From positions 1 to 64,000 of the forward strand of contig NZ_JBGBPY010000001.1 of NCBI RefSeq assembly GCF_041107455.1: DNA of 64,000 nt. The letters run 5' to 3'. Below are positions 1-64,000 of this stretch, piece after piece. Made by a program: the position numbers and the translations under genes. Positions within the stretch are counted from its first letter, which is position 1; each line of letters begins with the position of its first letter. Under the pieces are notes generated by a model, which worked only from the letters and a program-made list of their open reading frames with translations, made no database searches and was not told the DNA's origin. The DNA is from Rhodanobacter humi. GTDB taxonomy: Bacteria; Pseudomonadota; Gammaproteobacteria; Xanthomonadales; Rhodanobacteraceae.

Positions 1-1
1 C

Positions 2-421
2 ACGCCACCCGGCGAGTACTGGGCCGATTTCGGATTCCTCGCAGCTTACGAGCACAACACGCGACCCGGCACGCCGGATACCGCCGAATTCGGCCCCCTG
101 ATCGAAAAAACGGCAGGCCGTTTCACCCACACGGTCAACCTGATCTGGGAAAAGCAGCTGGGTGCCGGCGCTGCAGGCAAGTACGAGTTCCGTTACAGCT
201 ACCAAGGCACTTACACGGTGTCCTCGGCGTTTCGTCCGGGTATCGAGGCGTATGGTCGCCCCAGCGACCATGCCTATCAGGCGGGCCCCGTCGTGGCCGG
301 CGATTGGCACATCCCCGGTACGACCGGCGAGATTGAATACCGACTGGGCATGGTATTCGGCATCAATGCCAAGGCGCCGCGCCGCACCGTGCTGGCGCAA
401 GTCGAATACGAGTTCTTTTGA
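2..421 (+). CDS. Outer-membrane protein, C-terminal part (partial)
   Basis: The frame is open from the window edge to a TGA at 419-421, giving about 139 residues of a protein that starts outside the window. Alternating polar and hydrophobic stretches and a last residue of Phe (ending VEYEFF) are typical of outer-membrane beta-barrels recognised by the BAM machinery. I do not recognise the exact family. Barrels of this kind often sit beside copper-efflux genes, and the cus operon begins 900 bases downstream, so a link to metal stress is plausible but is inference. Confidence 0.55.
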   Translation, partial: TPPGEYWADFGFLAAYEHNTRPGTPDTAEFGPLIEKTAGRFTHTVNLIWEKQLGAGAAGKYEFRYSYQGTYTVSSAFRPGIEAYGRPSDHAYQAGPVVAGDWHIPGTTGEIEYRLGMVFGINAKAPRRTVLAQVEYEFF

Positions 422-796
422 GTATTTAGCGTCCGTGAGAAGCACCTTCTGGGCGTTCGGCGATCGGACTAGGCTCTGGCCTGCTGAGGCGCAGCCGCTC
501 AAGGTGATTCCATGTTCTCAGGCATGGAGACGTTCGTGGAGAACCTGCCAAGCAAGAAGGACGTCGCGTGCAAGTCCATTGTGGCGATGCCACTGTCGGT
601 CGATGGCATGGACGTAGATGGCGGCTACCATCCGCCAAGCATTCGATTGGCGCTGTTTGGCCCATCGGGTGACGGTGGCGACCGACTTTTGACTTCAGTC
701 AAACGGTTTGTACGCAGCGCAGTGGTAACCTACCCATAGAAAGCAGCGAATGGATATCGCGGGATCCCCACCGTTACCCAGCGTGGAAACAACGAC
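422..796. other. Intergenic stretch, nothing recognised
   Basis: These 375 bases lie between the outer-membrane protein and the small exported protein. Short open frames here have no family-like features and no good ribosome binding site. I see no convincing terminator, RNA gene or operator. Confidence 0.5.
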
Positions 797-1243
797 GTGA
801 CATGGCTTGATCGACCTTCCCGTGGTGGCCGCCCCTGGCGGCTGAACGTGTTGCGTCGCCGCCAGTTCGTCCGCTGGCTGCTCGCGTTCTCGGTGCTGAT
901 CATGCTGGTCCAGCAGACGGCCATGGCCGCCTACGCCTGTATGGCAGCGCCATCGGCGATGCAGGCCATGAGTACAACCAAGGCGATGGGTCCTGGCTGC
1001 CCGGCGATGCATCCGCGGGCACAGCGGGCGGTCTGCCTCAACCACTGCAGCACCCAGGCCACGGCACCCGTGGATGCGCATGTCACGTCGGTACCACCGA
1101 GCGGATTGACTGCGCTGCCGCCCCTGTCCCTGGAGGTGGCCTCCAACGGCGGTCCTTCCAGTCGCGCGTCCGAGCGGTGGTATCGCCAGCAGGCCTCCCC
1201 GCCACATCCCCCCCGTCTATTGTTCTGCTCACTCCAGATCTAG
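797..1243 (+). CDS. Small exported Cys/Met/His-containing protein upstream of cus operon
   Basis: This is 148 residues from a GTG start. A second GTG at 848 gives a shorter protein that begins directly with a clean signal peptide (positive LRRR, then a hydrophobic stretch ending near TAMAAYA). The mature part carries several Met residues and Cys/His clusters (GCPAMH, CLNHC), which suggests periplasmic soft-metal binding. It sits 77 bases before the cusC-like gene in the same direction. Short proteins of this type precede copper-efflux operons in related bacteria. The family is not recognised, and a copper role is inferred from composition and position only. Confidence 0.5.
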   Translation: MTWLDRPSRGGRPWRLNVLRRRQFVRWLLAFSVLIMLVQQTAMAAYACMAAPSAMQAMSTTKAMGPGCPAMHPRAQRAVCLNHCSTQATAPVDAHVTSVPPSGLTALPPLSLEVASNGGPSSRASERWYRQQASPPHPPRLLFCSLQI

Positions 1244-1320
1244 TTCGCCCTCGGTAGGGACCGAGGCGTCGTCGTGCCCGCGCGGCCGACGGCCGGCTGA
1301 ACTGTCTGGAGTGCGTCTTC

Positions 1321-2607
1321 ATGTCTTCCATTTTTGCTACCCGGCGCCGCGTCGCGCCGGTGATGGCGCTGGTCCTACTGGCCGCTGGCGCTGCTTTCGC
1401 CCAGACCGAGGCGCCGCCTCTCAGCTTGTCGGCTGCAGTGGCTCAAGGTGTGCAACACGCCCCGTTGCTCGACGCCCGGCGTGCGGATATCGAGGCGACG
1501 CGCGAGGACGCCGTCCGTGCCGGCCGTCTGCCCGATCCGTCGCTGACCTTCGGCGTGTCGAACTTTCCGGTCACCAGCCCCGGTGCCTTCAGCCTGCGCT
1601 CGGACGGCATGACCATGCGCACCATCGGCGTGATGCAGACGATTCCGTCGCACGCCGCGCGGGCGGCCGAGCGTTCTCTGGCCAATGCCCAGGTCGATGC
1701 CGCCGAGGCCGAGCGGACCGCTACCGGGCAGGCGGTGCGCGAGCGTGTGGCCGATGCCTGGATCGGCGTGTGGGCGGCCACCAAGCAACGTGCCTTGCTG
1801 GAGGCCCTGCGTGACGAGAGCAACCTCGCCGTGCGAGTCGCCAAGGCCCGGCTACATGGCGGCACCGGAAATCCCGCCGACGTGCTGGCGGCACAGTCCG
1901 AGGTGCTGAAGCTGGCTAATCGGATCGAGGCGGCCGACGCGGATCTGCAGGCGGCGCGGGCGTCCCTGCAGCGCTGGCTGGGCGACGTACCGCTCACCTT
2001 GGCCGAAGCCCCGGACTTCGGCCAGTTGCCGGTCGCCCCGGACCGGTTGGAGCACGACACCGACCAGCAGGCACCGATGCAGGCCTGGCAGGCACGCGAA
2101 CAGGTCGCCGATGCGGCGTTGGCGCGGGCACGTGCTTCCAAGCATCCGGACTGGAGTGTGGACGTCACCTACGGTCACCGGGCGCCGTACCTGTCGGACA
2201 TGGTGATGGTGCAGTTCGGCGTGACCCTGCCGTTGTTTGCACGTAACCGGCAGGATCCCGATATCAGCGCCAGACAGGCGCAACGCGATGCGGTCGAGTT
2301 CGCACACGAGGATGCCCTTCGTGCACAACGCGCGACCGTCGCACGCGATATTGCGACCTGGCAGGGGTGGGGCCGGCAGATCGCACGCGATCACGACACG
2401 CTGTTGCCGTTGGCGCGCGACCGCAGTCGGGTCGCGCTGGCCGCGTACCGCGGCGGCGGCACATTGCAACCGTGGTTGGACGCCCGGCGCGACGAGATCG
2501 CGCTGCGCCTCGATTACACCGACGCGCTGGTTGCGCGGGCCCGCGCCTGGGCGGCCCTGGCTTACCTATTGCCCACCTCCACTCCGTCGTCGGAGCACCT
2601 GCCATGA
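1321..2607 (+). CDS. cusC: TolC-family outer-membrane channel of a Cus-type efflux system
   Basis: The 428-residue product begins with a signal peptide (MSSIFATRRR, then a hydrophobic stretch ending AAFAQ) and continues with the coiled-coil outer-membrane efflux protein repeats of the CzcC/CusC family. It should form the outer-membrane exit duct of a tripartite pump. The start ATG lies 77 bases after the preceding small gene. The stop overlaps the adaptor start as ATGA, so translation of the three pump subunits is probably coupled. There is no obvious lipobox, unlike E. coli CusC. The family is certain; copper/silver specificity comes from the neighbouring cusA and cusF. Confidence 0.85.
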   Translation: MSSIFATRRRVAPVMALVLLAAGAAFAQTEAPPLSLSAAVAQGVQHAPLLDARRADIEATREDAVRAGRLPDPSLTFGVSNFPVTSPGAFSLRSDGMTMRTIGVMQTIPSHAARAAERSLANAQVDAAEAERTATGQAVRERVADAWIGVWAATKQRALLEALRDESNLAVRVAKARLHGGTGNPADVLAAQSEVLKLANRIEAADADLQAARASLQRWLGDVPLTLAEAPDFGQLPVAPDRLEHDTDQQAPMQAWQAREQVADAALARARASKHPDWSVDVTYGHRAPYLSDMVMVQFGVTLPLFARNRQDPDISARQAQRDAVEFAHEDALRAQRATVARDIATWQGWGRQIARDHDTLLPLARDRSRVALAAYRGGGTLQPWLDARRDEIALRLDYTDALVARARAWAALAYLLPTSTPSSEHLP

Positions 2608-3884
2608 AACGGATAGTTATCGTGATCGGCGCACTGGCGGGTGCCGCCGTCCTGCTCGCCTTGGGGTATGTCGGTGGCCGCCATGCCGGTACCGCGCCGC
2701 CCCGGGCCAACGCCGCCACCATGGCACAGGGCACGCCACGCAAGGTGCTGTACTGGTACGACACCATGGTGCCGGACCAGCACTTCGATCATCCGGGCCG
2801 GTCGCCGATGGGCATGCCCCTGGTACCCAGATACGCGGATGAAGGAGGCACCGACCAGGGCGTGGTGCGCATCGATCCGGCGACCGTGCAAAACCTGGGC
2901 GTACGTACGGAGCCGGTCGTGCGTCGCGTTCTGGCTGCCCAACTGGAGGTGCCTGGCACCGTGGGCTGGAACCTGCGCGACGCCGTCACCGTGAGCGCGC
3001 GGACCGATGCGGTGGTGGCGCGACTCGACGTGCGTGCGCCGTATACCAGGGTCAAGGCCGGCCAGCCGCTGGCTGAATTGCTGGCTCCGTCATGGAACAG
3101 CGCGATCGCCGAATACCGCGCGTTGCAGCACGCACGGTCCAGTGACGCGCAGGCGCTGCGCGCCGCGGCGCGGCAGCGGCTGCAGGTATTGGGCCTCACC
3201 GCGGCCGACATCGCCTCGGCACGCGACGGCCGCATCACGCTGCACGCGCCGCAGGACGGCGTGGTCACGGCCCTGGACGTGCGCGAAGGCCAGCAGGTCG
3301 GGGCCGGTCAGACGCTGATGACGCTCAACGGCCTGTCCACCGTGTGGGTGGAGGCGGCACTGCCGCAGGCCATGGCGGGCATAGTGCGCGCAGGCACGCC
3401 GGTGACCGTGCGTACGACGGCCTTGCCTGGCCACGTGTTCCGCGGCCAGGTGGAAACCCTGCTGCCGGACATCGACGCCACGACACGCACCGAGCAGGCC
3501 CGCATCGTGCTGGCCAATCCCGGTGACGCATTGAGCCCGGGCATGTTCGTCGACGTGGGCCTGCAACCGGCCTCGGGTCCACCGGTGCCAGTCGTCCCCG
3601 ACGGCGCCGTGATCGCGACCGGCAGCGCAACGCCGCGGGTGATCGTGGCGGAAGGCGACGGCCGCTTCCGACCGGTCGCGGTGCGCCTGGGCCGGTCGGC
3701 CGGCGGCTACACCGAGGTGCTGGTCGGCCTGGTCGGCGGCGAACGCGTGGTGGTGTCCGGTCAGTTCCTGATCGATTCGGAGGCAAGCCTGTCCGGCGCA
3801 CTGCAACGGCTGCAGACGGGTGCGCCGGCAACCGCGGCGAGTGCCGCGATGCCGGTCACGTCCCTGCCGGAGCCGCGGCCATGA
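2604..3884 (+). CDS. cusB: Periplasmic adaptor subunit with heavy-metal binding domain
   Basis: The 426-residue membrane-fusion protein connects the inner-membrane RND pump to the outer-membrane channel. The N-terminal anchor or signal (residues 1-22) is followed at about residues 48-77 by a heavy-metal-binding domain of the CusB N-terminal type ([16 protein letters not shown], then MGMPLVPRY). Barrel-sandwich and beta-barrel segments follow. The ATG at 2604 was chosen because it overlaps the previous stop as ATGA and gives the full signal; the frame itself extends further upstream without a start. The Met-rich N-terminal domain supports Cu(I)/Ag(I). Confidence 0.85.
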
Positions 3885-6800
3885 TCGGCGCGCTGATCCG
3901 CGCGGCGATCCGGTACCGCGTCTTCGTGCTGCTGGCCGCGCTGGGGCTGGCGGCGGTGGGCGTGTTCTCCGTCTGGCATACGCCGATCGACGCACTGCCG
4001 GATCTCTCGGACACCCAGGTGATCATCCGCACCCCGTATCCGGGCCAGTCGCCGCAGGTGGTGGAGGACCAGGTGACCTATCCGCTGGCCACCACGATGC
4101 TGTCGGTACCCGGGGCGACCACGGTGCGTGCGTACTCGTTCTTCGGCGACTCCTACGTGGACGTGCTGTTCAACGACCACACGGATCTCTACTGGGCGCG
4201 CTCGCGAGTACTGGAGTATCTGAGCCAGGCGCGCAGCCAGCTGCCGGCCGGCGTCGATCCCGCGCTCGGCCCGGACGCCACCGGCCTGGGCTGGATCTAC
4301 GAATACGCCTTGGTCGACCGCACCGGCCGGCACGACCTCGGCCAGCTCACCGCGCTGCAGAACTGGACGCTGCGCTTCCAGCTGAAGACCGTGCCCGGCG
4401 TGGCCGAGGTGGCGACCCTGGGCGGGATGGACCGTGCGTGGCAGATCGTGCCCGATCCTCAAGCACTCGCGGCGCGCGGTCTCACCGTGGCGCAGTTGGT
4501 CGATGCCGTACGTGCCGCCAACGGCGCAAACGGCGGTTCGGTGATCGAACAGGGCGAGGCTGAGCTGATGGTACGCAGCGAAGGCTATCTCAAAACCCGC
4601 AAGGCCTTCGAGAACGTACCCATTGTCACCAACGCGAACGGCGTGCCGGTACGGCTACGCGACGTGGCCACCGTGCGCCGGGGGCCGGTCTTCCGCCGCG
4701 GCATCGCCGAGCTGGACGGCCAGGGCGAAGTGGTCGGGGGCATCATCGTGATGCGCTCGGGTGCGAACGCGAAGGCCACTATCGCAGCCGTCAAGGCACG
4801 CCTGGCGCAACTGCAGCGCAGCCTGCCGCCGGGGGTGGACATCGTGCCCACCTACGACCGATCGCAGCTGATCGATGCTGCGGTGCAAAACCTCAGGGAC
4901 AAGCTGCTGGAAGAGTTCCTGATCGTCGGGCTGGTCTGCGCACTGTTCCTCGGCCACCTGCGTTCGGCGCTGGTCGCCGTCGTCACCCTGCCACTAGGCG
5001 TGCTGGCCGCGTTCATCGTGATGAACCTGCAGGGCGTCACGGCGAACCTGATGTCGCTGGGCGGCATTGCCATCGCCATCGGCGCGATGGTGGACGCGGC
5101 GATCGTGATGATCGAGAACACCCACAAGCACCTGGAGCACTGGCGCGACGCGCACGACGGTGCGGAGCCGCGAGGCGAGGCCCGCTGGTCGCTGATCGCC
5201 GACGCCACCGTGGAAGTGGGGCCGGCGCTGTTCGTCAGTCTCCTGGTGATCGCACTGTCGTTCGTACCGGTGTTCGCGCTGCAGGGTCAGGAAGGCAAGC
5301 TCTTCAAGCCGCTGGCGTTCACCAAGACCTACGCCATGGCGGCCGCGGCGGGCCTGGCCATCACCCTGGTGCCGGTGCTGATGGGCTACCTGGTGCGCGG
5401 GCGCATCCGAGCGGAGCGGGCCAATCCGCTCAACCGGTGGCTCACGGCGCTGTACGCGCCGATCCTCGATGCCGTGCTGCGCTGGCCGAAGACCACCTTG
5501 GCGTTGGCGGGCCTGCTGCTACTCACGGCGCTGGTGCCGCTCAGCCGGCTAGGCAGCGAGTTCATGCCCGCCATGGACGAGGGGACGCTCCTGTACATGC
5601 CCACCGCCTTGCCGGGGCTGTCGGCCGGCAAGGCGTCGCAGCTGCTGCAGCTGACGGATCGCATGATCAAGACCGTACCCGAGGTGGCCCATGTGTTCGG
5701 CAAGGCGGGCCGCGCGGACACCGCCACCGACCCGGCGCCGCTGGAGATGTTCGAGACCACGATCACCTTCAAGCCGAAGGACCAGTGGCGTCCCGGCATG
5801 ACGATGGACAAGATCAAGGCGGCGCTGAACCGCGCCGTGCACGTGCCAGGCCTGACGAACCTGTTCGTGCCGCCGATTCGCAACCGCATCGACATGCTCT
5901 CCACCGGCATCAAGAGCCCGATCGGCATCAAGGTGCTGGGTACCGATCTGGCGGCACTGCAATCGGTGGCCGATCGCATCGAGGCCGTCGCACGCACCGT
6001 GCCCGGTGTGCGCTCGGCGATCGCCGAGCGCCCGGCCAGTGGCCGCTACGTCGACGTGCACATCCATCGGGACGCGGCGGCGCGTTACGGACTGACGCAG
6101 GATCAGGTGCAGCAGTTGATCGCCACCGTGGTCGGTGGCGATCCCATCGGCCAGAGCATCGAGGGGCGCGAGCGCTTTCCGATCGTGGTGCGCTACCCGC
6201 GCGTGGACCGCGACTCGGTGCAGGCGTTGCGGCAACTGCCGATCGTGGCGGCCAACGGCGCCCAGCTCACGCTGGGCCAGATTGCCGACATCACGGTCGC
6301 GGCGGGACCGTCGATGCTGAAGAGCGAAGACGGCCAGCTGGCCACCTACGTCTACGTCGACACCGATAGCAGCAACCTCGGTGGCGTGGTCGCCCGGCTC
6401 CAGCGCGCGGTGGCGCAACAGGTCACGCTGCCCGCCGGCGTCACGCTGGACTGGTCGGGCCAGTTCCAGTACCTGGCCCGCGCCGCCCAGCGGCTCCGGC
6501 TGGTGGTGCCGGTGGCCTTGCTCATCGTCTTCGTGCTGATCTACGCCGTGTTCCGGCGCGCGGTCGAGGCGGCCCTGATCATGGCGAGTGTGCCGCTGGC
6601 GCTGGTCGGCGGTCTATGGCTGGTCTGGTTGCTGGGCCAAGCCGTATCGGTGGCGACGGTCATCGGCTTCATCGCCCTGGCCGGCGTCGCCGCGGAGTTT
6701 GGCGTGGTGATGCTGCTTTACCTGCGTCATGCCTGGGATCGGCAACTCGCGGCCAACCCGCAGGCGGGTATCGAGGCGCTGGACGCGGCCATCCGCGAAG

Positions 6801-7060
6801 GCGCGGTTCAGCGCGTACGACCCAAGGCGATGACGGTGGCCGTAATCCTGGCGGGTCTGTTTCCGATCCTGCTGGGCCATGGCGCCGGCTCTGAAGTCAT
6901 GCAACGCATCGCCGCCCCCATGATCGGCGGCATGGTGACCGCACCTCTGTTGTCCATGCTCATCCTGCCAGCCGCATTCCGCCTGCTCATGCGGCACCGA
7001 CTGCGCAAGTCCGCACCAGCCACCCCGACGTTCCACCCACCTCAGGAGATCCAATCATGA
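3881..7060 (+). CDS. cusA: Heavy-metal RND pump, CusA type
   Basis: The 1059-residue inner-membrane proton antiporter has the RND architecture: two large periplasmic loops and twelve membrane helices. The methionines of the CusA Cu(I)/Ag(I) relay appear at equivalent places ([15 protein letters not shown], the EMFETTI stretch and [15 protein letters not shown]). The TM4 signature [13 protein letters not shown] also matches the monovalent-copper HME class rather than the Zn/Co/Ni class. The length is normal (E. coli CusA is 1047). The start overlaps the cusB stop as ATGA and the stop overlaps the cusF start, so the operon is tightly coupled. Confidence 0.92.
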
Positions 7061-7407
7061 AGAAGCAGGTTTTTACCCTGGCCTTTCCCGGTGCGCTGGC
7101 CTTGGCCTCGACCGCCGCCTTCGCCCAGCAGATGGATCCGAACATGCCCGGCATGGCCGGGATGCAACCGGCCAAACCCACCCTGGCGCAGGGCGTGGGG
7201 ATCGTCAAGGCCATCGATACCACCAAGGGCACGATCACGCTCCAGCACCAGGCCATTACGGCCATCGGCTGGCCGGCGATGACCATGACCTTCAAGGCCG
7301 ATCCACCGGCGCTGCTGCAAAAGGTGAAGGTGGGCGAGTCGGTGCGATTCACCCTGCATGCGGCCGGTATGGCCAGCACGGTGACGGCGATCAGCCCGGC
7401 AGGTTGA
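7057..7407 (+). CDS. cusF: CusF-like periplasmic copper-binding protein
   Basis: The 116-residue exported protein has a signal peptide ending near AFAQQ, a Met-rich linker ([11 protein letters not shown]) and an OB-fold CusF domain. The metal site is visible: a His in HQAI, then GWPAMTMTF. This keeps the His, Trp, Met, Met set that binds Cu(I)/Ag(I) through cation-pi and thioether contacts in E. coli CusF. It would hand periplasmic Cu(I) to CusB/CusA. Its start overlaps the cusA stop by four bases. Confidence 0.9.
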
Positions 7408-7413
7408 TCGGGA

Positions 7414-7462
7414 ACCGCCGCCAACCGGCGCTTGCCTCCGGCAGGGGCCAACCGGCGGCGGT
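7414..7462 (+). terminator. Possible stem-loop after cusF
   Basis: A nine-base GC-rich inverted repeat (ACCGCCGCC paired with GGCGGCGGT) flanks a long loop just after the cusF stop. There is no T-run, so this is at best a weak transcription end. Confidence 0.25.
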
Positions 7463-7538
7463 GGTGGTGTGGCCACGTGCCTCGTGAGGTTTGTGGCCGC
7501 GCTTATCACGGTAGTCCGCTGTTTTTGGAGTACGAACG

Positions 7539-7880
7539 ATGAAATTGCACGCTGCGTATCTCGGTACCGCCCTGCTACTCACGGGCTTGGCCATCGGCAC
7601 GATCGCGCACGCGACCAATGCTTACGCCGACGGCTGGATTGGTCATGTCAACGGCCGGCAGCTGGACATCTGCTACTGGGTTACGCCACTGCCTGCTGTC
7701 GGCACGCGACTGCAAGTCATGCGGGTGGCTTACGTGATTCCCAGCAAAGGCGTGCCCATTGAACACTTCGTCGCGAACGGGCAAGCCACGGTAACGTCGA
7801 TCACGGACGCGCATTGCGTGCGGGCCGAACTGACCCAGGGCACGGCGCAGTGGGCAGATCACGCGCGGCCCATGCCCTGA
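7539..7880 (+). CDS. Exported hypothetical protein
   Basis: The 113-residue product has a clear signal peptide (MKLHAAYLGTALLLTG, ending near AYA) and a short mature domain with two cysteines. A GGAG lies 7-10 bases before the ATG. No family is recognised. It follows the cus operon in the same direction after a 131-base gap and precedes the merR gene on the opposite strand, so it may be a last member of the copper locus. This is inferred from position alone. Confidence 0.5.
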   Translation: MKLHAAYLGTALLLTGLAIGTIAHATNAYADGWIGHVNGRQLDICYWVTPLPAVGTRLQVMRVAYVIPSKGVPIEHFVANGQATVTSITDAHCVRAELTQGTAQWADHARPMP

Positions 7881-8014
7881 ATGGGCGCGACGACGGGGCC
7901 GCCAAGGCTGCATGCTCCGCGACGGGCCATGGCGGAGTGGCCAGGGCGTGGTTACACCATCCAGCCGATGCGCTTCACCGGCGTCAGGCCTGCCGCACCC
8001 TGCCTGTCGCCATG

Positions 8015-8422
8015 TCAGCGGGCATGCAACGAGGCGATCAGCGGGCAGGACACGTTGCGCCGACGCGTGCCGCATTGCTCGACAAGCGCAGCGAGGGCCG
8101 TCTCCATACGTGCGAGGTCGGCCAGCCGGTTGCGTACATCGGCCAGCCGCAGCGCGGCCAGACCGGCCGCTTCCGTGCAATGGGTGCCGTCCTCCAGCCG
8201 CAGCAGCTGCGCCACCTCATCGAGGCTGAATCCCAACCGCTGCGCGGATTTCACGAACTTCACCCGCGCGACCTCCGCGTTTCCGTAGCGACGGATGCCG
8301 CCCAGCGGACGAGCGGGTTCCGTCAACAGGCGCTTGCGCTGGTAGAAGCGGACCGTCTCGACATTGACTCCGGCTGCCTTGGCGAAGGCGCCGATGGAAA
8401 ACGTTTCCTGCGTGGAGGGCAT
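8015..8422 (-). CDS. merR: Mercury-responsive MerR regulator
   Basis: The 135-residue protein has an N-terminal winged helix-turn-helix ([20 protein letters not shown]) and a dimerisation coiled coil. It carries the three Hg(II)-binding cysteines of classical MerR: one in DGTHCTEA and two in [15 protein letters not shown]. It is close to Tn21/Tn501 MerR in sequence and only slightly shorter. It should repress and, with mercury, activate the divergent merC promoter by untwisting a 19-base spacer. The gene starts within six bases of that promoter, so it also controls itself. Confidence 0.93.
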
Positions 8423-8426
8423 GGAC

Positions 8427-8457
8427 TTGACTCCGTACTTGACTACGGGAATACCTT
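8427..8457 (+). promoter_or_regulatory. mer promoter-operator
   Basis: The -35 box TTGACT (8427-8432) and -10 box TACCTT (8452-8457) are separated by 19 bases instead of 17. The spacer carries the dyad CCGTAC-TTGA-CTACGG. This is the layout of the Tn21 PT operator, where MerR-Hg twists the DNA to bring the boxes into register. Confidence 0.88.
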
Positions 8458-8491
8458 AAACCTCCGGCATTCCGCACGAAAGGAGAACCCC

Positions 8492-8914
8492 ATGTCCCTG
8501 CTCCCTCGGCTGGCCGACAAGGCCGGACTGATCGGCAGTGTCGTCTCGGCAGCGGCCTGCGTGAATTGCTTTCCCGCGCTGGCCAGCCTCGGTGCGGCGA
8601 TCGGGCTGGGCGTACTGAGTCCGTATGAAGGCCTGTTCATTCGTATCCTGTTGCCGGCGTTTGCCGCCATCGCGCTGTTCGCCAATGCGCTGGGCTGGCT
8701 CAGTCACCGGCAGTGGCGGCGTGCCGCGCTCGGTGTGCTCGGCCCGCTGCTGGTGCTGGTGGCGGTATGGGTGATGCGGGCCAGTGGCCATCGCACCGGA
8801 TGGCTCCTCTATCCAGGCCTACTGCTGATGGTGGCGGTCTCAGTCCGCGATCTGCTGGCGCCAGCACCGAGCGCATCCTGTCGCACGGCCAGCGATGCGA
8901 TGGATGCCCACTGA
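8492..8914 (+). CDS. merC: MerC mercury transporter
   Basis: The 140-residue inner-membrane protein has four predicted helices. The Cys pair in AAACVNCFPALASLGAAIG in the first helix and the YEGLFIRILLP segment match MerC, which carries Hg(II) across the inner membrane. The ATG at 8492 follows an excellent AAAGGAG. It is the first gene after the mer operator. No merA, merT or merP follows, so imported mercury is not detoxified by a reductase encoded here. Confidence 0.9.
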   Translation: MSLLPRLADKAGLIGSVVSAAACVNCFPALASLGAAIGLGVLSPYEGLFIRILLPAFAAIALFANALGWLSHRQWRRAALGVLGPLLVLVAVWVMRASGHRTGWLLYPGLLLMVAVSVRDLLAPAPSASCRTASDAMDAH

Positions 8915-8984
8915 ATCGACACGATAGACACGGGCGCAGCGAAGACCCTGCCGACACTATCCATTCATTTCTCCGGCGAAACGC

Positions 8985-9200
8985 ATGACGACCGAACTCA
9001 TCCTGCAGAACACCCTGACGTGTCCGCATTGCGGCCACCAAGCCACCGAGACCATGCCGACTGACGCGTGCCAGTTCTTCTACGACTGTGCGGGTTGCGG
9101 CGAGATGCTCCGGCCGAAAGCGGGCGACTGCTGCGTGTTCTGCTCGTACGGCAACGTGCCGTGCCCACCGATTCAACAGCAGAAATCCTGCTGCGGTTAA
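8985..9200 (+). CDS. GDCCVxC-motif small cysteine-rich protein
   Basis: The 71-residue protein has a CPHCG zinc-ribbon-like pair, CAGCG, the signature GDCCVFCSYG, and a terminal CCG. This pattern is the GDCCVxC family, some members of which contain selenocysteine in place of one Cys. It commonly follows merC or merR-like genes. It sits 70 bases after merC in the same direction. The function is not established; metal or mercury binding in the cytoplasm is likely from its ten-plus cysteines. Confidence 0.8.
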   Translation: MTTELILQNTLTCPHCGHQATETMPTDACQFFYDCAGCGEMLRPKAGDCCVFCSYGNVPCPPIQQQKSCCG

Positions 9201-9286
9201 GCGGTGCGGGAATGCAGGAGAGGTGCCATTGCCTCGTCCTTCGCGTCAACCGGCAGGTGCAACGGGTGAGCCACTCGGCGTGACGA

Positions 9287-10300
9287 TCAGGTGCGAGGTT
9301 GCATGATGCGCAGCGCCGTTCTCCCCTCAAGGTTCTTGAGTGGAAAATAGGTACGGTGCGAGATGGGATCGACCGCGACGACATGCGCGTTCGGGCCGAG
9401 CATGCCTTCGCCGATCTTGGTCACCGTGCCGTTCTGCGCTTTGAAGACGGAAACGATGCCCGCTTCACCCGCGACGTAGATCCAGCCAAGCTGCGGGTCG
9501 ATGGCCAGCACGTCGGGATCACCGCCCACTGCGAACGTGGCGACCACGCGGCGGCTGGCGAGGTTCAGCACCAGCAGCCTGGCGTTGTCCTCGCAAGCGA
9601 TGAAAGCAAGGCGCTGTGCCGGTACGATCAGCAGGCCGTGATTGCCTTGGGCGCCGGCCAGATCAATGCGCGCGATCACCCGGTCGGTCGCCGGATCGAT
9701 CTCGGCCAACTGGGCGCGCGTCTGCACGTTGGCAAAAATGTGCCTGGACACGGGGTCGTACTGGGTGTTGCCGACCTGGCCATCGAGCGGAATGGTCGCC
9801 ACACGCGCGTTCGTGCGCACGTCGATCACCGTATCGGTACCACCCGTTTCGTCCGAGACATAGAGTTTGTGTGCCTCGGGGGCATAGGCCATGCCGTCCG
9901 GGTAAACCCCGGCCGGCGCGCGTGCCACCACCTTGAACGTGGCTTCGTCGATGGCGACCACCTGATCGGTGCCGGTCGCCGTTGCGTAGACGCGGCCGAG
10001 GGCCGGAATCGCCAGCACGCCATGCACGTGGCTGATGCCGGCGATCCGCGCCACCACCTTTTGGGCCTGCGTGTCGAACACGATCACCGCGCTGTCGCCC
10101 AGGTGCGCAATGAACAACAAGTGCCGCCCGGGATCGAGGCTTGCATAGTCCATTCGCGTGGTGCCGCCGCCGAGCGGCACATCCGCCACCTTGGTCAACG
10201 GTAGCGCCTGACCGGTACTGGGTGCCGCCATGCAGGCCAACGCCGTGCCCAGCAATGCCACCATCCACCCGATGCGGCGCAGCAAGATCAACGTGTTCAA
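9287..10300 (-). CDS. YncE-like beta-propeller protein
   Basis: About 337 residues. A hydrophobic N-terminal export signal is followed by repeated blades of the YVTN/YncE type (such as VIVFDTQAQKVVARIAGI and VAIDEATFKVVARA). The start is uncertain: TTG at 10300 has a GGAG six bases upstream, and an in-frame GTG lies at 10306. No ATG gives a complete signal. Propellers of this class are periplasmic scaffolds, sometimes binding nucleic acid or metal cofactors. It is the last gene of a leftward operon with padR, doxX, a multicopper oxidase and chrA. Confidence 0.7.
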   Translation of the reverse strand: MNTLILLRRIGWMVALLGTALACMAAPSTGQALPLTKVADVPLGGGTTRMDYASLDPGRHLLFIAHLGDSAVIVFDTQAQKVVARIAGISHVHGVLAIPALGRVYATATGTDQVVAIDEATFKVVARAPAGVYPDGMAYAPEAHKLYVSDETGGTDTVIDVRTNARVATIPLDGQVGNTQYDPVSRHIFANVQTRAQLAEIDPATDRVIARIDLAGAQGNHGLLIVPAQRLAFIACEDNARLLVLNLASRRVVATFAVGGDPDVLAIDPQLGWIYVAGEAGIVSVFKAQNGTVTKIGEGMLGPNAHVVAVDPISHRTYFPLKNLEGRTALRIMQPRT

Positions 10301-10368
10301 GGGCACTCCATCGGTCAGGTTTGAATGTGGTCTTCGGCGGCCGGCAAGATGCTTTGTCTTGCGACGCG

Positions 10369-11604
10369 TCAGATCCAGACGGTGCGCAGGAGTGAAGCCA
10401 CGACACACCAGGCCACCACTGCCAGCGCAGGCCAGCGGGCGGCAACCAGCAAGGTGAAAGCCACCAGCGCAATGGCAAAGTCGCCGGCATCGTGCACGGC
10501 GCTGATCCATACCGGATCGTAGAGCGCGGCCGCCAATAAACCCACCACAACCGCATTGACGCCGGCGAGCATGCGGGCGGCCCCATCGCGCGCGCCCAAT
10601 GCCCGCCAGAACGGCAGCGCGCCGGAAACCAGCAACAGCCCCGGCAGGAAGATCGCCAACAAGCTGACCGTGGCGCCCAGCGCGCCGCCTTGGCCGCCAT
10701 ACAGACGTTCGCCGAGGAAGGCCGACAGCGTGAACATCGGCCCGGGCACCGCTTGCGTGGCGCCGTAACCGGCAAGAAACGTGTCGTTGCTGAGCCAGCC
10801 CGGATCGACCACCGCGCGCTTGAGCAGCGGCAACACGACATGACCGCCGCCGAACACCAGGGCGCCAGCGCGATAGAACGCACCGGCCACCTGGGCCAGT
10901 GGCGGCAGGTGAGGTGCGACCACCACGGCCGTCACCAGCAAGGCGCCAAAGAAGACCAGCAATGTGCCGCCCGAGCGGCGGCCATAGTGCAAGGCAAACG
11001 TCGCGCCACGTCGCGCCGTCACCTGCCGGCACAGCAACGGGCCCAGGGCCGCACCACCGACAACGATTAGCAGCTGCATCCAGGCACTGCCACTGACGGC
11101 AATGAGTCCGGCCGCTGCCGCAGCCATCAGGGCGCGTGAGCGATCGGGCGTCAGCGTCCGCGCCATGCCCAGCACACCTTGGGCGACCACGGCCACGGCC
11201 ACCAGCTTGAGCCCGTGGATCGCACTCTGACCCCATGGTCCCGCGATGTGGCTGCTCCATGCGGCGAACACGAACAGCAGCAGCGCCGAGGGCAGTGTGA
11301 AACCGATGAAGGCGGCGATGCCTCCCAGCCACCCCGCACGCAGCAAGCCGAGCGAGAAACCGAGCTGGCTGCTCGCCGGTCCGGGCAGAAACTGGCACAG
11401 CGCGAGCAACTGACCGAAGTGTTCTTCATCCAGCCAGCGACGCCGCTCGACGAACTCCCGGTGGAAATAGCCCAGGTGGGCGATCGGACCACCGAACGAC
11501 GACAGCCCGAGTTTCAGAAACGCGGTTCCGACCTCGGCGACGCTGCCGGGAGGGCTATCGCCGGGTGTCTGCTCATGCTGCGGTGATCGATTCGTCGGCG
11601 TCAT
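10369..11604 (-). CDS. chrA: ChrA chromate efflux transporter
   Basis: The 411-residue inner-membrane protein has the duplicated CHR domains of long-chain ChrA. The first half carries LGLSSFGGPIAHLGYFH and the LCQFLPGP motif; the second repeats the pattern (GGGHVVLPLLK, then QAVPGPMFTLS). It exports chromate, using the proton motive force. Its start overlaps the stop of the multicopper oxidase gene as ATGA, so the two are co-translated. No chrB regulator is nearby; the PadR gene heads this operon instead. Confidence 0.92.
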   Translation of the reverse strand: MTPTNRSPQHEQTPGDSPPGSVAEVGTAFLKLGLSSFGGPIAHLGYFHREFVERRRWLDEEHFGQLLALCQFLPGPASSQLGFSLGLLRAGWLGGIAAFIGFTLPSALLLFVFAAWSSHIAGPWGQSAIHGLKLVAVAVVAQGVLGMARTLTPDRSRALMAAAAAGLIAVSGSAWMQLLIVVGGAALGPLLCRQVTARRGATFALHYGRRSGGTLLVFFGALLVTAVVVAPHLPPLAQVAGAFYRAGALVFGGGHVVLPLLKRAVVDPGWLSNDTFLAGYGATQAVPGPMFTLSAFLGERLYGGQGGALGATVSLLAIFLPGLLLVSGALPFWRALGARDGAARMLAGVNAVVVGLLAAALYDPVWISAVHDAGDFAIALVAFTLLVAARWPALAVVAWCVVASLLRTVWI

Positions 11605-13091
11605 GCGCAGTCGAACAGCGCCATGAATCCGAAGTCCATGTGCAGCTGCATGTGGCAGTGGAACAACGTCAGGCCCGGCTGGTCGGCGGTGAAGTCCACC
11701 TCCATCGTCTGGTAGCCGCCCAGCATCGCCACGTCCTTGATCACGCCACCGGTCGGTTGCCCGGCAATGCGCGTGATTTCGAAGCTATGCCGATGCAGAT
11801 GGATCGGGTGGATGTCGTCGGTGGCATTACGCATGCGCAGCCGGTAGCGGCGACCGCGCTTCAGATGCCAGGACACCGGCATCGTCGCCATGTCGAAGGC
11901 GACGCCGTTGATGGTCCAGCGGTTGAAGCCATGGTCGGCGGCGTTGTCCTTGGCGAACAACATGTCGATGGTCTCATCGGGTGCCGGCACAGGGCGCTTC
12001 GGGTCGGCGAAACGACGGTAATCCCAGGCAAAGGCTGCCGGTGCGCGCCATGCCGGCTTGCCGCGTTCACCGGCGTACTCGATCACGATGCCCATGCCGT
12101 TGCCGCGGTCGTCGTCGGCGAGATCGCCCAGCACCCAGACGCCCGGTTGCGTCATCTCGACGATGGCGCTGATGCGCTCGGCGGTACCGATCCACAGCAC
12201 CGGCACCTCGGCCGGATGTGGCACCGGGTTGCCGTCCAGGGCAACCACCCTGAACGTGTGACCGGGCAAGGCAAGGCTGCGAATCTCGGTGGCGCTGCCG
12301 TTGAGCACGTGGAACAACACGCGCTCCCCGCGCTTCACCCGCACCGGCTCGCCGAAACCGAGCTGGCGACCGTTGATGGTGAAGATGCGATAGCCGACCT
12401 CGTAGCCCTTCTTCATGCCGCTGGCCAGCGAGGCCTTCATCGCCTGTTCACCGTGCTCCTCCAGGCTGTGCTCGCGATCGCCGGGATGCAGGAAGTCCAT
12501 GGCCATGTCGCCGCCCTGGCTGAAGAACGGCTCGAACTCCTTCAAGGTCAGAAACACCTCGCGGTCGTAGGCGCCCGGCTCATGCCTCGGCTCGATGTAC
12601 ACCGGGCCGACCTGGCCGTTGTACTGGCCGCGGGAAAGATCGGAACCGGCGCGCAGGTGCGTGTGATAGAAGCGAAACCCCGCCGGCCCCGGCACGAAAG
12701 CCTGGCGCCGCATGCCGTGGGGAACCAAGTAGGGTGTGCCCTCCTCGGCGGCGCCATCGAACGCATCCGGCACGGATTGGCCGTGCCAATGCAACTGCTC
12801 CGGCGTGTTGGTCTCGTTGTGGATGTCGACGATCACCTGGCGCCCCTCCTTGAAGCGCAGCAGCGGCCCCGGAAACTGCCCGTTGTAGGCCGTCATCGAC
12901 AGGAACCGCTGCGGCCCAACCTCGATCAGGCTGGTGCCGATGCCCAGGTCGTAATCGGCCTTGCCGACCGGGCGCATCGGCGCGTTGGACAAGGGGTTGG
13001 TCGCGGGCGATCCACGCACCAGTCCGGGGACGCTGCCGCTCAGTGCAGCGAACCCACCCAGCTTCAAAAATGCGCGTCGATCAATCGGCAT
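11601..13091 (-). CDS. Tat-exported multicopper oxidase
   Basis: The 496-residue product begins with a twin-arginine signal (MPIDRRAFLKLGG). Three cupredoxin domains carry all four copper-site motifs: HWHGQS, FYHTHL, HPIHLHRH and HCHMQLHMDFGF near the C-terminus. It is a periplasmic laccase-like oxidase that uses O2. CopA/CueO-type members oxidise Cu(I) or phenolics, but this one lacks the long Met-rich insert of CopA, so the substrate is open. It is co-transcribed with doxX upstream (44-base gap) and chrA downstream (overlap). Confidence 0.88.
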   Translation of the reverse strand: MPIDRRAFLKLGGFAALSGSVPGLVRGSPATNPLSNAPMRPVGKADYDLGIGTSLIEVGPQRFLSMTAYNGQFPGPLLRFKEGRQVIVDIHNETNTPEQLHWHGQSVPDAFDGAAEEGTPYLVPHGMRRQAFVPGPAGFRFYHTHLRAGSDLSRGQYNGQVGPVYIEPRHEPGAYDREVFLTLKEFEPFFSQGGDMAMDFLHPGDREHSLEEHGEQAMKASLASGMKKGYEVGYRIFTINGRQLGFGEPVRVKRGERVLFHVLNGSATEIRSLALPGHTFRVVALDGNPVPHPAEVPVLWIGTAERISAIVEMTQPGVWVLGDLADDDRGNGMGIVIEYAGERGKPAWRAPAAFAWDYRRFADPKRPVPAPDETIDMLFAKDNAADHGFNRWTINGVAFDMATMPVSWHLKRGRRYRLRMRNATDDIHPIHLHRHSFEITRIAGQPTGGVIKDVAMLGGYQTMEVDFTADQPGLTLFHCHMQLHMDFGFMALFDCA

Positions 13092-13135
13092 GGTTTCAGC
13101 TCTCAGGAATAGGTAAAGGATCCAGCATCAAGCCG

Positions 13136-13642
13136 TCATGATCTGTGCGTAACGGGCCTGCCCACTCGTCGCGCCCATAGGGCGTCCATCGACCAGCGGC
13201 CGCCGCCGACGATCAGCAGGAAGATGCACCCCAGCAGCATGTCGACATCCGTGCGCGCCTCATGCGCCATGCTCCAGAAGCCGTAACGCGACAAGTGAAC
13301 CAGGTGGAATCCCCAGAAGCCGTGCCCCAGCAGCATCGGAATCTTGGTCGAGACGATGGCCACGATCATGTCGATGATCAGCGGAATGGCTGCGAGACGA
13401 GTCAGCAAGCCCACGGTGATCAGTGCTCCGCACACGATCTCGACGATGCCGACGAACGGACCGGTGAAGTTGGGCCACGGGATGCCGAATCCGGTGAAAC
13501 GGCCGGCGCCCATGATCGCCGGAAACATCAGCTTCTGGATGCCTTCCGGGAAGAACACCACCAGGCCGACCAACAGGCGCACCAGTACGATCCAGTCTCT
13601 GTCGCGGGTGTCCAACCAAGCCCGCATGCTCGTCAGTTTCAT
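13136..13642 (-). CDS. DoxX-family membrane protein
   Basis: The 168-residue protein has four predicted membrane helices and the DoxX pattern (LVGLVVFFPEGIQKL, GRFTGFGIPWPNFTGPFVGIVEIV). Family members are quinone- or redox-linked membrane proteins; their chemistry is mostly unknown. The start overlaps the padR stop by four bases, and the multicopper oxidase follows. An oxidative-stress or electron-transfer role alongside the oxidase is inference. Confidence 0.8.
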   Translation of the reverse strand: MKLTSMRAWLDTRDRDWIVLVRLLVGLVVFFPEGIQKLMFPAIMGAGRFTGFGIPWPNFTGPFVGIVEIVCGALITVGLLTRLAAIPLIIDMIVAIVSTKIPMLLGHGFWGFHLVHLSRYGFWSMAHEARTDVDMLLGCIFLLIVGGGRWSMDALWARRVGRPVTHRS

Positions 13643-13962
13643 GGTCGGCTCTCCTGCGCGGTCTGGTGAAACAGTTCGCCGAACAGTTCCTGGACCTTGC
13701 GCTTGGCACCCTTCAAGGCGCGGCGCCCTTGCGGAGTGATCCGATAGAAGCGGCGGTTCAACTTGCCGGTGGTGATCTGCGTGGAGGTGAGGTAGCCCTT
13801 CTTCTCCAGTCCGTGCAGGACGGGGTACAGCGTGCCGGGACTGAGCTGATAGCCGTGATGGGCCAGCTCGTCGATCATGGCTTGGCCGTAGATAGGGGCT
13901 TCCGCCGCGTGGTGCAGCAGATGCAAACGGATCAATCCGGCGTAGAGGTCTCGATCGTCCAT
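13639..13962 (-). CDS. PadR-family transcriptional regulator
   Basis: The 107-residue winged-helix protein matches PadR family 1 (IRLHLLHHAAEAPIYGQAMIDEL, then the wing ALSPGTLYPVL-like stretch and HGLEKKGYL). It should bind as a dimer and repress. It is the first gene of the leftward padR-doxX-oxidase-chrA-yncE unit. A 30-base near-perfect palindrome lies just upstream, so autoregulation of the operon is likely. The inducer is unknown. Confidence 0.88.
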   Translation of the reverse strand: MDDRDLYAGLIRLHLLHHAAEAPIYGQAMIDELAHHGYQLSPGTLYPVLHGLEKKGYLTSTQITTGKLNRRFYRITPQGRRALKGAKRKVQELFGELFHQTAQESRP

Positions 13963-13974
13963 CGTGACGAGAAG

Positions 13975-14004
13975 CTATCGAAAGACGATATCGTGTTCCG
14001 ATAG
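13975..14004. promoter_or_regulatory. 30-base palindrome, probable PadR operator
   Basis: The sequence runs CTATCG...CGATAG with core ACGATATCGT. Thirteen of fifteen positions in each half-site match the reverse complement. It lies 13 bases upstream of the padR start, the expected place for an autoregulatory operator. Confidence 0.7.
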
Positions 14005-14063
14005 AAAGGCAGCGTCAAGACAGGTGCGGATGGCTTGCCGTCCGCGTCGAAGCGGCCGGGGCG

Positions 14064-14681
14064 TCAGCCTGTGCCTTGCACGGCATGGCTGGCCCGACGC
14101 AGAACACCGAGTCCCGAGTGCAACAGCAGCAGCGCCAGGCCGAGCGCCACCAGTCGGTCAGGCCACGCGGCATCGAACATCCATACCCCGACGGCGGCAA
14201 GCAGCACAGAGAGATTCGCAGCGATGTCATTACGGGAACAGATCCACACCGAGGCCATGTTGAGGTCGTCATTCCGGTGTCGACGCAAGAGCATCAGGCA
14301 CAGGCCATTGGCGGCGAGCCCCAGCAAACTGAAGCCGCCCATCCAGGTGAACAGCGGTTCGGCGGGATGCCAGAAACGCCAGCCCAGCTGGGCGAGCACC
14401 AACAACCCGGCTGCCACGATCAATCCACCCTTGATGCGGGCTACATGAGCCTTGGCCAGTGCGCTGCGTCCGACCGCCCAGAGACTGACGAGATAGGTCA
14501 GCGCATCGCCGAGGTAGTCGAAACTATCCGACAAGAGCGCCGACGAGTGGGATGCCATGGCGGCACCCACCATGACCACAAACGCGATGGCATTGATGAC
14601 CAGCACCGCCTTCAGCACGCCCCGTTGACGGGATGCCAGTTGCGCCGCCGCTTCGCCACAACAGTCCGCACAATGGGTCAC
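14064..14681 (-). CDS. Small cation diffusion facilitator (CDF) transporter
   Basis: The 205-residue protein begins with a cysteine cluster (HCADCCGE) and has six predicted helices. The metal-site pattern of CDF transporters appears in TM2 (LLSDSFDYLGDALTY) and TM5 (SRNDIAANLSVLLAA). It lacks the C-terminal cytoplasmic domain of typical CzcD/FieF. It should export a divalent metal by proton exchange; the N-terminal cysteines could deliver or sense the metal. It overlaps the methyltransferase gene by four bases. Confidence 0.82.
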   Translation of the reverse strand: MTHCADCCGEAAAQLASRQRGVLKAVLVINAIAFVVMVGAAMASHSSALLSDSFDYLGDALTYLVSLWAVGRSALAKAHVARIKGGLIVAAGLLVLAQLGWRFWHPAEPLFTWMGGFSLLGLAANGLCLMLLRRHRNDDLNMASVWICSRNDIAANLSVLLAAVGVWMFDAAWPDRLVALGLALLLLHSGLGVLRRASHAVQGTG

Positions 14682-15322
14682 TCGATCACTTCTCCGTACT
14701 GGTGGGGTGCTCGTTGGAACAGCGTGTAGAGGAACTGCTGGGTGGTGCCGAACGGGGTTGCGTGGAACTCCAGCGTGCTGTCGATCAACGTGAAGCCGTC
14801 ACCAAGTTCGCGAACAAGTCCCTCGGTATCGTAACGGACCGTATCCAGCCCGCTGCACTTCACCGGGCCCTGCGGACCGAACGTGGCCAGCACCGCGTGG
14901 CCGCCCGGCTTCAGGGCGCGGGTCAACTGCCGCAGGTAGCGTGCGCGCTGTTCCGCGTGGGTCAGGAAGTGGAACACGGCGCGGTCATGCCACAGGCCGT
15001 AGCGGGCCTGTTGCAACGGTTCGTCGAGCAGGTCAGCCGTCAGCCAGGTCACCCCGTCCGCCGCCTTGCCCAGGCGTTCGCGGGCGACATGCAGTGCCTC
15101 GGCGGAAATGTCGAGCACGTTGAGGTCGCGGTAGCCGCGTGCGAGCAGGTCGTCGACCAGGGTCGACGCGCCGCCGCCCACGTCGAGCACGGCGGTGTTG
15201 GGGTCGGGTGCGGCGCGCTCGATCAGCGCCAGTGAAATGTCCAGATGCGGGCGGTACCAGCTGACCGCATCCGACGCCTTGGTCTGGTAGACCGATTCCC
15301 AGTGCTGCTGGTTGTCGCCCAT
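14678..15322 (-). CDS. SAM-dependent methyltransferase
   Basis: The 214-residue class I methyltransferase has the SAM-binding motif VLDVGGGAS, an acidic post-loop (LNVLDISAEAL) and the DRAVFHFL and LKPGGHAVLATFG segments. It resembles thiopurine/tellurite-type small-molecule methyltransferases. It lies between an EamA transporter (11-base gap) and a CDF transporter (overlap). A role in methylating a metalloid or thiol is suggested by this context but not shown by sequence. Confidence 0.8.
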   Translation of the reverse strand: MGDNQQHWESVYQTKASDAVSWYRPHLDISLALIERAAPDPNTAVLDVGGGASTLVDDLLARGYRDLNVLDISAEALHVARERLGKAADGVTWLTADLLDEPLQQARYGLWHDRAVFHFLTHAEQRARYLRQLTRALKPGGHAVLATFGPQGPVKCSGLDTVRYDTEGLVRELGDGFTLIDSTLEFHATPFGTTQQFLYTLFQRAPHQYGEVIE

Positions 15323-15333
15323 AAGATGCCTCT

Positions 15334-16404
15334 TCAGGAGTGGCGATGCCGGTGGTGGATGTCCGGAAAGTGCGCGTGGCTATGCACCAGCGGATCGTGC
15401 ACATGCGGATGGGTGTGGGGCTCCTTGCCGTCCCACGGGAAGTCATGTGCGTGTTGGTGATGCTCGTCGTGGCGATGGCGATGATCGTGCGCCAGCGGCT
15501 CGTGCACGTGCTCGTGAGCATGACGCTCGCTGACATGCAGCCAAACACCCACAGCCATCAGCACTCCGGCCACCCAGAACGCAAGGCCTGGGTACTCAGT
15601 GAACAACAGCAACGACAGCGCGGCCCCGACAAAGGGCGCGGTCGAGAAATAGGCACCCGTACGCGCGGTGCCCAAGCCGCGCAAGGCGAGCACGAAAAGC
15701 ACCAAACTCAAACCATAGCCAACAAAGCCGAGCAATCCTGTGGCCAACAAGGGCAGCGCGTTGGGAAAGCGGTAACCAAGGATCAGGGCAAGCACCACAT
15801 TGATGGCGCCGGCCACGCCACCCTTGATCGCGGCGATCTGCATGGGATCGCCGCCGGCCACCTGCCGTGTCAAATTGTTGTCGATGGCCCAGCACAGGCA
15901 GGCACCGGTGATCGCCAAGGCACCCCAGGGAATGTCGGTGTTCGTCTGACGCTGCCAGGAAAGCAGCACGCTGCCGGCAATGATCGCCAGCATGCCGAGG
16001 AATACCCGGCGATCCACATTTTCGCGGAACACCACCCACGCAATGACCGCGGTCAGCACCCCTTCCAGATTGAGCAGCAACGAAGCGGTCGAAGCGGGTG
16101 TGCGTGTGAGCCCTACCATGAGAAGGATCGGGCCGAGTACACCGCCCGCCAGCACGGCGCCCGCCAGCCACGGGACATCGCGCCGGATCAACGGCGCTTC
16201 GGTCGGCGCCTGGTGGCGTACCTTGCGCAGCAGTATCCACAACGACAGCCCGATGCCTGAACCGGCGTACAGCAATCCCGCCAGCAGCAAAGGCGGAATC
16301 GTGCCGATAAGCAACTTGGCCAATGGCGTGCTCAGTCCGAAGAGAACGGCGGCGGCCAGTGCCTGCAGGATGCTTCGTGTTTGATCGGAGTTGGGTTGTT
16401 TCAT
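15334..16404 (-). CDS. EamA/DMT-family transporter with His-rich C-terminal tail
   Basis: The 356-residue protein has ten predicted helices in two EamA repeats. A cytosolic-length tail of about 65 residues follows, dominated by His (for example HEHVHEPLAHDHRHRHDEHH). The ATG at 16404 (MKQPNSDQTR) was chosen because everything upstream in the frame belongs to a gene remnant. The His tail looks like a Ni/Co/Zn buffer or sensor, as in some metal permeases. With the downstream methyltransferase and CDF gene it forms an operon that may export a metal or a metal complex. The substrate is unknown. Confidence 0.82.
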   Translation of the reverse strand: MKQPNSDQTRSILQALAAAVLFGLSTPLAKLLIGTIPPLLLAGLLYAGSGIGLSLWILLRKVRHQAPTEAPLIRRDVPWLAGAVLAGGVLGPILLMVGLTRTPASTASLLLNLEGVLTAVIAWVVFRENVDRRVFLGMLAIIAGSVLLSWQRQTNTDIPWGALAITGACLCWAIDNNLTRQVAGGDPMQIAAIKGGVAGAINVVLALILGYRFPNALPLLATGLLGFVGYGLSLVLFVLALRGLGTARTGAYFSTAPFVGAALSLLLFTEYPGLAFWVAGVLMAVGVWLHVSERHAHEHVHEPLAHDHRHRHDEHHQHAHDFPWDGKEPHTHPHVHDPLVHSHAHFPDIHHRHRHS

Positions 16405-16426
16405 GGTCCCATGATATGGACGATGG

Positions 16427-16522
16427 TCGATAGATTGGGAAGAGGCGGTGCGCCATATTTGGCAAGCCAACCCCGAGGTGCAGGCCGCGCGGGCGGATAT
16501 GGACGCGGCCCAGACCCGTGCG
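16427..16522 (+). pseudogene. Fragment of a TolC/CusC-type gene
   Basis: This 96-base stretch encodes WEEAVRHIWQANPEVQAA, then RADMDAAQTRA. That is the N-terminal first repeat of outer-membrane efflux proteins. There is no start or signal peptide, and similarity ends abruptly at about 16522. It is the debris of a lost efflux operon. Confidence 0.55.
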
Positions 16523-16524
16523 CC

Positions 16525-16638
16525 TTGTCCAAACGGGGGGCCGTCCAGTTGCGGAACCACCCAATGTCCGCTCCAGTGCATGTTCCACACGACCGCGAGA
16601 TAGCGTGTCTCGTCGATGGGTACCGGATGCAAAATTCC
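16525..16638 (-). pseudogene. Fragment of an ArnT/PMT-like GT39 glycosyltransferase gene
   Basis: On the reverse strand this stretch encodes PIDETRYLAVVWNMHW, then SGHWVVPQLDGPPFG. This matches the DExRYA..A..M..sGdWvvPrLnG signature near the start of ArnT-like lipid-linked sugar transferases. Both ends are missing: it has no start and runs directly into the opposite-strand TolC fragment. It directly follows the GT9 gene, so an original GT9-GT39 operon was cut here. Confidence 0.55.
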
Positions 16639-16639
16639 A

Positions 16640-17845
16640 TCATGCAAGCCTCCTGGGCGTCAGGAGGTTGTCTGGCCCATCGGATGATGAGCGTTGCGGC
16701 GGATCCGGCACCGTCAGATCGAGCCAGTCCAACGCGATGGTGGCGACTTCAGCGGCAAGCATGGTCCGGGTGTCGATGGCTGTATGGCCCTGTCCGCATG
16801 GACCGTATTTTTTCGAGCACGTGGCCTTGAACAGGCCGAGAGTCGGCGTGCCGCTGGCGACGGCCAGGTGCATCACGCCGCAATCCGCGCTGATGAAACC
16901 ATCCATGTTCGCGATCACCGCGGCAAGGTGGCGCAGGTTGCGCGTGTAGTAACAAGGGAAATCTCCACCAAGCTGGCTTTGGCCATGTTCAGCCACCAGA
17001 TCCACGATGCGAAGATCCGGTTGTCGGGCCAGCAGCGTGTGGATGAACTGCATCCACCAATCTGTGTCGTAACGTTTGTCGTCCGTGGCGTTGGCGAATA
17101 TGCCGACGACAGCTGGGCCGACGACAGCTGACGTGCCATGCGATCGCTCCGTTTCGCCGAGGATTGCTGCCAGCGTCTGCCGGGCTTGCGTCATTTCAGC
17201 GTCCGATATCCGCAGATTGAGCGACGGAAAAGCTTGCCGGACCGCTCCCGCATACGCAGCGCGCAGCAGGAATACGCTGCGATGCGCCTGATGTTCTGGG
17301 CAAGGCATGGCGCGCAATGCCGCATGCCTGCTTCCATGCTCGTCCGGATATCCCAGCTTGAAACGTGCCCTGACGATGGCCAACAGCAAACGGCCGGACT
17401 GCGAGCCATAGCTGGCATCGATGGCCAGATCGTAGGTGTTGCCTCGTAGTTGTCGGAGCAAACGGGCGGTCGACCACAGATGCCGCGCGATTTTTCGCGG
17501 TAGCGAATAGATCGCACGAACCTGGAAGCGGTTGGCGAATAGGCTCTCCGCCGCACAGCCGCCGTTGACCATGTCGATCTCGGCACCGGGATACAGCGTC
17601 TCGATTTCCGTCAGCAGGGGACTGAGCAGAATGGTGTTGCCCAGGCGGTGATTGGGGCGGCAGACGAGCACGCGATGGATGCCGCGAACCGGTAGTTGGT
17701 CAGGTTCGCACAACTGTGCTTCGATGGATTTCAACAGACGCTGAAAGCAGAACGCAACGAGACAGCGCCGTAGGTGATTTCTGCGTTCGCCTGCGGCGGG
17801 TCCCGGCGGACCGTTGTTAGGCAATTGCGTCAAGTACGCCCACAC
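16640..17845 (-). CDS. GT9 heptosyltransferase-like glycosyltransferase
   Basis: The product is about 401 residues from a GTG start. The GT9 core is clear: VLVCRPNHRLGNTILLSPL at the N-terminal nucleotide-fold edge, and SADCGVMHLAVASGTPTLGLF plus KKYGPCGQGH in the donor-binding domain. Such enzymes add heptose or related sugars to LPS core. The acceptor is not predictable. The first 50 residues are poorly conserved, so the true start may be further in. It is isolated: a GT39 fragment follows directly, suggesting a decayed surface-sugar locus. Confidence 0.8.
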   Translation of the reverse strand: MWAYLTQLPNNGPPGPAAGERRNHLRRCLVAFCFQRLLKSIEAQLCEPDQLPVRGIHRVLVCRPNHRLGNTILLSPLLTEIETLYPGAEIDMVNGGCAAESLFANRFQVRAIYSLPRKIARHLWSTARLLRQLRGNTYDLAIDASYGSQSGRLLLAIVRARFKLGYPDEHGSRHAALRAMPCPEHQAHRSVFLLRAAYAGAVRQAFPSLNLRISDAEMTQARQTLAAILGETERSHGTSAVVGPAVVGIFANATDDKRYDTDWWMQFIHTLLARQPDLRIVDLVAEHGQSQLGGDFPCYYTRNLRHLAAVIANMDGFISADCGVMHLAVASGTPTLGLFKATCSKKYGPCGQGHTAIDTRTMLAAEVATIALDWLDLTVPDPPQRSSSDGPDNLLTPRRLA

Positions 17846-17896
17846 CTCTGGAAATGCAGGGTGATGGCAGGCTATTTGCTGTGATCGCGGTACACG

Positions 17897-18199
17897 TCAA
17901 TCCGCGTCGTTGTTGTCGAGCGAGTTTTCCAGCACCTTGCCGGTCTTCGCGTCGACACCAACCTCATGCGTGTTCTTGCCCGCCTTGATGTCGAACGAGT
18001 AGCGCAGTCCACTGCCGCCGGCCTCCTGCTCCAGTTCGCCGCTGACGATCCTACCGGGGAAGGTCTTCAACGCGATCCTGCGCGCCTGCATCATGCTGAT
18101 TTTCGCTTGCGTGGCCGGCTGGGAAGGCGTCTGGGCCTGCGCGACCGTCACAAAGCCACACAGGGCGACCGGGAGGACGAGGATGATCGATTTGCGCAT
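17897..18199 (-). CDS. Exported PepSY-domain protein
   Basis: The 100-residue product has a signal peptide (MRKSIILVLPVALCGFVTVAQA) followed by one PepSY domain (AKISMMQARRIALKTFPG, then SGELEQEAGGSGLRYSFDI and VGVDAKTGKVLENSLD). PepSY proteins inhibit proteases or sense periplasmic conditions and often pair with two-component systems. The regulator/kinase pair starts 460 bases away on the other strand, so a shared regulatory circuit is plausible. Confidence 0.85.
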   Translation of the reverse strand: MRKSIILVLPVALCGFVTVAQAQTPSQPATQAKISMMQARRIALKTFPGRIVSGELEQEAGGSGLRYSFDIKAGKNTHEVGVDAKTGKVLENSLDNNDAD

Positions 18200-18658
18200 G
18201 TTTTTCTCCGGCGTGGATGATGAGGAACGCCGCGCGCGACGAGCATGCGGCGAGCTGTACCTGCACCCTACGTCGCCACACTTAGTCCGCCCTTATCGGC
18301 CGGCCATGACCACGGCTTTCAATCCAGCCCGCCAGATCTGCCACGAAAGGTGAAGGTGGACAACGCCTTCTCGACGAGCCACCAGCCTGCCGCCACCGGC
18401 AGGTCCTGGCTTGCGAACAGACAGCGTCGGGAACGCCTGCGCCGAGTCGGAGTACCCGAGGAAGCATGATGCTTAGGCGATCGCCTGACGCTGGCGTTGT
18501 AGCCGAAGAGCTTCCAACACTTTGGATGCCTCTCACCTTGAGGGTGTCCCTGCGCGGGTCATGCGCCGCATCCGCCAACCGATGCGGTTCCGTGTCAAGG
18601 TGGGGCGTCGAACGTATCATCTGGCTTGCGGATGACTTCACCGAACCCCCACCCAATC
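18200..18658. other. Divergent intergenic region
   Basis: These 459 bases separate the PepSY gene from the response regulator and must hold both promoters. I saw no clear direct-repeat operator. Open frames here lack coding character. Confidence 0.4.
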
Positions 18659-19339
18659 ATGCGAATACTCGTTGCCGAAGATGAGGTCAAAGCCCGGCGC
18701 TACCTGGCTCGGGGCTTGGGAGAACAAGGCTACTCGGTCGAACTCGCCGAGGATGGCAACGTGGCGTTGACGTTGCTGCGTGAGCACGCCTTTGACGCGG
18801 CGGTGCTGGATGTAATGCTGCCGGGCCGCGATGGCTGGAGCATCGTGCAGACCATGCGTAGCGAGGCGATCCGTACCCCGGTGCTGTTTCTCACCGCGCG
18901 CGATCACGTGGAAGACCGCGTGCGCGGCTTCGAGATCGGCGCCAACGACTACTTGGTGAAACCCTTCGCTTTCGCCGAGCTGCTGGCGCGGCTGCGCAAT
19001 CTGTTGCGCCAGGGCGAGCCGACGGGTGAAGCGGCGATGCTGCGCGTGGGACCGCTGCTGATCGACTCGCTGCGCCACCAAGTCACCCGAGACAGCCGGA
19101 CACTTCAGCTCACGCCGAAGGAGTATGCCCTGCTGCTGCTACTGGTGCGGCACCGTGGACGAGTGCTGTCGCGCACGTTGATCGCCGAAAGTGTGTGGGG
19201 CATTTGCTTTGAATCACAAACGAACGTGGTCGACGTGGTGATCCGGCGTTTGCGCAGCAAGTTGGATGCGCCATTTGCTGCGCCGCTGCTGCACACCGTG
19301 CGCGGTGTCGGCTACATGCTGGACAGCCATGAGCATTGA
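18659..19339 (+). CDS. OmpR-family response regulator, CusR/CopR-like
   Basis: The 226-residue protein has a receiver domain (MRILVAEDEVKARRYL; phospho-acceptor Asp in AVLDVMLPG; Lys in LVKPFAF) and a C-terminal winged helix (LTPKEYALLLLLV, then TNVVDVVIRRLRSKLD). The ATG at 18659 puts MRIL at the N-terminus, as in CusR/PcoR. It overlaps the sensor kinase gene by eleven bases. It probably activates the metal-efflux operon downstream, and possibly the cus operon. Confidence 0.88.
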   Translation: MRILVAEDEVKARRYLARGLGEQGYSVELAEDGNVALTLLREHAFDAAVLDVMLPGRDGWSIVQTMRSEAIRTPVLFLTARDHVEDRVRGFEIGANDYLVKPFAFAELLARLRNLLRQGEPTGEAAMLRVGPLLIDSLRHQVTRDSRTLQLTPKEYALLLLLVRHRGRVLSRTLIAESVWGICFESQTNVVDVVIRRLRSKLDAPFAAPLLHTVRGVGYMLDSHEH

Positions 19340-20798
19340 ACTGCCGTGGCGGCGGCGCTCGATCGGCGCGCGGCTGAGCTTGCTCTACACCCTCGTGGCG
19401 CTGACCGCCGTCGTCCTATTCGCCGGCATCACCGACTGGCGCCTGTCGACCAACTTTAGCGCCGAGCATCTGCGTTTCATGCAGGCCAAGGTGGCCGAGT
19501 TGCAGATGGACCTGAACGACGCCGAGGGCAAGCCGCAGGTGCTGCTGGGCGAGATCGCGAAGGAAACCGAGGGCACGCGCTTGCGTCAGTACGAGGCGCG
19601 CGTGCTCATCGGTGGGCACGTGCTAGGCGAGACGCCGGAGATGCGGCGCGAGCTGCCCGTTACGGTGTTCCCTCCCGCCACCGACGGCCTGCCGGCGGGG
19701 CCGCTGCAACCGCATCACGCGGACCAGTATATCTACATGCTGGCGACAGTGCGATTGACCCGCGTCAACGGCGACACACCACCGGAACTGCAGCTGGCAT
19801 TGGACGTGACCCGCGACGCAGCGCTGCAGAACAGCCTGCGTCGCGCGCTGGCATTGGCGTTTCTGCTGCTGGTGCCGCTGCTGGCGTTCGCCGGGCGCTG
19901 GGTGGCGGCGCAGGGGTTGGCACCGCTCACGCGTATCGCCGGTGCCGCGCGCGCGATCACGCCAGTTGACCTCTCGGCCCGATTGCCACTGACACCGCCG
20001 TGGCCGGACGAGCTGCACGACTTGGTGCTGGTGTTCAACGCGATGCTGGCACGGATCGAGGAGGCGTTTTCACGACTGTCGCGCTTTTCGGTTGATCTGG
20101 CGCACGAGTTGCGCACGCCTCTGGCCAACCTCAGTGGCGAACTGGAGGTGTGCCTGATGCGCCCGCGCGACGCGGCAGATTATCGCACGGCGCTGGAGTC
20201 GGGCCTGGAAGAATGCCGGCGGCTCAATGGGCTGATCGAGAACCTGCTGTTCATGGCGCGCGCCGAGCACGCCGAGCAAGCCCTGCGCTGCGAGTGTTTC
20301 GATATAGCGCAAGCCTTTGCCTGGGTGACTGCCCAGCATGCCCCAAGCGCGACCGCTCGCGACATCCGCATTCGTCTGGACGGCGCCGCTACAACAGTGG
20401 CCGATCCGCTGTTGCTGCGGCAGGCGCTGGCGAATCTTCTGGGCAATGCCATACGCCATTCGCACGACGGTGGCGAGGTGCGGATCACGTTGCAGGAAGT
20501 GGCTTCCGGTGTCGACATCCGCGTGCAGGACGACGGCGAAGGCATCGAGGCGGCGCACCTGACGCACCTGTTCGATCGCTTTTACCAGGTGGACGCGGCG
20601 CGGCGTCGCGGCGTCGGCCAAGGCACCGGACTAGGGCTATCCATCGTGAAAACAATCGTCGAACTGCATGGCGGCACAGTGCGCGTGGAGAGTGTGCGCG
20701 GCCGCGGTACCAGCGTGACCATGCATGTGCCGTCGGCCCTGCAGATCCAGCCCGGCACATCAACTGGCACGCCATCGCCGACATCCGCGCACCTATGA
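19329..20798 (+). CDS. Heavy-metal-type sensor histidine kinase
   Basis: The 489-residue kinase has a first helix at about residues 15-38, a periplasmic sensor loop of some 140 residues, a second helix, a HAMP region, the phospho-acceptor box SVDLAHELRTPLANL, the N-box GNAIRHSHDG and the G-boxes (DDGEGIE, GTGLGLSIVK). This is the CusS/PcoS layout. The start ATG at 19329 lies inside the regulator gene, and the stop overlaps the next gene by four bases. It should sense a periplasmic metal. The sensor loop is not especially Met-rich, so the ligand is open. Confidence 0.87.
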   Translation: MSIELPWRRRSIGARLSLLYTLVALTAVVLFAGITDWRLSTNFSAEHLRFMQAKVAELQMDLNDAEGKPQVLLGEIAKETEGTRLRQYEARVLIGGHVLGETPEMRRELPVTVFPPATDGLPAGPLQPHHADQYIYMLATVRLTRVNGDTPPELQLALDVTRDAALQNSLRRALALAFLLLVPLLAFAGRWVAAQGLAPLTRIAGAARAITPVDLSARLPLTPPWPDELHDLVLVFNAMLARIEEAFSRLSRFSVDLAHELRTPLANLSGELEVCLMRPRDAADYRTALESGLEECRRLNGLIENLLFMARAEHAEQALRCECFDIAQAFAWVTAQHAPSATARDIRIRLDGAATTVADPLLLRQALANLLGNAIRHSHDGGEVRITLQEVASGVDIRVQDDGEGIEAAHLTHLFDRFYQVDAARRRGVGQGTGLGLSIVKTIVELHGGTVRVESVRGRGTSVTMHVPSALQIQPGTSTGTPSPTSAHL

Positions 20799-21283
20799 AG
20801 CCAAACTTGGCCCATGTCGCGCATCGCGCGTTCAAGATCGGCATCGTCATCAAAGGGCTGGATGGCCTGTTGGAACTGGTGGGCGGCAGTGCGCTGCTGC
20901 TGACCGGTCGACCGGCGATTCATCACGCCGTGGCGCTGCTCACGCGGCAGGAGCTGATCGAGGATCCGCACGATGTCGTCGCCAATTACCTGCAGCACAT
21001 GGCGCAGCAGCTCTCGCTGAGCACGCGGCATTTTGCGGGAATCTATCTGCTCGCGCATGGACTGGTGAAGATCGTGATGGTGGTGGGGTTGCTGCGTGGG
21101 CTGCGCTGGTCATACCCGATGGCGGTCGTGCTGATGACGACCTTCATGGGCTATCAGGGCTACCGGCAGCTCCATCAGCCTTCGTTGCTGCTTGGCCTAC
21201 TCACCGTCATCGACGTCATCGTGACGTGCCTGATCGTGCGCGAGTGGCGGCATCTACCCGCCAAGACTCCGCCCATCGAATGA
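20795..21283 (+). CDS. DUF2127-family membrane protein
   Basis: The 162-residue product has four predicted helices. The segments AFKIGIVIKGLDGLLELVGG and LAHGLVKIVMVVGLLRG match the DUF2127 family of uncharacterised membrane proteins. The start overlaps the kinase stop as ATGA, so it is expressed with the two-component system. Function unknown. Confidence 0.75.
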   Translation: MKPNLAHVAHRAFKIGIVIKGLDGLLELVGGSALLLTGRPAIHHAVALLTRQELIEDPHDVVANYLQHMAQQLSLSTRHFAGIYLLAHGLVKIVMVVGLLRGLRWSYPMAVVLMTTFMGYQGYRQLHQPSLLLGLLTVIDVIVTCLIVREWRHLPAKTPPIE

Positions 21284-21340
21284 CAGAAATGACATCCAAC
21301 CGAGCGCGGTTCATCACGAACGTCCAACTATGCTCGCTGG

Positions 21341-22834
21341 ATGAAAATCCATGCGTACGAGGCGATCACGCTAGCAGCGAAGACCCGAGGTGGTTCGAGT
21401 GCCAGTGCCGTGCGCACCGCACTCAGCGCGCTGCTGACGCTCAGCGTTGCCGCCTGCGCATCGGTTCCTAGTTCGCCCGTCCCCGACCTGCAGCATCAGG
21501 CACAGGCGCTGCAAACGCGTCGACTGGATGATCCAGGCTTGGTTGCCGCCGAGGCGCGTTTGCATCTGCCCACCTCCGCCGATGTGACATGGACGCCGGA
21601 TCGCGTCACCGTGGCGGCCTGGTACTTCGACCCCACCTTGGCGCAGGCGCGCGACACAGCGCAGCGCGCCGAGGCCGACGCGGCGCTGGCCGCCCAGCGC
21701 GCCAACCCTACCCTGCAACTAAGCCCGGAAAAAGCCATTAGCGGCCTCGACGTCGCTTCGCCGTGGACGATCGGTGCATCGCTACTGCTGCCGCTGCTGC
21801 ATCCCGGCGAGTCGGCTGCACGGCGTGACATCGCGGCCGCCCACACGGAACAGGCCCGTGATCGAGCGGCGCTGGCGGTCTGGCGGAGCCGCGCGCGCGC
21901 CGTGACAGCGCTGCGCGAGGTGCTGCTCGCGCGCCGTGCGCAGGCATTGGCTCAAACGGTCGCTATTGCCCAGGCCAGCTATCTCGATGGCGTGCGCCGG
22001 CGTGTGGCAGCCGGTGCCAGCAGTCGCGACGCGGAGCTGGCGGCGGAGCTGGCGGCGCAGGGCGCCGCTGCCGACCTGGCCAACCGCACAGCGCAGCGCA
22101 TCGCGGCGGAACATGCCCTAGCCGGTGCGATCGGCGTACCGTGGTCGGCGCTGAATGGCGTGCCGTTGGTGTGGCCACAATTGGATGCGCCGCCCCCGCC
22201 AGCCGCGCTGCCAACGGGAGCGCTGGCCCAGGCGGCCGCCTGGAACCGACTCGACCTCGCCGCACTGCTGGCGCAGTACCGGGCCAGTGCAGCACGGCTG
22301 CGCTTGGCGGCGGGCACGCGGTATCCGACAACCGCGGTGGCACCGGGCTACATCTACGACCAAGGGCAGCGCAAGTTCGGGTTCGGTGTCGATATCGAAC
22401 TGCCACTGTTCCACGGTGCCGGCGCGCGCATCCGCGCGGCGGCCGCCGCGTGCGATGAGGCTGCGGCGGCGGTACAAGCGCGACAGGCGCAGATTCTCAA
22501 CGCCCTGGATGCTGCACGCGCCGATTACACCGCACGCTACGCCGCTTGGCAGCGTACGCTCGACGCGGCCGCCGCCGCCCACCAGACCGCGGCGCATGCT
22601 CGCGTGCAGCGTCGCGCCGGGCAGATGGATCGCGGGCGCGAAACGATCGCCGAGGTAGCCGCTGCGCACACCGACCTGGCCGCCGTCGATGCGCTTGGTG
22701 CCACGCTGAATGCACTCGGCCAACTGGAAGACGTGTTGCAGCGACCGCTATGGCCCGCTTCGACGCTGGCACCACCCTCGACAGCGAATCCGCTGCCATC
22801 CTCCTCACTAACCGAGACTGCCCATGCGCACTGA
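21341..22834 (+). CDS. TolC-family outer-membrane lipoprotein of a second RND system
   Basis: The 497-residue product has a lipobox (LLTLSVAACAS) preceded by a long N-terminal segment; translation could begin later. The rest is the duplicated coiled-coil outer-membrane efflux protein fold. It starts 57 bases after the DUF2127 gene, with weak ribosome binding signals. Its stop lies inside the adaptor gene (eleven-base overlap). It forms a tripartite pump with the next two genes. Confidence 0.82.
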   Translation: MKIHAYEAITLAAKTRGGSSASAVRTALSALLTLSVAACASVPSSPVPDLQHQAQALQTRRLDDPGLVAAEARLHLPTSADVTWTPDRVTVAAWYFDPTLAQARDTAQRAEADAALAAQRANPTLQLSPEKAISGLDVASPWTIGASLLLPLLHPGESAARRDIAAAHTEQARDRAALAVWRSRARAVTALREVLLARRAQALAQTVAIAQASYLDGVRRRVAAGASSRDAELAAELAAQGAAADLANRTAQRIAAEHALAGAIGVPWSALNGVPLVWPQLDAPPPPAALPTGALAQAAAWNRLDLAALLAQYRASAARLRLAAGTRYPTTAVAPGYIYDQGQRKFGFGVDIELPLFHGAGARIRAAAAACDEAAAAVQARQAQILNALDAARADYTARYAAWQRTLDAAAAAHQTAAHARVQRRAGQMDRGRETIAEVAAAHTDLAAVDALGATLNALGQLEDVLQRPLWPASTLAPPSTANPLPSSSLTETAHAH

Positions 22835-23831
22835 TTCCGGTTGGCGTCGCGTCGCTTTCGTCAGCGCCTGCGCGGCCGTGCTGGCGCTGCGGATGCCATC
22901 CCTGCATGCCGCCACCGACACCGACGGCGGCGTGACGTTGCCCGCAGCCAGTGTCAACGCCAGTGGCATTACCACCGTCGCGCTGCAGGCAACGAAACAG
23001 ACTACACAGGCACAGGCCATCGCCAGCGTAATGGATCCGCAACCGCTGCTGGCGCTGGCGGCGCAGTTGCAGGCCGCGCACGCCAAGGCAGTGGCCGCCG
23101 CGGTCGCCGCCCACAGCGCCAATGCCGAGGCCAAACGCTCGGCGGCGCTCTATCGCGATGGTGAAAATACCTCGCTGCAGCAGATGCAGGCGGCCGCCGC
23201 CGCGGCCGCACAGGCACAGGCGCAGGCGCAGATCGCACAGACGCAGGAGGTGGCGGTGCTCAGCAGCGCGCTAGCGCAGTGGGGGGCCTCCTTGGCAGCG
23301 CTGGCCGCGCGCGGACCGTCGGCGCTGGAAGACTATGCGGACGGCCAAAGTGCGCTGCTGGCCGTGGCCATGCCCGTGGATTCACCCGCACCGGCCGGCG
23401 ACACCGTCGTATTGTCGCTGCCTGGCCGCAGCTCGCTGCCGGCCCATCTGATCGGAACCTCCCCGCGTGCCGATGCGGTGGTTCAGGGCGCGACCTTCTT
23501 CTATCGCGCCGACGGCGCCGGGTTGCGCACGGATCAGCGGCTGACGGCCACGGTGCCGCTGGCAGGCACCGCGCAGACCGGCGTGACGGTGCCGACGGCG
23601 GCGGTGATCTGGTACGCCGGTCAGCCATGGGCCTATGCCGAGACCGCAGCTGGCCACTACCAGCGGCGGCCGCTGAGTGTGGCGGCACGCAACGCCAGCG
23701 GCTGGTTCGAGGCGAGTGGCTTTCGCGCCGGCGAACGAATCGTGGTGCGGGGTGGCGAGTTGCTCCTCTCGCAGGAACTGTTGCCACCGCCCGGCGCGAA
23801 GCCCGCCGGAGGCGATGACGATGACGATTGA
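22824..23831 (+). CDS. Periplasmic adaptor subunit with poly-Asp tail
   Basis: The 335-residue membrane-fusion protein has a signal peptide ending near SLHAA. A central Ala-rich coiled-coil hairpin (many AAAAAQAQAQ-like steps) and a beta-barrel domain (VPTAAVIWYAGQPW, GFRAGERIVVRGGELLLSQE) follow. It is shorter than CusB and lacks a heavy-metal-binding N-domain. The last residues are GGDDDDD, an unusual acidic tail that could bind cations. It overlaps the channel gene; a 102-base gap then precedes the pump gene. Confidence 0.78.
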   Translation: MRTDSGWRRVAFVSACAAVLALRMPSLHAATDTDGGVTLPAASVNASGITTVALQATKQTTQAQAIASVMDPQPLLALAAQLQAAHAKAVAAAVAAHSANAEAKRSAALYRDGENTSLQQMQAAAAAAAQAQAQAQIAQTQEVAVLSSALAQWGASLAALAARGPSALEDYADGQSALLAVAMPVDSPAPAGDTVVLSLPGRSSLPAHLIGTSPRADAVVQGATFFYRADGAGLRTDQRLTATVPLAGTAQTGVTVPTAAVIWYAGQPWAYAETAAGHYQRRPLSVAARNASGWFEASGFRAGERIVVRGGELLLSQELLPPPGAKPAGGDDDDD

Positions 23832-23933
23832 GGCCGGCCTGGTACCGGCCGATCGATCCACACCGCATCGCGCGGACATCGAGGTCTCGATCCACCGCGC
23901 GATTCCATCCTGCCGCGCCACAGGTACCGGCTC

Positions 23934-26900
23934 ATGTTGAATGCGATTGTCGGTTTTGCGGTGCGCCTGCGCGGGGTCATGATCGCGCTGGCCGTGCTTG
24001 CGACGACCTACGGCGTGCTGGCGCTGGGGCGCGCCCGGCTCGACGTATTCCCGGAATTTGCACCGCCGCAGGCGATCGTGCAGACCGAGGTACCGGGCTT
24101 TGCCCCCAGCCAGGTCGAGACGCTGGTGACGCAGCCATTGGAGAACGCGCTGGCCGGTGCTGGCGAGCTGACCAGCATGCGCTCCAAATCGCTGCAGGGT
24201 CTGTCGATGATCACCCTCACGTTTCGCAACGGCGCCGATCTGCAGCGCGTACGCCAGACGGTGAGCGAACGGCTACAGCGGGTGGCCAGCACACTGCCCA
24301 CCGGCGCACGCACACCAGTGCTGCTGCCGCTGTCGTCGTCATCAGGCATCGTGCTGACGATCGGCGTGACCTCGAAGAAACTGGACGCGCTGCAGCTGCG
24401 CACACTGGCCGACTGGACGCTCAAGCCGCAGTTGCTGTCCGTGCCCGGCGTGTCCGACGTCAGCGTCTTCGGCGGCGACCAGCGCCAGCTGCAGATCCAG
24501 GTCCACCCGCAGGCGCTGGCACGCTATGGCCTGTCGATGCAGCAGGTGATGGCAGCGGCACGTCGTGCCACCGGCCAAGCCGGCGGCGGCTTTGTCGAGA
24601 ACGCCAGCCAGCGCATCGTGCTGGCGCCCACCGGCCTGGCGACCACACCGGCGCAGATCGCCGAGGTGGCGCTGAAAACGCATCACGGCGCGGTGCTGCG
24701 GCTGGGTGACGTGGCCACGGTGAGCAACGCTGCGGCGCCGGCCGCTGGCGCGGCCACCATCATGGGCCAGCCCGGCGTGATGCTGGTGATCGCCGAGCAG
24801 TACGGGGCCGACACCGTACGCCTGACCCAGGCACTGGATGCGCGGCTGCAGTCGCTGAAACCCGCGCTCGCCGCGCAGCACGTGACGCTGTACCCGGCGT
24901 TGTTCCGCCCGGCCAACTTCATCGACGCGGCGGTCAGTCATCTGCGCGATGCGCTGCTGATCGGCGCGGCGCTAGTGCTGGCCGTGCTGTTCCTGTTCCT
25001 GCGCAACGCGCGGGCGGCGCTGATCTCGGCGGTGGCGATTCCGCTGTCGCTGCTGGCGGCGGTGGTGGTGCTGGAGCACTTCGGGCTGGGGCTGAACACG
25101 ATGACCCTTGGCGGCTTGGCGATCGCCATCGGCGAAGTGGTGGACGACGCCATCATCGACGTGGAAAACATTGTGCGCCGGCTGCGCCTGAACCGGCTCG
25201 AAGCCGCGCCGCTGCCCGCCGCGCAGGTGGTGCTGGCGGCCTCGCTGGAGGTGCGCGGCGCGGTGATCTACGCCACCTTCATCGTGGCGCTGGTGTTCGT
25301 GCCGGTGATCACGCTATCCGGCGTGGCCGGCAGCCTGTTCGCGCCGCTGGGCATCGCCTACATCGCCGCGATCATGGCCTCGCTGGTAGTGGCGCTGACG
25401 GTGACGCCAGCGCTGGCGCTGACCCTGTTGCGTGGCACCGACGACGCGCCCGAGCCGGCGCTGCAGCAGCGCATCAAGCAGCGCTACGCCAGCCTGCTGG
25501 CACGCGTCGAACGGCATCCGCGCGCGCTGCCGATCGGGGTGGCGGTGGTTTGTGTGGTGGCGCTAGCGGTGTTGCCGTTCCTGCGGGGCAACTTTCTGCC
25601 GCAACTGCGTGAAGGTCACTACATCGTGCATATGCGACTGGCGCCGGGCGCTTCGCTGCAGGCCTCGCAGGATCTGGGGACGCGTGTCAGCCAAGCGCTA
25701 CTGGCGGTACCGGGCGTACGCTCGGTGGCGCAGCGTACCGGCCGCAGCGCGCGCGTGGTCGATCCATCCCCGATCTTCGCCACCGAGTTCGAGGTGGATC
25801 TGAAGCCGCTCTCCGGCTCCGGCCAACAGCGTGTACTCGACGGCATTCAGCAGGCACTGAAACCGTTCGTGGGCGGCGCGTTTTCGGTCAATACCTTTCT
25901 GACCGAACGCATCCACGAAACCCTGTCCGGCTACACCGCGCCGGTGGTGGTGAAGATCTATGGCAACCAGCTCGATCAGCTCGACCGCTTGGCGCAGCAG
26001 TCGGCCACGGTACTGTCCCGCCTGCCAGGCGCCGCGAACGTGCAGGTGCAGGCGGCGCAGGGCGAGCCACAGCTGTCGATCCGTCTGCGCCAGGACGTGC
26101 TGTCGCGCGACGGCATCGCCCCAGCCGATGTGCTCGACACCCTGCAGGCCGCGTACGCCGGCACGCGGGTGGGCCAGGTGCTGGACGGCAACCGTGTGTT
26201 CGACGTCGAGGTAATCCTTCCGCCATCGCTGCGACTGGATCCGGCCAGTGTGGGGGCACTCCCGATCAGTGCACCCGACGGGCGCCAGTGGCCGCTGTCG
26301 GCACTGACCGATCTGACGATGAGCCAGGGGCGCGTGATGGTGCTGCACGAAGACGGCCAACGCGTGCAGGTGGTCACGGTGAATCTGCGCGGGGCCAACG
26401 CCGCGACGTTCACGCGCCAGGCGCAGCAGGCGCTGGCGCATGACATCACGTGGCCACCCGGCACCTATCCAGTGTTCGGCGGCGATGCGGCCGCGCAGTC
26501 GGCGGCGACCAACCAGTTGCTGGCGCACGCCGCGCTGGCGCTGGCCGGGGTGATTGTGCTGCTCTATCTGGCCCTGCGCAGCCTGCGTTCGGTGACGCTG
26601 GTGCTGGTCAATCTGCCGTTCGCGCTGGTCGGCGGCGTGGCGGTAGCGCTGCTGATGGGTGGCACGCTGAGCTTGGGCGGACTGGTCGGTTTCGTCACCC
26701 TGTTCGGCATCAGCGTGCGCAACTCGATCATGTTGGTGTCGCACTACCGCCATCTGGTTGAGGTCGAAGGCCTGCCATGGAACATGGACACCGCGCAACG
26801 CGGCGCCGCCGAGCGGCTAGTGCCGATTCTGATGACGGCGCTGGTGACCGCACTCGGGCTGTTGCCGCTGGCCCTCACGGCCGGCGCGCCGGGCAACGAG

Positions 26901-27020
26901 ATCGAGGGCGCGATGGCCGCGGTGATCTTGGGCGGACTGCTGACCTCGACAATCCTCAACCTGCTGGTGCTGCCGGTGATGGCCGTACGCTGGCTCCATT
27001 TTGCCCCAGCGACGCCGTGA
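23934..27020 (+). CDS. Heavy-metal RND efflux pump (CzcA family)
   Basis: The 1028-residue inner-membrane antiporter has the CzcA-type N-terminus (DVFPEFAPPQAIVQTEVPG). The TM4 signature is GEVVDDAIIDVENI, with three acidic residues. This differs from the [13 protein letters not shown] of the CusA-type pump in this window and from the DFGxxVDGA form of Zn/Co/Cd pumps, so the substrate is another metal or is unclear. The gene follows its adaptor and outer-membrane genes and the two-component system. The Tn3 transposase begins 108 bases after its stop. Confidence 0.87.
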   Translation: MLNAIVGFAVRLRGVMIALAVLATTYGVLALGRARLDVFPEFAPPQAIVQTEVPGFAPSQVETLVTQPLENALAGAGELTSMRSKSLQGLSMITLTFRNGADLQRVRQTVSERLQRVASTLPTGARTPVLLPLSSSSGIVLTIGVTSKKLDALQLRTLADWTLKPQLLSVPGVSDVSVFGGDQRQLQIQVHPQALARYGLSMQQVMAAARRATGQAGGGFVENASQRIVLAPTGLATTPAQIAEVALKTHHGAVLRLGDVATVSNAAAPAAGAATIMGQPGVMLVIAEQYGADTVRLTQALDARLQSLKPALAAQHVTLYPALFRPANFIDAAVSHLRDALLIGAALVLAVLFLFLRNARAALISAVAIPLSLLAAVVVLEHFGLGLNTMTLGGLAIAIGEVVDDAIIDVENIVRRLRLNRLEAAPLPAAQVVLAASLEVRGAVIYATFIVALVFVPVITLSGVAGSLFAPLGIAYIAAIMASLVVALTVTPALALTLLRGTDDAPEPALQQRIKQRYASLLARVERHPRALPIGVAVVCVVALAVLPFLRGNFLPQLREGHYIVHMRLAPGASLQASQDLGTRVSQALLAVPGVRSVAQRTGRSARVVDPSPIFATEFEVDLKPLSGSGQQRVLDGIQQALKPFVGGAFSVNTFLTERIHETLSGYTAPVVVKIYGNQLDQLDRLAQQSATVLSRLPGAANVQVQAAQGEPQLSIRLRQDVLSRDGIAPADVLDTLQAAYAGTRVGQVLDGNRVFDVEVILPPSLRLDPASVGALPISAPDGRQWPLSALTDLTMSQGRVMVLHEDGQRVQVVTVNLRGANAATFTRQAQQALAHDITWPPGTYPVFGGDAAAQSAATNQLLAHAALALAGVIVLLYLALRSLRSVTLVLVNLPFALVGGVAVALLMGGTLSLGGLVGFVTLFGISVRNSIMLVSHYRHLVEVEGLPWNMDTAQRGAAERLVPILMTALVTALGLLPLALTAGAPGNEIEGAMAAVILGGLLTSTILNLLVLPVMAVRWLHFAPATP

Positions 27021-27128
27021 GGCAGACGTGCGCGTTGGCGGTTGCGCGTTCAGCTCGATTTGGTGGCGTTTCGACGCGTGGACTTACAAACTTCGCTGTG
27101 AACAAGCCTTCTACGGAAGAAAATCCCT

Positions 27129-30122
27129 ATGCCTGTCAGCTATGTCACCGAGGAGCAGCGCGACAGCTATGGCCGATACAACGGCGAACCGTCTAGCGAC
27201 GAGCTGGCACGCTATTTCCATCTCGACGATGCTGACCGCGCGTACATCGCGCGCAAGCGCGGCCATGCCAATCGCTTGGGCATCGCGCTGCAGCTTACGA
27301 CACTCCGATACCTGGGAACATTCCTCGACGATCCGCTGGATCTGCCGCCACTGGTGCTATCCATCGTTGCTAGACAGTTGGGTATTACGGACACAGATCC
27401 CTCTCTCGATGACTACCGGACTGGTGAACTCAGGTGGGATCATCAGCGCGATATTTGTCGTCAGTATGGCTTCGTCGAAATCACCAAACCGCCCATCGGC
27501 TTTCGGTTGGGGCGCTGGCTGTATGCGTTGTGCTGGACGGGAACGGAGCGGCCCAGCGCTCTATTCGAGCGAGCCACAACATGGCTCCTGACGCACAAGG
27601 TACTGCTCCCCGGTCGCAGCACGCTCGAACGATTTGTCGCGAGTATAAAAAGTCGCGCCGAAGAGCGTCTATGGCGCCGTCTGGGTACCCGGCTCTCGGA
27701 TGCGCAGCATGAGCGTCTGGAACAGTTGCTGGCCGTGCCGACTGGCAGCCGCTATTCGCTTCTGGATCAATTGCGCTCAGGCCCCACCCGAGTCAGTGGC
27801 CCATCGCTCATTCAAACGCTGATGCGGCTTCGGGAGGTTCGGGAGCTCGGGATCGACCTACCCACCGTGTCGCATCTTCCGGCTAGTCGCGTCACAGCGC
27901 TGGCCCGCTTTGCGGGGGCCGCCAAAGCCAGCGCGGTGAGCCGCTTGCCCGAAGTACGTCGCCTCGCGACCCTTGTGGCATTCGTGCACTGCCTGGAAGC
28001 CACCGCACATGATGACGCCGTCGAAGTCCTTGAGATGCTGCTGCGGGATGTCTTTGCCACGGCACGAAAGGAAGACCGGAAAACGCGCTTGCGCACGCTG
28101 AAAGACCTCGATCGTGCAGCCACACTGCTGGCTGATGCCTGCCAAGTGGTGTTGGATACCTCGCTCCCTGACAAGACGCTGCGCAAGACCTTGTTCGCCA
28201 AGGTGCCTCGCGACATCCTCGCCCAGGCCCTTCAGGAAGTGAGTAACCTGGTGCGACCACCCGACGATGTCTTTTACAGCGAGCTGAGTGAGCGCTATCG
28301 GCGCATCCGTCGCTTTCTACCCTTTGTCTTGGAGAACCTGCGCTTTGGGGCGAGCCCCGCAGGTGAGGCCGTGGTCGCCGCCTATGAATGGCTTCGCTCG
28401 CACCCCGGGCGATTCAAGGCCGACGATGATGTCCCGCGCGATGTCATTCGCAAGCGCTGGCAGCGCTACGCGATTCGCGACGACGACACCATCGATCACC
28501 GTGCTTACACTTTCTGCGTGCTCGATGAATTGCATACATCATTGCGCCGACGCGATGTGTTCGTCACACCCAGTTGGAAGTATGCCGACCCGCGTGCAGG
28601 CTTGTTGAGCGGCAACGAGTGGGAGACAGCGCGCCCTATCATTTGCCGCACGCTCAGCTTGTCTCCGACGCCCTCATCGGCACTGGTCGCGATCACCAAA
28701 GAACTGGACGATACCTATCGCGCAGTAGTGTCCCGACTCCCGGACAATCCTGCGGTACGCTTCGAAGGCGAGAACGATCTGGTCGTCAGCTCCCTCGACA
28801 AGCTCGAAGAACCAGCGTCTTTGCTGGCCTTGCGTGCTGCGGTTAATGAGCGTCTGCCACGCGTGGACATTGAAGAGGTATTGCTGGAGATTGCGGCCCG
28901 TACCGGTTTCACCGATGCGTTCACCCATCTCACCGAGCGGTCTGCTCGTGCTGCGGATCTTCCGATTAGCCTCTGTGCCGTACTGCTGGCTGAGGCGAGC
29001 AACACGGGCTTCGAACCCCTCGTTCGTGCTGACATCGCCGCCCTGAAACGATCACGTCTGTCGTGGGTCGACCAAAACTACCTCCGCAACGACACCCTGG
29101 TCTCGGCAAATGCCATCCTGGTGGCGGCCCAGAACCGGTCGGCGCTGGCCCATCAGTGGGGCGGTGGCGACGTGGCGTCAGCCGACGGCATGCGTTTCGT
29201 CGTTCCCGTGCGTACCGTGCATGCGGCCCCCAATCCGAAGTATTTTGGCCGGGAACGCGGCATCACTTGGTATAACCTGATCTCCGACCAGTTCAGCGGC
29301 CTCAATCACATCGCCGTACCGGGCACGCTGCGCGACAGCTTGATCTTGCTGGGCGTGGTGCTCGAACAGCCTACCGAATTGCAGCCAACCCAAATCATGA
29401 CCGACACCGGCGCGTACAGCGACGTGGTGTTCGGGTTGTTCCGACTCCTGGGGTACCGGTTCTGTCCTCGATTGGCTGACGTCGGCGGCACGCGATTCTG
29501 GCGCATCGATCCCGAAGCCGATTACGGCGCCCTTAATGCCGTTGCCCGCCAGCGGGTGAAATTGTCATTGATCGAGGAGCAGTGGGACGACATCCTGCGA
29601 CTGGTGGGCTCGCTGAAACTGGGTCGTGTGCCGGCCAACGGCATCATGCGAACCTTGCAGATCGGCGACCGTCCGACCCGTCTGGCCCAGGCCTTGGCTG
29701 AGTTCGGAAGGATCGAAAAGACCCTGCACACGCTGACCTATATCGATGATGAAGCAAAGCGACGTAGCACGTTGACCCAACTCAACCGTGGCGAAGGGCG
29801 CCACAGTGTGGCGCGCGCCATTTTTCACGGGAAACGCGGCGAACTACGGCAGCGCTACCAAGAAGGTCAGGAAGATCAACTGGGCGCGCTCGGCCTAGTG
29901 CTCAACATCGTTGTCTTGTGGAACACCATCTATATGGAGGCTGCATTGGAACAGTTACGTCAAGAAGGTTTTCCCGTGCGCGATGAAGATGTCGCGCGAC
30001 TCTCGCCGCTTACCCATGACCACATCAACATGCACGGTCGATATTCCTTTGCCGTACCCGAAGCAGTTGCGCGCGGGGAACTGCGCCCGCTACGGGATCC
30101 TGATGATAGGGAAGGCGATTGA
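27129..30122 (+). CDS. tnpA: Tn3-family transposase
   Basis: The 997-residue product is full length for TnpA. The N-terminus is the DUF4158 DNA-binding region (SYVTEEQRDSYGRYNGEPSS). The C-terminal DDE domain is visible: MTDTGAYSDVVFGLF, PRLADVGGTRFW, then the catalytic Glu region QEDQLGALGLVLN and the closing THDHINMHGRYSF. It performs replicative cut-and-join at 38-base terminal repeats. No resolvase gene or res site is adjacent. A right-end inverted repeat lies 60 bases after the stop; I found no matching left end in the 108 bases upstream. Confidence 0.93.
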   Translation: MPVSYVTEEQRDSYGRYNGEPSSDELARYFHLDDADRAYIARKRGHANRLGIALQLTTLRYLGTFLDDPLDLPPLVLSIVARQLGITDTDPSLDDYRTGELRWDHQRDICRQYGFVEITKPPIGFRLGRWLYALCWTGTERPSALFERATTWLLTHKVLLPGRSTLERFVASIKSRAEERLWRRLGTRLSDAQHERLEQLLAVPTGSRYSLLDQLRSGPTRVSGPSLIQTLMRLREVRELGIDLPTVSHLPASRVTALARFAGAAKASAVSRLPEVRRLATLVAFVHCLEATAHDDAVEVLEMLLRDVFATARKEDRKTRLRTLKDLDRAATLLADACQVVLDTSLPDKTLRKTLFAKVPRDILAQALQEVSNLVRPPDDVFYSELSERYRRIRRFLPFVLENLRFGASPAGEAVVAAYEWLRSHPGRFKADDDVPRDVIRKRWQRYAIRDDDTIDHRAYTFCVLDELHTSLRRRDVFVTPSWKYADPRAGLLSGNEWETARPIICRTLSLSPTPSSALVAITKELDDTYRAVVSRLPDNPAVRFEGENDLVVSSLDKLEEPASLLALRAAVNERLPRVDIEEVLLEIAARTGFTDAFTHLTERSARAADLPISLCAVLLAEASNTGFEPLVRADIAALKRSRLSWVDQNYLRNDTLVSANAILVAAQNRSALAHQWGGGDVASADGMRFVVPVRTVHAAPNPKYFGRERGITWYNLISDQFSGLNHIAVPGTLRDSLILLGVVLEQPTELQPTQIMTDTGAYSDVVFGLFRLLGYRFCPRLADVGGTRFWRIDPEADYGALNAVARQRVKLSLIEEQWDDILRLVGSLKLGRVPANGIMRTLQIGDRPTRLAQALAEFGRIEKTLHTLTYIDDEAKRRSTLTQLNRGEGRHSVARAIFHGKRGELRQRYQEGQEDQLGALGLVLNIVVLWNTIYMEAALEQLRQEGFPVRDEDVARLSPLTHDHINMHGRYSFAVPEAVARGELRPLRDPDDREGD

Positions 30123-30182
30123 GAAGGGGCTGCCTCGGGAGGCGCGCTCCGCTATCCATATGGTTTCTATGGATAAATTGAC

Positions 30183-30220
30183 CTTATCCCGGTTTTTCGT
30201 TCCATTGCTCCCCAAACCCC
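30183..30220 (+). repeat. Right terminal inverted repeat of Tn3-family element
   Basis: The 38 bases end in TTTTTCGTTCCATTGCTCCC then CAAACCCC. This matches the outward end pattern of Tn3 (TTTTCGTTCCACTGAGCGTC then AGACCCC) and sits 60 bases after tnpA. The adjacent five bases GTGTC (30221-30225) would be one copy of the target duplication. Confidence 0.78.
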
Positions 30221-30381
30221 GTGTCCATCGAGAACAGCCAAGCAAGGGCGATGCCAAGCCACCGTAGCAGTTTCTCTAATTTGACATAATATACATTATG
30301 CGCAATCAAGAACTTGATCCTCGTGCGATGGATCACGGATCGCAAGCGACCGCATGTCGGGTCTCAGATGGAAAGCCAATA

Positions 30382-30417
30382 AGAAAAGCCCCGCAGGAAA
30401 CCCATCGGGGCTTTTCT
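30382..30417 (-). terminator. Rho-independent terminator of the H-NS-like gene
   Basis: An 11-base perfect stem (AGAAAAGCCCC with GGGGCTTTTCT) around a 14-base loop, followed on the reverse strand by a T-rich run (CTTTTCTTAT). It lies 22 bases after the stop of the leftward H-NS-like gene. Confidence 0.9.
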
Positions 30418-30438
30418 TTCCGTGCCTGACGCCAGCCC

Positions 30439-30855
30439 CTACTTCTTGGCTGCCTTCTTCGCCGGAACCTTCCTTGCGGCTTTCACCGCCTTCTTTGCGA
30501 GCGCGGCCTTGGGCGAAGCGCCTGCGATCAAGAGGCTCTCCGCCGTGACACCTTTCTTCTTCAGGGCCTGGTTGAACCACACAGGGTGCTTGCCACGGCC
30601 GGACCATGTCTGGGCCGGGTTCTCCGGGTTGCGGTACTTGGGTGCTACGGCTGCTGCCTTCGACCCCTTTGCGCCCTTGCCACCACGGGTCGGAAAGACG
30701 TCCGACAGGGTCAGCCCGGCGCCTGCCAGAACCGCATCGATCTTGGCGCGCACTTCCCTGACGTGATTCTTCCGTGCAGATTCCATTTGCGCTTCGGCAC
30801 TCTTGATGAGCGCTTGGAGTTCAGAGGGAGAGAGCGAGTCGAGATTAATAGCCAT
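30439..30855 (-). CDS. H-NS-family nucleoid protein
   Basis: The 138-residue protein has an N-terminal oligomerisation helix (LSPSELQALIKSAEAQMESA) and the H-NS C-terminal DNA-binding motif (KYRNPENPAQTWSGRGKHPVW). A Lys/Ala-rich tail (AKKAVKAARKVPAKKAAKK) follows, like the histone-H1-like tails of other betaproteobacterial and xanthomonad H-NS proteins. It would bind and silence AT-rich or foreign DNA. It sits right outside the transposon end, with its own terminator. Confidence 0.88.
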   Translation of the reverse strand: MAINLDSLSPSELQALIKSAEAQMESARKNHVREVRAKIDAVLAGAGLTLSDVFPTRGGKGAKGSKAAAVAPKYRNPENPAQTWSGRGKHPVWFNQALKKKGVTAESLLIAGASPKAALAKKAVKAARKVPAKKAAKK

Positions 30856-31248
30856 GTGGGTTCTCTGGGTTGGGTCAGCAGCCCTAGCCTACGAGAAATT
30901 TGCCTCAAGCAACACATAAAAGGGCGGTCTTGGAGGGATGACGGGCCGAGATCATCGGTAAGGCCTGCTTCAGAGCGAAGGTTGCCTCTTCCCCGCCCTC
31001 GATAACACGGGCTAATCAGCCAAGCTGCCCAAACTGAGCTCTTTGGGCCGGGTTGGTGAAAAAGGACGTCACCCCTTGAATGACTCCGACGGCCATTGAC
31101 CATGGGCGTTGGGACGGCTTCGTATCGCGGGCTTACATCATGCCCGGAACGGGATGGTTGACGTAGAGCTTTCCGAGTGAAGGAAGGCCCCCTCCGATTG
31201 AGGGGGCCTTTACGGTCCGGCCATGCGTTGCCACATCGGCCCACGGTC
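30856..31248. other. Intergenic stretch
   Basis: These 393 bases hold the promoter of the H-NS-like gene and a terminator-like stem at 31184-31210. Short open frames here have no coding character. Confidence 0.4.
31184..31210. terminator. Stem-loop between H-NS and SnoaL-like genes
   Basis: Ten-base stem AAGGCCCCCT with AGGGGGCCTT around a seven-base loop. It lies 39 bases downstream of the leftward SnoaL-like gene, reading out of that operon, so it is a likely terminator for it. Confidence 0.75.
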
Positions 31249-31698
31249 TCAGGAAGACAGATGGATGTGCCGCAGCTGCCAGCTACCGTTGTCACTGGTC
31301 CAAATCATTGTGAATGGCGCCCGAAGTTCGGTAGATGGCTTGTCCTTCGGGCCAACCGAACCGACACGCACACCCGTTACGACCGCGGTACTACCGAAGC
31401 GTTGGACGTTTAGTTCTTCGGCGCGGAGCCCGATCATCGCCTCCGAATTGAACAGCGCCTCAAATGCCGCGGGCTTCAGGACGTGAACCGAAGGTGCCGA
31501 CGGGCTGACCTCGGTGAATCCGGCCGCAGTAACGTAGCGAAGGACGCCAGCCAGATCCCGTGCAGTCATACGTGCGTAGAGGTCGACCGCGGCAGCAGCG
31601 ACATCGATTTCAGCGGCTGCCTTGCCGGCCGTCGAAGCCGCCGGTGCCTCCGCGGCCAACACGACGCCGGCGTCGCGCCGAGGGATGGCCGCGTTCAC
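31249..31698 (-). CDS. NTF2/SnoaL-like small protein
   Basis: The 149-residue product has about 35 residues of Ala-rich leader, then an NTF2-like cone fold (AAAVDLYARMTARDLAGVLRY, FTEVSPSAP, APFTMIWTSDNGSWQLRHIHLS). These folds bind small hydrophobic molecules or act in isomerase-type reactions. It overlaps the stop of the HbpS/GlcG-like gene by four bases, so the two are co-translated. No substrate can be assigned. Confidence 0.65.
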   Translation of the reverse strand: MNAAIPRRDAGVVLAAEAPAASTAGKAAAEIDVAAAAVDLYARMTARDLAGVLRYVTAAGFTEVSPSAPSVHVLKPAAFEALFNSEAMIGLRAEELNVQRFGSTAVVTGVRVGSVGPKDKPSTELRAPFTMIWTSDNGSWQLRHIHLSS

Positions 31699-32138
31699 TG
31701 GACGACCTCGAAACCGGCAGCCTTGAGCGCGGCCACCGCCACGTCGTGGTCCTGCTGGGCGTTGCCACCGGAGATGCCGATGCCGCCGACCACGCCACCG
31801 CCCACCACGATGGGAACACCTCCGCCCACCGGCATGACGCGCGGGTGGTTGGCCAGCGGAGCCGTGGCCGGCTGAGCGACGACCTGGTTCCAGATCATCG
31901 TGTCCAGACCGAAGGACGCGGCAGTCCAGGCCTTGTTAATGGCCACTTCGGCGGCTAGGAACGGCGTGGCGTCGGCGCGCTCGAAGGCGACTAGGTGGCC
32001 ACCTTCGTCGGTGACCGCAATGGCCAGGTTCAGGCCAATCCGGGTAGCCGCGTCGCGTGCAGCGATGGCGAGTGCCAGCGCGCTATCGCGGGTGATGGAA
32101 GCCTTGGTTTTGACTTGGGTAGCGTTGCTCTGAGCCAT
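31695..32138 (-). CDS. HbpS/GlcG-family protein
   Basis: The 147-residue product matches the GlcG/HbpS (DUF336) fold: LALAIAARDAATRIGLNLAIAV, the DEGGHLVAFERADATPFL segment, and the Gly-rich end (GGGVPIVVGGGVVGGIGISGG). Family members include heme-binding HbpS and subunits of small-molecule metabolic clusters. It lies 83 bases after the dehydrogenase gene and overlaps the SnoaL-like gene. A redox or oxidative-stress role is inferred from context. Confidence 0.8.
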   Translation of the reverse strand: MAQSNATQVKTKASITRDSALALAIAARDAATRIGLNLAIAVTDEGGHLVAFERADATPFLAAEVAINKAWTAASFGLDTMIWNQVVAQPATAPLANHPRVMPVGGGVPIVVGGGVVGGIGISGGNAQQDHDVAVAALKAAGFEVVQ

Positions 32139-32221
32139 GATGAATGTCCTCTGGTTGAAGTTGACGAGGGTGAAACAACCGAAGTTGTGCGCTTGGGTGC
32201 CTGGTCGAGCTGCGCTCGATA

Positions 32222-33232
32222 TCAGAAGCCTTCGAGCACGATCTTGCCGACGGCCTTGCCGCTTTCGATCAGCGCATGCGCGCGGGTCAGGTTTTCTGCG
32301 CTGATGCGACCGAAGCCGGCGTTGGCGGTCGTCTTGACGCGGCCGGAGTCGACCAGGTCGGCTACGCGCCCCAGCAGAGCGCCCTGCTCTTGCATGTCCG
32401 GCGTCTCGAACATCGAGCGCGTGAACATCAGCTCCCAGTGCAGCGACAGCGACTTGCTCTTGAGCGCAAGCGGGTCCAGCCCTTCCATGTCGTCGATGAC
32501 GGCCAGCGCGCCCTGCGGCTTCAGGCTTTGGATGATCTCTTGGTAGTGCGTGCCGGTCTGCGTGAGCGAGGCCACGTAGTCGACTTGCGCGATGCCGGCC
32601 GAGCGCAGCGCCTGCGACAGCGGCTTAGAGTGATCGATGACCGCGTGCGCGCCCAGTTCCAGGCACCATTCGCGCGACTCCGGACGCGACGCCGTGGCGA
32701 TCACGCGCAGCCGGGTCAGCTGCCGGGCCAGTTGGATCAGGATCGAGCCCACGCCGCCGGCGCCGCCCACGACCATCAGCGTCTGGCCCTCGCCACCGCC
32801 TTGAGCGATGCGCAGCCGATCGAACAGCAGCTCCCACGCGGTGATGGCCGTCAGCGGCAGCGCCGCGGCTTGCGCATCCGAAAGCGACGTGGGCGCCTTG
32901 GAAACAATGCGCGCGTCCACCGCATGCAACTCGCTGTTGGCGCCCGGGCGCTTGATCGAGCCGGCGTACCAGACACGGTCGCCGACCGCAAAGCCGGTTG
33001 CCTGTGCGCCGACGGCCTCGACCACGCCAGCGGCATCCCAGCCGAGCACCTTGACCTCGCCGACGGCCGGCGCGCTTCCGGCGCGCACCTTGGTGTCGAC
33101 CGGATTGACCGAGACCGCGTGCACGCGCACCAGCAGGTCGCGCGGGCCGGGCAACGGCGCGGGCAGCTCCACGTCCTCGAGCGCCTTGGGTGCGTTGATG
33201 GGCAGGTTCTTGCGATAGCCAACGGCTTTCAT
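32222..33232 (-). CDS. Zinc-free alcohol dehydrogenase / NADPH:quinone reductase family (MDR)
   Basis: The 336-residue product is a zinc-type ADH-like medium-chain reductase without the catalytic zinc ligands. It has the GroES-like N-domain (DLLVRVHAVSVNPVDTKVRAG) and the NADPH-binding motif GGAGGVGSILIQLA. The family reduces quinones or enones. It is divergent from a LysR gene across a 77-base promoter region; this pairing usually means the LysR regulator controls the reductase. Confidence 0.85.
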   Translation of the reverse strand: MKAVGYRKNLPINAPKALEDVELPAPLPGPRDLLVRVHAVSVNPVDTKVRAGSAPAVGEVKVLGWDAAGVVEAVGAQATGFAVGDRVWYAGSIKRPGANSELHAVDARIVSKAPTSLSDAQAAALPLTAITAWELLFDRLRIAQGGGEGQTLMVVGGAGGVGSILIQLARQLTRLRVIATASRPESREWCLELGAHAVIDHSKPLSQALRSAGIAQVDYVASLTQTGTHYQEIIQSLKPQGALAVIDDMEGLDPLALKSKSLSLHWELMFTRSMFETPDMQEQGALLGRVADLVDSGRVKTTANAGFGRISAENLTRAHALIESGKAVGKIVLEGF

Positions 33233-33271
33233 GGCGCTCTTTCCTTCCAGATGATGTCGGTGGAATGCAAT

Positions 33272-33288
33272 GTAGGTAGTATTCCTAC
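33272..33288. promoter_or_regulatory. LysR-type operator candidate
   Basis: The dyad GTAGG-N7-CCTAC lies midway between the divergent dehydrogenase and LysR genes. A short dyad at this place fits the recognition site of a LysR regulator. Confidence 0.5.
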
Positions 33289-33309
33289 ACTTGATAAGAC
33301 GGCATTACG

Positions 33310-34242
33310 ATGTTTCACTTTCAAACTAGAATTGAAAATATCAGTGACCTCCAGGTGCTGCTCCACACGGTCAGCGGGGGATCGTTGACCGCAGCGGCTC
33401 GGACACTCGGCATCACGCCAGCGGCGGCCAGCGCAACGCTGAAGCGGCTCGAGGCTCAACTGGGCACGCGGCTGTTCGAACGCTCCACCCGTGCGATGCG
33501 GCTTACGCCGCCGGGTCAAATCCTGCTGGAGTACGCTCAGCGCGCGTTCGAGCTGCTTGCAGAGGGCGAATCCCAGCTCGATGCCGAACGCGGCGCACTG
33601 GTGGGCACCGTGCGTATCTCGGCACCGTCGGACCTTGCCCGGACCGTGCTGATGCCCATGCTTGATGAGTTCTTGCAGCTTCACCCCGGGGTGAAGCTGG
33701 CGCTCAATGTTGGCGACCGCGTACTCGACGTGCTGCGAGACGAGGTGGATTTGGCTATTCGGTACGGCGAGCTGAGCGACTCACGCCTCGTGGCTCGGCG
33801 ACTTTCGCTTGAGCGCCCCGTCGTCAGTGCTTCTCCCGACTATTTGAGTCGTCGCGGCACACCACGCACGCCAACAGACTTGGTGGACCACAACTGCATC
33901 TCGTTCATTCGGGGCGGGCGCACATTCAGCTCGTGGCGCTTCGGTCAGAACGGCCAATGGACCACGGTAAGGGTCAGTGGCGACCGTGTCATGGATGACG
34001 CCTCGCTGGCACGCGAATGGGCCGTTTCGGGAGCGGGGATCATCTTCATGACGGAGATCGAACAGCGGCGTGATCTGCAAAGCGGCCATCTGGTGCGGCT
34101 ACTGACCGAATGGGAGACCGATCCGTATCCGTTGCATGCTCTGTTACCTAGCGGGCGCTTCGTCCCCAATCGGGTTCGCGCGCTCGTGGACTTCATCGCC
34201 GGGCGCTTTGCCGATTTCAGGCTTTCAAACGCCGGGCACTGA
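33310..34242 (+). CDS. LysR-family transcriptional regulator
   Basis: The 310-residue product has an N-terminal helix-turn-helix (LLHTVSGGSLTAAARTLGIT, then AAASATLKRLEAQLGTRLF) and a periplasmic-binding-like effector domain (GTVRISAPSDLARTVLMP, LAIRYGELSDSRLVARRL). It resembles the CrgA/DmlR subgroup that governs adjacent reductases. It is divergent from the quinone-reductase-like gene. Confidence 0.9.
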   Translation: MFHFQTRIENISDLQVLLHTVSGGSLTAAARTLGITPAAASATLKRLEAQLGTRLFERSTRAMRLTPPGQILLEYAQRAFELLAEGESQLDAERGALVGTVRISAPSDLARTVLMPMLDEFLQLHPGVKLALNVGDRVLDVLRDEVDLAIRYGELSDSRLVARRLSLERPVVSASPDYLSRRGTPRTPTDLVDHNCISFIRGGRTFSSWRFGQNGQWTTVRVSGDRVMDDASLAREWAVSGAGIIFMTEIEQRRDLQSGHLVRLLTEWETDPYPLHALLPSGRFVPNRVRALVDFIAGRFADFRLSNAGH

Positions 34243-34338
34243 GGAAGGCATCCAGTGGCCGGAGTTAATAAGGTCGCTCCTGATCGCGCAAATGCTTGGT
34301 GTCGTACCCCTGATAACCCGCTCTAATCACCCTCTCAG

Positions 34339-37300
34339 TCATCTGAAGTCCCGGCTTCGTACATCCAGGCTGCTCAGCAGCGGCGTCAGGTCATGCAGGT
34401 TGCGGGCTATCAGGTGGCGCACGCCGCTCTCGGCTTCCAGCTTGCCTTCCACCATCAACAAGCGCGACTCCAGGAAGGGGCGACGCTGCCGCTCGGCCAA
34501 CTGGCGCCAGACCACCACGTTGATCATGCCGTGTTCGTCTTCCAGTGTGACGAAGGTGACGCCACTGGCGGTCTGCGGCCGCTGGCGGCCGACCACCAGT
34601 CCGGCCACGACGATGTGGCGCCCGGGTGGGATGGCCACCAACTCCTTCGAGCTGCGGCAGCGCCGCACGCGCAGTTGTGCACGCAGCAAGGCCATCGGGT
34701 GGCGCTCCAGCGTGGTGCCGAGCGTGGCGTAGTCCGCCTGGAGATCCTCGCCGATACCAGGCAACGGCAAGACCACTGGCTGCTCACGTGGCTGCGTGGC
34801 TGCACCAAACAGGGGACGTTGTTCCTCCACGCCGGCTACCGCCCAGCGCGCCCGGTGCCGATGGCCGGCCAAGCCGCGTAGCGTGCCGGCGTCGGCCAGC
34901 CGCTCACGCGCGCGAGCGTCGAGTGCTGCCCGCTCGCACAGGTCGGCGATGTCGACGAATGCCTGCCCTGCCCTCGCCTGCTCGATTCGTCGTGCATCGT
35001 CCTCGGCCAATCCACGCACCATGCGCAGGCCCATGCGCAGTGCATGGCCGCCGCGCCGGTCGGGTTCCAACGTGCAGTCCCAGTCGCTGTGGCGCACATC
35101 CGCCGGCATCACCGCCACGCCATGGCGGCGCACGTCCTGCAGCAACTGATCGGGGCTGTAGAAGCCCATCGGTTGGCTGTTGATCAGCGCGCAGACGAAG
35201 GCCGCCGGGTAGTGGCGCTTGAGCCAGCAGCTGGCGTAGGTCAGCAGCGCGAAGCTGGCCGCGTGCGACTCGGGGAAGCCGTAGCTGCCGAAACCCTTGA
35301 TCTGCTCGAAGATGCGCGCGGCGAAGTCGGCCGAGTAGCCGCGTTCCAGCATGCCGCGGGTCAGCTTGTCGCGGTGGTGCTCCAGTCCGCCATGGCGTTT
35401 CCATGCCGCCATCGAGCGACGCAGGTCGTCCGATTCGCCCGGCGTGTAGCCGGCCGCGACCACCGCTAGCTGCATCACCTGCTCCTGAAACAACGGCACG
35501 CCGAGCGTGCGCTCGAACACCTTGCGCAACGCCTCCGAGGGGTAGCTCACCGGCTCCTCGCCGGTGCGCCGGCGCAGGTAGGGATGCACCATGTCGCCCT
35601 GGATCGGCCCCGGCCGCACGATCGCCACCTCGATCACCAGGTCGTAGAAGTTGCGCGGCCTGAGCCGCGGCAGCATCGCCATCTGCGCCCGCGACTCGAT
35701 CTGGAACACGCCGATGGTGTCGGCCCTGCCGATCATCGCGTAGGTGTCGGGATCCTCTGGCGGGATGGTCGCCAGCGTCAGCGACCGTCCGTGATGGCGT
35801 TCGACCAGATCGAGGCAGCGGCGCAAGGCGCTCAGCATGCCCAGCGCCAGGATGTCGACCTTGAGCAGGCCCACCGCATCCAGATCGTCCTTGTCCCACT
35901 GCACCACCGTGCGGCCTTCCATGGTCGCGTTCTCCACCGGCACCAGATCGTGCAGCGGCTGCTCGGAGATCACGAAGCCGCCCGGATGCTGCGACAGGTG
36001 ACGCGGGAAGCCGATCAACTCGGCGGTGAGCACCAGCACCCGGCGCAGCAGTGGGCTGTCCGGATCAAAGCCCTGCTCGCGCAACTGCGTGGCCGGTGGC
36101 AGCGCATCGCTCCAGTGCCCGAAGCAGCGGGCCAGTGCGTCGACCTGGTCGGGTGGCAGCCCCAGCACGCGGGCCACGTCGCGCACGGCGCCGGCGCCGT
36201 GATAGGTGCTGGCCACCGCGGTGATCGCCGCCCGATGACGTCCGTAGCGTGCGAACACGTACTGGATGACTTCCTCGCGCCGCTCGTGCTCGAAGTCGAC
36301 GTCGATGTCGGGCGGCTCGTCGCGCTCCTTCGAAACGAAGCGCTCGAACAGCATGCCGATGCGGTCGGGGTCGATCTCGGTAATGCCCAGTGCATAGCAG
36401 ACCACCGAGTTCGCGGCCGAGCCGCGCCCCTGGCAGAGAATGTTCCGGCTGCGGGCATGGCGCACGATGTCGTGCACGGTGAGGAAGTAGCTCTCGTAGC
36501 CGAGCTCGGCGATCAGCGCCAGCTCCTTCTCGACCAGGTCCCGCGCCTTCGTCGGGATGCCGCCCGGCCAGCGCCAGCGCAGGCCCTGCTCGGTCAACTC
36601 GCGCAGCCAGGAGGCTGGCGTGTGCCCATCAGGCACCAGCTCTCTCGGGTACTGGTAGCGCAATTGGCCGAGGTCGAACGTGCAGCGCCGGGCGATGCGC
36701 ACAGACTCCACCCGCAGCTCGGAGGAATACAGTTCCGCCAGCGCAGACAGCGGCCGCAGATGGCGCTCGCCATTGGGAAATAGCCGATCGCCAGCCTCGG
36801 CTACGGTGGTGTGGTGTCGGATCGCCGTCATCACATCCTGCAGCGCACGGCGCCCGCGCGCATGCATGTGCACGTCGCCGGCAGCGACCAGCGGCAACTG
36901 CAGCGACTGGCCCAGAGCCTGCAACCGTGTCAGCCGTGCCGCGTCGTCGGGACCACGATGCAGTTCCACCGCGATCCACAGCCGTTGCGGGAAGCGTGTG
37001 CGCAGCCAATTCCCTTCCCGCGTGTCGTCCGGATCGTCCGGCACCCACAGAGCGAGCAGGCCATCCGTCGTGTCCGGAAAATCCTCCCGCAGCAGCCGAT
37101 AGCTGCCCTTGGGCGCACGCCGGCGTGCAGCGGTGACGAGTCGGCACAGCACCCGGTAGCCCGCGATGTTCTCCACCAGCAGCACCAGTTTCGCGCCGCG
37201 ATCGATGCGCACTTCGCTGCCCACGACCAAGGGAAGGTCCACCGCCTTCGCGGCCTGCCAGGCCCGCACGATGCCGGCCAGCGTGCACTCGTCGGTGATC

Positions 37301-37410
37301 GCCAGCGCCTGATAGCCGTGATGCTTCGCGCGTTCGAACAGCTCCTGCGCGCTCGACGCCCCGCGCTGGAAGCTGAAGTTCGACAGACAGTGCAGCTCGG
37401 CGTAGCTCAT
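34339..37410 (-). CDS. dnaE2: Error-prone DNA polymerase DnaE2
   Basis: The 1023-residue C-family polymerase carries the PHP domain ([20 protein letters not shown]; the first metal His is Leu, as usual in DnaE2). The palm acidic motif [15 protein letters not shown] and a C-terminal OB fold ([19 protein letters not shown]) follow. It performs SOS-induced translesion synthesis with ImuA and ImuB. The ATG at 37410 gives the conserved MSYAELHC start and overlaps the imuB stop by four bases. The longer open frame upstream is the antisense reading of imuB. Confidence 0.94.
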
Positions 37411-38834
37411 GCGAACCAGCCGTGCAGCATGAAGCCTCCGCCGCCGATCGGGCGAAACACCCAGGCGCATTGCCCGGTCGCCAGTCGCGCGCGGTAGTAG
37501 TCGCGGCGCACGTCCCCGCCATCCCACCAGCCGCTCTCGATGCGCTCGGGTCCGGCGAGGAGTTGTGGCATCGGTCCGCGCAGCGGCACGGGCTTCGCCA
37601 ACAACCAACCCGGGCGCGGACCGGCCGCGGCGCCGGGCGACGGTGCCTCGCGCCGTGTCGGGACGTCCGGCGGACTGATCGAGGCGCACTCCGGGCGATG
37701 GTCGGCCTGCACCTGCACGCCGTGCACGGCATCCTCGCCCAGGCGCGCGCGCAAGCGTTCGCGCAGTTGCTCCCACGGCATCGCCTGCTGCGGTCGCGGG
37801 TCGAACAGCTCGCGATGCACCGGCACGAAGGGTGGCAGTTCGTCGGCGCAGAGTGCGATCGCGCGGACCGGCGCCGGCAGTTGCACCTGCTCCAGCCGGC
37901 CGCGCGCGAGTTCGAACAGCAGCGCCGCGTCGCGCTCGGGGGCGAGCAGGCCCACCGGCACCCGAGTGCGGGCGTCGTGGTCGTGCTCCAGTTGCAGGAC
38001 GAAGCACTGCACGCCGCCGTCGCGGCCGGCCAGGAAGGCGGCAAGGTCCGCGGTCAGCCGCTTCAGCGGAAACAGCAGCGCCTGGGACGACTCGACTTCG
38101 TGGCCGAGCTCGATCCGCGGGTCGAAGCGGTCGGGCGGACGATAGCTTTCCAGCGCCACGTCGCGCTCGCCCAGCAAGGCATCGAGGTGACGCAGCACCT
38201 CGGCCGGGAAGCGTCGCGCCAGGCCATCGCGCGGCAGCGCCCACACCTGGCGCAGCGTGCGCAGCCCCATGCGTGCGAAGGCGGTGGCCACCTCCGGCGC
38301 GAAGCCCGCGCGCTGGATCGGCAACTGCCCGAGCGCGTGACGCAGCGGCGCGTCGCCGTCGATGGCCAGCCCGTCGTGCCCGTTGGCCAGCACGCGTGCC
38401 GCCAGCGGGTGGGGCGCGGCCACGATGCGGTGTCGGAAACCGAGCGCCGTCAATTCCTCGCGCAATCGCGCCTCGAAGCGCGGCCATGGCCCGAACAACC
38501 CCAGGCTGCCCTGGATCTCCAGCATCAGCGCATGCGGGAATTGCAGGCTGACCTGCGAGCTGAAGCCGTAGGCCCAGCCGGCCAGAAAGCGGTGCCAGCG
38601 CGCCTCATCCTCGGGACGGTACGCATCCGTCGCAAAGCCATGAGCCAGTGCCTGCGCCGCGGTCAGCGCCATGCCCCGGCGCAGGCCCAGCGCCCGCGCC
38701 GCAGGACTGACCGCATGCAGCATGCGCCGTTGCGCCGATCCGCCGACGAGCACGCGGGGCGCATCCGGATCCGCGCAGCGGCGAAGCACGCCGTCCAGCG
38801 CCAGCTGTGGCAACAGGATGCAGGCCCAGCGCAT
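37407..38834 (-). CDS. imuB: ImuB, Y-family polymerase-like mutasome subunit
   Basis: The 475-residue protein resembles DinB/UmuC polymerases but lacks the catalytic acidic pair, as in all ImuB proteins. It acts as a hub linking DnaE2 to the sliding clamp. A clamp-binding-like element is visible in [15 protein letters not shown]. The N-terminus [19 protein letters not shown] is diagnostic. It lies three bases after imuA and overlaps dnaE2. Confidence 0.92.
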
Positions 38835-38837
38835 GGC

Positions 38838-39455
38838 TCATCCTGCTCCCTGCGGGATCGGCTGCGCCGGCGCCACTCCGCCGCGGCACTTGAGCACGCG
38901 CCATTGCGCCGGCGCGGCGTCGATGGCGATGCGCAGCGCCGCCGGCGACGGATGGCTGGCCGCGGCCAGCGGTCGCGTCGCGAATGCCAGCGTGTGTCCC
39001 GAGACGGCCGCGACCTGCAGGCGGCGCAATGCACGGTCGTCGGCGCCCAGCGGCCAGCACAGCACGGCGCCGCAACTGCCCGAGCGCAGGCACTGCTCGG
39101 TCGCCCACAACGCATCGCGCGGTGTCCCGGTGCGCACGACCTGCAACTGGCGCAGGTCCACACCGGCCTGCTGCCATGCCGGTGCAAACGGCAGGTACGG
39201 CGGTGCGACCAGCACGACGCGCTCGCCCGCCTTCGACAGGCGCGCCAGGGTCGGCCACAGCAGCTGCAATTCGCCGACGCCATCGGCCGGGATCAGGAGT
39301 TCACTCAGCGCGGCTTCGGGCCAGCCGCCACTGGGCAACAACGCGTCGAGGCCGGCATGGCCGGTGGGCTGCGCCCCGGCCGGCGGCGCAGCCGGCCGAC
39401 CACGCCAGACCTGCCGCTGGTGCAGCAGTGCATCGATCGCCACCACCGCGCCCAT
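38838..39455 (-). CDS. imuA: ImuA, SulA/RecA-like mutasome subunit
   Basis: The 205-residue RecA-like protein begins MGAVVAIDALLHQRQVWRG, then HAGLDALLPSGGWPEAALSE, the usual ImuA N-terminus. An ATP-fold core follows (ERVVLVAPPYLPFAPAW). The ATG at 39455 was preferred over an upstream frame extension because it leaves one base after the lexA stop and matches the family. ImuA inhibits recombination and helps assemble the mutasome. Confidence 0.9.
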   Translation of the reverse strand: MGAVVAIDALLHQRQVWRGRPAAPPAGAQPTGHAGLDALLPSGGWPEAALSELLIPADGVGELQLLWPTLARLSKAGERVVLVAPPYLPFAPAWQQAGVDLRQLQVVRTGTPRDALWATEQCLRSGSCGAVLCWPLGADDRALRRLQVAAVSGHTLAFATRPLAAASHPSPAALRIAIDAAPAQWRVLKCRGGVAPAQPIPQGAG

Positions 39456-39456
39456 G

Positions 39457-40074
39457 TCACCCCCGGCGGACCAGGCCGCAGAACACGCCCTCGATGGCGA
39501 AGTCCTGCCCGCGCCGCACCTCGATCGGCGCATAGGCCGGATTGCGCGGCAGCAGCCGGATCCCGCCCTTGCCGCGGGCAAGACGCTTGATCGTCAGTTC
39601 GCCTTCGAGCCGGGCCACCACCACCTGCCCGTCGCGCGCCTCCGGCGTGCGGCGCACACCGACCAGATCGCCGTCGAGGATGCCGTCCCCGATCATCGAA
39701 TCCCCCTGCACCCGCAGCAGGTAGTCCGGTCGCGTGGCGAACAATCGCGCGTCGAGCGTCAGCGTGTCGAGCAGACCGGCATCGGCGCCGATCGGCGGAC
39801 CGGCCGCCACCCGGCCCAGCACCGGCACCTGCAACAGACTGGTACGCGTACGCAGACCGGCCGGGCGAATACCACGCGCCTGCCCGGACGCCACCTCGAT
39901 CAGTCCCGCCTCGGCCAACGCCAGCACATGCTTGCGCGCCGCGCCACGCGAGGCCAAGCCACCGGCCTCGGCAATCTCGGCCAGGGACGGCGGCTGCCCC
40001 TGCTCCGTCACCCGCTTGCGGATGAAGGTGAGGATGGCGGCGCGGCGGGAGCTGAGATCGGACATGGAGTACAT
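39457..40074 (-). CDS. lexA: LexA repressor (LexA2 type)
   Basis: The 205-residue repressor has an N-terminal winged helix (RRAAILTFIRKRVTEQGQPP, then SLAEIAEAGGLASRGAARKH), the cleavage site Ala-Gly in RVAAGPPIG, the catalytic Ser in VQGDSMIGDGI and Lys in ELTIKRLARG. As first gene of lexA-imuA-imuB-dnaE2 it is the cassette-linked LexA. The start at 40074 has GGAG five bases upstream; a second ATG at 40065 has no such signal. The ribosome site lies inside the operator palindrome. Confidence 0.93.
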   Translation of the reverse strand: MYSMSDLSSRRAAILTFIRKRVTEQGQPPSLAEIAEAGGLASRGAARKHVLALAEAGLIEVASGQARGIRPAGLRTRTSLLQVPVLGRVAAGPPIGADAGLLDTLTLDARLFATRPDYLLRVQGDSMIGDGILDGDLVGVRRTPEARDGQVVVARLEGELTIKRLARGKGGIRLLPRNPAYAPIEVRRGQDFAIEGVFCGLVRRG

Positions 40075-40083
40075 TTGTACTCC
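40066..40083. promoter_or_regulatory. LexA2 operator overlapping lexA start
   Basis: The 18-base palindrome GGAGTAC-ATTT-GTACTCC is of the GTAC-N4-GTAC class reported for cassette-linked LexA2 repressors. It spans the GGAG ribosome site and first codon of lexA, so binding would block both transcription and access to the start. Confidence 0.85.
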
Positions 40084-40403
40084 AATCGTGCCGACATGGC
40101 CAGAACTGCAGCAGCAACGAAGGATCGACTGGCGATGGCGGCGTCACGCAGGTAAGACGGTCTGTTTTGACTTGGGTGTGGGCACAAGCTCGGCGTACCG
40201 CGCGCGCTCGCGATGTGCACGGCTTGGACAAGCGTTGCGGCCCTGCCCTGCCCCTGATGACGCACCCTGACAGGCGTCCATGTCCCCGGCATCCACGATC
40301 ACCCGGTCCCACGATCGTCCGATCAAATGACACAGATCAGTGCCGGCCGCTTGCGGCCTGCGCAGAATCCGGATGCATCAACTTTCCCACCGGAGTCATC
40401 CCC
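40075..40403. other. Divergent lexA/azurin intergenic region
   Basis: These 329 bases carry the lexA operator at the left edge and an FNR-type dyad at 40327-40340. The middle shows no coding frame of note. Confidence 0.45.
40327..40340. promoter_or_regulatory. FNR-type site upstream of azurin
   Basis: ATGAC-ACAG-ATCAG, 64 bases before the azurin start. It matches the NTGAY-N4-RTCAR pattern repeated throughout the anaerobic island. Confidence 0.6.
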
Positions 40404-40850
40404 ATGCGCAAACTGATCGTCCTCGCCCTGCTCGGCCTCGCTTCCTCGCCGCTGATGGCGGCCGAATGCAGCACCACGGTCGAGGCCAGCGACGCAATGC
40501 AATACAACGTCAAGTCCATCACCGTGCCCAAGACCTGCAAGAGCTTCAAGGTCACGCTGAAGCACACCGGCAAGCTGCCGGTGGCCTCGATGGGCCACAA
40601 CTGGGTGCTGGCGCACGCCGCCGACGAATCCGGCGTGATCGCCGACGGCATGCAGGCCGGTGCCGCCGACAGCTACGAGAAGCCCGGCGACACCCGCATC
40701 ATCGCCCACACCAAGCTGATCGGCGGCGGCCAGTCCGACACCGCGACGATCAACGTGGCCAAGCTCAAGGCCGGCGAGCAGTACGCCTATTTCTGCACGT
40801 TCCCCGGCCATGCCGCACTGATGAAGGGCACGCTGAGTCTGGGCAAATGA
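40404..40850 (+). CDS. azu: Azurin
   Basis: The 148-residue exported blue copper protein has a signal peptide ending LMAAE. All copper ligands are present: His in MGHNWVL, and Cys, His and Met in YFCTFPGHAALMKG. Azurin carries electrons in the periplasm and is a donor to copper nitrite reductase, encoded 17 kb away in this island. The stop context TGGGCAAATGAG is repeated once directly after the gene (TGGGTAAATGAG). An FNR-type site lies 64 bases upstream. Confidence 0.95.
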   Translation: MRKLIVLALLGLASSPLMAAECSTTVEASDAMQYNVKSITVPKTCKSFKVTLKHTGKLPVASMGHNWVLAHAADESGVIADGMQAGAADSYEKPGDTRIIAHTKLIGGGQSDTATINVAKLKAGEQYAYFCTFPGHAALMKGTLSLGK

Positions 40851-40882
40851 GCCTGGGTAAATGAGCAGACAAGTCGCCACCC

Positions 40883-40920
40883 GCACGATGCCCCCGGCCG
40901 CAAAGCCGGGGGCATCGTGC
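40883..40920. terminator. Long stem-loop after azurin
   Basis: A perfect 15-base stem (GCACGATGCCCCCGG with CCGGGGGCATCGTGC) around an 8-base loop, 32 bases after the azurin stop. There is no T-run, so it is either an attenuator or a Rho-assisted end. It sits right before the PLP-enzyme start. Confidence 0.7.
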
Positions 40921-42042
40921 ATGCATGAACCGGGTCCGGACCTCCCCATGCAGGATGTTTCCCAGCTGTTGTCTCCGCACGAAACCGGGCGCCGCTGGGT
41001 ACACGCCGCGCTGGAAATGCTCGCGCAGGAAGCCGCGCGCTCGGCCGACACGCACCTGCTCAAGCTCGACTTTCCCGGTTTTCCCGGCATCGACTTCTAC
41101 TTCAAGGACGAGTCGGCGCATCCCAGCGGCAGCCTGAAGCACCGCCTCGCCCGCTCGCTCTACCTCTACGCGCTGTGCAACGGCCGCCTGCGCGAGGGCC
41201 AGGCGGTGGTCGACGCCTCTTCGGGCAGCACGGCGATTTCCGAGGCCTGGTTTGCGCGCCTGCTCGGCCTGCCATTCACCGCGGTGATGCCGGCCTGCAC
41301 CGCGCCGCGCAAGATCCGCGACGTGCAGGCGCTGGGCGGCCGCTGCGACCTGGTCGACGATCCCGCCCAGGTACATGCGCGCGCCGCCGAACACGCCACG
41401 CGCGGCGCCTGCCACCTCGACCAGTTCGGCCTCGCCGTGCAGGCCACCGACTGGCGCGGCAACAACAACATCGCCGAGTCGATCATCCAGCAGATGGCGC
41501 GCGAGCCCCGGCCGGTGCCGGCGTGGATCGTCTGCGGTGCCGGTACCGGCGGTACCTCGGCCACCATCGGCCGCTACCTGCGCTACCGCCGCCTGGACAC
41601 CCGCCTGTGCGTGGCCGAGCCGACCGGCAGCGGCTACGTCGAGGGCTGGCGCGGGCGTGACCGCGATGCGGTGGCGCGCCAGCCCACCCTGATCGAGGGT
41701 ATCGGCCGGCCGCGCGTGGAGCCGGGCTTCCTGTTCGACGTGGTCGACGAGGTGATCGAGGTGCCCGACACCACCTCGATCGCCGCCGCCTGGCTGCTTG
41801 AGGAACTGCTCGGCCGCCGCTACGGCGGCTCCTCCGGCACCAACCTGGTGGCTTGCCTGCAACTGGCCGCCGGCATGCGCGATCGCGGCGAGCGCGGCAG
41901 CATCGTGAGCTTGCTGTGCGACCCCGGCGAACGTTATGCGGAGACGCTGTTCGATCCGGCGTGGCTGGCCGCGCGCGGCATCGACATCGGCCCCGCGCGC
42001 GAAGCTTTGCGGCACTGCCTGGCCAACGGGCCGCACGGCTGA
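40921..42042 (+). CDS. PLP-dependent cysteine synthase-family enzyme
   Basis: About 373 residues of fold type II PLP enzyme. The Schiff-base Lys is in HPSGSLKHRLA, the substrate loop in VVDASSGSTAISEAWFA, and the phosphate-binding Gly run in CGAGTGGTSATIG. It groups with cysteine synthase/cystathionine beta-synthase-like enzymes, but the substrate is not predictable. I start it at 40921 because the upstream frame runs through the stem-loop; 40948 is an alternative. It sits between azurin and ubiD inside the anaerobic island. Confidence 0.78.
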   Translation: MHEPGPDLPMQDVSQLLSPHETGRRWVHAALEMLAQEAARSADTHLLKLDFPGFPGIDFYFKDESAHPSGSLKHRLARSLYLYALCNGRLREGQAVVDASSGSTAISEAWFARLLGLPFTAVMPACTAPRKIRDVQALGGRCDLVDDPAQVHARAAEHATRGACHLDQFGLAVQATDWRGNNNIAESIIQQMAREPRPVPAWIVCGAGTGGTSATIGRYLRYRRLDTRLCVAEPTGSGYVEGWRGRDRDAVARQPTLIEGIGRPRVEPGFLFDVVDEVIEVPDTTSIAAAWLLEELLGRRYGGSSGTNLVACLQLAAGMRDRGERGSIVSLLCDPGERYAETLFDPAWLAARGIDIGPAREALRHCLANGPHG

Positions 42043-42052
42043 CCACGATCAA
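42039..42052. promoter_or_regulatory. FNR-type site upstream of ubiD
   Basis: CTGAC-CACG-ATCAA overlaps the stop of the PLP-enzyme gene and lies 57 bases before the ubiD start. Confidence 0.6.
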
Positions 42053-42108
42053 GGCAACACCACGCGCGAGCGGCGAGGCTTGGGCGACGCCATTGCCAGT
42101 CCCGCACC

Positions 42109-43620
42109 ATGAGCCACCACGACCTGCGTTCCTTCCTCGACCGGCTCGAACGCCAGCAGCAATTGCTGCGCGTGCAGGCGCCGGTGGATCCGCATCTGGA
42201 AACCACCGCGCTGTGCCATCGTGCCCTGCGTGAAGGCGGCCCTGCCCTGCTGATGGAACAGCCGCTCGGTTCGGGCCACGCCTTCCTCGGCAACCTGTTC
42301 GGCCATCGCCGCCGCATCGAGCTGGCGCTGGCCGGGCGGCCGCTGGCTTCGCTGCGTGAGCTGGGCCAGCTGCTGGCCGCAATCAAGGAGCCGCGCTGGC
42401 CGGCCAACCTGCGCCAGGCGCTGGCCACCTGGCCGGAGCTGGCGCAGCTCGCCCACGTGGCGCCGCGCCACGTCGAGGAAGCCGCGTTCCTGCACGAAAC
42501 GCGGGAAGGCGCGGACATCGACCTCGCCCGCCTGCCGATCCAGCATTGCTGGCCGGGCGATGCGGGCAAGCTGGTCACGCTGGGTCTGGTGATCACCCGC
42601 GGCAGCCGCAAGCGCCGCCAGAACGTGGCGATCTACCGCCAGCAGGTGATAGCGCCGAACCGCGTGATCATGCGCTGGCTGCCGCATCGCGGCGGCGCGC
42701 TGGACCATGCCGACTGGCGCGTGGATCGTCCGCGCCAACCCTTCCCCGTGCTGGTGGCGATCGGCGCGGACCCCGCCACCTTGCTCGCCGCCGTGGCGCC
42801 GGTGCCGGACACGTTGTCCGAATACGAGTTCGCGGGCCTGCTGCGCGCCGAGCGCACGCGGCTGTGGCGCAGCGAGCTGACCGGCCTCGACGCGCCGGCC
42901 GGCGCGGAGATCCTGCTGGAAGGCTTCATCCATCCCGACGACACCGCGCTGGAAGGTCCGTTCGGCGACCACACCGGCTACTACAACGCGCAGGACCGTT
43001 TCCCGGTGCTCACCATCGAGCGCATGCGCTTGCGCAAGGATGCGATCTACCAGGGCAGCTACATGGGCCGCGCGCCGCACGACGAGCCTTCGGTGCTGGC
43101 GATGGCGCTGAACGAGCTGTTCGTGCCGATCCTGCAGAAGGTGTTCCCCGAGATCGTCGACTTCCACCTGCCGCCGGAGGCCTGCTCCTACCGCGTCGCC
43201 GTGGTGGCGATCCGCAAGCAGTACGCCGGCCACGCGCGGCGCGTGATGATGGCCGTGTGGTCGTACCTGCGCCAGTTCACCTACACCAAGTTCGTGATCG
43301 TGGTGGACGCCGACATCGACGCGCGCGACTGGTCGCAGGTGATCTGGGCCATCGCCACCCGCGTCGACCCCGCGCGCGACGCGATGCTGGTGGAGAACAC
43401 GCCGATCGACTACCTCGACTTCGCCAGCCCCGTCGCCGGGCTGGGCTCCAAGCTCGGCCTCGACGCCACCAACAAGTGGCCCGGCGAGACCAGCCGCACC
43501 TGGGGCATGCCGATCGCGCCGGACGACGCGGTGGAGGCGCGGATGGATGCCTTGTGGCGAACGCTGCGAGAATCGGCGGATGCCGGGCCCGACCTGCCCG
43601 CCCGCCGGAGTCCCCGATGA
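42109..43620 (+). CDS. ubiD: UbiD, 4-hydroxy-3-polyprenylbenzoate decarboxylase
   Basis: The 503-residue enzyme uses prenylated FMN to decarboxylate the ubiquinone precursor without O2. Family landmarks: [14 protein letters not shown] at the start, [11 protein letters not shown]-like [16 protein letters not shown], the [16 protein letters not shown] active-site stretch, and [11 protein letters not shown] near the end. The length is normal (E. coli 497). It overlaps the prephenate dehydrogenase gene as ATGA. An FNR-type site lies 57 bases upstream, so this may be an anaerobic second copy. Confidence 0.92.
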
Positions 43621-44375
43621 TCTTCGCCCTGTTCGGCCATGGCCGCTTCGGCTGCGCCTTCGCCGACCTGCTGCAACGCGCCGGCCACGTCGTGCGCATC
43701 CACGACCCGCAGGCGGAAATACCCGCGGCGCTGGCCTGCGCCACGCCGGCCGATGCGCTCGCCGGCGCCGACTGGGTGGTGCTGGCGATGCCGGTGCCAC
43801 AGCTGGAGCCGGCGCTGCGCGAACTGCGCCCCCTGCTCGATGCGCGGCACACCGTGATCGACGTGGGCAGCGTGAAGGAGCACCCCTGCGCCCTGCTCGA
43901 CGAACACCTCGGCGAGGCGATCCCGCACGCCGGCACCCATCCGCTGTTCGGACCGCTCAGCCTCGCCCGCGGCGAGCCGCTGCGCGCGGTGCTGTGCGCC
44001 AGCGCGCGCCATCCGCAGGCCGCCGAACGCACGCGCGCCCTGTTCGAATCGCTGGGCTGCACGGTGATCGCGCAGGACGCCGCCGCGCACGACCGCGCGA
44101 TGGCGAAGACCCACGCGCTGGCGTTCTTCATCGCCCGCGCACTGGTGGAGATGGGCGTGGGCGAGGACTTGTCGGTGGCGCCGCCCTCCTTCCTCGGCCT
44201 GGCCAACATGCTCGCCGCGGTGCGCGGCGACGCCGGCCACCTGTTCGCCGCGATCCAGCGCGAGAATCCCTACGCCGAGGCGGCACGCGCCGAGCTGCTG
44301 GAGCACCTGGCCGCGATCCACCACCGGCTGCTCGCCGGCGACGAGACCCTGGCGATTCCGCCGCCGGCGCCTTGA
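43617..44375 (+). CDS. Prephenate dehydrogenase (TyrA family)
   Basis: The 252-residue NAD-dependent dehydrogenase begins with the Rossmann motif [17 protein letters not shown]. It continues with the TyrA core: [32 protein letters not shown], and [17 protein letters not shown] with its substrate His. It converts prephenate to 4-hydroxyphenylpyruvate on the way to tyrosine. There is no ACT domain. It overlaps ubiD by four bases. With the chorismate mutase domain at 51781-52620 it would complete an O2-free tyrosine route. Confidence 0.85.
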
Positions 44376-44417
44376 GGCGTAGGAGCGCACCCCCGGATCA
44401 AGTCCGGGGCAGGCTCT

Positions 44418-44463
44418 GTGCGCGAATGCTCTGGCGCCGATCGGAACAAAAGCATTCGCGCAC
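44418..44463. repeat. REP-like inverted repeat
   Basis: A perfect 13-base inverted repeat (GTGCGCGAATGCT with AGCATTCGCGCAC) with a 20-base centre, between two convergent genes. An adjacent smaller stem (CCCCGGATCAAGTCCGGGG at 44392-44410) precedes it. This looks like a dispersed intergenic repeat that also ends transcription. Confidence 0.6.
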
Positions 44464-44471
44464 TGGGTGCG

Positions 44472-44771
44472 CTACGGTTTCCCGCCGTCCGAACCTGCGA
44501 GCATCGCCAGCGCCTCGCGCGCCTGCTCCTGCAAGGCGAGCCATGCGGCTTCCCACTGCCCCGGCTTGGGTTTGGCGTGGCCGAACCGCAACAGCATCTC
44601 GCGCGCCTGTCGCAGCTGCGCCTGCAGCGCGGCGTTCCCGGCCAGCACGCGCTCGTGCTCGTCCTTGCCCACCATGAACACCTTGCGGTCCTTGCATACG
44701 CCGATGCACGGCTGCGGCGCTTCGATCCTGCCGCAACCGATGCATTGCCACGCCTGGATGTAGTCGGTCAT
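44472..44771 (-). CDS. Small Cys-cluster protein, unknown
   Basis: The 99-residue protein opens with a cysteine cluster (QCIGCGRIEAPQPCIGVC, spacing C-x2-C-x9-C-x3-C) that could hold zinc or an Fe-S cluster. An amphipathic, probably coiled-coil half follows (ALQAQLRQAREMLLRFGHA). The family is not recognised. A near-consensus FNR-type site (TTGAT-CCGG-ATCAG) lies 54 bases upstream, so it belongs to the anaerobic regulon. Confidence 0.6.
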   Translation of the reverse strand: MTDYIQAWQCIGCGRIEAPQPCIGVCKDRKVFMVGKDEHERVLAGNAALQAQLRQAREMLLRFGHAKPKPGQWEAAWLALQEQAREALAMLAGSDGGKP

Positions 44772-44824
44772 GTGCGTTGCCCGTTTCGATGGAGGCAGCG
44801 TGCGCCGCTGCCGCGGCGGAACGC

Positions 44825-44838
44825 TTGATCCGGATCAG
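44825..44838. promoter_or_regulatory. FNR-type site upstream of the Cys-cluster gene
   Basis: TTGAT-CCGG-ATCAG differs from the classical FNR consensus TTGAT-N4-ATCAA at one base. It lies 54 bases before the start at 44771. Confidence 0.7.
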
Positions 44839-44842
44839 CGAT

Positions 44843-45322
44843 TCAGTGCGCGTGCCCGGCTTCCGGCTTCCAGTCCGGCGCCTCGAAATAGCGCGGGTAA
44901 TCCGCCACCGCCGCGCGCATCGCCGCGAGCTGGCCCATGTCCGCGGGGTCGGCCTTGAACTTCTGCACCGCGGCGAGCAGCGGCACCAGCATGCCGTGCA
45001 GCACAGCATCCTGCCCGGGCGCGAGCTTGCACTTGGCGAAGATGTCGGCGGCGGATTCCTCGATCGCGCCCACGCGATCCAGCGCCAGCGTGGTGTCCAT
45101 GTGGCCCATCTCGTAATGGCGCAACTGCTCCAGCACGGTGTGGATCTGCTCCATGTCCGCGCTCAGCGTGGCGTCGGCAGCCCAGCGCTGCGCGGGCGGC
45201 GGCACCGGTGCCGCGGCATGTGCGTGTGCGGCGTGGTCGTGCTGGGCGAAGGCCGCGCCGGGCGCCAGCGCCAGCACGGCGAGAACGCTGCACAGGGGAA
45301 TGGAAAACCTCATCGGATGCAT
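44843..45322 (-). CDS. Exported His-rich protein, unknown
   Basis: The 159-residue product has a signal peptide ending GAAFAQ and a His-rich mature N-terminus (HDHAAHAHAAA). Its all-helical body ends in AGHAH (TVLEQLRHYEMGHMDTTLALD). One Cys is present. ATG 45322 has AGGAG eight bases upstream. It is divergent from ubiU, with the FNR-type sites between them. Periplasmic metal binding or delivery is possible; the family is not recognised. Confidence 0.6.
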   Translation of the reverse strand: MHPMRFSIPLCSVLAVLALAPGAAFAQHDHAAHAHAAAPVPPPAQRWAADATLSADMEQIHTVLEQLRHYEMGHMDTTLALDRVGAIEESAADIFAKCKLAPGQDAVLHGMLVPLLAAVQKFKADPADMGQLAAMRAAVADYPRYFEAPDWKPEAGHAH

Positions 45323-45406
45323 GCCACGGACTCCTGCCTGCGACGGATGCCGCAGTCGCATCGATGCTAGCGATCGATCCGGATTGCCTGCTTGATCCAC
45401 GACAAA

Positions 45407-45420
45407 CTGACCCGCGTCAA
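45407..45420. promoter_or_regulatory. FNR-type site upstream of ubiU
   Basis: CTGAC-CCGC-GTCAA, 60 bases before the ubiU start and 85 bases before the divergent gene at 45322. A weaker overlapping dyad (TTGAT-CCAC-GACAA) lies at 45392-45405. Confidence 0.65.
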
Positions 45421-45479
45421 AAGCGCGGCCGCTTGTCGCAGCCACGATGCGCACTCCTTTCCCGCGCGGAGCGCCGCCC

Positions 45480-46478
45480 ATGCAACTCGTCTGTCCCGCC
45501 GGCAACCTGCCCGCCCTGCAGGCGGCGATCGACGCCGGCGCCGACGCGGTCTACGCGGGCCTGCGCAACGAAACCAATGCGCGCGCCTTTCCCGGCCTCA
45601 ACTTCTCCGACGCGGAGCTGGCGCAAGGCATCGCCTATGCGCATGCACGCGGCCGCAAGGTCTATCTCGCACTGAACACCTACCCCGACAGCGCGCGCCT
45701 GCCGCAGTGGCAGGCGGCGGTGGACAAGGCCGCGGCGCTGGGCTGCGATGCGATCATCGCCGCCGAGCTGGCGGTACTGGACTACGCCACGCGCACGCAT
45801 CCCGCGCTGGCGCGGCATCTCAGCGTGCAGGGCTCGGCCACCACCGCGCCTGCGCTGCGCTACATGCACGAGCGCTTCGGCATCAGCCGCGCGGTGCTGC
45901 CGCGCGTGCTCTCGGTGCAGCAGGTGGAGCGCCTGTGCGAAACCAGCCCGGTGCCGCTGGAGGTGTTCGCGTTCGGCAGCCTGTGCATCATGGTCGAGGG
46001 GCGCTGCCAGCTCTCCAGCTACGTCACCGGCGCCTCGCCGAACCGCCACGGCGTGTGCTCGCCAGCGAAGTTCGTGCGCTGGGACGAACACGACGACGGC
46101 CGCCGCAGCGTGCGCCTCAACGAGGTGCTGATCGACCGGTTCGAACCCGCCGAACCTGCTGGCTACCCCACCGTGTGCAAGGGCCGCTTCGAAGTGGGCG
46201 GCGAAACCTTCCACGCGCTGGAAGAGCCGACCAGCCTCAACACGCTGGAGCTGCTGCCGCGCCTGGCCCAGGCCGGCGTGGCGGCACTGAAGATCGAGGG
46301 CCGCCAGCGCGGCGTGGCCTACGTGGCCTCGGTGACGCGCACCTGGCGGGACGCGATCAACCGCTACCGCAGCTCGCCCGGGAACTGGTCGGCGCAACCG
46401 GCGTGGCAGACCACGCTGACCAAGCACGCCGAAGGCCACCAGACCACGCTCGGCCCCTATCACCGTCACTGGCACTGA
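45480..46478 (+). CDS. ubiU: UbiU, O2-independent ubiquinone hydroxylation subunit
   Basis: The 332-residue U32-family protein is nearly identical in length to E. coli UbiU (331). It shares the start QLVCPAGNLPALQAAIDAGA. The four iron-sulfur cysteines are present: GSLCIMVEGRC, GVCSPAKF, and PTVCKGRF. With UbiV it hydroxylates the ubiquinone ring from prephenate instead of O2. ATG 45480 was chosen over an upstream GTG/ATG because it matches the family start. ubiV follows one base after the stop. Confidence 0.95.
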   Translation: MQLVCPAGNLPALQAAIDAGADAVYAGLRNETNARAFPGLNFSDAELAQGIAYAHARGRKVYLALNTYPDSARLPQWQAAVDKAAALGCDAIIAAELAVLDYATRTHPALARHLSVQGSATTAPALRYMHERFGISRAVLPRVLSVQQVERLCETSPVPLEVFAFGSLCIMVEGRCQLSSYVTGASPNRHGVCSPAKFVRWDEHDDGRRSVRLNEVLIDRFEPAEPAGYPTVCKGRFEVGGETFHALEEPTSLNTLELLPRLAQAGVAALKIEGRQRGVAYVASVTRTWRDAINRYRSSPGNWSAQPAWQTTLTKHAEGHQTTLGPYHRHWH

Positions 46479-46479
46479 C

Positions 46480-47364
46480 ATGCAGAGCACGATGAAACTC
46501 AGCCTCGGCCCGTTGCAGTACTTCTGGCCGCGCGAACGCACGTACGCCTTCTACCGCGCGGCGGCGGACTGGCCCGTCGACATCGTTTACCTGGGCGAAA
46601 CGGTGTGCAGCAAGCGCCGTGAACTCTCCACCGGCGACTGGATCGCGCTGGCCGCGGAGCTGGCCGCAAGCGGCAAGCAGGTGGTGCTCTCCTCGCTCGC
46701 CCTGATCGAGGCCGAATCGGAACTGGGCGTGCTGAAGCGCCTCGTCGCCGAAGGCCGGGGCTGGATCGAGGCGAACGATCTCTCCGCCGTGCAGCTGTGC
46801 CGCGAACGCGGCGTGCCCTTCGTGGCCGGACCCACGCTCAACGTGTACAACCACGCGGCGCTGCGGCTGTTGATGGACGACGGCCTCGTCCGCTGGGTGC
46901 CCGGCGTCGAACAAGGCCACGTGCTGATCCGCGAACTGCGCGATGCCGTGCTGGCCGCGGGCCTTGCGATGCCCGAGCTGGAAGTGATCGCCTACGGCCG
47001 CCTGCCGCTGGCGTACTCGGCGCGCTGCTTCACCGCGCGTGCGCTGGACGTGCCCAAGGACCAGTGCGGCTTCCGCTGCATCGACTATCCGGACGGCCTG
47101 CCGCTGGCCACCCGCGAGGACCGGCCCTTCCTGCGCATCAACGGCATCCAGATCCAGGGCGACGAGATCACCGACCTCGGCCCCGAGCTGCCGCAGCTGC
47201 GCGAACTGGGCGTGGACGTGCTGCGCCTGTACCCGCAGGCCGAAGGCATGGCCGACATCGTCGCCCACTACCACCACGCCCGCCGCTCGCCGCAACCGCC
47301 GCCGCGCATCGCCGCGCGCAGCGGCTACTGGCACGGCGAGCCGGGGATGCAGTCGGCAAACTGA
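46480..47364 (+). CDS. ubiV: UbiV, O2-independent ubiquinone hydroxylation subunit
   Basis: The 294-residue U32-family partner of UbiU. The start region KLSLGPLQYFWPRERTY matches E. coli UbiV; an internal ATG at 46492 is the exact family start. The 4Fe-4S cysteines are conserved: ETVCSKRRE, then SARCF...DQCGFRC with the C-x12-C-x3-C spacing. It is one base downstream of ubiU, so they form one operon. Confidence 0.95.
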   Translation: MQSTMKLSLGPLQYFWPRERTYAFYRAAADWPVDIVYLGETVCSKRRELSTGDWIALAAELAASGKQVVLSSLALIEAESELGVLKRLVAEGRGWIEANDLSAVQLCRERGVPFVAGPTLNVYNHAALRLLMDDGLVRWVPGVEQGHVLIRELRDAVLAAGLAMPELEVIAYGRLPLAYSARCFTARALDVPKDQCGFRCIDYPDGLPLATREDRPFLRINGIQIQGDEITDLGPELPQLRELGVDVLRLYPQAEGMADIVAHYHHARRSPQPPPRIAARSGYWHGEPGMQSAN

Positions 47365-47371
47365 ACGATGC

Positions 47372-47399
47372 TCCGGCCGCTCTGCGTGGGGCGGCCGGA
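47372..47399. terminator. Stem-loop between convergent ubiV and fabB
   Basis: A nine-base perfect stem (TCCGGCCGC with GCGGCCGGA) around a 10-base loop, eight bases after the ubiV stop and 16 before the fabB stop. It can end transcription from both sides. Confidence 0.7.
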
Positions 47400-47415
47400 A
47401 CCATCCCGCGACGAC

Positions 47416-48624
47416 TCACACCCTGGCGAACACCAGGCTGGCGTTGGTGCCGCCGAAGCCGAAGCTGTTCGACATCACGGTGGCCAGCCGCGCCTCGCGG
47501 CTTTCGCGCAGGATCGGGAAACCTTCGGCGCGCGGGTCCAGTGCGTCGATGTTGGCCGAGCCGGCCATGAAACCGCCCTGCATCATCAGCAGGCTGTAGA
47601 TCGCTTCGTGCACGCTGGCCGCGCCAAGCGCGTGGCCGGTGAGCGCCTTGGTCGAGGACAGCGGCGGCATCGCCGGCCCGAATGCCTCGCGCACGGCGGC
47701 CAGCTCCACGATGTCGCCCAGCGGCGTGGCGGTGCCATGGGTGTTGAGATAGTCGACCGGGTGCGTGAGGTGCGCCAGCGCCATCCGCATGCAGCGCACC
47801 GCACCCTCGCCGGAGGGCGCCACCATGTCGGCGCCGTCGGAGGTGACGCCGTAGCCGACGAGTTCCGCGTGGATGCGCGCGCCGCGCGCCTTGGCATGCT
47901 CGTAGTCCTCCAGCACCAGCATGCCGCCGCCACCGGCGATCACGAAGCCGTCGCGGTCGGCGTCATAGGGGCGCGAGGCAGCCTGCGGCGTGTCGTTCCA
48001 GCCGCTGGAGAGCGCACCCATCGCGTCGAACTGCGCGGTCATGCCCCAGTGCGCTTCCTCGCCGCCGCCGGCGAACACCACGTCCTGCGCGCCGTGGCGG
48101 ATCAGGTCGGCCGCCGCGCCGATGCAGTGCGCCGAGGTGGCGCAGGCGGCGGCGATGGAATAGCTGAGACCCAGGATGCCGAACGCGGTGGCCAGCGAGG
48201 CCGACACGGTGGAACACATCGTGCGCGGCACCATGAACGGCCCCACCTTGCGCACGCCCTTGCCGCGCAGCAGGTCGGCCGTCTCGATCTGCCATTGCGC
48301 CGAGCCGCCCCCGGAGCCGGCCACCACGCCGGTGCGCGGGTGGCGCACCTGTTCCAGCGCCAGCCCGGCGTCGGCGATCGCCGAGCGCATCGCGAGGTAG
48401 GCGTAGGCCGCGGCGTCGCCCATGAAGCGGCGCAGCTTGCGGTCGATCGCGGCCTCCAGGTCCACCTGCGGCTCGCCCGCGACCTGGCTGCGCAGGCCGC
48501 GCGCGGCGTAGTCGGGGATCGCGCGGATGCCGCTCTTCAATTCCTGCAGCGCGCGCGTCACCGTGTCCGCCACGTCGCCGAGGCAGGACACGATGCCCAT
48601 GCCGGTCACCACCACGCGGCGCAT
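47416..48624 (-). CDS. fabB: 3-oxoacyl-ACP synthase I (FabB)
   Basis: The 402-residue condensing enzyme has the catalytic Cys in [12 protein letters not shown] and the two His in [11 protein letters not shown] and [11 protein letters not shown]. It elongates the cis-3-decenoyl-ACP made by FabA, so unsaturated fatty acids form without O2. It begins one base after the fabA stop. Confidence 0.92.
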
Positions 48625-48625
48625 G

Positions 48626-49141
48626 TCAGAAACCCTCCGTGGACTGGAACAGGCCCACGCGCATGTCGCTGGCCACGTAGATCAGGCGGTCGTCGACGAA
48701 GGTCTTGCCGTCGGCGATCACCAGCGCGAGCTTGCCGCGCATCACCCGGCGGATGTCGATCTCGTAGCGCACCAACTTCGCGCTGGGCAGCACCTGGCCG
48801 GTGAACTTCACCTGGCCCACGCCCAGCGCCCGGCCGCGGCCGGGCTCGCCCAGCCAGGGCAGGAAGAAGCCGGAGAGCTGCCACATCGCGTCCAGGCCCA
48901 GACAGCCCGGCATCACCGGGTCACCCTCGAAGTGGCAGTCGAAGAACCACAGCCGCGGCGTGATGTCGAGCTCGGCGTGGATCACGCCCTTGCCATGGGC
49001 GCCGCCCGTCTCGGCGATCTGCGTGATGCGGTCGAACATCAGCATCGGCGGCGCGGGCAGCCGCGCGTTGCCGTCGCCGAACAGTTCGCCGCGGCCGCAG
49101 GCCAGCAGCGCCTGGTAATCGTAGGAGGAAGAACGGGTCAT
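48626..49141 (-). CDS. fabA: 3-hydroxydecanoyl-ACP dehydratase/isomerase (FabA)
   Basis: The 171-residue hot-dog enzyme has the active-site His and Asp in [22 protein letters not shown]-like sequence, and ends with the FabA pattern [19 protein letters not shown]. It introduces the cis double bond without O2. An FNR-type site lies 56 bases upstream, and fabB follows, so this pair is probably switched on when oxygen is low. Confidence 0.93.
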
Positions 49142-49196
49142 GGATCGCTCGCAAGTCGGTGATTCCGCACTGTGCGGGACTCACCCGCGGTGCGTC

Positions 49197-49210
49197 TTGA
49201 TCCGCGTCAG
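49197..49210. promoter_or_regulatory. FNR-type site upstream of fabA
   Basis: TTGAT-CCGC-GTCAG, 56 bases before the fabA start. Confidence 0.65.
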
Positions 49211-49294
49211 CAGGACGCACGGGTATGGAAGCGGCCGCACGGACATGAAGTCGCAGGCCGGGGCCGACGCTCTCGCGCAGGGCGTCCCGGCTTC

Positions 49295-50737
49295 CTACGC
49301 CGGGCAGCCGCGATCCTCGCGGCAGTGCCCGCCCAGGCTGCGCGTGCGCAGGCGCATCGCGCACAGCAACGCCTTGGCCAGGCGCATCTGCCAGCCGGCG
49401 CCGGCAGCGGCCGCGCACATCCGCCACGCGTCGTGCAGCGCCGCGCCTTCGCGCACCGGCCCGGCGGCGTGCCACAGCAGTTCGCGCAACGCGGGCAGGT
49501 TTTCCGGCGGCAGTGCCGCACCGCGCTCGATCCAGCGGCCGGTGCCGCCGGCGGGCAAGCGCGCCGTGGCGGCCAGCACGGCGCCGAGCCGGCGACCACC
49601 GGCTACCGCTTCGAGCAGCGAATTGCTGGCCAGCCGGTTGGCGCCGTGCACGCCGTTGCAGGCCGCCTCGCCCACCGCATGCAGACCGGGCAGCGAGCTG
49701 CGGCCGTCGAGGTCGGTGGCCACGCCGCCCATGTGGAAATGCGCCACCGGAGTGATCGGCAATGGTTCGCGACGCGGGTCGAGGCCATGCGCAAGACAGG
49801 CCGCCAGCACGGTGGGAAAGCGGACCTGCCAGTCGCCGGCAACCGGCGTGGCGTCCAGCCAGGCACCGCCCTGTTGCCGCGCCTGCCACACGCGGCGCGC
49901 CACCACGTCGCGCGGCGCGAGGTCGCCCAGCGGATGCAGGCCGTGCATCAGCGGCGCGCCCGCGGCATCGAGCAGGCGCGCGCCGGCACCACGCAGCGCC
50001 TCGGTGAGCAGCGGCAGGCCGTGGCCATTCACCGCCAGCGCAGTGGGATGGAACTGCACGAATTCCAGGTCGCGCGGCGCCGCGCCCGCGGCCAGCGCCA
50101 GCGCCAGGCCCGCGCCATCCGCACCGGGCGGATTGCTGGTGTGCGCGTACAGCGCGCCGATGCCGCCGGTGGCCAGCACCACCGCGGCAGCCTCGATCTC
50201 CTCGCAACGCCCCCGCGTATCGCGCACGCGCACGCCTGCGACACGACCGTCGCGCAACAGCAGCGCCTCCGCGTCCACCCCGCCGCGCCACTGCACGTGG
50301 CTGGCCGCTTCCACCCGGGCGCGCAGCGCGCGCACCAGCGCCGCGCCGGTGGCATCGCCACCCGCGTGCACGATGCGGCGCGCACCGTGGCCGCCCTCGC
50401 GGCCCAGCTGCAGGCGGCCGTCGGCCGCGCGGTCGAAGGCCACGCCTTGCGCTGCCAGCCACGACACGGTGGCTGGCGCCGCCTCGCACAGCCAGCGCAC
50501 CGCGGCCGCGTCGTTGTGCCGGGCGCCGGCTTCCAGCGTGTCGTGCGCATGTGCCGCGGCACCGTCGCCCTCGCCCAGCGCGGCGGCGATGCCGCCCTGG
50601 GCCAGCGCGCTCGCACTGCCGCTGCCGTCCGGGGCGCGGCACAGCAGGCGTACCGGCGCAGGCGCGGCGGCCAGCGCGGCGGCCATGCCGGCCACGCCGC
50701 TGCCGATCACCACGATGGGGTGTCGCGCGCGCCTCAC
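49295..50737 (-). CDS. nadB: L-aspartate oxidase (NadB)
   Basis: The 480-residue flavoprotein has the FAD motif VVIGSGVAGMAAALAA, the ALAQGGIAAALGEGD loop and the HPTALAVNGHGLPLLTEALR active-site stretch with its Arg. It oxidises aspartate to iminoaspartate, using fumarate when O2 is absent. The GTG start overlaps the nadA stop as GTGA. It is about 60 residues shorter than E. coli NadB at the C-terminus, which is common in this group. Confidence 0.9.
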   Translation of the reverse strand: MRRARHPIVVIGSGVAGMAAALAAAPAPVRLLCRAPDGSGSASALAQGGIAAALGEGDGAAAHAHDTLEAGARHNDAAAVRWLCEAAPATVSWLAAQGVAFDRAADGRLQLGREGGHGARRIVHAGGDATGAALVRALRARVEAASHVQWRGGVDAEALLLRDGRVAGVRVRDTRGRCEEIEAAAVVLATGGIGALYAHTSNPPGADGAGLALALAAGAAPRDLEFVQFHPTALAVNGHGLPLLTEALRGAGARLLDAAGAPLMHGLHPLGDLAPRDVVARRVWQARQQGGAWLDATPVAGDWQVRFPTVLAACLAHGLDPRREPLPITPVAHFHMGGVATDLDGRSSLPGLHAVGEAACNGVHGANRLASNSLLEAVAGGRRLGAVLAATARLPAGGTGRWIERGAALPPENLPALRELLWHAAGPVREGAALHDAWRMCAAAAGAGWQMRLAKALLCAMRLRTRSLGGHCREDRGCPA

Positions 50738-51759
50738 ACGGTTTCGCGCCGGCCCACCGCCAGCATGCGCTCCAGCGCGCGGCGTGCGCCGGCGATCACG
50801 TCGGCGGGAATCTCGATCGCGTGTTTCAGGTCGCGCAGCGCGGCATAGATGTTCTGCAATGTGATCCGCTGCATGTGCGGGCACAGGTTGCAGGGTTTGA
50901 TGAACTCGGTCTGCGGGAATTGCGCGCGCAGGTTGTCGGCCATCGAGCACTCGGTGATCAGCGCCACCCGCGCCGGCTGCCTGCGCGCCAGCCACTTGCC
51001 CATGGCCGTGGTGGAGCCCACGAAATCGGCCTCGGCCAGCACCTCGGGCGGACACTCCGGGTGCGCCACCAGCTTCGCATCGAAGGTTTCGCGCGCGTGC
51101 CGCGCCTGCTGCGCGGTGAACTTCTCGTGCACCTCGCAGCGGCCGTGCCACAGCACCAGCTCCACCCCGGTGCGGCCGGCGACGTAGCGGCCGAGGAATT
51201 CGTCGGGCAGGAAGATCACCTTCGGCGCGCCCATCGCCTCCACCACCTCGACCGCGTTGGCCGAGGTGCAGATCGCGTCGGACTCGGCCTTCACCGCGGC
51301 GGAGGTGTTGGCGTAACTCACCACCGGCGCGCCGGGGTGGCGCGCCTTCAGCGCGCACACGTCGGCGGCGGTGATCGAGGAGGCCAGCGAGCAGCCGGCC
51401 GCCAAGTCGGGGATCAGCACGGTCTTGTGCGGCGCGAGGATCTTGGCGCTCTCGGCCATGAAGTGCACGCCGCACATCACGATCAGCTCGGCGTCGCAGT
51501 CGCGGGCGGCCTGCGCCAGGCCCAGCGAGTCGCCGGTGATGTCGGCGACGCCGTGGAAAATCTCCGGCGACTGGTAGCTGTGCGCCATGATCACCGCGCC
51601 GCGCTGCTTCTTCAGCTTGTTGATCGCGTCTATCCACGGCAGGTGCAACGGGATCTCCAGGCAGGGCACCAGCGGTTCGAGGCGCGCGGCCAGCGCGGCG
51701 TACTCATGTTCGAGGTCGTCGCGCCAGGCGGGCGCGGGCAGTTCGGCGAGGTCGGGCAT
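50734..51759 (-). CDS. nadA: Quinolinate synthase (NadA)
   Basis: The 341-residue 4Fe-4S enzyme condenses iminoaspartate with dihydroxyacetone phosphate. Cluster cysteines are in IVMCGVHFMAE, TECSMADNL and PCNLCPHM. It starts 21 bases after the ubiT stop and overlaps nadB, so it is read in the long operon that begins at the FNR-type site near 54512. Confidence 0.92.
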   Translation of the reverse strand: MPDLAELPAPAWRDDLEHEYAALAARLEPLVPCLEIPLHLPWIDAINKLKKQRGAVIMAHSYQSPEIFHGVADITGDSLGLAQAARDCDAELIVMCGVHFMAESAKILAPHKTVLIPDLAAGCSLASSITAADVCALKARHPGAPVVSYANTSAAVKAESDAICTSANAVEVVEAMGAPKVIFLPDEFLGRYVAGRTGVELVLWHGRCEVHEKFTAQQARHARETFDAKLVAHPECPPEVLAEADFVGSTTAMGKWLARRQPARVALITECSMADNLRAQFPQTEFIKPCNLCPHMQRITLQNIYAALRDLKHAIEIPADVIAGARRALERMLAVGRRETV

Positions 51760-51780
51760 GGCGATCCGGAAGTGGCGGCG

Positions 51781-52620
51781 TCAGTGCCGCCGATGGGCCG
51801 CGCGCGCGGCGCAAGCGAAGCGGGCGCCGCGGTTCAGCGCGATGCGCAGCCCCAGCGGCACCGATTCCCACGGCAGGCGGTCGAGCAGGTTGCGCGCGGT
51901 GAGGCCCAGCTCGGTGTCGCCGGTGAGCACCAGGTCGCGCTGGAAGAACAGCGTGTCGGCGTCCTCCAGCCGGCTGGCGAGCAGCAGCAGGTCGGTGGCG
52001 CTGCCGCGCACGCTGGCCTCGGGCGCGTCATCGACCACCCGCAGCCGCCCGTCGCGCAGGCTCAGCACCCAGCGCAGGCCGAGGTCGCTCACCTCGATGG
52101 CTAGCCGGCGGCCGGCCATGAAATCGAGTGCGCCGTCGGCGAGCGGCGCCGCCAGCACGCGCGCCAGCGCACGCTCCAGCAAGGCGTGTTGCCAGCGCGC
52201 GGGCAACACGCGCAAAAGCGGCGCGAGCCGGCGCGGCGGCGGCAGGCGGCGCAGCAGCGGCGACAGGCGCGGAGAATCGGGCATCGGGTCCATGCCGGCC
52301 AGCATGACGGGAGCTGCACCCTGCCCGCCTTGACCCGCGTCAGCCGGAACGCCTTGCTGCGCGCAGGCGTCGGCGATCACCAGGTCGAGCAGCCGCGTCG
52401 CCGTGCTTGCGGGCACGTCGAGTTGTCGCGCCAGCCGCTGCCCGCGCCGGCGCACCACGAGTTCGCGCGCGGGGTCGCGTGCCGCCACACCGGCGCGCGG
52501 CTTGAGCCGCGCCACCATCCGCACCAGGCGGCGGCGCGCCGCCAGCAGCAGCAACAGGCCGTCGTCCACCGCGTCGATGGCGCCGCGGGTGCGCGCCAGC
52601 GCGAAACGCTCAGCACGCAT
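51781..52620 (-). CDS. ubiT: Chorismate mutase-UbiT fusion
   Basis: One 279-residue frame joins two domains. Residues 1-90 are an AroQ chorismate mutase (ARTRGAIDAVDDGLLLLLAA, then RRRLVRMVARLKP, DPARELVVRR, and CAQQ near the end, keeping the Arg, Arg, Lys, Glu, Gln catalytic set). Residues 110-279 are the SCP2 domain of UbiT (DGALDFMAGRRLAIEVSDLG, DADTLFFQRDLVLTGDTELG), the lipid carrier of O2-independent ubiquinone synthesis. E. coli UbiT has no mutase. An FNR-type site at 52330 may also drive UbiT alone from ATG 52305, 52293 or 52284. The start overlaps the DGC gene by eleven bases. Confidence 0.85.
   Translation of the reverse strand: MRAERFALARTRGAIDAVDDGLLLLLAARRRLVRMVARLKPRAGVAARDPARELVVRRRGQRLARQLDVPASTATRLLDLVIADACAQQGVPADAGQGGQGAAPVMLAGMDPMPDSPRLSPLLRRLPPPRRLAPLLRVLPARWQHALLERALARVLAAPLADGALDFMAGRRLAIEVSDLGLRWVLSLRDGRLRVVDDAPEASVRGSATDLLLLASRLEDADTLFFQRDLVLTGDTELGLTARNLLDRLPWESVPLGLRIALNRGARFACAARAAHRRH
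52330..52343. promoter_or_regulatory. FNR-type site inside the chorismate mutase-ubiT frame
   Basis: TTGAC-CCGC-GTCAG lies in the linker coding region between the two domains, 25 to 46 bases before three in-frame ATGs that would start a stand-alone UbiT. Confidence 0.6.
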
Positions 52621-52999
52621 CGTCGACACCTCCCGTGCGCAAGGCCTGCGCGGCGGGAAGCACCTGCGCCTGGTAGATGCGCCGCGCCTCGGCGGGATCG
52701 AAATCGGCATGCTTGCGCTTCTTCACGCCGTACTCGGACAGCACCAGGTGGGCGTCGGCCACCACGCCCGCGTTGGCGAGACAGGCGGCGACGCACTTCA
52801 GTACACAGCCGTCCAGCGCAAGGATGCGCCGCCCGCCCCGCGCGGTGCGCACCAGCCCTGCCACGCCGCCGCCCACGCCGGCGATGCACGACATCTCCGC
52901 CGCGCCGGCGCGATCCAGCCGCAGCGCGAGATGGTTGGCCATCTGCGCCGCGCTGGAACAGCCGGAGCAGGAATACACCAGGGGCAGATCGTTGCTCAT
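52610..52999 (-). CDS. DGC-domain putative zinc-binding protein
   Basis: The 129-residue protein has the family's Cys motifs: YSCSGCSSAAQ at the start, ALDGCVLKCVAAC (the DGC motif) in the middle, and a final Cys. Such proteins are thought to bind zinc or thiols; their role is unknown. It is the third gene of the FNR-controlled operon, eleven bases after the NnrS-like gene, and overlaps the mutase-ubiT gene. Confidence 0.8.
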   Translation of the reverse strand: MSNDLPLVYSCSGCSSAAQMANHLALRLDRAGAAEMSCIAGVGGGVAGLVRTARGGRRILALDGCVLKCVAACLANAGVVADAHLVLSEYGVKKRKHADFDPAEARRIYQAQVLPAAQALRTGGVDDAC

Positions 53000-53009
53000 C
53001 GGGACATCC

Positions 53010-54254
53010 TCAGGCAGCTTTTTCCACACTCCGCGCGAAGCTGCGCGCGCCATGCAGCGCACCCAGCAGCGCATGGCCATGCACGGTCCAGGCGACGCAT
53101 TGCGCCGCTCCGGCGAGCCGCGCCAGCCATGCCTGCGGCCACAGCAACGCCAGCACCAGCAGCGGCGCGGCCAGCGCCTGCGTCAGCAGCACACGCCGCT
53201 TGCGCGCATCGGGCAGCAGGCGCTGCACGCCGGGAATCCGTACGCCGCGCGGAATTCGGTGGCGCAGGTCGATCCAGGCGACGAAGGGCACGATCTCCAT
53301 CGCCATCGCGCCGACCAGCAGCGGCAAACCCACTGCCAGCGCCAGCACGCCCGCCAGCATGCCCTGCCCCGCCAGCAGCGCCGGCGCCGCCAGCGCCAGC
53401 GCGGACGCGCCCGCGCGCCATTGCAGGAAAAGCGCATGGCGCCGCCCCTTCGGCACCGGCCACTGCAAGGCCAGCACGGCCAGCGCGAAACCGGCGCCAC
53501 CGAGCGCCACCAGCGCCGAAAGGAGTACGTCGTCCCGGTGCGCGAGATGCCAGGCGCCGGCGAACGGCAGCGCCAGCACCACGCCTCCCAGCCAGGTCGC
53601 CTGCGCACGCACCGGCACGCTGCCGGTGGCCTGGAACATCGGCATGGTCACCCGCCCCACCGCGGCCAGCAGCAGCACCATCCAGCCCAGCACGCCGAAC
53701 GCCGCGTGTACGTCCACCGCGGCCAGCGGCCACGCCGCGCCCCCGGCCAGCAGCAGGGCCAGCGCGCCGCCCACCAGCGCGGTCGCCACGCCGCAAGCCA
53801 GTGCAGCGGCCGTGCCCGCGCGCAGCAGGCGTTCGCCCGCGGCGGCGCACAGGCCGGGCAGCGTCATCGCGGCCAGCCACAGGAAGGCCAGCGGCAGCAG
53901 CGTGCCGGCGACCAGCAGCAGCAAGTGCACGTTGCCGTGCAGGCCGATCACCAGCAGCAGCGCGCCGAGGTTGAAGACGGCGTGCAGCCATGGTGCGCCA
54001 CGGCGCCAACGCAGCTCCGCGCCCGCCGCCACCTGCAGGAACTGGAGCAGGCTGCCGAACATCGCGTTGCCCAGCACGCCCAGCGTCCACGCGTGCACCA
54101 GGGCCAGCGTGGCCGGATGCCAGCGCGCGTGCAGCGGCGCGGCGCCGTCGATCAGCAGCAGCACGCCGCCCGCCATGCCCCAGCACGGCATGGCGAGCAG
54201 GAAGCGCAGCGGCAAGGCGGCCGCGGGCGCCTCGTCAAGCCGCAGCTTCGGCAT
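53010..54254 (-). CDS. NnrS-like multi-pass membrane protein
   Basis: The 414-residue protein has about twelve predicted helices with spaced His residues (HARWHPATLALVHAWTLG, GLHGNVHLLLL, DVHAAFGVLGW) like heme-copper proteins of the NnrS type, which protect against NO. Full NnrS motifs are not all present, so this is a relative or an uncharacterised heme membrane protein. It overlaps the DUF2249 gene by 20 bases at its start. Confidence 0.65.
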   Translation of the reverse strand: MPKLRLDEAPAAALPLRFLLAMPCWGMAGGVLLLIDGAAPLHARWHPATLALVHAWTLGVLGNAMFGSLLQFLQVAAGAELRWRRGAPWLHAVFNLGALLLVIGLHGNVHLLLLVAGTLLPLAFLWLAAMTLPGLCAAAGERLLRAGTAAALACGVATALVGGALALLLAGGAAWPLAAVDVHAAFGVLGWMVLLLAAVGRVTMPMFQATGSVPVRAQATWLGGVVLALPFAGAWHLAHRDDVLLSALVALGGAGFALAVLALQWPVPKGRRHALFLQWRAGASALALAAPALLAGQGMLAGVLALAVGLPLLVGAMAMEIVPFVAWIDLRHRIPRGVRIPGVQRLLPDARKRRVLLTQALAAPLLVLALLWPQAWLARLAGAAQCVAWTVHGHALLGALHGARSFARSVEKAA

Positions 54255-54477
54255 CGCCTGGGCGGCGGATCAGCACGCGCACACTGCCGTCGGCCCGTGG
54301 CGCCTCCGGTTCCGCGTCGTAGCCCAGGTGGGCGAGCTCCATCAGCAGCGGACGCGGCAGCCGCGGCGCCACGATCACCACCGCCTCGCCCGGCGCCAGC
54401 CGGTCGGCGGCGTCGAGCGCGCGCAACATGGGTTCGGGCGCTTCGAGGTGGCGCAGGTCGAGTTCGTCGGAAATCAT
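54235..54477 (-). CDS. DUF2249-domain protein
   Basis: The 80-residue protein (ELDLRHLEAPEPMLRALDAA, RLPRPLLMELAHLGYDAE) fits DUF2249, a small SirA/TusA-like fold often found with denitrification and NO-response genes. ATG 54477 was chosen because it leaves the FNR-type site (54512-54525) 35 bases upstream; the longer frame would place the site inside the gene. First gene of the six-gene operon ending with nadB. Confidence 0.78.
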   Translation of the reverse strand: MISDELDLRHLEAPEPMLRALDAADRLAPGEAVVIVAPRLPRPLLMELAHLGYDAEPEAPRADGSVRVLIRRPGDAEAAA

Positions 54478-54511
54478 GCGGGCATTGCAGCGCCTGTACA
54501 CCGCGCCGGCG

Positions 54512-54525
54512 ATGACGCAAGTCAA
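54512..54525. promoter_or_regulatory. FNR-type site heading the DUF2249-to-nadB operon
   Basis: ATGAC-GCAA-GTCAA, 35 bases before the DUF2249 gene start. Confidence 0.65.
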
Positions 54526-54554
54526 GCGCCGGCGCGACGACCGTCATCCGCGCG

Positions 54555-55874
54555 TCAGAACTTGTACGCGATCATCAGGCGGTCATAGACGAAAGGCTGG
54601 TTGCCCGGGTTCAGGCCGATGCCGCCCGTGGAGCGCTCCCAGCGGTTGCGCAGCGACAGGCCCTTGAGATAGCCGTCGAAGTTGTAGGCGACGTCGAAAT
54701 ACACGTCGTGGCTGTCGCCGCGCAATGCCGTGGCGTATCGGGCATAGGCGGCAGTCAGCTGCAGCCGGTCGTCGAACAGGCCGTAGGCGAAGCGGGCCTT
54801 CCAGGCGTGCCCCGGCCCCTGCTCCACGAGGCCGCGGATCATCGAGGTGGTGTACAGCGGGTCGCTGGCCCAGCCCGCCGTGTAGGGCGAAACCAGGGCG
54901 CCGTCGCCGATCGCGCCGTTCTGCCGCTCGATCCGGTTCCAGGACACGTCGAACCTGCCATGCGGGATGTTGACGCCGGCATCGGCGCCCCAGACCCGGC
55001 TCTCCACCTTGTCGCCGCCCACGCCGAACAGCTGCGCCCGGTTCGCCGCCAGCAGGCTGCCCGCCCCCGCGTGCTCGGTGACGTACTGCGCGGCGACGAA
55101 CGGATCGAAGCCGCTGCCGGTCCTGAACGTGTAGCTGCCTTCGGCGTAGCCCATCTGTGCGAAGTCGATGAAGTCGTAGTACCAGGCCTGCCCCTTGAAG
55201 CCGCCAGCCGCGTAGGTGGTGCCCAGCGCCCAGGTGCCGGACGTGGTCCCGGCCGTGGACGGCAGGCCGCCGAGGCCGCCGTACATCGTGTCGCCGTGGT
55301 ATGCGGTCGGGTAGTAGAGGTTGTCGAGGTGGTAGCCGTCCGAGGTGCGGCTCTTCCAGCCGTAGCTGCGCAGCGCGACGATGTCCCAGCCCTTGGCCGG
55401 CGTGAGCACGGCCTGCAGCGCCTGGTACGAGGCCGGCAGCACGCGCGCGTCGCTGCTGCCCATCCACGGCGTGTTGAGGTATTGCTGGCCCGCGCGCAGC
55501 AGCACGTCGTCGTTCCGGTACTGCACGTAGGCCTGGCCCAGCGCGCTGAGGCTGTTGCCCTCGCCCATCATGGTGGTGTCAATCCTGGCCGGGTTCGAAG
55601 CCTGCGTGCCGAACGCGTTGGCGCTCAGCAGCGAGGCGCCGAGGCTGAAGCCACCGCCGAAGTCCGCCGTGCGCAGGTTGAGCAGCACGGCACCGGACAG
55701 CGCGCTCGCGTCGGGCTTCGCGTCGCTGGAGTAGAGGCGGTTGAAATCGTACAGGCGCAATTCGCCGTCGACGTGGCCCTGGGTGAAGACGTCGCTCAAG
55801 GCATCGGCGTGGACACCGGGGCTGAGGCTGCCGAGCAAGGCAGCGGCGACAAGAGCGGCAAGGGTGTGGCGCAT
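54555..55874 (-). CDS. OprD-family outer-membrane porin
   Basis: The 439-residue product has a signal peptide ending GVHADA, then the OprD barrel start (GHVDGELRLYDFNRLYSSDA) and an aromatic C-terminus (DRLMIAYKF). OprD porins take up small acids, amino acids or nitrate-like solutes. Its place between the anaerobic operon and the nitrite-reductase genes suggests uptake of a substrate for that metabolism, but the specificity is unknown. Confidence 0.82.
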   Translation of the reverse strand: MRHTLAALVAAALLGSLSPGVHADALSDVFTQGHVDGELRLYDFNRLYSSDAKPDASALSGAVLLNLRTADFGGGFSLGASLLSANAFGTQASNPARIDTTMMGEGNSLSALGQAYVQYRNDDVLLRAGQQYLNTPWMGSSDARVLPASYQALQAVLTPAKGWDIVALRSYGWKSRTSDGYHLDNLYYPTAYHGDTMYGGLGGLPSTAGTTSGTWALGTTYAAGGFKGQAWYYDFIDFAQMGYAEGSYTFRTGSGFDPFVAAQYVTEHAGAGSLLAANRAQLFGVGGDKVESRVWGADAGVNIPHGRFDVSWNRIERQNGAIGDGALVSPYTAGWASDPLYTTSMIRGLVEQGPGHAWKARFAYGLFDDRLQLTAAYARYATALRGDSHDVYFDVAYNFDGYLKGLSLRNRWERSTGGIGLNPGNQPFVYDRLMIAYKF

Positions 55875-56001
55875 GGTCAGGCTCCGGACATGGGGAAAGG
55901 GGTGGGCCGGGCACGGCGCGACTGCCGCGCTGCGGGCGGCTGGTCGCATGCATTCGCGTTGCCCGGCGGGAAGGCCGGTCGTCACCGGTCGGCGCGGCCG
56001 G

Positions 56002-56568
56002 TCAGGTTCCGCCGAGCTGGCGGCGGATCGCCTCGACGAACACCGAATCGAGCCGGCCGATGTGGCTGGTGCGCGCCACGATGCGGCCGTCGGCATCGAG
56101 CAGGATCAGTTCGCTGGAATGGTTGAATTCGCCGTCCGGCAACTGGCGGTATTGCAGGCCGAGCACGCCGGACAGCTGGCGCGCGCCGGCCGGCTCGACC
56201 CGCGCCAGCGTCCACGCGGGCGCATCGAGCTTGCGCTTCTCCGCATAGCCGTGCAGGGCGGCCACGCTGTCGCGGGCCGGGTCGAAGCTCACCGCGAGCA
56301 GGTCGATCTTCGCGCGCTCGGCCGGGGTGAGCGCGTTGCGGGTGGCGCGCATGCTGTCGATGATCATCGGGCAGACCATCTGGCAGGAGGCGTAGAACAT
56401 CGTCACCAGCTGCGGCCGGCCGCGGCGCTCGGCGAGCAGTTGCCGATGGCCGTCCTGGTCGGTGAGTTGCAGCTTGAGGTGGTAGATGGAGTCGCCGGGC
56501 AGCGGCTGGGTGGCGTGGGTGGTGGTGAACGGGAGCATCAGGACAAGAAGCAGGAGCAGTTGTTTCAT
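56002..56568 (-). CDS. SCO1/SenC-family copper chaperone
   Basis: The 188-residue thioredoxin-fold protein has an N-terminal signal or anchor, the copper-binding CxxxC in FYASCQMVCPM and the distal His in EFNHSSEL. SCO proteins load copper into oxidases and, in denitrifiers, help supply copper enzymes such as NirK. It lies downstream of nirK-nirV in the same direction. Confidence 0.88.
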   Translation of the reverse strand: MKQLLLLLVLMLPFTTTHATQPLPGDSIYHLKLQLTDQDGHRQLLAERRGRPQLVTMFYASCQMVCPMIIDSMRATRNALTPAERAKIDLLAVSFDPARDSVAALHGYAEKRKLDAPAWTLARVEPAGARQLSGVLGLQYRQLPDGEFNHSSELILLDADGRIVARTSHIGRLDSVFVEAIRRQLGGT

Positions 56569-56751
56569 GGTGTGCCTCGCAAGACTTGCTTCGCTGTACT
56601 CATGTCGGGAGAGGGCTTTCCTGCCCTCCCCCGACTCGCCGAAGCCGGCCGCAGGCCGGCTTCGGCTCCGCCGCGGAATCGCGAGGCGATTCCGCGCGTG
56701 CGGCCCATCCATGGGCCGCGGCTCCCCCAGCTGCTCCGCGCGGCTTGCCGC

Positions 56752-57513
56752 TCAGGGCTTCGCACAGCGGAAGCCCATGTTGTTGGTGGTGTCCGACGCC
56801 TTCAGCGCGGAAAGCATCGCGATGCGCATCAACACCGCGTAGTTCTCCTTCTGCTGCAGGCTGATCGCGCCGGCGCCGCAGAACTTCAGCACGTCGGGAT
56901 CGCCCTGGTCGCGGCTGTCGCTGGCGACCAGCAGTGCGTTGTAGTCGTCCACCCATTCCCACACCGGCTCGGTGATGTTGCGCACGCCATAAGCGTTCGC
57001 GGCGCCGCCGATGTCGGGCAGCGGCGCGCTGGACGGGCGCGAGTACCAGGCCAGCAGGTGCTCGCGCCAGGCCGGGTCGTTGCGCGCGTCACGACGGGTG
57101 GCGTCGGCGGCGGCCGCGTATTCCCATTCGTACCAGGTGGGCAGGCGCGCGCCTTCGCTCTCGCAGTAGGCCGCGGCGGCGAACCAGCTCACCCGGGTCA
57201 CCGGCTGGCGCGGCTTCGCTTCCCGGCCGAGCGCGAGCGGGCCGGCCCAGTGGCTGAGGTAGCGCGCGTCGGCGAGGATGCCGGCGACGCGGTCGCGCCG
57301 CCATTCGGGGTGGGTCTTCACGAAGGCCAGGAACTCGGCGTTGGTGACCGGCTCGACGCGCAGGCGGAACGGCGCGATCTGCGCGGGCGCCGCCTTGCCG
57401 TCGGCCGGCATCACGCTGGCGAAGCGCCCTCCCGGCAGCGCGGCGTAATCCGCCGCCGCTGCCGGCAAGGCCAGCACCAGACCCAGCCATGCGAGTGCAT
57501 GGTGCAGGCGCAT
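56752..57513 (-). CDS. nirV: NirV-like formylglycine-generating-enzyme-fold protein
   Basis: The 253-residue exported protein has a signal peptide (ending LPAAAADY) and the SUMF1/FGE fold (EPVTNAEFLAFVKTHPEW, PVTRVSWFAAAAYCESEGAR, LPTWYEWEYAAAA, NNMGFRCAKP). A homologous protein, NirV, accompanies nirK in many denitrifiers and is needed for or helps nitrite reductase maturation. It begins two bases after the nirK stop. Confidence 0.85.
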   Translation of the reverse strand: MRLHHALAWLGLVLALPAAAADYAALPGGRFASVMPADGKAAPAQIAPFRLRVEPVTNAEFLAFVKTHPEWRRDRVAGILADARYLSHWAGPLALGREAKPRQPVTRVSWFAAAAYCESEGARLPTWYEWEYAAAADATRRDARNDPAWREHLLAWYSRPSSAPLPDIGGAANAYGVRNITEPVWEWVDDYNALLVASDSRDQGDPDVLKFCGAGAISLQQKENYAVLMRIAMLSALKASDTTNNMGFRCAKP

Positions 57514-57515
57514 CG

Positions 57516-59051
57516 TCAGTGCTCCGCGTTCACCACCGGGCCCGCCCCGGCACGCGCCTTGGTCACGTCGTCCTTGCTGAACTGGCCACCCGGGTTGCCC
57601 CAGCTGTTGATCACGTAGGTGAGGATGTTCGCCACCTCGTCGTCGGTGAGCTGGCTCATCGGCGGCATCACCGAGTCGTACTCGTGGCCGTTGACCTTGA
57701 TCTTGCCGTTGAGGCCATGGGTGACGATGCTCATCGCGCGCTTCGGATCGGCCGCCAGGAAGTCGGACTTGGCCAGCGGCGGGAACACGTTCGGCAGGCC
57801 TTCGCCGTTCGCCTGGTGGCAGACCGAGCAGGTGCCGGTGAACAGCTGCTTGCCCGCGGCGACCTGGTCCGCCTTGGTCAGCGTGCCCGCCGCATGCGCC
57901 TTGGCCGCCGCGCTCACCGCCTTCAGGTTCGGTTCCGAGCGATCGCCCAGGTAGACGGAGTCCACTTCCTTGCCCGAGTAGACCAGCTTGTTCTCCGGAC
58001 CGTCGACTTTCAGGATGCCCAGTGCGCCCTTGTTGAACGCGCGGAAGATCGAGTGGTCGACCAGCACGTAGCTGCCCGGCACGTCGGTGTGGAACTCCAC
58101 GATCGCCGCACCGCCGGCGGGGATCAGCGTGGTCTGCACGTTGTGCTGGGCCACCGTGCCGCCTTCGGGCTGCACGCGGTCGAAGATCTCGCCGATCACG
58201 TGGAAGCTCGACACCAGGTTGGGGCCGCCGTTGCCCACGAACAGGCGCACGTTCTGGTTGGTCCTGGCGGTGAGCGCGTTGTCGCCGGTGAGCGCGCCCT
58301 CCTTGCCGTTGAACAGCACGTAGGTGGGCTTCTCGTCGATCGCCTTCTCCATGTCGAACGGCTGCAGGCCTTTCTCGCGGTACTTGCCCGTGGTGTAGAA
58401 GTCGCCCTGCATCACGTAGTACTCGTGGTCCACCTTCGGCAGGCCCTCCGGCGGCTCGACCAGGATCAGGCCGTACATGCCGTTGGCGATGTGCATGCCC
58501 ACCGGCGCGGTGGCGCAGTGGTAGACGTAGATGCCCTGGTTCAGCGCCTTGAAGGTGAACTGCGACTCGTGGCCCGGCGCGGTGAAGCTGGACGCCGCGC
58601 CGCCGCCCGGGCCGGTGACGCCGTGCAGGTCGATGTTGTGCGGCATCTTGCTGTCCGGCGCGTTCTTCAGGTGGAACTCCACCGTGTCGCCCTGGCGCAC
58701 GCGGATGAAGCTGCCCGGCACGGTGCCGCCGAAGGTCCAGAACGTGTACGTCACGCCCTCGGAGATCGGCATCTCCTTCTCCACCACTTCCAGCTCCACG
58801 ATGACCTTGGCCGGATAGTTGCGATTGACCGGTGGCGGCACGTGCGGCGGGCTGGTCAGCACCGCGTGGATCGGTGCGCCCTGCGGCGGGCCGAAGTCGG
58901 CGGGCGCGAGATCGAGCGGTGCGGGGGCGGCGTGCGCGGCGCCGGCGATGCCTGCCGCGACCGACGACAGGCCGCCGTCGCGCCTGCCGTCGCCGCAGGC
59001 GGCGAGCAACATCGTGGCGGTCATGGCGGCTACACACAATGCGTACTTCAT
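57516..59051 (-). CDS. nirK: Copper nitrite reductase with C-terminal cytochrome c
   Basis: The 511-residue protein reduces nitrite to NO in the periplasm. The N-terminal lipobox (MLLAACGDG) suggests membrane attachment. Two cupredoxin domains carry type 1 ligands (His in MPHNIDLHG, Cys in YHCATAPVG, His and Met in MHIANGMYG) and type 2 His plus the catalytic Asp-His pair (SSFHVIGE). A c-type heme domain follows ([11 protein letters not shown], axial Met in DSVMPPM), giving built-in electron delivery. Perfect FNR-type dyad 55 bases upstream. Confidence 0.95.
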
Positions 59052-59105
59052 GGGATGGCTCCTTGGTGTCCGGCGCCATGCTGCCCAGCTCGTCGCGGGC
59101 CCCGT

Positions 59106-59119
59106 TTGACCGCAGTCAA
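59106..59119. promoter_or_regulatory. FNR-type site upstream of nirK
   Basis: TTGAC-CGCA-GTCAA, a perfect dyad 55 bases before the nirK start. Confidence 0.75.
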
Positions 59120-59206
59120 TTGCGGCAACGCAACTGCCCGGGTGCGTCAAGTCACCACAGCGCGACGCAATCCCGACGTGCCCGGCATCGCCGGCACGGA
59201 CACGGA

Positions 59207-59230
59207 AACGGCCCGCGCGAGCGGGCCGTT
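59207..59230. terminator. Terminator of cytochrome b561 gene
   Basis: Perfect 10-base stem AACGGCCCGC/GCGGGCCGTT with a GCGA loop, 42 bases after the leftward b561 stop, followed by TTTCC on that strand. Confidence 0.75.
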
Positions 59231-59271
59231 CGTCGTGGCAAGGTCAGGCGTCGGGGGTTGCCCGGGACTGC

Positions 59272-59823
59272 TCAATCCCGCTGCGGCAGCATGCGGCGCA
59301 AGGTGTTGTCGCGCGTCCAGTAGTGGTGGAACAGCGCCGCCGCGGCGTGCAGGCCGATCAGGTAGTAGCCGAGCGTGCCGATGGTTTCGTGGATGCCCTC
59401 CAGCGTATGGCCCAGGTCCTTGTCGGCAGCGGTCAAGGCGGGCAGTTGCAGCCCGAAGAACGGGATCGGCTTGCCCTCTGCGCCCAGCGTGAGCCAGCCC
59501 AGGATCGGCATGGCCAGCAGGAACGCGTACAGCGCCAGGTGCACCAGCGCGGCCAGGCGTTCCTGCATGACCGGCAGCGGCGGGTGAACCGGCGGCCTGC
59601 GGCCGCCCATGCGGCGCAGCGCCAGGCGTATCGGCAACAACGCCAGCACGCTCAGGCCCAGCATGTAGTGCCAGTTCATCATTCCCGCACGCCCCGCGCT
59701 GCCGCGCGGGTAGATGCCGCGCAACTCCATCAGCGCGTACACGGCGATCAACAGCAGCAGGGTCAGCCAGTGCAGCGCGATCAGTGCGCTGCTGTAACGC
59801 GCGGGGGTGTGCTTGAAGCCCAT
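59272..59823 (-). CDS. Cytochrome b561
   Basis: The 183-residue, four-helix diheme protein has the conserved His pairs (ALIALHWLTLLLL, MMNWHYMLGLSVL, LVHLALYAF, GLHAAAALFHHYW). It exchanges electrons between the quinone pool and a periplasmic or superoxide partner. It lies between the FNR gene and nirK in the same direction. Confidence 0.88.
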   Translation of the reverse strand: MGFKHTPARYSSALIALHWLTLLLLIAVYALMELRGIYPRGSAGRAGMMNWHYMLGLSVLALLPIRLALRRMGGRRPPVHPPLPVMQERLAALVHLALYAFLLAMPILGWLTLGAEGKPIPFFGLQLPALTAADKDLGHTLEGIHETIGTLGYYLIGLHAAAALFHHYWTRDNTLRRMLPQRD

Positions 59824-59879
59824 GGCTCGCTCCTTCCGTCGGGATGGTCCAATCGTGGCGCGCCCCGCTTAGATCCTGC

Positions 59880-60632
59880 TCAGGCCGTCAGCAGGTTCTG
59901 TCCGAGCTCGCGCAGTTGCTGCTGGTCGCGCAGATGCAGCACGCGCCCCTTGATCGCCACCAGCCCCTTCGCGCGGAAGCGGCTCAGCGTGCGGCTCACC
60001 GTCTCGGCGGCGAGGCTGAGGTAACTGGCGATGTCGCTGCGCGACATGCTGAGCTGGTAATGCGTGCCGGAGAAGCCGCGCACGGCATGGCGCTCGCCAA
60101 GATCGACCAGGAAAGCCGCCAGGCGCTCGTCGGCGCTGTGGTCGCCGGCCAGCAGCCGCGCCGCGCCGAGCGGCCGGCTGATCAAGCGGAACAGGTGCCG
60201 CTGCACCGCGGGCTGGCGCGTGGCCAGCACGCTCATCGCGGGGAACGAGAAACGGCAGAATTGCGCGTCGTCCAGCGCCACCGCATCGCATGGGAAACGG
60301 TCGGGGTAGATCGCGTCCAGGCCGATCACCTCGCCCGGCAGGAAGAAGCCGAGCACGTGCTCGCGGCCCTGGTGGTCCAGCTGGCGCGTCTTCACCGTGC
60401 CGGCGCGCACCGCGTAGACCGCCTCGAACGGATCGCCCTGGTGGAACACCGCCTCGCCGGCGCGGTACGGCCCGAGGTGTTCCATCAGGCTGTGCAACGG
60501 CGACAGCTCGGGCTTGCCGTAGCCGACCATCGCGCAGACGCTGGACAAGGCGCAGGTGCGGCAGAAATCCGTGGCGCCGTCGGTGGCGACGGCGTCGGGC
60601 GCAAGGTGCCCGCTCATCGATCCCCTGCTCAT
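59880..60632 (-). CDS. FNR/ANR-type oxygen-sensing regulator
   Basis: About 250 residues of the Crp/Fnr family. N-terminal cysteines FCRTCALSSVC have the C-x2-C-x5-C spacing of the FNR 4Fe-4S cluster, and the fourth Cys is in AQFCRFSF, so it senses O2 directly; DNR proteins lack these. The recognition helix has E-x2-SR (AETVSRTLSRF), which reads TTGA half-sites. It overlaps hemN as ATGA; a second ATG at 60617 has a better AGGGG signal. It is the best candidate regulator for the FNR-type sites listed here. Confidence 0.92.
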   Translation of the reverse strand: MSRGSMSGHLAPDAVATDGATDFCRTCALSSVCAMVGYGKPELSPLHSLMEHLGPYRAGEAVFHQGDPFEAVYAVRAGTVKTRQLDHQGREHVLGFFLPGEVIGLDAIYPDRFPCDAVALDDAQFCRFSFPAMSVLATRQPAVQRHLFRLISRPLGAARLLAGDHSADERLAAFLVDLGERHAVRGFSGTHYQLSMSRSDIASYLSLAAETVSRTLSRFRAKGLVAIKGRVLHLRDQQQLRELGQNLLTA

Positions 60633-62026
60633 ATCGCCCGCGAGAACCGGGTCGGCGCCGCCTTGCCGAGGTAGGCGTCGAAGCACATGGCCACGATGCG
60701 CAGCAGCAGCCGCCCACGCGGCGTGACCCGGATCGTGCGCTCGTCGAGCGTCACCAGGCCGTCGCCGGCCAGCGCGTGCAGGCGTTCCAGCTCGGCCGCG
60801 AAATACTCGGCGAACACGATGCCGCGGTGCTCGCCGAACGTGATCATGTCGAGTTCGCCGTAGCACATCAGCTGGCCGATCGCCTCGCGGCGGATCAGGT
60901 CGTCCTCGACCAGCGCGAGGCCGCGCGCCACCGGCAGGCGACCGTTGTCCAACGCGGCGTAGTAGCCGGTGAGGTCGCGCGCGCTCTGGCTGTAGCTGTC
61001 GCCGATGCGGCCGATCGCGCTCACGCCCAGACCCACGATGTCGCACTCGCCATGGGTGGAATAGCCCTGGAAATTGCGCTGCAGCGTGCCGGCGCGCTGC
61101 GCCGCCACCAGTTCGTCGTCGGCGCGCGCGAAGTGGTCCATGCCCACGTAGGCGTAGCCCGCCTCGTCGAGGCGCGCCAGCGCGCGGCCGATCAGGGCGA
61201 GGCGCGTGGCCGGGTCGGGCAGCTCGGCGGCGTCGATCTGCCGCTGCGCCTTGAACATCTCCGGCAGGTGCGCGTAGGCGTAGACCGCCACGCGATCCGG
61301 CGCCAGCGCGACCACCTCGTCCAGCGTGTGCTCGAAGCCCGCCACGGTCTGCCGCGGCAGGCCGTAGATCAGGTCCACGCTGGTCGAGCGGAAGCCGCTG
61401 GCGCGCGCCGCCTCCAGCACCTCGCGGGTCTGCGCCACGCTCTGGATGCGGTTCACCGCCGCCTGCACCGCGGGGTCGAAATCCTGGATGCCCACCGAGA
61501 TGCGGTTGAAGCCCAGCTCGCCCATGCCGCGGATGTAGTCGGCGTCGGCGAAGCGCGGGTCGATCTCGATGCCGAACTCGCGACCGCGCTCGACGCTGAA
61601 GCTGAAGTGCCGCGCCAGCACGCCCATCAGCTCCTGCATGCGCGGCACGTCGAGGAAGTTCGGCGTACCGCCGCCGAAGTGCAGCTGGGTCACCTGGCGA
61701 TCGCGATCGAACAGCTTCGCCACCAGTTCGATCTCGCGGTACAGCCGCTCCAGGTAGCGGTCGGCCTTGCCCACGTCGCGGGTGATGATGCGGTTGCAGC
61801 CGCAGTAGAAGCACGGGCTGACGCAGAACGGCACATGCACGTAGATCGACAGCGGGCGCGGGATCGGCTCCTCGTTGGACGCCTGGATCGCCGAGCGCAA
61901 CGCGCGCTCGTCGAAGTCGCCGCGGAACTGCGGCGCCGTGGGGTAGCTGGTGTAGCGCGGACCGGCCATGTCGTAGCGCGCGATCAGTGCCGGATCGAAC
62001 TCGGGGATCTGGATGGCGTGGTTCAT
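60629..62026 (-). CDS. hemN: Oxygen-independent coproporphyrinogen III oxidase (HemN)
   Basis: The 465-residue radical-SAM enzyme has the cluster motif PFCVSPCFYCGCN (CxxxCxxC with extra Cys), HFGGGTPNFL and the C-terminal HemN cap. It makes heme without O2. It overlaps the FNR gene and starts 35 bases after a perfect FNR-type dyad. Confidence 0.95.
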   Translation of the reverse strand: MNHAIQIPEFDPALIARYDMAGPRYTSYPTAPQFRGDFDERALRSAIQASNEEPIPRPLSIYVHVPFCVSPCFYCGCNRIITRDVGKADRYLERLYREIELVAKLFDRDRQVTQLHFGGGTPNFLDVPRMQELMGVLARHFSFSVERGREFGIEIDPRFADADYIRGMGELGFNRISVGIQDFDPAVQAAVNRIQSVAQTREVLEAARASGFRSTSVDLIYGLPRQTVAGFEHTLDEVVALAPDRVAVYAYAHLPEMFKAQRQIDAAELPDPATRLALIGRALARLDEAGYAYVGMDHFARADDELVAAQRAGTLQRNFQGYSTHGECDIVGLGVSAIGRIGDSYSQSARDLTGYYAALDNGRLPVARGLALVEDDLIRREAIGQLMCYGELDMITFGEHRGIVFAEYFAAELERLHALAGDGLVTLDERTIRVTPRGRLLLRIVAMCFDAYLGKAAPTRFSRAI

Positions 62027-62060
62027 GGGCGCAGTGTGCGCAAGGGCTTGCGGGGAAGCT

Positions 62061-62074
62061 TTGACGCACGTCAA
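62061..62074. promoter_or_regulatory. FNR-type site upstream of hemN
   Basis: TTGAC-GCAC-GTCAA, a perfect dyad 35 bases before the hemN start. Confidence 0.75.
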
Positions 62075-62188
62075 ACCGGCTTGCGACGACTTCGCGCCCC
62101 ACCGCGCGCCGCCGCGGTTTCCCTGTCCTGCGCGATCCGCGTGCGTCGACATGCCGCAGCCGCTGCGACCGCGCCAATGCGGGCAGGA

Positions 62189-62202
62189 CTGACGCAGGTC
62201 AG
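62189..62202. promoter_or_regulatory. FNR-type site upstream of norB
   Basis: CTGAC-GCAG-GTCAG, a perfect dyad 72 bases before the norB start, in the intergenic region shared with hemN. Confidence 0.65.
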
Positions 62203-62273
62203 GAAGGGTCGACGGCCACGCACCTAGCATGCCGCGCGCCTTCCCCCTTCTCATGAGCCCCAAGGAGATTCGC

Positions 62274-64000
62274 ATGGCCTCACCCACTCCAGCTGCGGAC
62301 CGCGCCGGTCCGCAGGATCGCGTCAGCCGGGTACTGATCTGGATACTCGTCGCCGTCACCATCGCCTGTTCGATCGGCATGCTGGCGGCCACCCGCAGCA
62401 CCTACGAACAGGCCGCACCGATCCCGCAGCTGATGGCGACGGCCGACGGCACGCCGGTACTGACCTACGCCGACATCGTCGCCGGCAAGTCCGGCTTCCA
62501 GAAGGCCGACCTGATGGACTACGGCAGCCTGTACGGCATGGGCTCGTCGTTCGGCGAGGACTACACCGCCGAATACCTCGTGCAACTGGCGAAGGAGGTG
62601 CAGGACAACCTGGCGCTGGCGCGCTACGGCCAGCCGTTCGCCGCCATCGATGCCGAGCGGCAGTCCGGCATCGCCACCGCCATGCGCGCGGAGCTGCAGG
62701 GCATCGACCTCAGCCAGTCGCAGGTAGTGCTGCCCGACGCGGTGGCCAAGGCCATCGTCGCGCTGCGCGAGCGCATCGGCGAATCGCTGCGCCGGGACGA
62801 CTTCACCAGGGGCTATACCGGCGCCCGCGCGCTGAATCCGGAGAGCGCGCGGCAGACCGCCGGCTTCCTGCTCTACTCCTCGCTGACCACGGTCGCGCGC
62901 CGCCCCGGCAAGGACTACTCGTGGACCAGCAACTGGCCGTCCGAACCGCTGGTCGGCAACAGCCCCACGCCGGCCACGTTCACCTGGACCTGGGCCTCGT
63001 TCACCATGGTGTTCTTCGCCATCGGCGCGATCCTGGTGATCTTCCGCCTGTGGATCGAACCCAGGGCGCCGAACGAAACCTTCGAGCCCGTACTGGAGAA
63101 GTTCCGCACGCCCACGCCCAGCCAGAAGGCGTTGTGGAAGTATTTCCTGGTGGTGGCCGGCGTGCTGCTGGTGCAGATCCTGGTCGGCTCGATCATGGCG
63201 CACTACTACACCGAGCGCGCCAGCTTCTACGGCATCGACATCGACCGCTGGCTGCCGTTCGCCTTCCTGCGCAGCGTGCACCTGCAGGCGCCGATCGTGT
63301 GGATCGGCGTGAGCTGGATCGCGGGCGGCCTGTTCCTCGCCCCGATCATCGGCCGCAGCGAGCCGCGCGGGCAGCGCTTCCTGGTGAACCTGATCTTCTG
63401 GGTGCTGGTGGTCATCGTGGCCGGCGCGCTGGTCGGCAACTACCTCGGCATCGCCGGCATCGTCGACCAGCACTGGTTCTGGTTCGGCAACCAGGGGCTG
63501 TCCTACCTGGAGATGGGCCGCTTCTGGCAGATCCTGTTCTTCGTCGGCCTCACCGTGTGGTGCGTGGTGCTGCTGCGTGCGTTCCTGCCCACGCTGCGGA
63601 CGCTGTTCCGGCAGAGCGGTTCGCTGTACGGCCTGTTCCGCATCGAACACCTGGTGTGGGTCAGCACGCTGACCGTGGCCTTGTTCTACGTGTTCGGCAT
63701 GATCCCGCTGGGTTCGCCCAACCCCTCGTTCTCGATCACCGACTTCTGGCGCTGGTGGGTGGTGCACCTGTGGGTGGAACTGGCCTTCGAGCTGTTCGCC
63801 GCCTCGGTCACCGGCTACTTCCTGATGGCGCTGGGGCTGGTGTCGCGGCAGATGGCCGAGCGCGCGGTGCTGTTCGAATGGATCCTGATCGTGATCGGCG
63901 GCGTGCTGGGCACCGGCCACCACCTGTACTGGGCCGGTGAGCCCGGCCTGTGGGTGGGCGTGGGCAGCATGTTCTCCTTCATCGAGGTGCTGCCGCTGGT
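62274..64000 (+). CDS. norB: Quinol-dependent nitric oxide reductase (qNor), partial
   Basis: At least 575 residues are in the window; the 3' end is cut. AAGGAG precedes the ATG. The periplasmic N-domain typical of single-subunit qNor is present (SLYGMGSSFGEDYTAEYL). Membrane helices follow with heme and FeB ligand His residues (FLRSVHLQAPIVWIGVSW, LFRIEHLVWVSTL, VVHLWVELAF, GTGHHLYWAG). It reduces NO to N2O with quinol electrons and removes the NO made by NirK. Confidence 0.93.
   Translation, partial: MASPTPAADRAGPQDRVSRVLIWILVAVTIACSIGMLAATRSTYEQAAPIPQLMATADGTPVLTYADIVAGKSGFQKADLMDYGSLYGMGSSFGEDYTAEYLVQLAKEVQDNLALARYGQPFAAIDAERQSGIATAMRAELQGIDLSQSQVVLPDAVAKAIVALRERIGESLRRDDFTRGYTGARALNPESARQTAGFLLYSSLTTVARRPGKDYSWTSNWPSEPLVGNSPTPATFTWTWASFTMVFFAIGAILVIFRLWIEPRAPNETFEPVLEKFRTPTPSQKALWKYFLVVAGVLLVQILVGSIMAHYYTERASFYGIDIDRWLPFAFLRSVHLQAPIVWIGVSWIAGGLFLAPIIGRSEPRGQRFLVNLIFWVLVVIVAGALVGNYLGIAGIVDQHWFWFGNQGLSYLEMGRFWQILFFVGLTVWCVVLLRAFLPTLRTLFRQSGSLYGLFRIEHLVWVSTLTVALFYVFGMIPLGSPNPSFSITDFWRWWVVHLWVELAFELFAASVTGYFLMALGLVSRQMAERAVLFEWILIVIGGVLGTGHHLYWAGEPGLWVGVGSMFSFIEVLPL

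Follow-up and report, generated by a model that had tools for sequence, protein, structure and literature searches.

Gene content and conservation of the locus

The 64,000-nt window analysed here, i.e., the whole stretch of Rhodanobacter humi DNA under study, holds a 24.5-kb cluster in which azurin, ubiD, a tyrA-like gene, ubiU, ubiV, fabB, fabA, nadB, nadA, ubiT, nirK, a nirV-like gene, fnr, hemN and norB are grouped, as the first-pass annotation had listed them (Table 1). Most of the gene names follow from curated-model scores above cut-off, while those of NadB, NorB, the formylglycine-enzyme-like (FGE-type) protein and the Crp/FNR-type regulator have a Pfam basis. The UbiD product passes a subfamily model and stays below the equivalog model NF008175 (690.1 bits vs a cut-off of 788), and the ATG of the tyrA-like gene overlaps the ubiD stop (ATGA). 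At the C terminus of the nirK product we noticed a ccoP-like match of 31.6 bits, below cut-off, and the family models searched gave no match for the NnrS-like membrane protein.

Table 1 Features of the cluster, in positions of the window.
Feature	Position	Strand	Evidence
azurin	40404..40850	+	TIGR02695 179.9 bits, cut-off 105.1
pyridoxal-enzyme, cysteine synthase/desulfhydrase kind (cds1-like)	40861..42042	+	NF052478 464.3 bits, below cut-off 600
FNR-type box before ubiD-tyrA	42039..42052	.	sequence scan, 8/10
ubiD-family decarboxylase	42109..43620	+	TIGR00148 subfamily model 470.2 bits, cut-off 244.85
tyrA-like prephenate dehydrogenase	43617..44375	+	PF02153 (PDH_N) 50.6 bits, cut-off 26.5, profile positions 32-107 of 154
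hypA, conserved small protein	44472..44771	-	FNR-type box 44825-44838 (9/10) upstream
FNR-type box 55 nt ahead of ubiU	45392..45405	.	8/10; kept in 44/66
ubiU	45447..46478	+	NF047963 530.2 bits, cut-off 440
ubiV	46480..47364	+	NF047965 353.7 bits, cut-off 275
fabB	47416..48624	-	NF005935 637.6 bits, cut-off 630
fabA	48626..49141	-	TIGR01749 283.9 bits, cut-off 238.15
FNR-type box ahead of fabA	49197..49210	.	8/10; kept in 30/45
nadB (start approximate)	49295..50725	-	PF00890 FAD_binding_2 261.8 bits; adjoins nadA
nadA, 21 nt downstream of fusion gene	50734..51759	-	NF006878 354.9 bits, cut-off 294
CM-UbiT fusion gene, 279 aa	51781..52620	-	PF01817 50.3, PF02036 60.3, NF047962 131.9 bits
UbiT (SCP2) domain, about residues 117-279	51784..52272	-	PF02036, NF047962; Foldseek best matches UbiJ SCP2 6h6p
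-10-like element CATGCT, 23 nt past box	52301..52306	-	window copy
FNR-type box in linker-coding sequence, CTGAC-N4-GTCAA	52330..52343	-	7/10 in window copy
chorismate mutase domain, about residues 1-92	52345..52620	-	alignment; Foldseek
DGC-domain protein, overlaps fusion gene start	52610..52999	-	PF08859 115.1 bits
multi-pass membrane protein, NnrS-like by eye only	53010..54254	-	sequence inspection
DUF2249 protein	54235..54477	-	PF10006
outer-membrane porin-like protein	54555..55874	-	PF03573 18.8 bits, below cut-off 25
SCO1/SenC	56002..56712	-	PF02630
FGE-type protein at nirV position	56752..57513	-	PF03781 88.7 bits
nirK with C-terminal cytochrome c domain	57516..59051	-	TIGR02376 369.9 bits, cut-off 296.3; FNR-type box 59106-59119
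cytochrome b561-like	59272..59823	-	NF008566 138 bits, below cut-off 170
FNR-type regulator	59880..60617	-	PF00027, PF13545, PF00325; four candidate cluster cysteines read from translation
hemN	60629..62026	-	TIGR00538 563.1 bits, cut-off 324.95; FNR-type box 62061-62074 upstream
norB, runs off window; start uncertain (ATG also 62253, 62274)	62229..64000	+	PF22085, PF00115

The grouping exceeds chance, the same genes being found together in many relatives. It had been described as portable; its gene order is common across the Lysobacterales (Xanthomonadales), which marks it as an old syntenic block of that order. None of 72,556 plasmid records held 80% of the fusion gene described below, and the window contains no tRNA. 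GC content is 0.68-0.74 in the cluster vs 0.60-0.71 over the opening 34 kb of the window. Taken as a whole, and with the CM-UbiT mechanism included, we judge it probable from the synteny, plasmid and tRNA results that the cluster is a conserved, non-mobile Lysobacterales locus that serves anaerobic respiration together with O2-free biosynthesis and has FNR-type promoters.

The first-pass annotation had further read the cluster as exchanging O2-dependent biosynthesis for O2-free versions, and had suggested a genome search for the O2-using counterparts. That search found HemF, PhhA and tryptophan 2,3-dioxygenase (the first enzyme of the kynurenine route) elsewhere in the same genome. For ubiquinone, three FAD_binding_3 proteins scored above 50 bits, two of them adjacent, which may be UbiI/H/F or other flavin monooxygenases; the desaturase is represented by one weak FA_desaturase match (49.6 bits) with no substrate assigned. 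Since UbiD has an aerobic use too and aerobes commonly carry FabA/FabB, these genes are not clean swaps. The tyrosine swap gained support: PhhA occurs in 51/52 sampled Rhodanobacteraceae genomes, and a strong PDH_N match (E <1e-9) in only 14/52, 11 of these 14 at this locus or an apparent remnant of it. Within the R. humi genome, the predicted prephenate dehydrogenase of the cluster is the sole PDH_N match at E 0.01. The chorismate mutase, however, had been wrongly taken for a separate tyrosine gene, as it forms the N-terminal half of the UbiT protein.

A chorismate mutase joined to UbiT

Judged from family models and alignment, the key new element of the cluster is CM-UbiT, an AroQ-type chorismate mutase joined to UbiT. 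The mutase part passes CM_2 (PF01817; 50.3 bits vs a cut-off of 27) with a predicted three-helix fold, and the UbiT part passes the UbiT model NF047962 (131.9 bits vs a cut-off of 46.9). The structure model (mean pLDDT 85.8) places mutase helices at residues 2-43, 50-66 and 71-88, followed by an SCP2 fold, with linker residues 95-112 below pLDDT 50; the mutase domain matches E. coli chorismate mutase 1ecm at E 4.5e-12 (Foldseek rmsd 1.1 over 83 columns). R12, R29, K40, D49, R52 and E53 are invariant in 29/29 aligned CM-UbiT sequences, from which the broken copy L035 was omitted, and Q89 is kept in at least 90%; we take these seven to be E. coli chorismate mutase positions 11, 28, 39, 48, 51, 52 and 88.

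A single open frame spans both domains in 100 of the 101 loci that hold both (L047-L165, some being the same genome counted twice). The 86 distinct linkers, the window's included, measure 14-49 aa between profile ends, and their two unused frames are open in only 37/172 cases. Across 23 close pairs, the ratio of third-position differences to the mean of positions 1 and 2 was 2.73 for the mutase, 4.06 for UbiT and 1.52 for the linker; by this measure the mutase part is evolving as protein. G184 (in-frame TGA) and L163 carry a broken fusion, and G012 keeps a mutase remnant only. The window's ubiV and ubiU are some 4-6 kb away from the fusion, and both are present in 47/53 distinct named loci with 20 kb. 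Another chorismate mutase is encoded in the same genome (C1:182165, a 416-aa frame), so the fusion is not the sole source of prephenate. Our literature searches found no report of an SCP2 or ubiquinone protein with a fused chorismate mutase.

In 5/88 genomes outside the order, representing five families, ubiT has a standalone chorismate mutase gene no more than about 1 kb away, against a rough chance expectation of 0.12 (P about 2e-7, assuming 2 such genes per 3 Mb). Four of these five mutase genes diverge from ubiT over an FNR-type box (10, 8, 9 and 9 of 10). All five cases have ubiU and ubiV, none of the five stretches showed a tyrA by tblastn with the window's tyrA, and by alignment the active-site Asp equivalent is kept in only 1/5. 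The mutase was absent from the stretch examined in the remaining 83/88 UbiT genomes, from 16 loci of the order that lack the fusion (L047-L060, L064, L065), and from 25 phylum-search loci taken with flanks of 1.5 kb (L216-L240); a dedicated mutase is thus not a universal requirement.

FNR-type boxes in the cluster and inside the linker

The idea that the whole cluster answers to one oxygen sensor is supported, at the level of sequence, for part of it. Candidate FNR-type boxes (consensus TTGAT-N4-ATCAA, counted at 8/10 or better) stand in distinct upstreams of relatives before ubiU (44/66), fabA (30/45), hemN (7/14) and nirK (7/8), compared with 0/44 before fabB, 0/51 before nadB and 1/66 before ubiV; ubiD, however, has one in only 9/48 and tyrA in 0/8. 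Box-like sites are equally dense in the opening 39.5 kb of the window (14) and in the 24.5-kb cluster (9; Markov control 0.85), so it is position, not density, that argues for function.

A class II FNR-dependent promoter consists of the TTGAT-N4-ATCAA box and a -10 element that places the box near -41.5. We show that this layout, with a hexamer 23 nt past the box, occurs in 55 of the 86 distinct linkers, all in the same phase, vs 3.4% boxes in codon-shuffled controls; the other 31 lack an 8/10 box, among them the window's own linker, whose copy is weaker. The A and T of the -10 hexamer are invariant in 55/55 boxed linkers while the encoded residues vary, and the last codon is CAA or CAG at 36:18 (plus one CAT) vs 211:727 elsewhere (Fisher P 3e-11). 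The unfused relatives L054, L056 and L057 carry TTGATCTGTATCAA, then TATACT 21 nt on. Thus, a putative FNR-type promoter sits within the linker codons of most CM-UbiT copies, while a box ahead of the mutase start itself was found in only 7/67.

The internal box might instead answer a nitric-oxide sensor of the DNR/NNR kind, so that nitrogen oxide rather than oxygen would be the switch. DNR-type regulators recognise nearly the same palindrome as FNR, and nirK and norB are in the cluster; against this, the cysteines of the cluster's regulator, as translated, follow what we take to be the oxygen-sensing FNR pattern, and we regard nitrogen oxide control as rather unlikely.

Proposed mechanism and alternatives

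Prephenate is named as the hydroxyl donor of the O2-independent ubiquinone pathway in a review (PMC11574389, citing PNAS 2024 e2321242121). Given this reported donor, we infer that CM-UbiT most likely makes the oxygen donor at the place of use. The mutase domain would convert chorismate to prephenate beside UbiT, UbiT would hold the ubiquinone precursor for UbiU-UbiV, and UbiUV would use prephenate as hydroxyl donor instead of O2. The upstream operon would yield the full CM-UbiT protein, and at low oxygen further UbiT, without the mutase, would come from the internal promoter together with NadA-NadB. More broadly, and tentatively, with the odds a little below even in our view, a dedicated chorismate mutase may be a fourth, so far unnamed UbiUVT part in several gammaproteobacterial lineages, with CM-UbiT passing prephenate directly to UbiUV at the site of the UbiT-bound ring, and the linker promoter under oxygen control lowering the CM-UbiT:UbiT ratio as oxygen vanishes.

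The mutase domain could also serve anaerobic tyrosine/phenylalanine synthesis, supplying prephenate to the tyrA-like enzyme of the cluster in place of the O2-dependent PhhA, its joining to UbiT being incidental. The genome's only PDH_N gene does lie here, in overlap with ubiD, Rhodanobacteraceae otherwise seem to depend on PhhA, and strong PDH_N matches occur in 9/13 genomes with the fusion vs 5/39 without (Fisher P 0.0002). Yet tyrA is near the fusion in only 8/53 distinct named loci with 20 kb while the mutase stays, the five neighbour cases outside the order combine ubiU and ubiV with no tyrA, and the 416-aa mutase frame is available in the genome; we therefore find this reading unlikely.

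Alternatively, the fusion may be a run-through frame, with mutase and UbiT made separately from two promoters and the linker no more than translated promoter. The linker does hold the predicted promoter with an ATG shortly after, and is predicted to be disordered and weakly constrained as protein (ratio 1.52), but the near-universal retention of the frame despite varied linker lengths, where the other frames are seldom open, makes this improbable. That the mutase is inactive and merely makes a UbiT dimer or scaffold is less probable still: AroQ mutases are dimers, so the fold could serve assembly, but six catalytic positions are invariant. Supply of prephenate by CM-UbiT to UbiUV is the reading we prefer.

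Comparison with known systems

The use of an organic molecule as the oxygen donor in hydroxylation is recent and poorly understood chemistry. A donor-making enzyme fused to the carrier of the acceptor lends independent genomic support to the prephenate hypothesis, and CM-UbiT suggests that the supply is local or channelled and offers a ready reagent for in vitro reconstitution. With its predicted promoter among linker codons, the gene is a clean example of two codes written in a single stretch of DNA.

AroQ chorismate mutases are often fused to PheA or TyrA, and an AroQ mutase fused to DAHP synthase was among our matches; CM-UbiT shares their fold and the catalytic residues of E. coli 1ecm, but its partner is an SCP2/ubiquinone protein. 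The U32 hydroxylases TrhP and RlhA are described as prephenate-dependent in PMC11574389 and PMC10470549; on that account they resemble UbiU/UbiV in superfamily and proposed donor, but act on RNA. A ubiT-ubiU gene fusion in Zymomonas mobilis was taken, in PMC6747719, as support for shared function; ubiT is a partner in both, but there it is joined to UbiU and here to a metabolic enzyme making the proposed oxygen donor. Also among the closest systems is the E. coli UbiU-UbiV-UbiT pathway, whose three families score here above NCBI cut-offs. For E. coli, FNR boxes at ubiUV and at a second ubiT promoter are reported in PMC6747719 and PMC10470549, and putative FNR-type boxes precede ubiU and ubiT here also; unlike in E. 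coli, UbiT here bears an N-terminal chorismate mutase, and its FNR-type promoter would lie within the reading frame.

Organization of the cluster

The cluster opens on the plus strand with azurin, a cysteine synthase-like gene, ubiD and a tyrA-like gene, followed by two small minus-strand genes and then ubiU and ubiV on the plus strand. A minus-strand run carries, in order, fabB, fabA, nadB, nadA, ubiT, a DGC-domain gene, a membrane protein, DUF2249, a porin-like gene, SCO1, a nirV-like gene, nirK, cytochrome b561, an FNR-type regulator and hemN, and norB closes the cluster on the plus strand. The gene list of the first-pass annotation is correct except for the chorismate mutase, which is no separate gene and makes up the N-terminal ~92 residues of the UbiT protein.

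Features of the cluster and its border
Feature	Coordinates	Strand	Remarks
Cluster	40404-64000		Azurin to norB
LexA, ImuA, DNA polymerase III alpha-type protein	34339-40074	minus	Directly before the cluster; look like an SOS mutagenesis cassette
tyrA-like gene	43617-44375	plus	PDH_N
Small conserved protein	44472-44771
FNR-type box	44825-44838		Upstream of the small protein; strongest in the cluster (9/10)
CM-UbiT	51781-52620	minus	279 aa; AroQ-type chorismate mutase and UbiT (SCP2)
DGC-domain gene	52610-52999	minus	Overlaps the CM-UbiT gene start
NirK	57516-59051	minus	Apparent cytochrome c domain at the C terminus (weak match to ccoP over residues 430-517 of the frame searched)

A chorismate mutase fused to UbiT

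The CM-UbiT protein scored 50.3 bits with CM_2, 60.3 bits with SCP2 and 131.9 bits with the UbiT model. Its N-terminal part matched chorismate mutases among PDB sequences (3rmi, 6.3e-13; 1ecm, 4.5e-12), and Foldseek recovered the SCP2 domain of UbiJ (1.7e-5) and, lower, the E. coli chorismate mutase (8.5e-3, rmsd 1.1). The predicted model shows three mutase helices, a disordered linker (residues 95-112) and an SCP2 fold at a mean pLDDT of 85.8; with a pTM of 0.57, how the domains are placed relative to each other is uncertain. R12, R29, K40, D49, R52 and E53 were invariant in all 29 aligned fusions, an alignment that excludes the broken copy L035, and Q89 was present in at least 90%.

Per-domain profiles of relatives' loci (L047-L165) placed both domains in one open frame in 100 of the 101 loci holding both, a total that includes some genomes fetched twice; in the one exceptional locus, L163, further frames are also broken. 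The 86 distinct linkers, the window's included, span 14-49 aa between profile ends, and their two other frames are open in 37 of 172 cases. Among 250 sampled genomes of the order, full-length fusion matches occurred in families f1-f4 and UbiT without the fusion in families f8, f9, f10 and f12. On the UbiT tree, fused rows cluster, but the unfused L047, L048 and L168 fall among them; on this tree, whose bootstrap had not settled, the fusion may have one origin or several.

Two decaying copies were seen: L062 (genome G012) keeps a mutase remnant adjoining fabA-fabB, with no match to UbiT, UbiU or UbiV in its 20-kb stretch, and L063 (G184) has an in-frame TGA in the fusion. Large UbiT frames in six other genomes of the class (G332, G370, G404, G410, G588 and G494) were considered as further fusions and discarded, as no mutase was found there.

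A predicted FNR-type promoter within the linker

An FNR-type palindrome with a best score of at least 8/10 was found in the DNA of 55 of the 86 distinct linkers, versus 3.4% in a codon-shuffled control. It always lies in one phase, usually 86-92 nt upstream of the UbiT domain, and its terminal codon is CAA in 36 linkers, CAG in 18 and CAT in one, versus 211 CAA and 727 CAG elsewhere in the genes (Fisher P 3e-11). A hexamer 23 nt past the box (CATGAT, GATGAT, CATGCT, GACAAT and others) is invariant at its second (A) and sixth (T) positions in 55/55, while the encoded residues vary. The window's own linker box scores 7/10, with CATGCT correctly placed. Three unfused relatives of the same order (L054, L056 and L057) carry TTGATCTGTATCAA and TATACT upstream of ubiT at nearly the same spacing; therefore, judging from these sequences, the former ubiT promoter seems to have been incorporated into the linker of the fusion. 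No such box was seen upstream of ubiT in other unfused relatives (e.g., L049, L051, L052 and L058-L060).

E. coli ubiT is described as driven by two promoters, one dependent on FNR and the other constitutive (PMC10470549); here, the upstream operon could fill the role of the latter. An ATG lies a few bases past the likely start point of the linker promoter, so a nearly leaderless UbiT message may be possible. An internal ribosome site in the linker was rejected, since a Shine-Dalgarno-like match of at least 5 bases ahead of a start codon occurred in 4 of 29 linkers; the conserved D-x-D-Q-G codons were first taken for such a stretch, and the conserved element is the palindrome.

Elsewhere in the cluster, boxes of at least 8/10 were counted in relatives' distinct upstreams. 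They stand at steady distances before ubiU (44/66), fabA (30/45) and hemN (7/14), and at more varied distances before nirK (7/8). Boxes were rare before inner operon genes (fabB 0/44, nadB 0/51, nnrS-like 0/44, DGC 0/35, ubiV 1/66, nadA 2/59) and also before ubiD (9/48), the mutase start (7/67), fnr (1/16) and tyrA (0/8). Before the gene of the small conserved protein, 7 of 15 relatives' upstreams had a box of 8/10. We relied on these positions and not on box density, which was rejected as evidence of an FNR regulon because boxes are equally dense over the window's first 39.5 kb (14 boxes, versus nine in the 24.5 kb of the cluster; Markov control 0.85 in 24.5 kb).

Standalone mutases beside ubiT outside the order

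Outside the order, a standalone chorismate mutase gene lies within ~1 kb of ubiT in five of 88 UbiT genomes (G288, G396, G534, G428 and G481, from five families), against a rough chance expectation of 0.12; the other 83 had no mutase in the stretch examined. Most flanks were 1.5-10 kb, with less sequence at contig ends. The counts rest on these surrounding stretches because the class and phylum searches scored, in most genomes, the six top candidates and cover the matches listed; UbiT-region matches in G517, G485, G361, G251, G285 and G289, and any unlisted, are left out. Four of the five neighbours diverge from ubiT across an FNR-type box (10, 8, 9 and 9 of 10), and the stretch around each of the five also carries ubiU and ubiV. 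Aligned active sites retain the two Arg, the Lys and the Arg-Glu pair in 5/5 and the Asp in 1/5 (L198). On the UbiT tree (bootstrap not settled), four changes are needed, at least two by well-supported branches, and the five are therefore not one group. No mutase was found in 25 phylum-search loci (1.5 kb flanks) or in 16 unfused loci of the order.

Conservation of the locus

A scan of named genomes confirmed 290 relatives, of which the best 80 were kept. These include Rhodanobacter, Dyella, Frateuria, Lysobacter, Thermomonas, Arenimonas, Stenotrophomonas, Dokdonella, Luteimonas, Xanthomonas, Pseudoxanthomonas and others, with many metagenome bins lacking a fine name; one bin labelled Erythrobacter (L162) is suspected to be misbinned. 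The order DGC, CM-UbiT, nadA, nadB, fabA, fabB, followed by ubiV-ubiU and ubiD, is found repeatedly with some genes lost; Dyella, for instance, often has no nadA-nadB in the locus. Across 53 distinct named loci with 20-kb stretches, tblastn with window proteins found ubiU and ubiV in 47, nadB in 38, ubiD in 37, nadA in 36, fabA and fabB in 33, nirK in 26, fnr in 16, hemN in 13 and tyrA in eight. The island had been proposed to be portable, a reading we reject given this recurring order, the absence of any plasmid record covering 80% of the fusion among 72,556, and the lack of a tRNA within the window.

One chromosome record (Dyella jiangningensis CP007444.1) holds the same 20.8-kb locus twice at distant places (L090 and L091), either a duplication or an assembly artefact. 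The DGC-domain gene occurs in 36 of the 79 distinct named loci and adjoins unfused ubiT in L048 and L210; by its placement, its product is a candidate for a further part of O2-free ubiquinone synthesis.

Oxygen-using counterparts and the role of the mutase

The annotation had proposed that the cluster's enzymes replace O2-using counterparts encoded elsewhere. Single-family searches of the same genome (4.15 Mb, 99.94% complete) did find HemF, PhhA and tryptophan 2,3-dioxygenase, together with three possible ubiquinone hydroxylases (FAD_binding_3 proteins above 50 bits, two of which are adjacent) and one FA_desaturase match (49.6 bits). PDH_N had a single match, within the cluster, whereas CM_2 matched both the fusion and a second frame, of 416 aa, at C1:182165.

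For tyrosine, the proposed swap stands as a correlation: PDH_N tracks the fusion in the window's family (52 of the 250 sampled genomes). PhhA was present in 51/52 and a strong PDH_N match (E < 1e-9) in 14/52, namely in 9 of 13 members with a CM-UbiT match versus 5 of 39 others (Fisher P 0.0002), where G184, with its in-frame stop, is among the 13 and G012, with a mutase remnant only, counts as without. Seven of these PDH_N matches map no more than ~17 kb from the fusion (G000, G039, G046, G145, G198, G202 and G242). Four more (G090, G105, G115 and G244) adjoin the cysteine synthase-like gene, in surroundings that look like a remnant of the locus; the rest are elsewhere in the genome (G012, G214) or on another contig (G230). 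Three same-genus genomes (G080, G206 and G210) have PhhA, with no fusion and no PDH_N match. The G090 locus (L205) retains nirK, the nirV-like gene, tyrA and fabA-fabB, and no UbiT match was found in that genome.

Prephenate is named as the hydroxyl donor of the pathway in a review (PMC11574389, citing PNAS 2024), the donor having been left open in a 2023 E. coli paper, in which UbiT is proposed to bind precursors of ubiquinone and hand them to UbiUV (PMC10470549). On the most likely reading, a chorismate mutase joined to UbiT would produce the donor where the acceptor is held. That the mutase instead serves tyrosine synthesis, as its association with PDH_N might suggest, is the weaker explanation because the mutase keeps to ubiT even in loci that gave no tyrA match. 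We also considered that the tyrA-like enzyme might recycle spent prephenate.

Full-text searches of open-licence papers yielded no report of UbiT, UbiU or SCP2 with a chorismate mutase; a different fusion, ubiT-ubiU, is on record for Zymomonas according to PMC6747719. The UbiUVT pathway itself is known, and what is new here is the fusion, the recurrent mutase neighbour and the embedded promoter.
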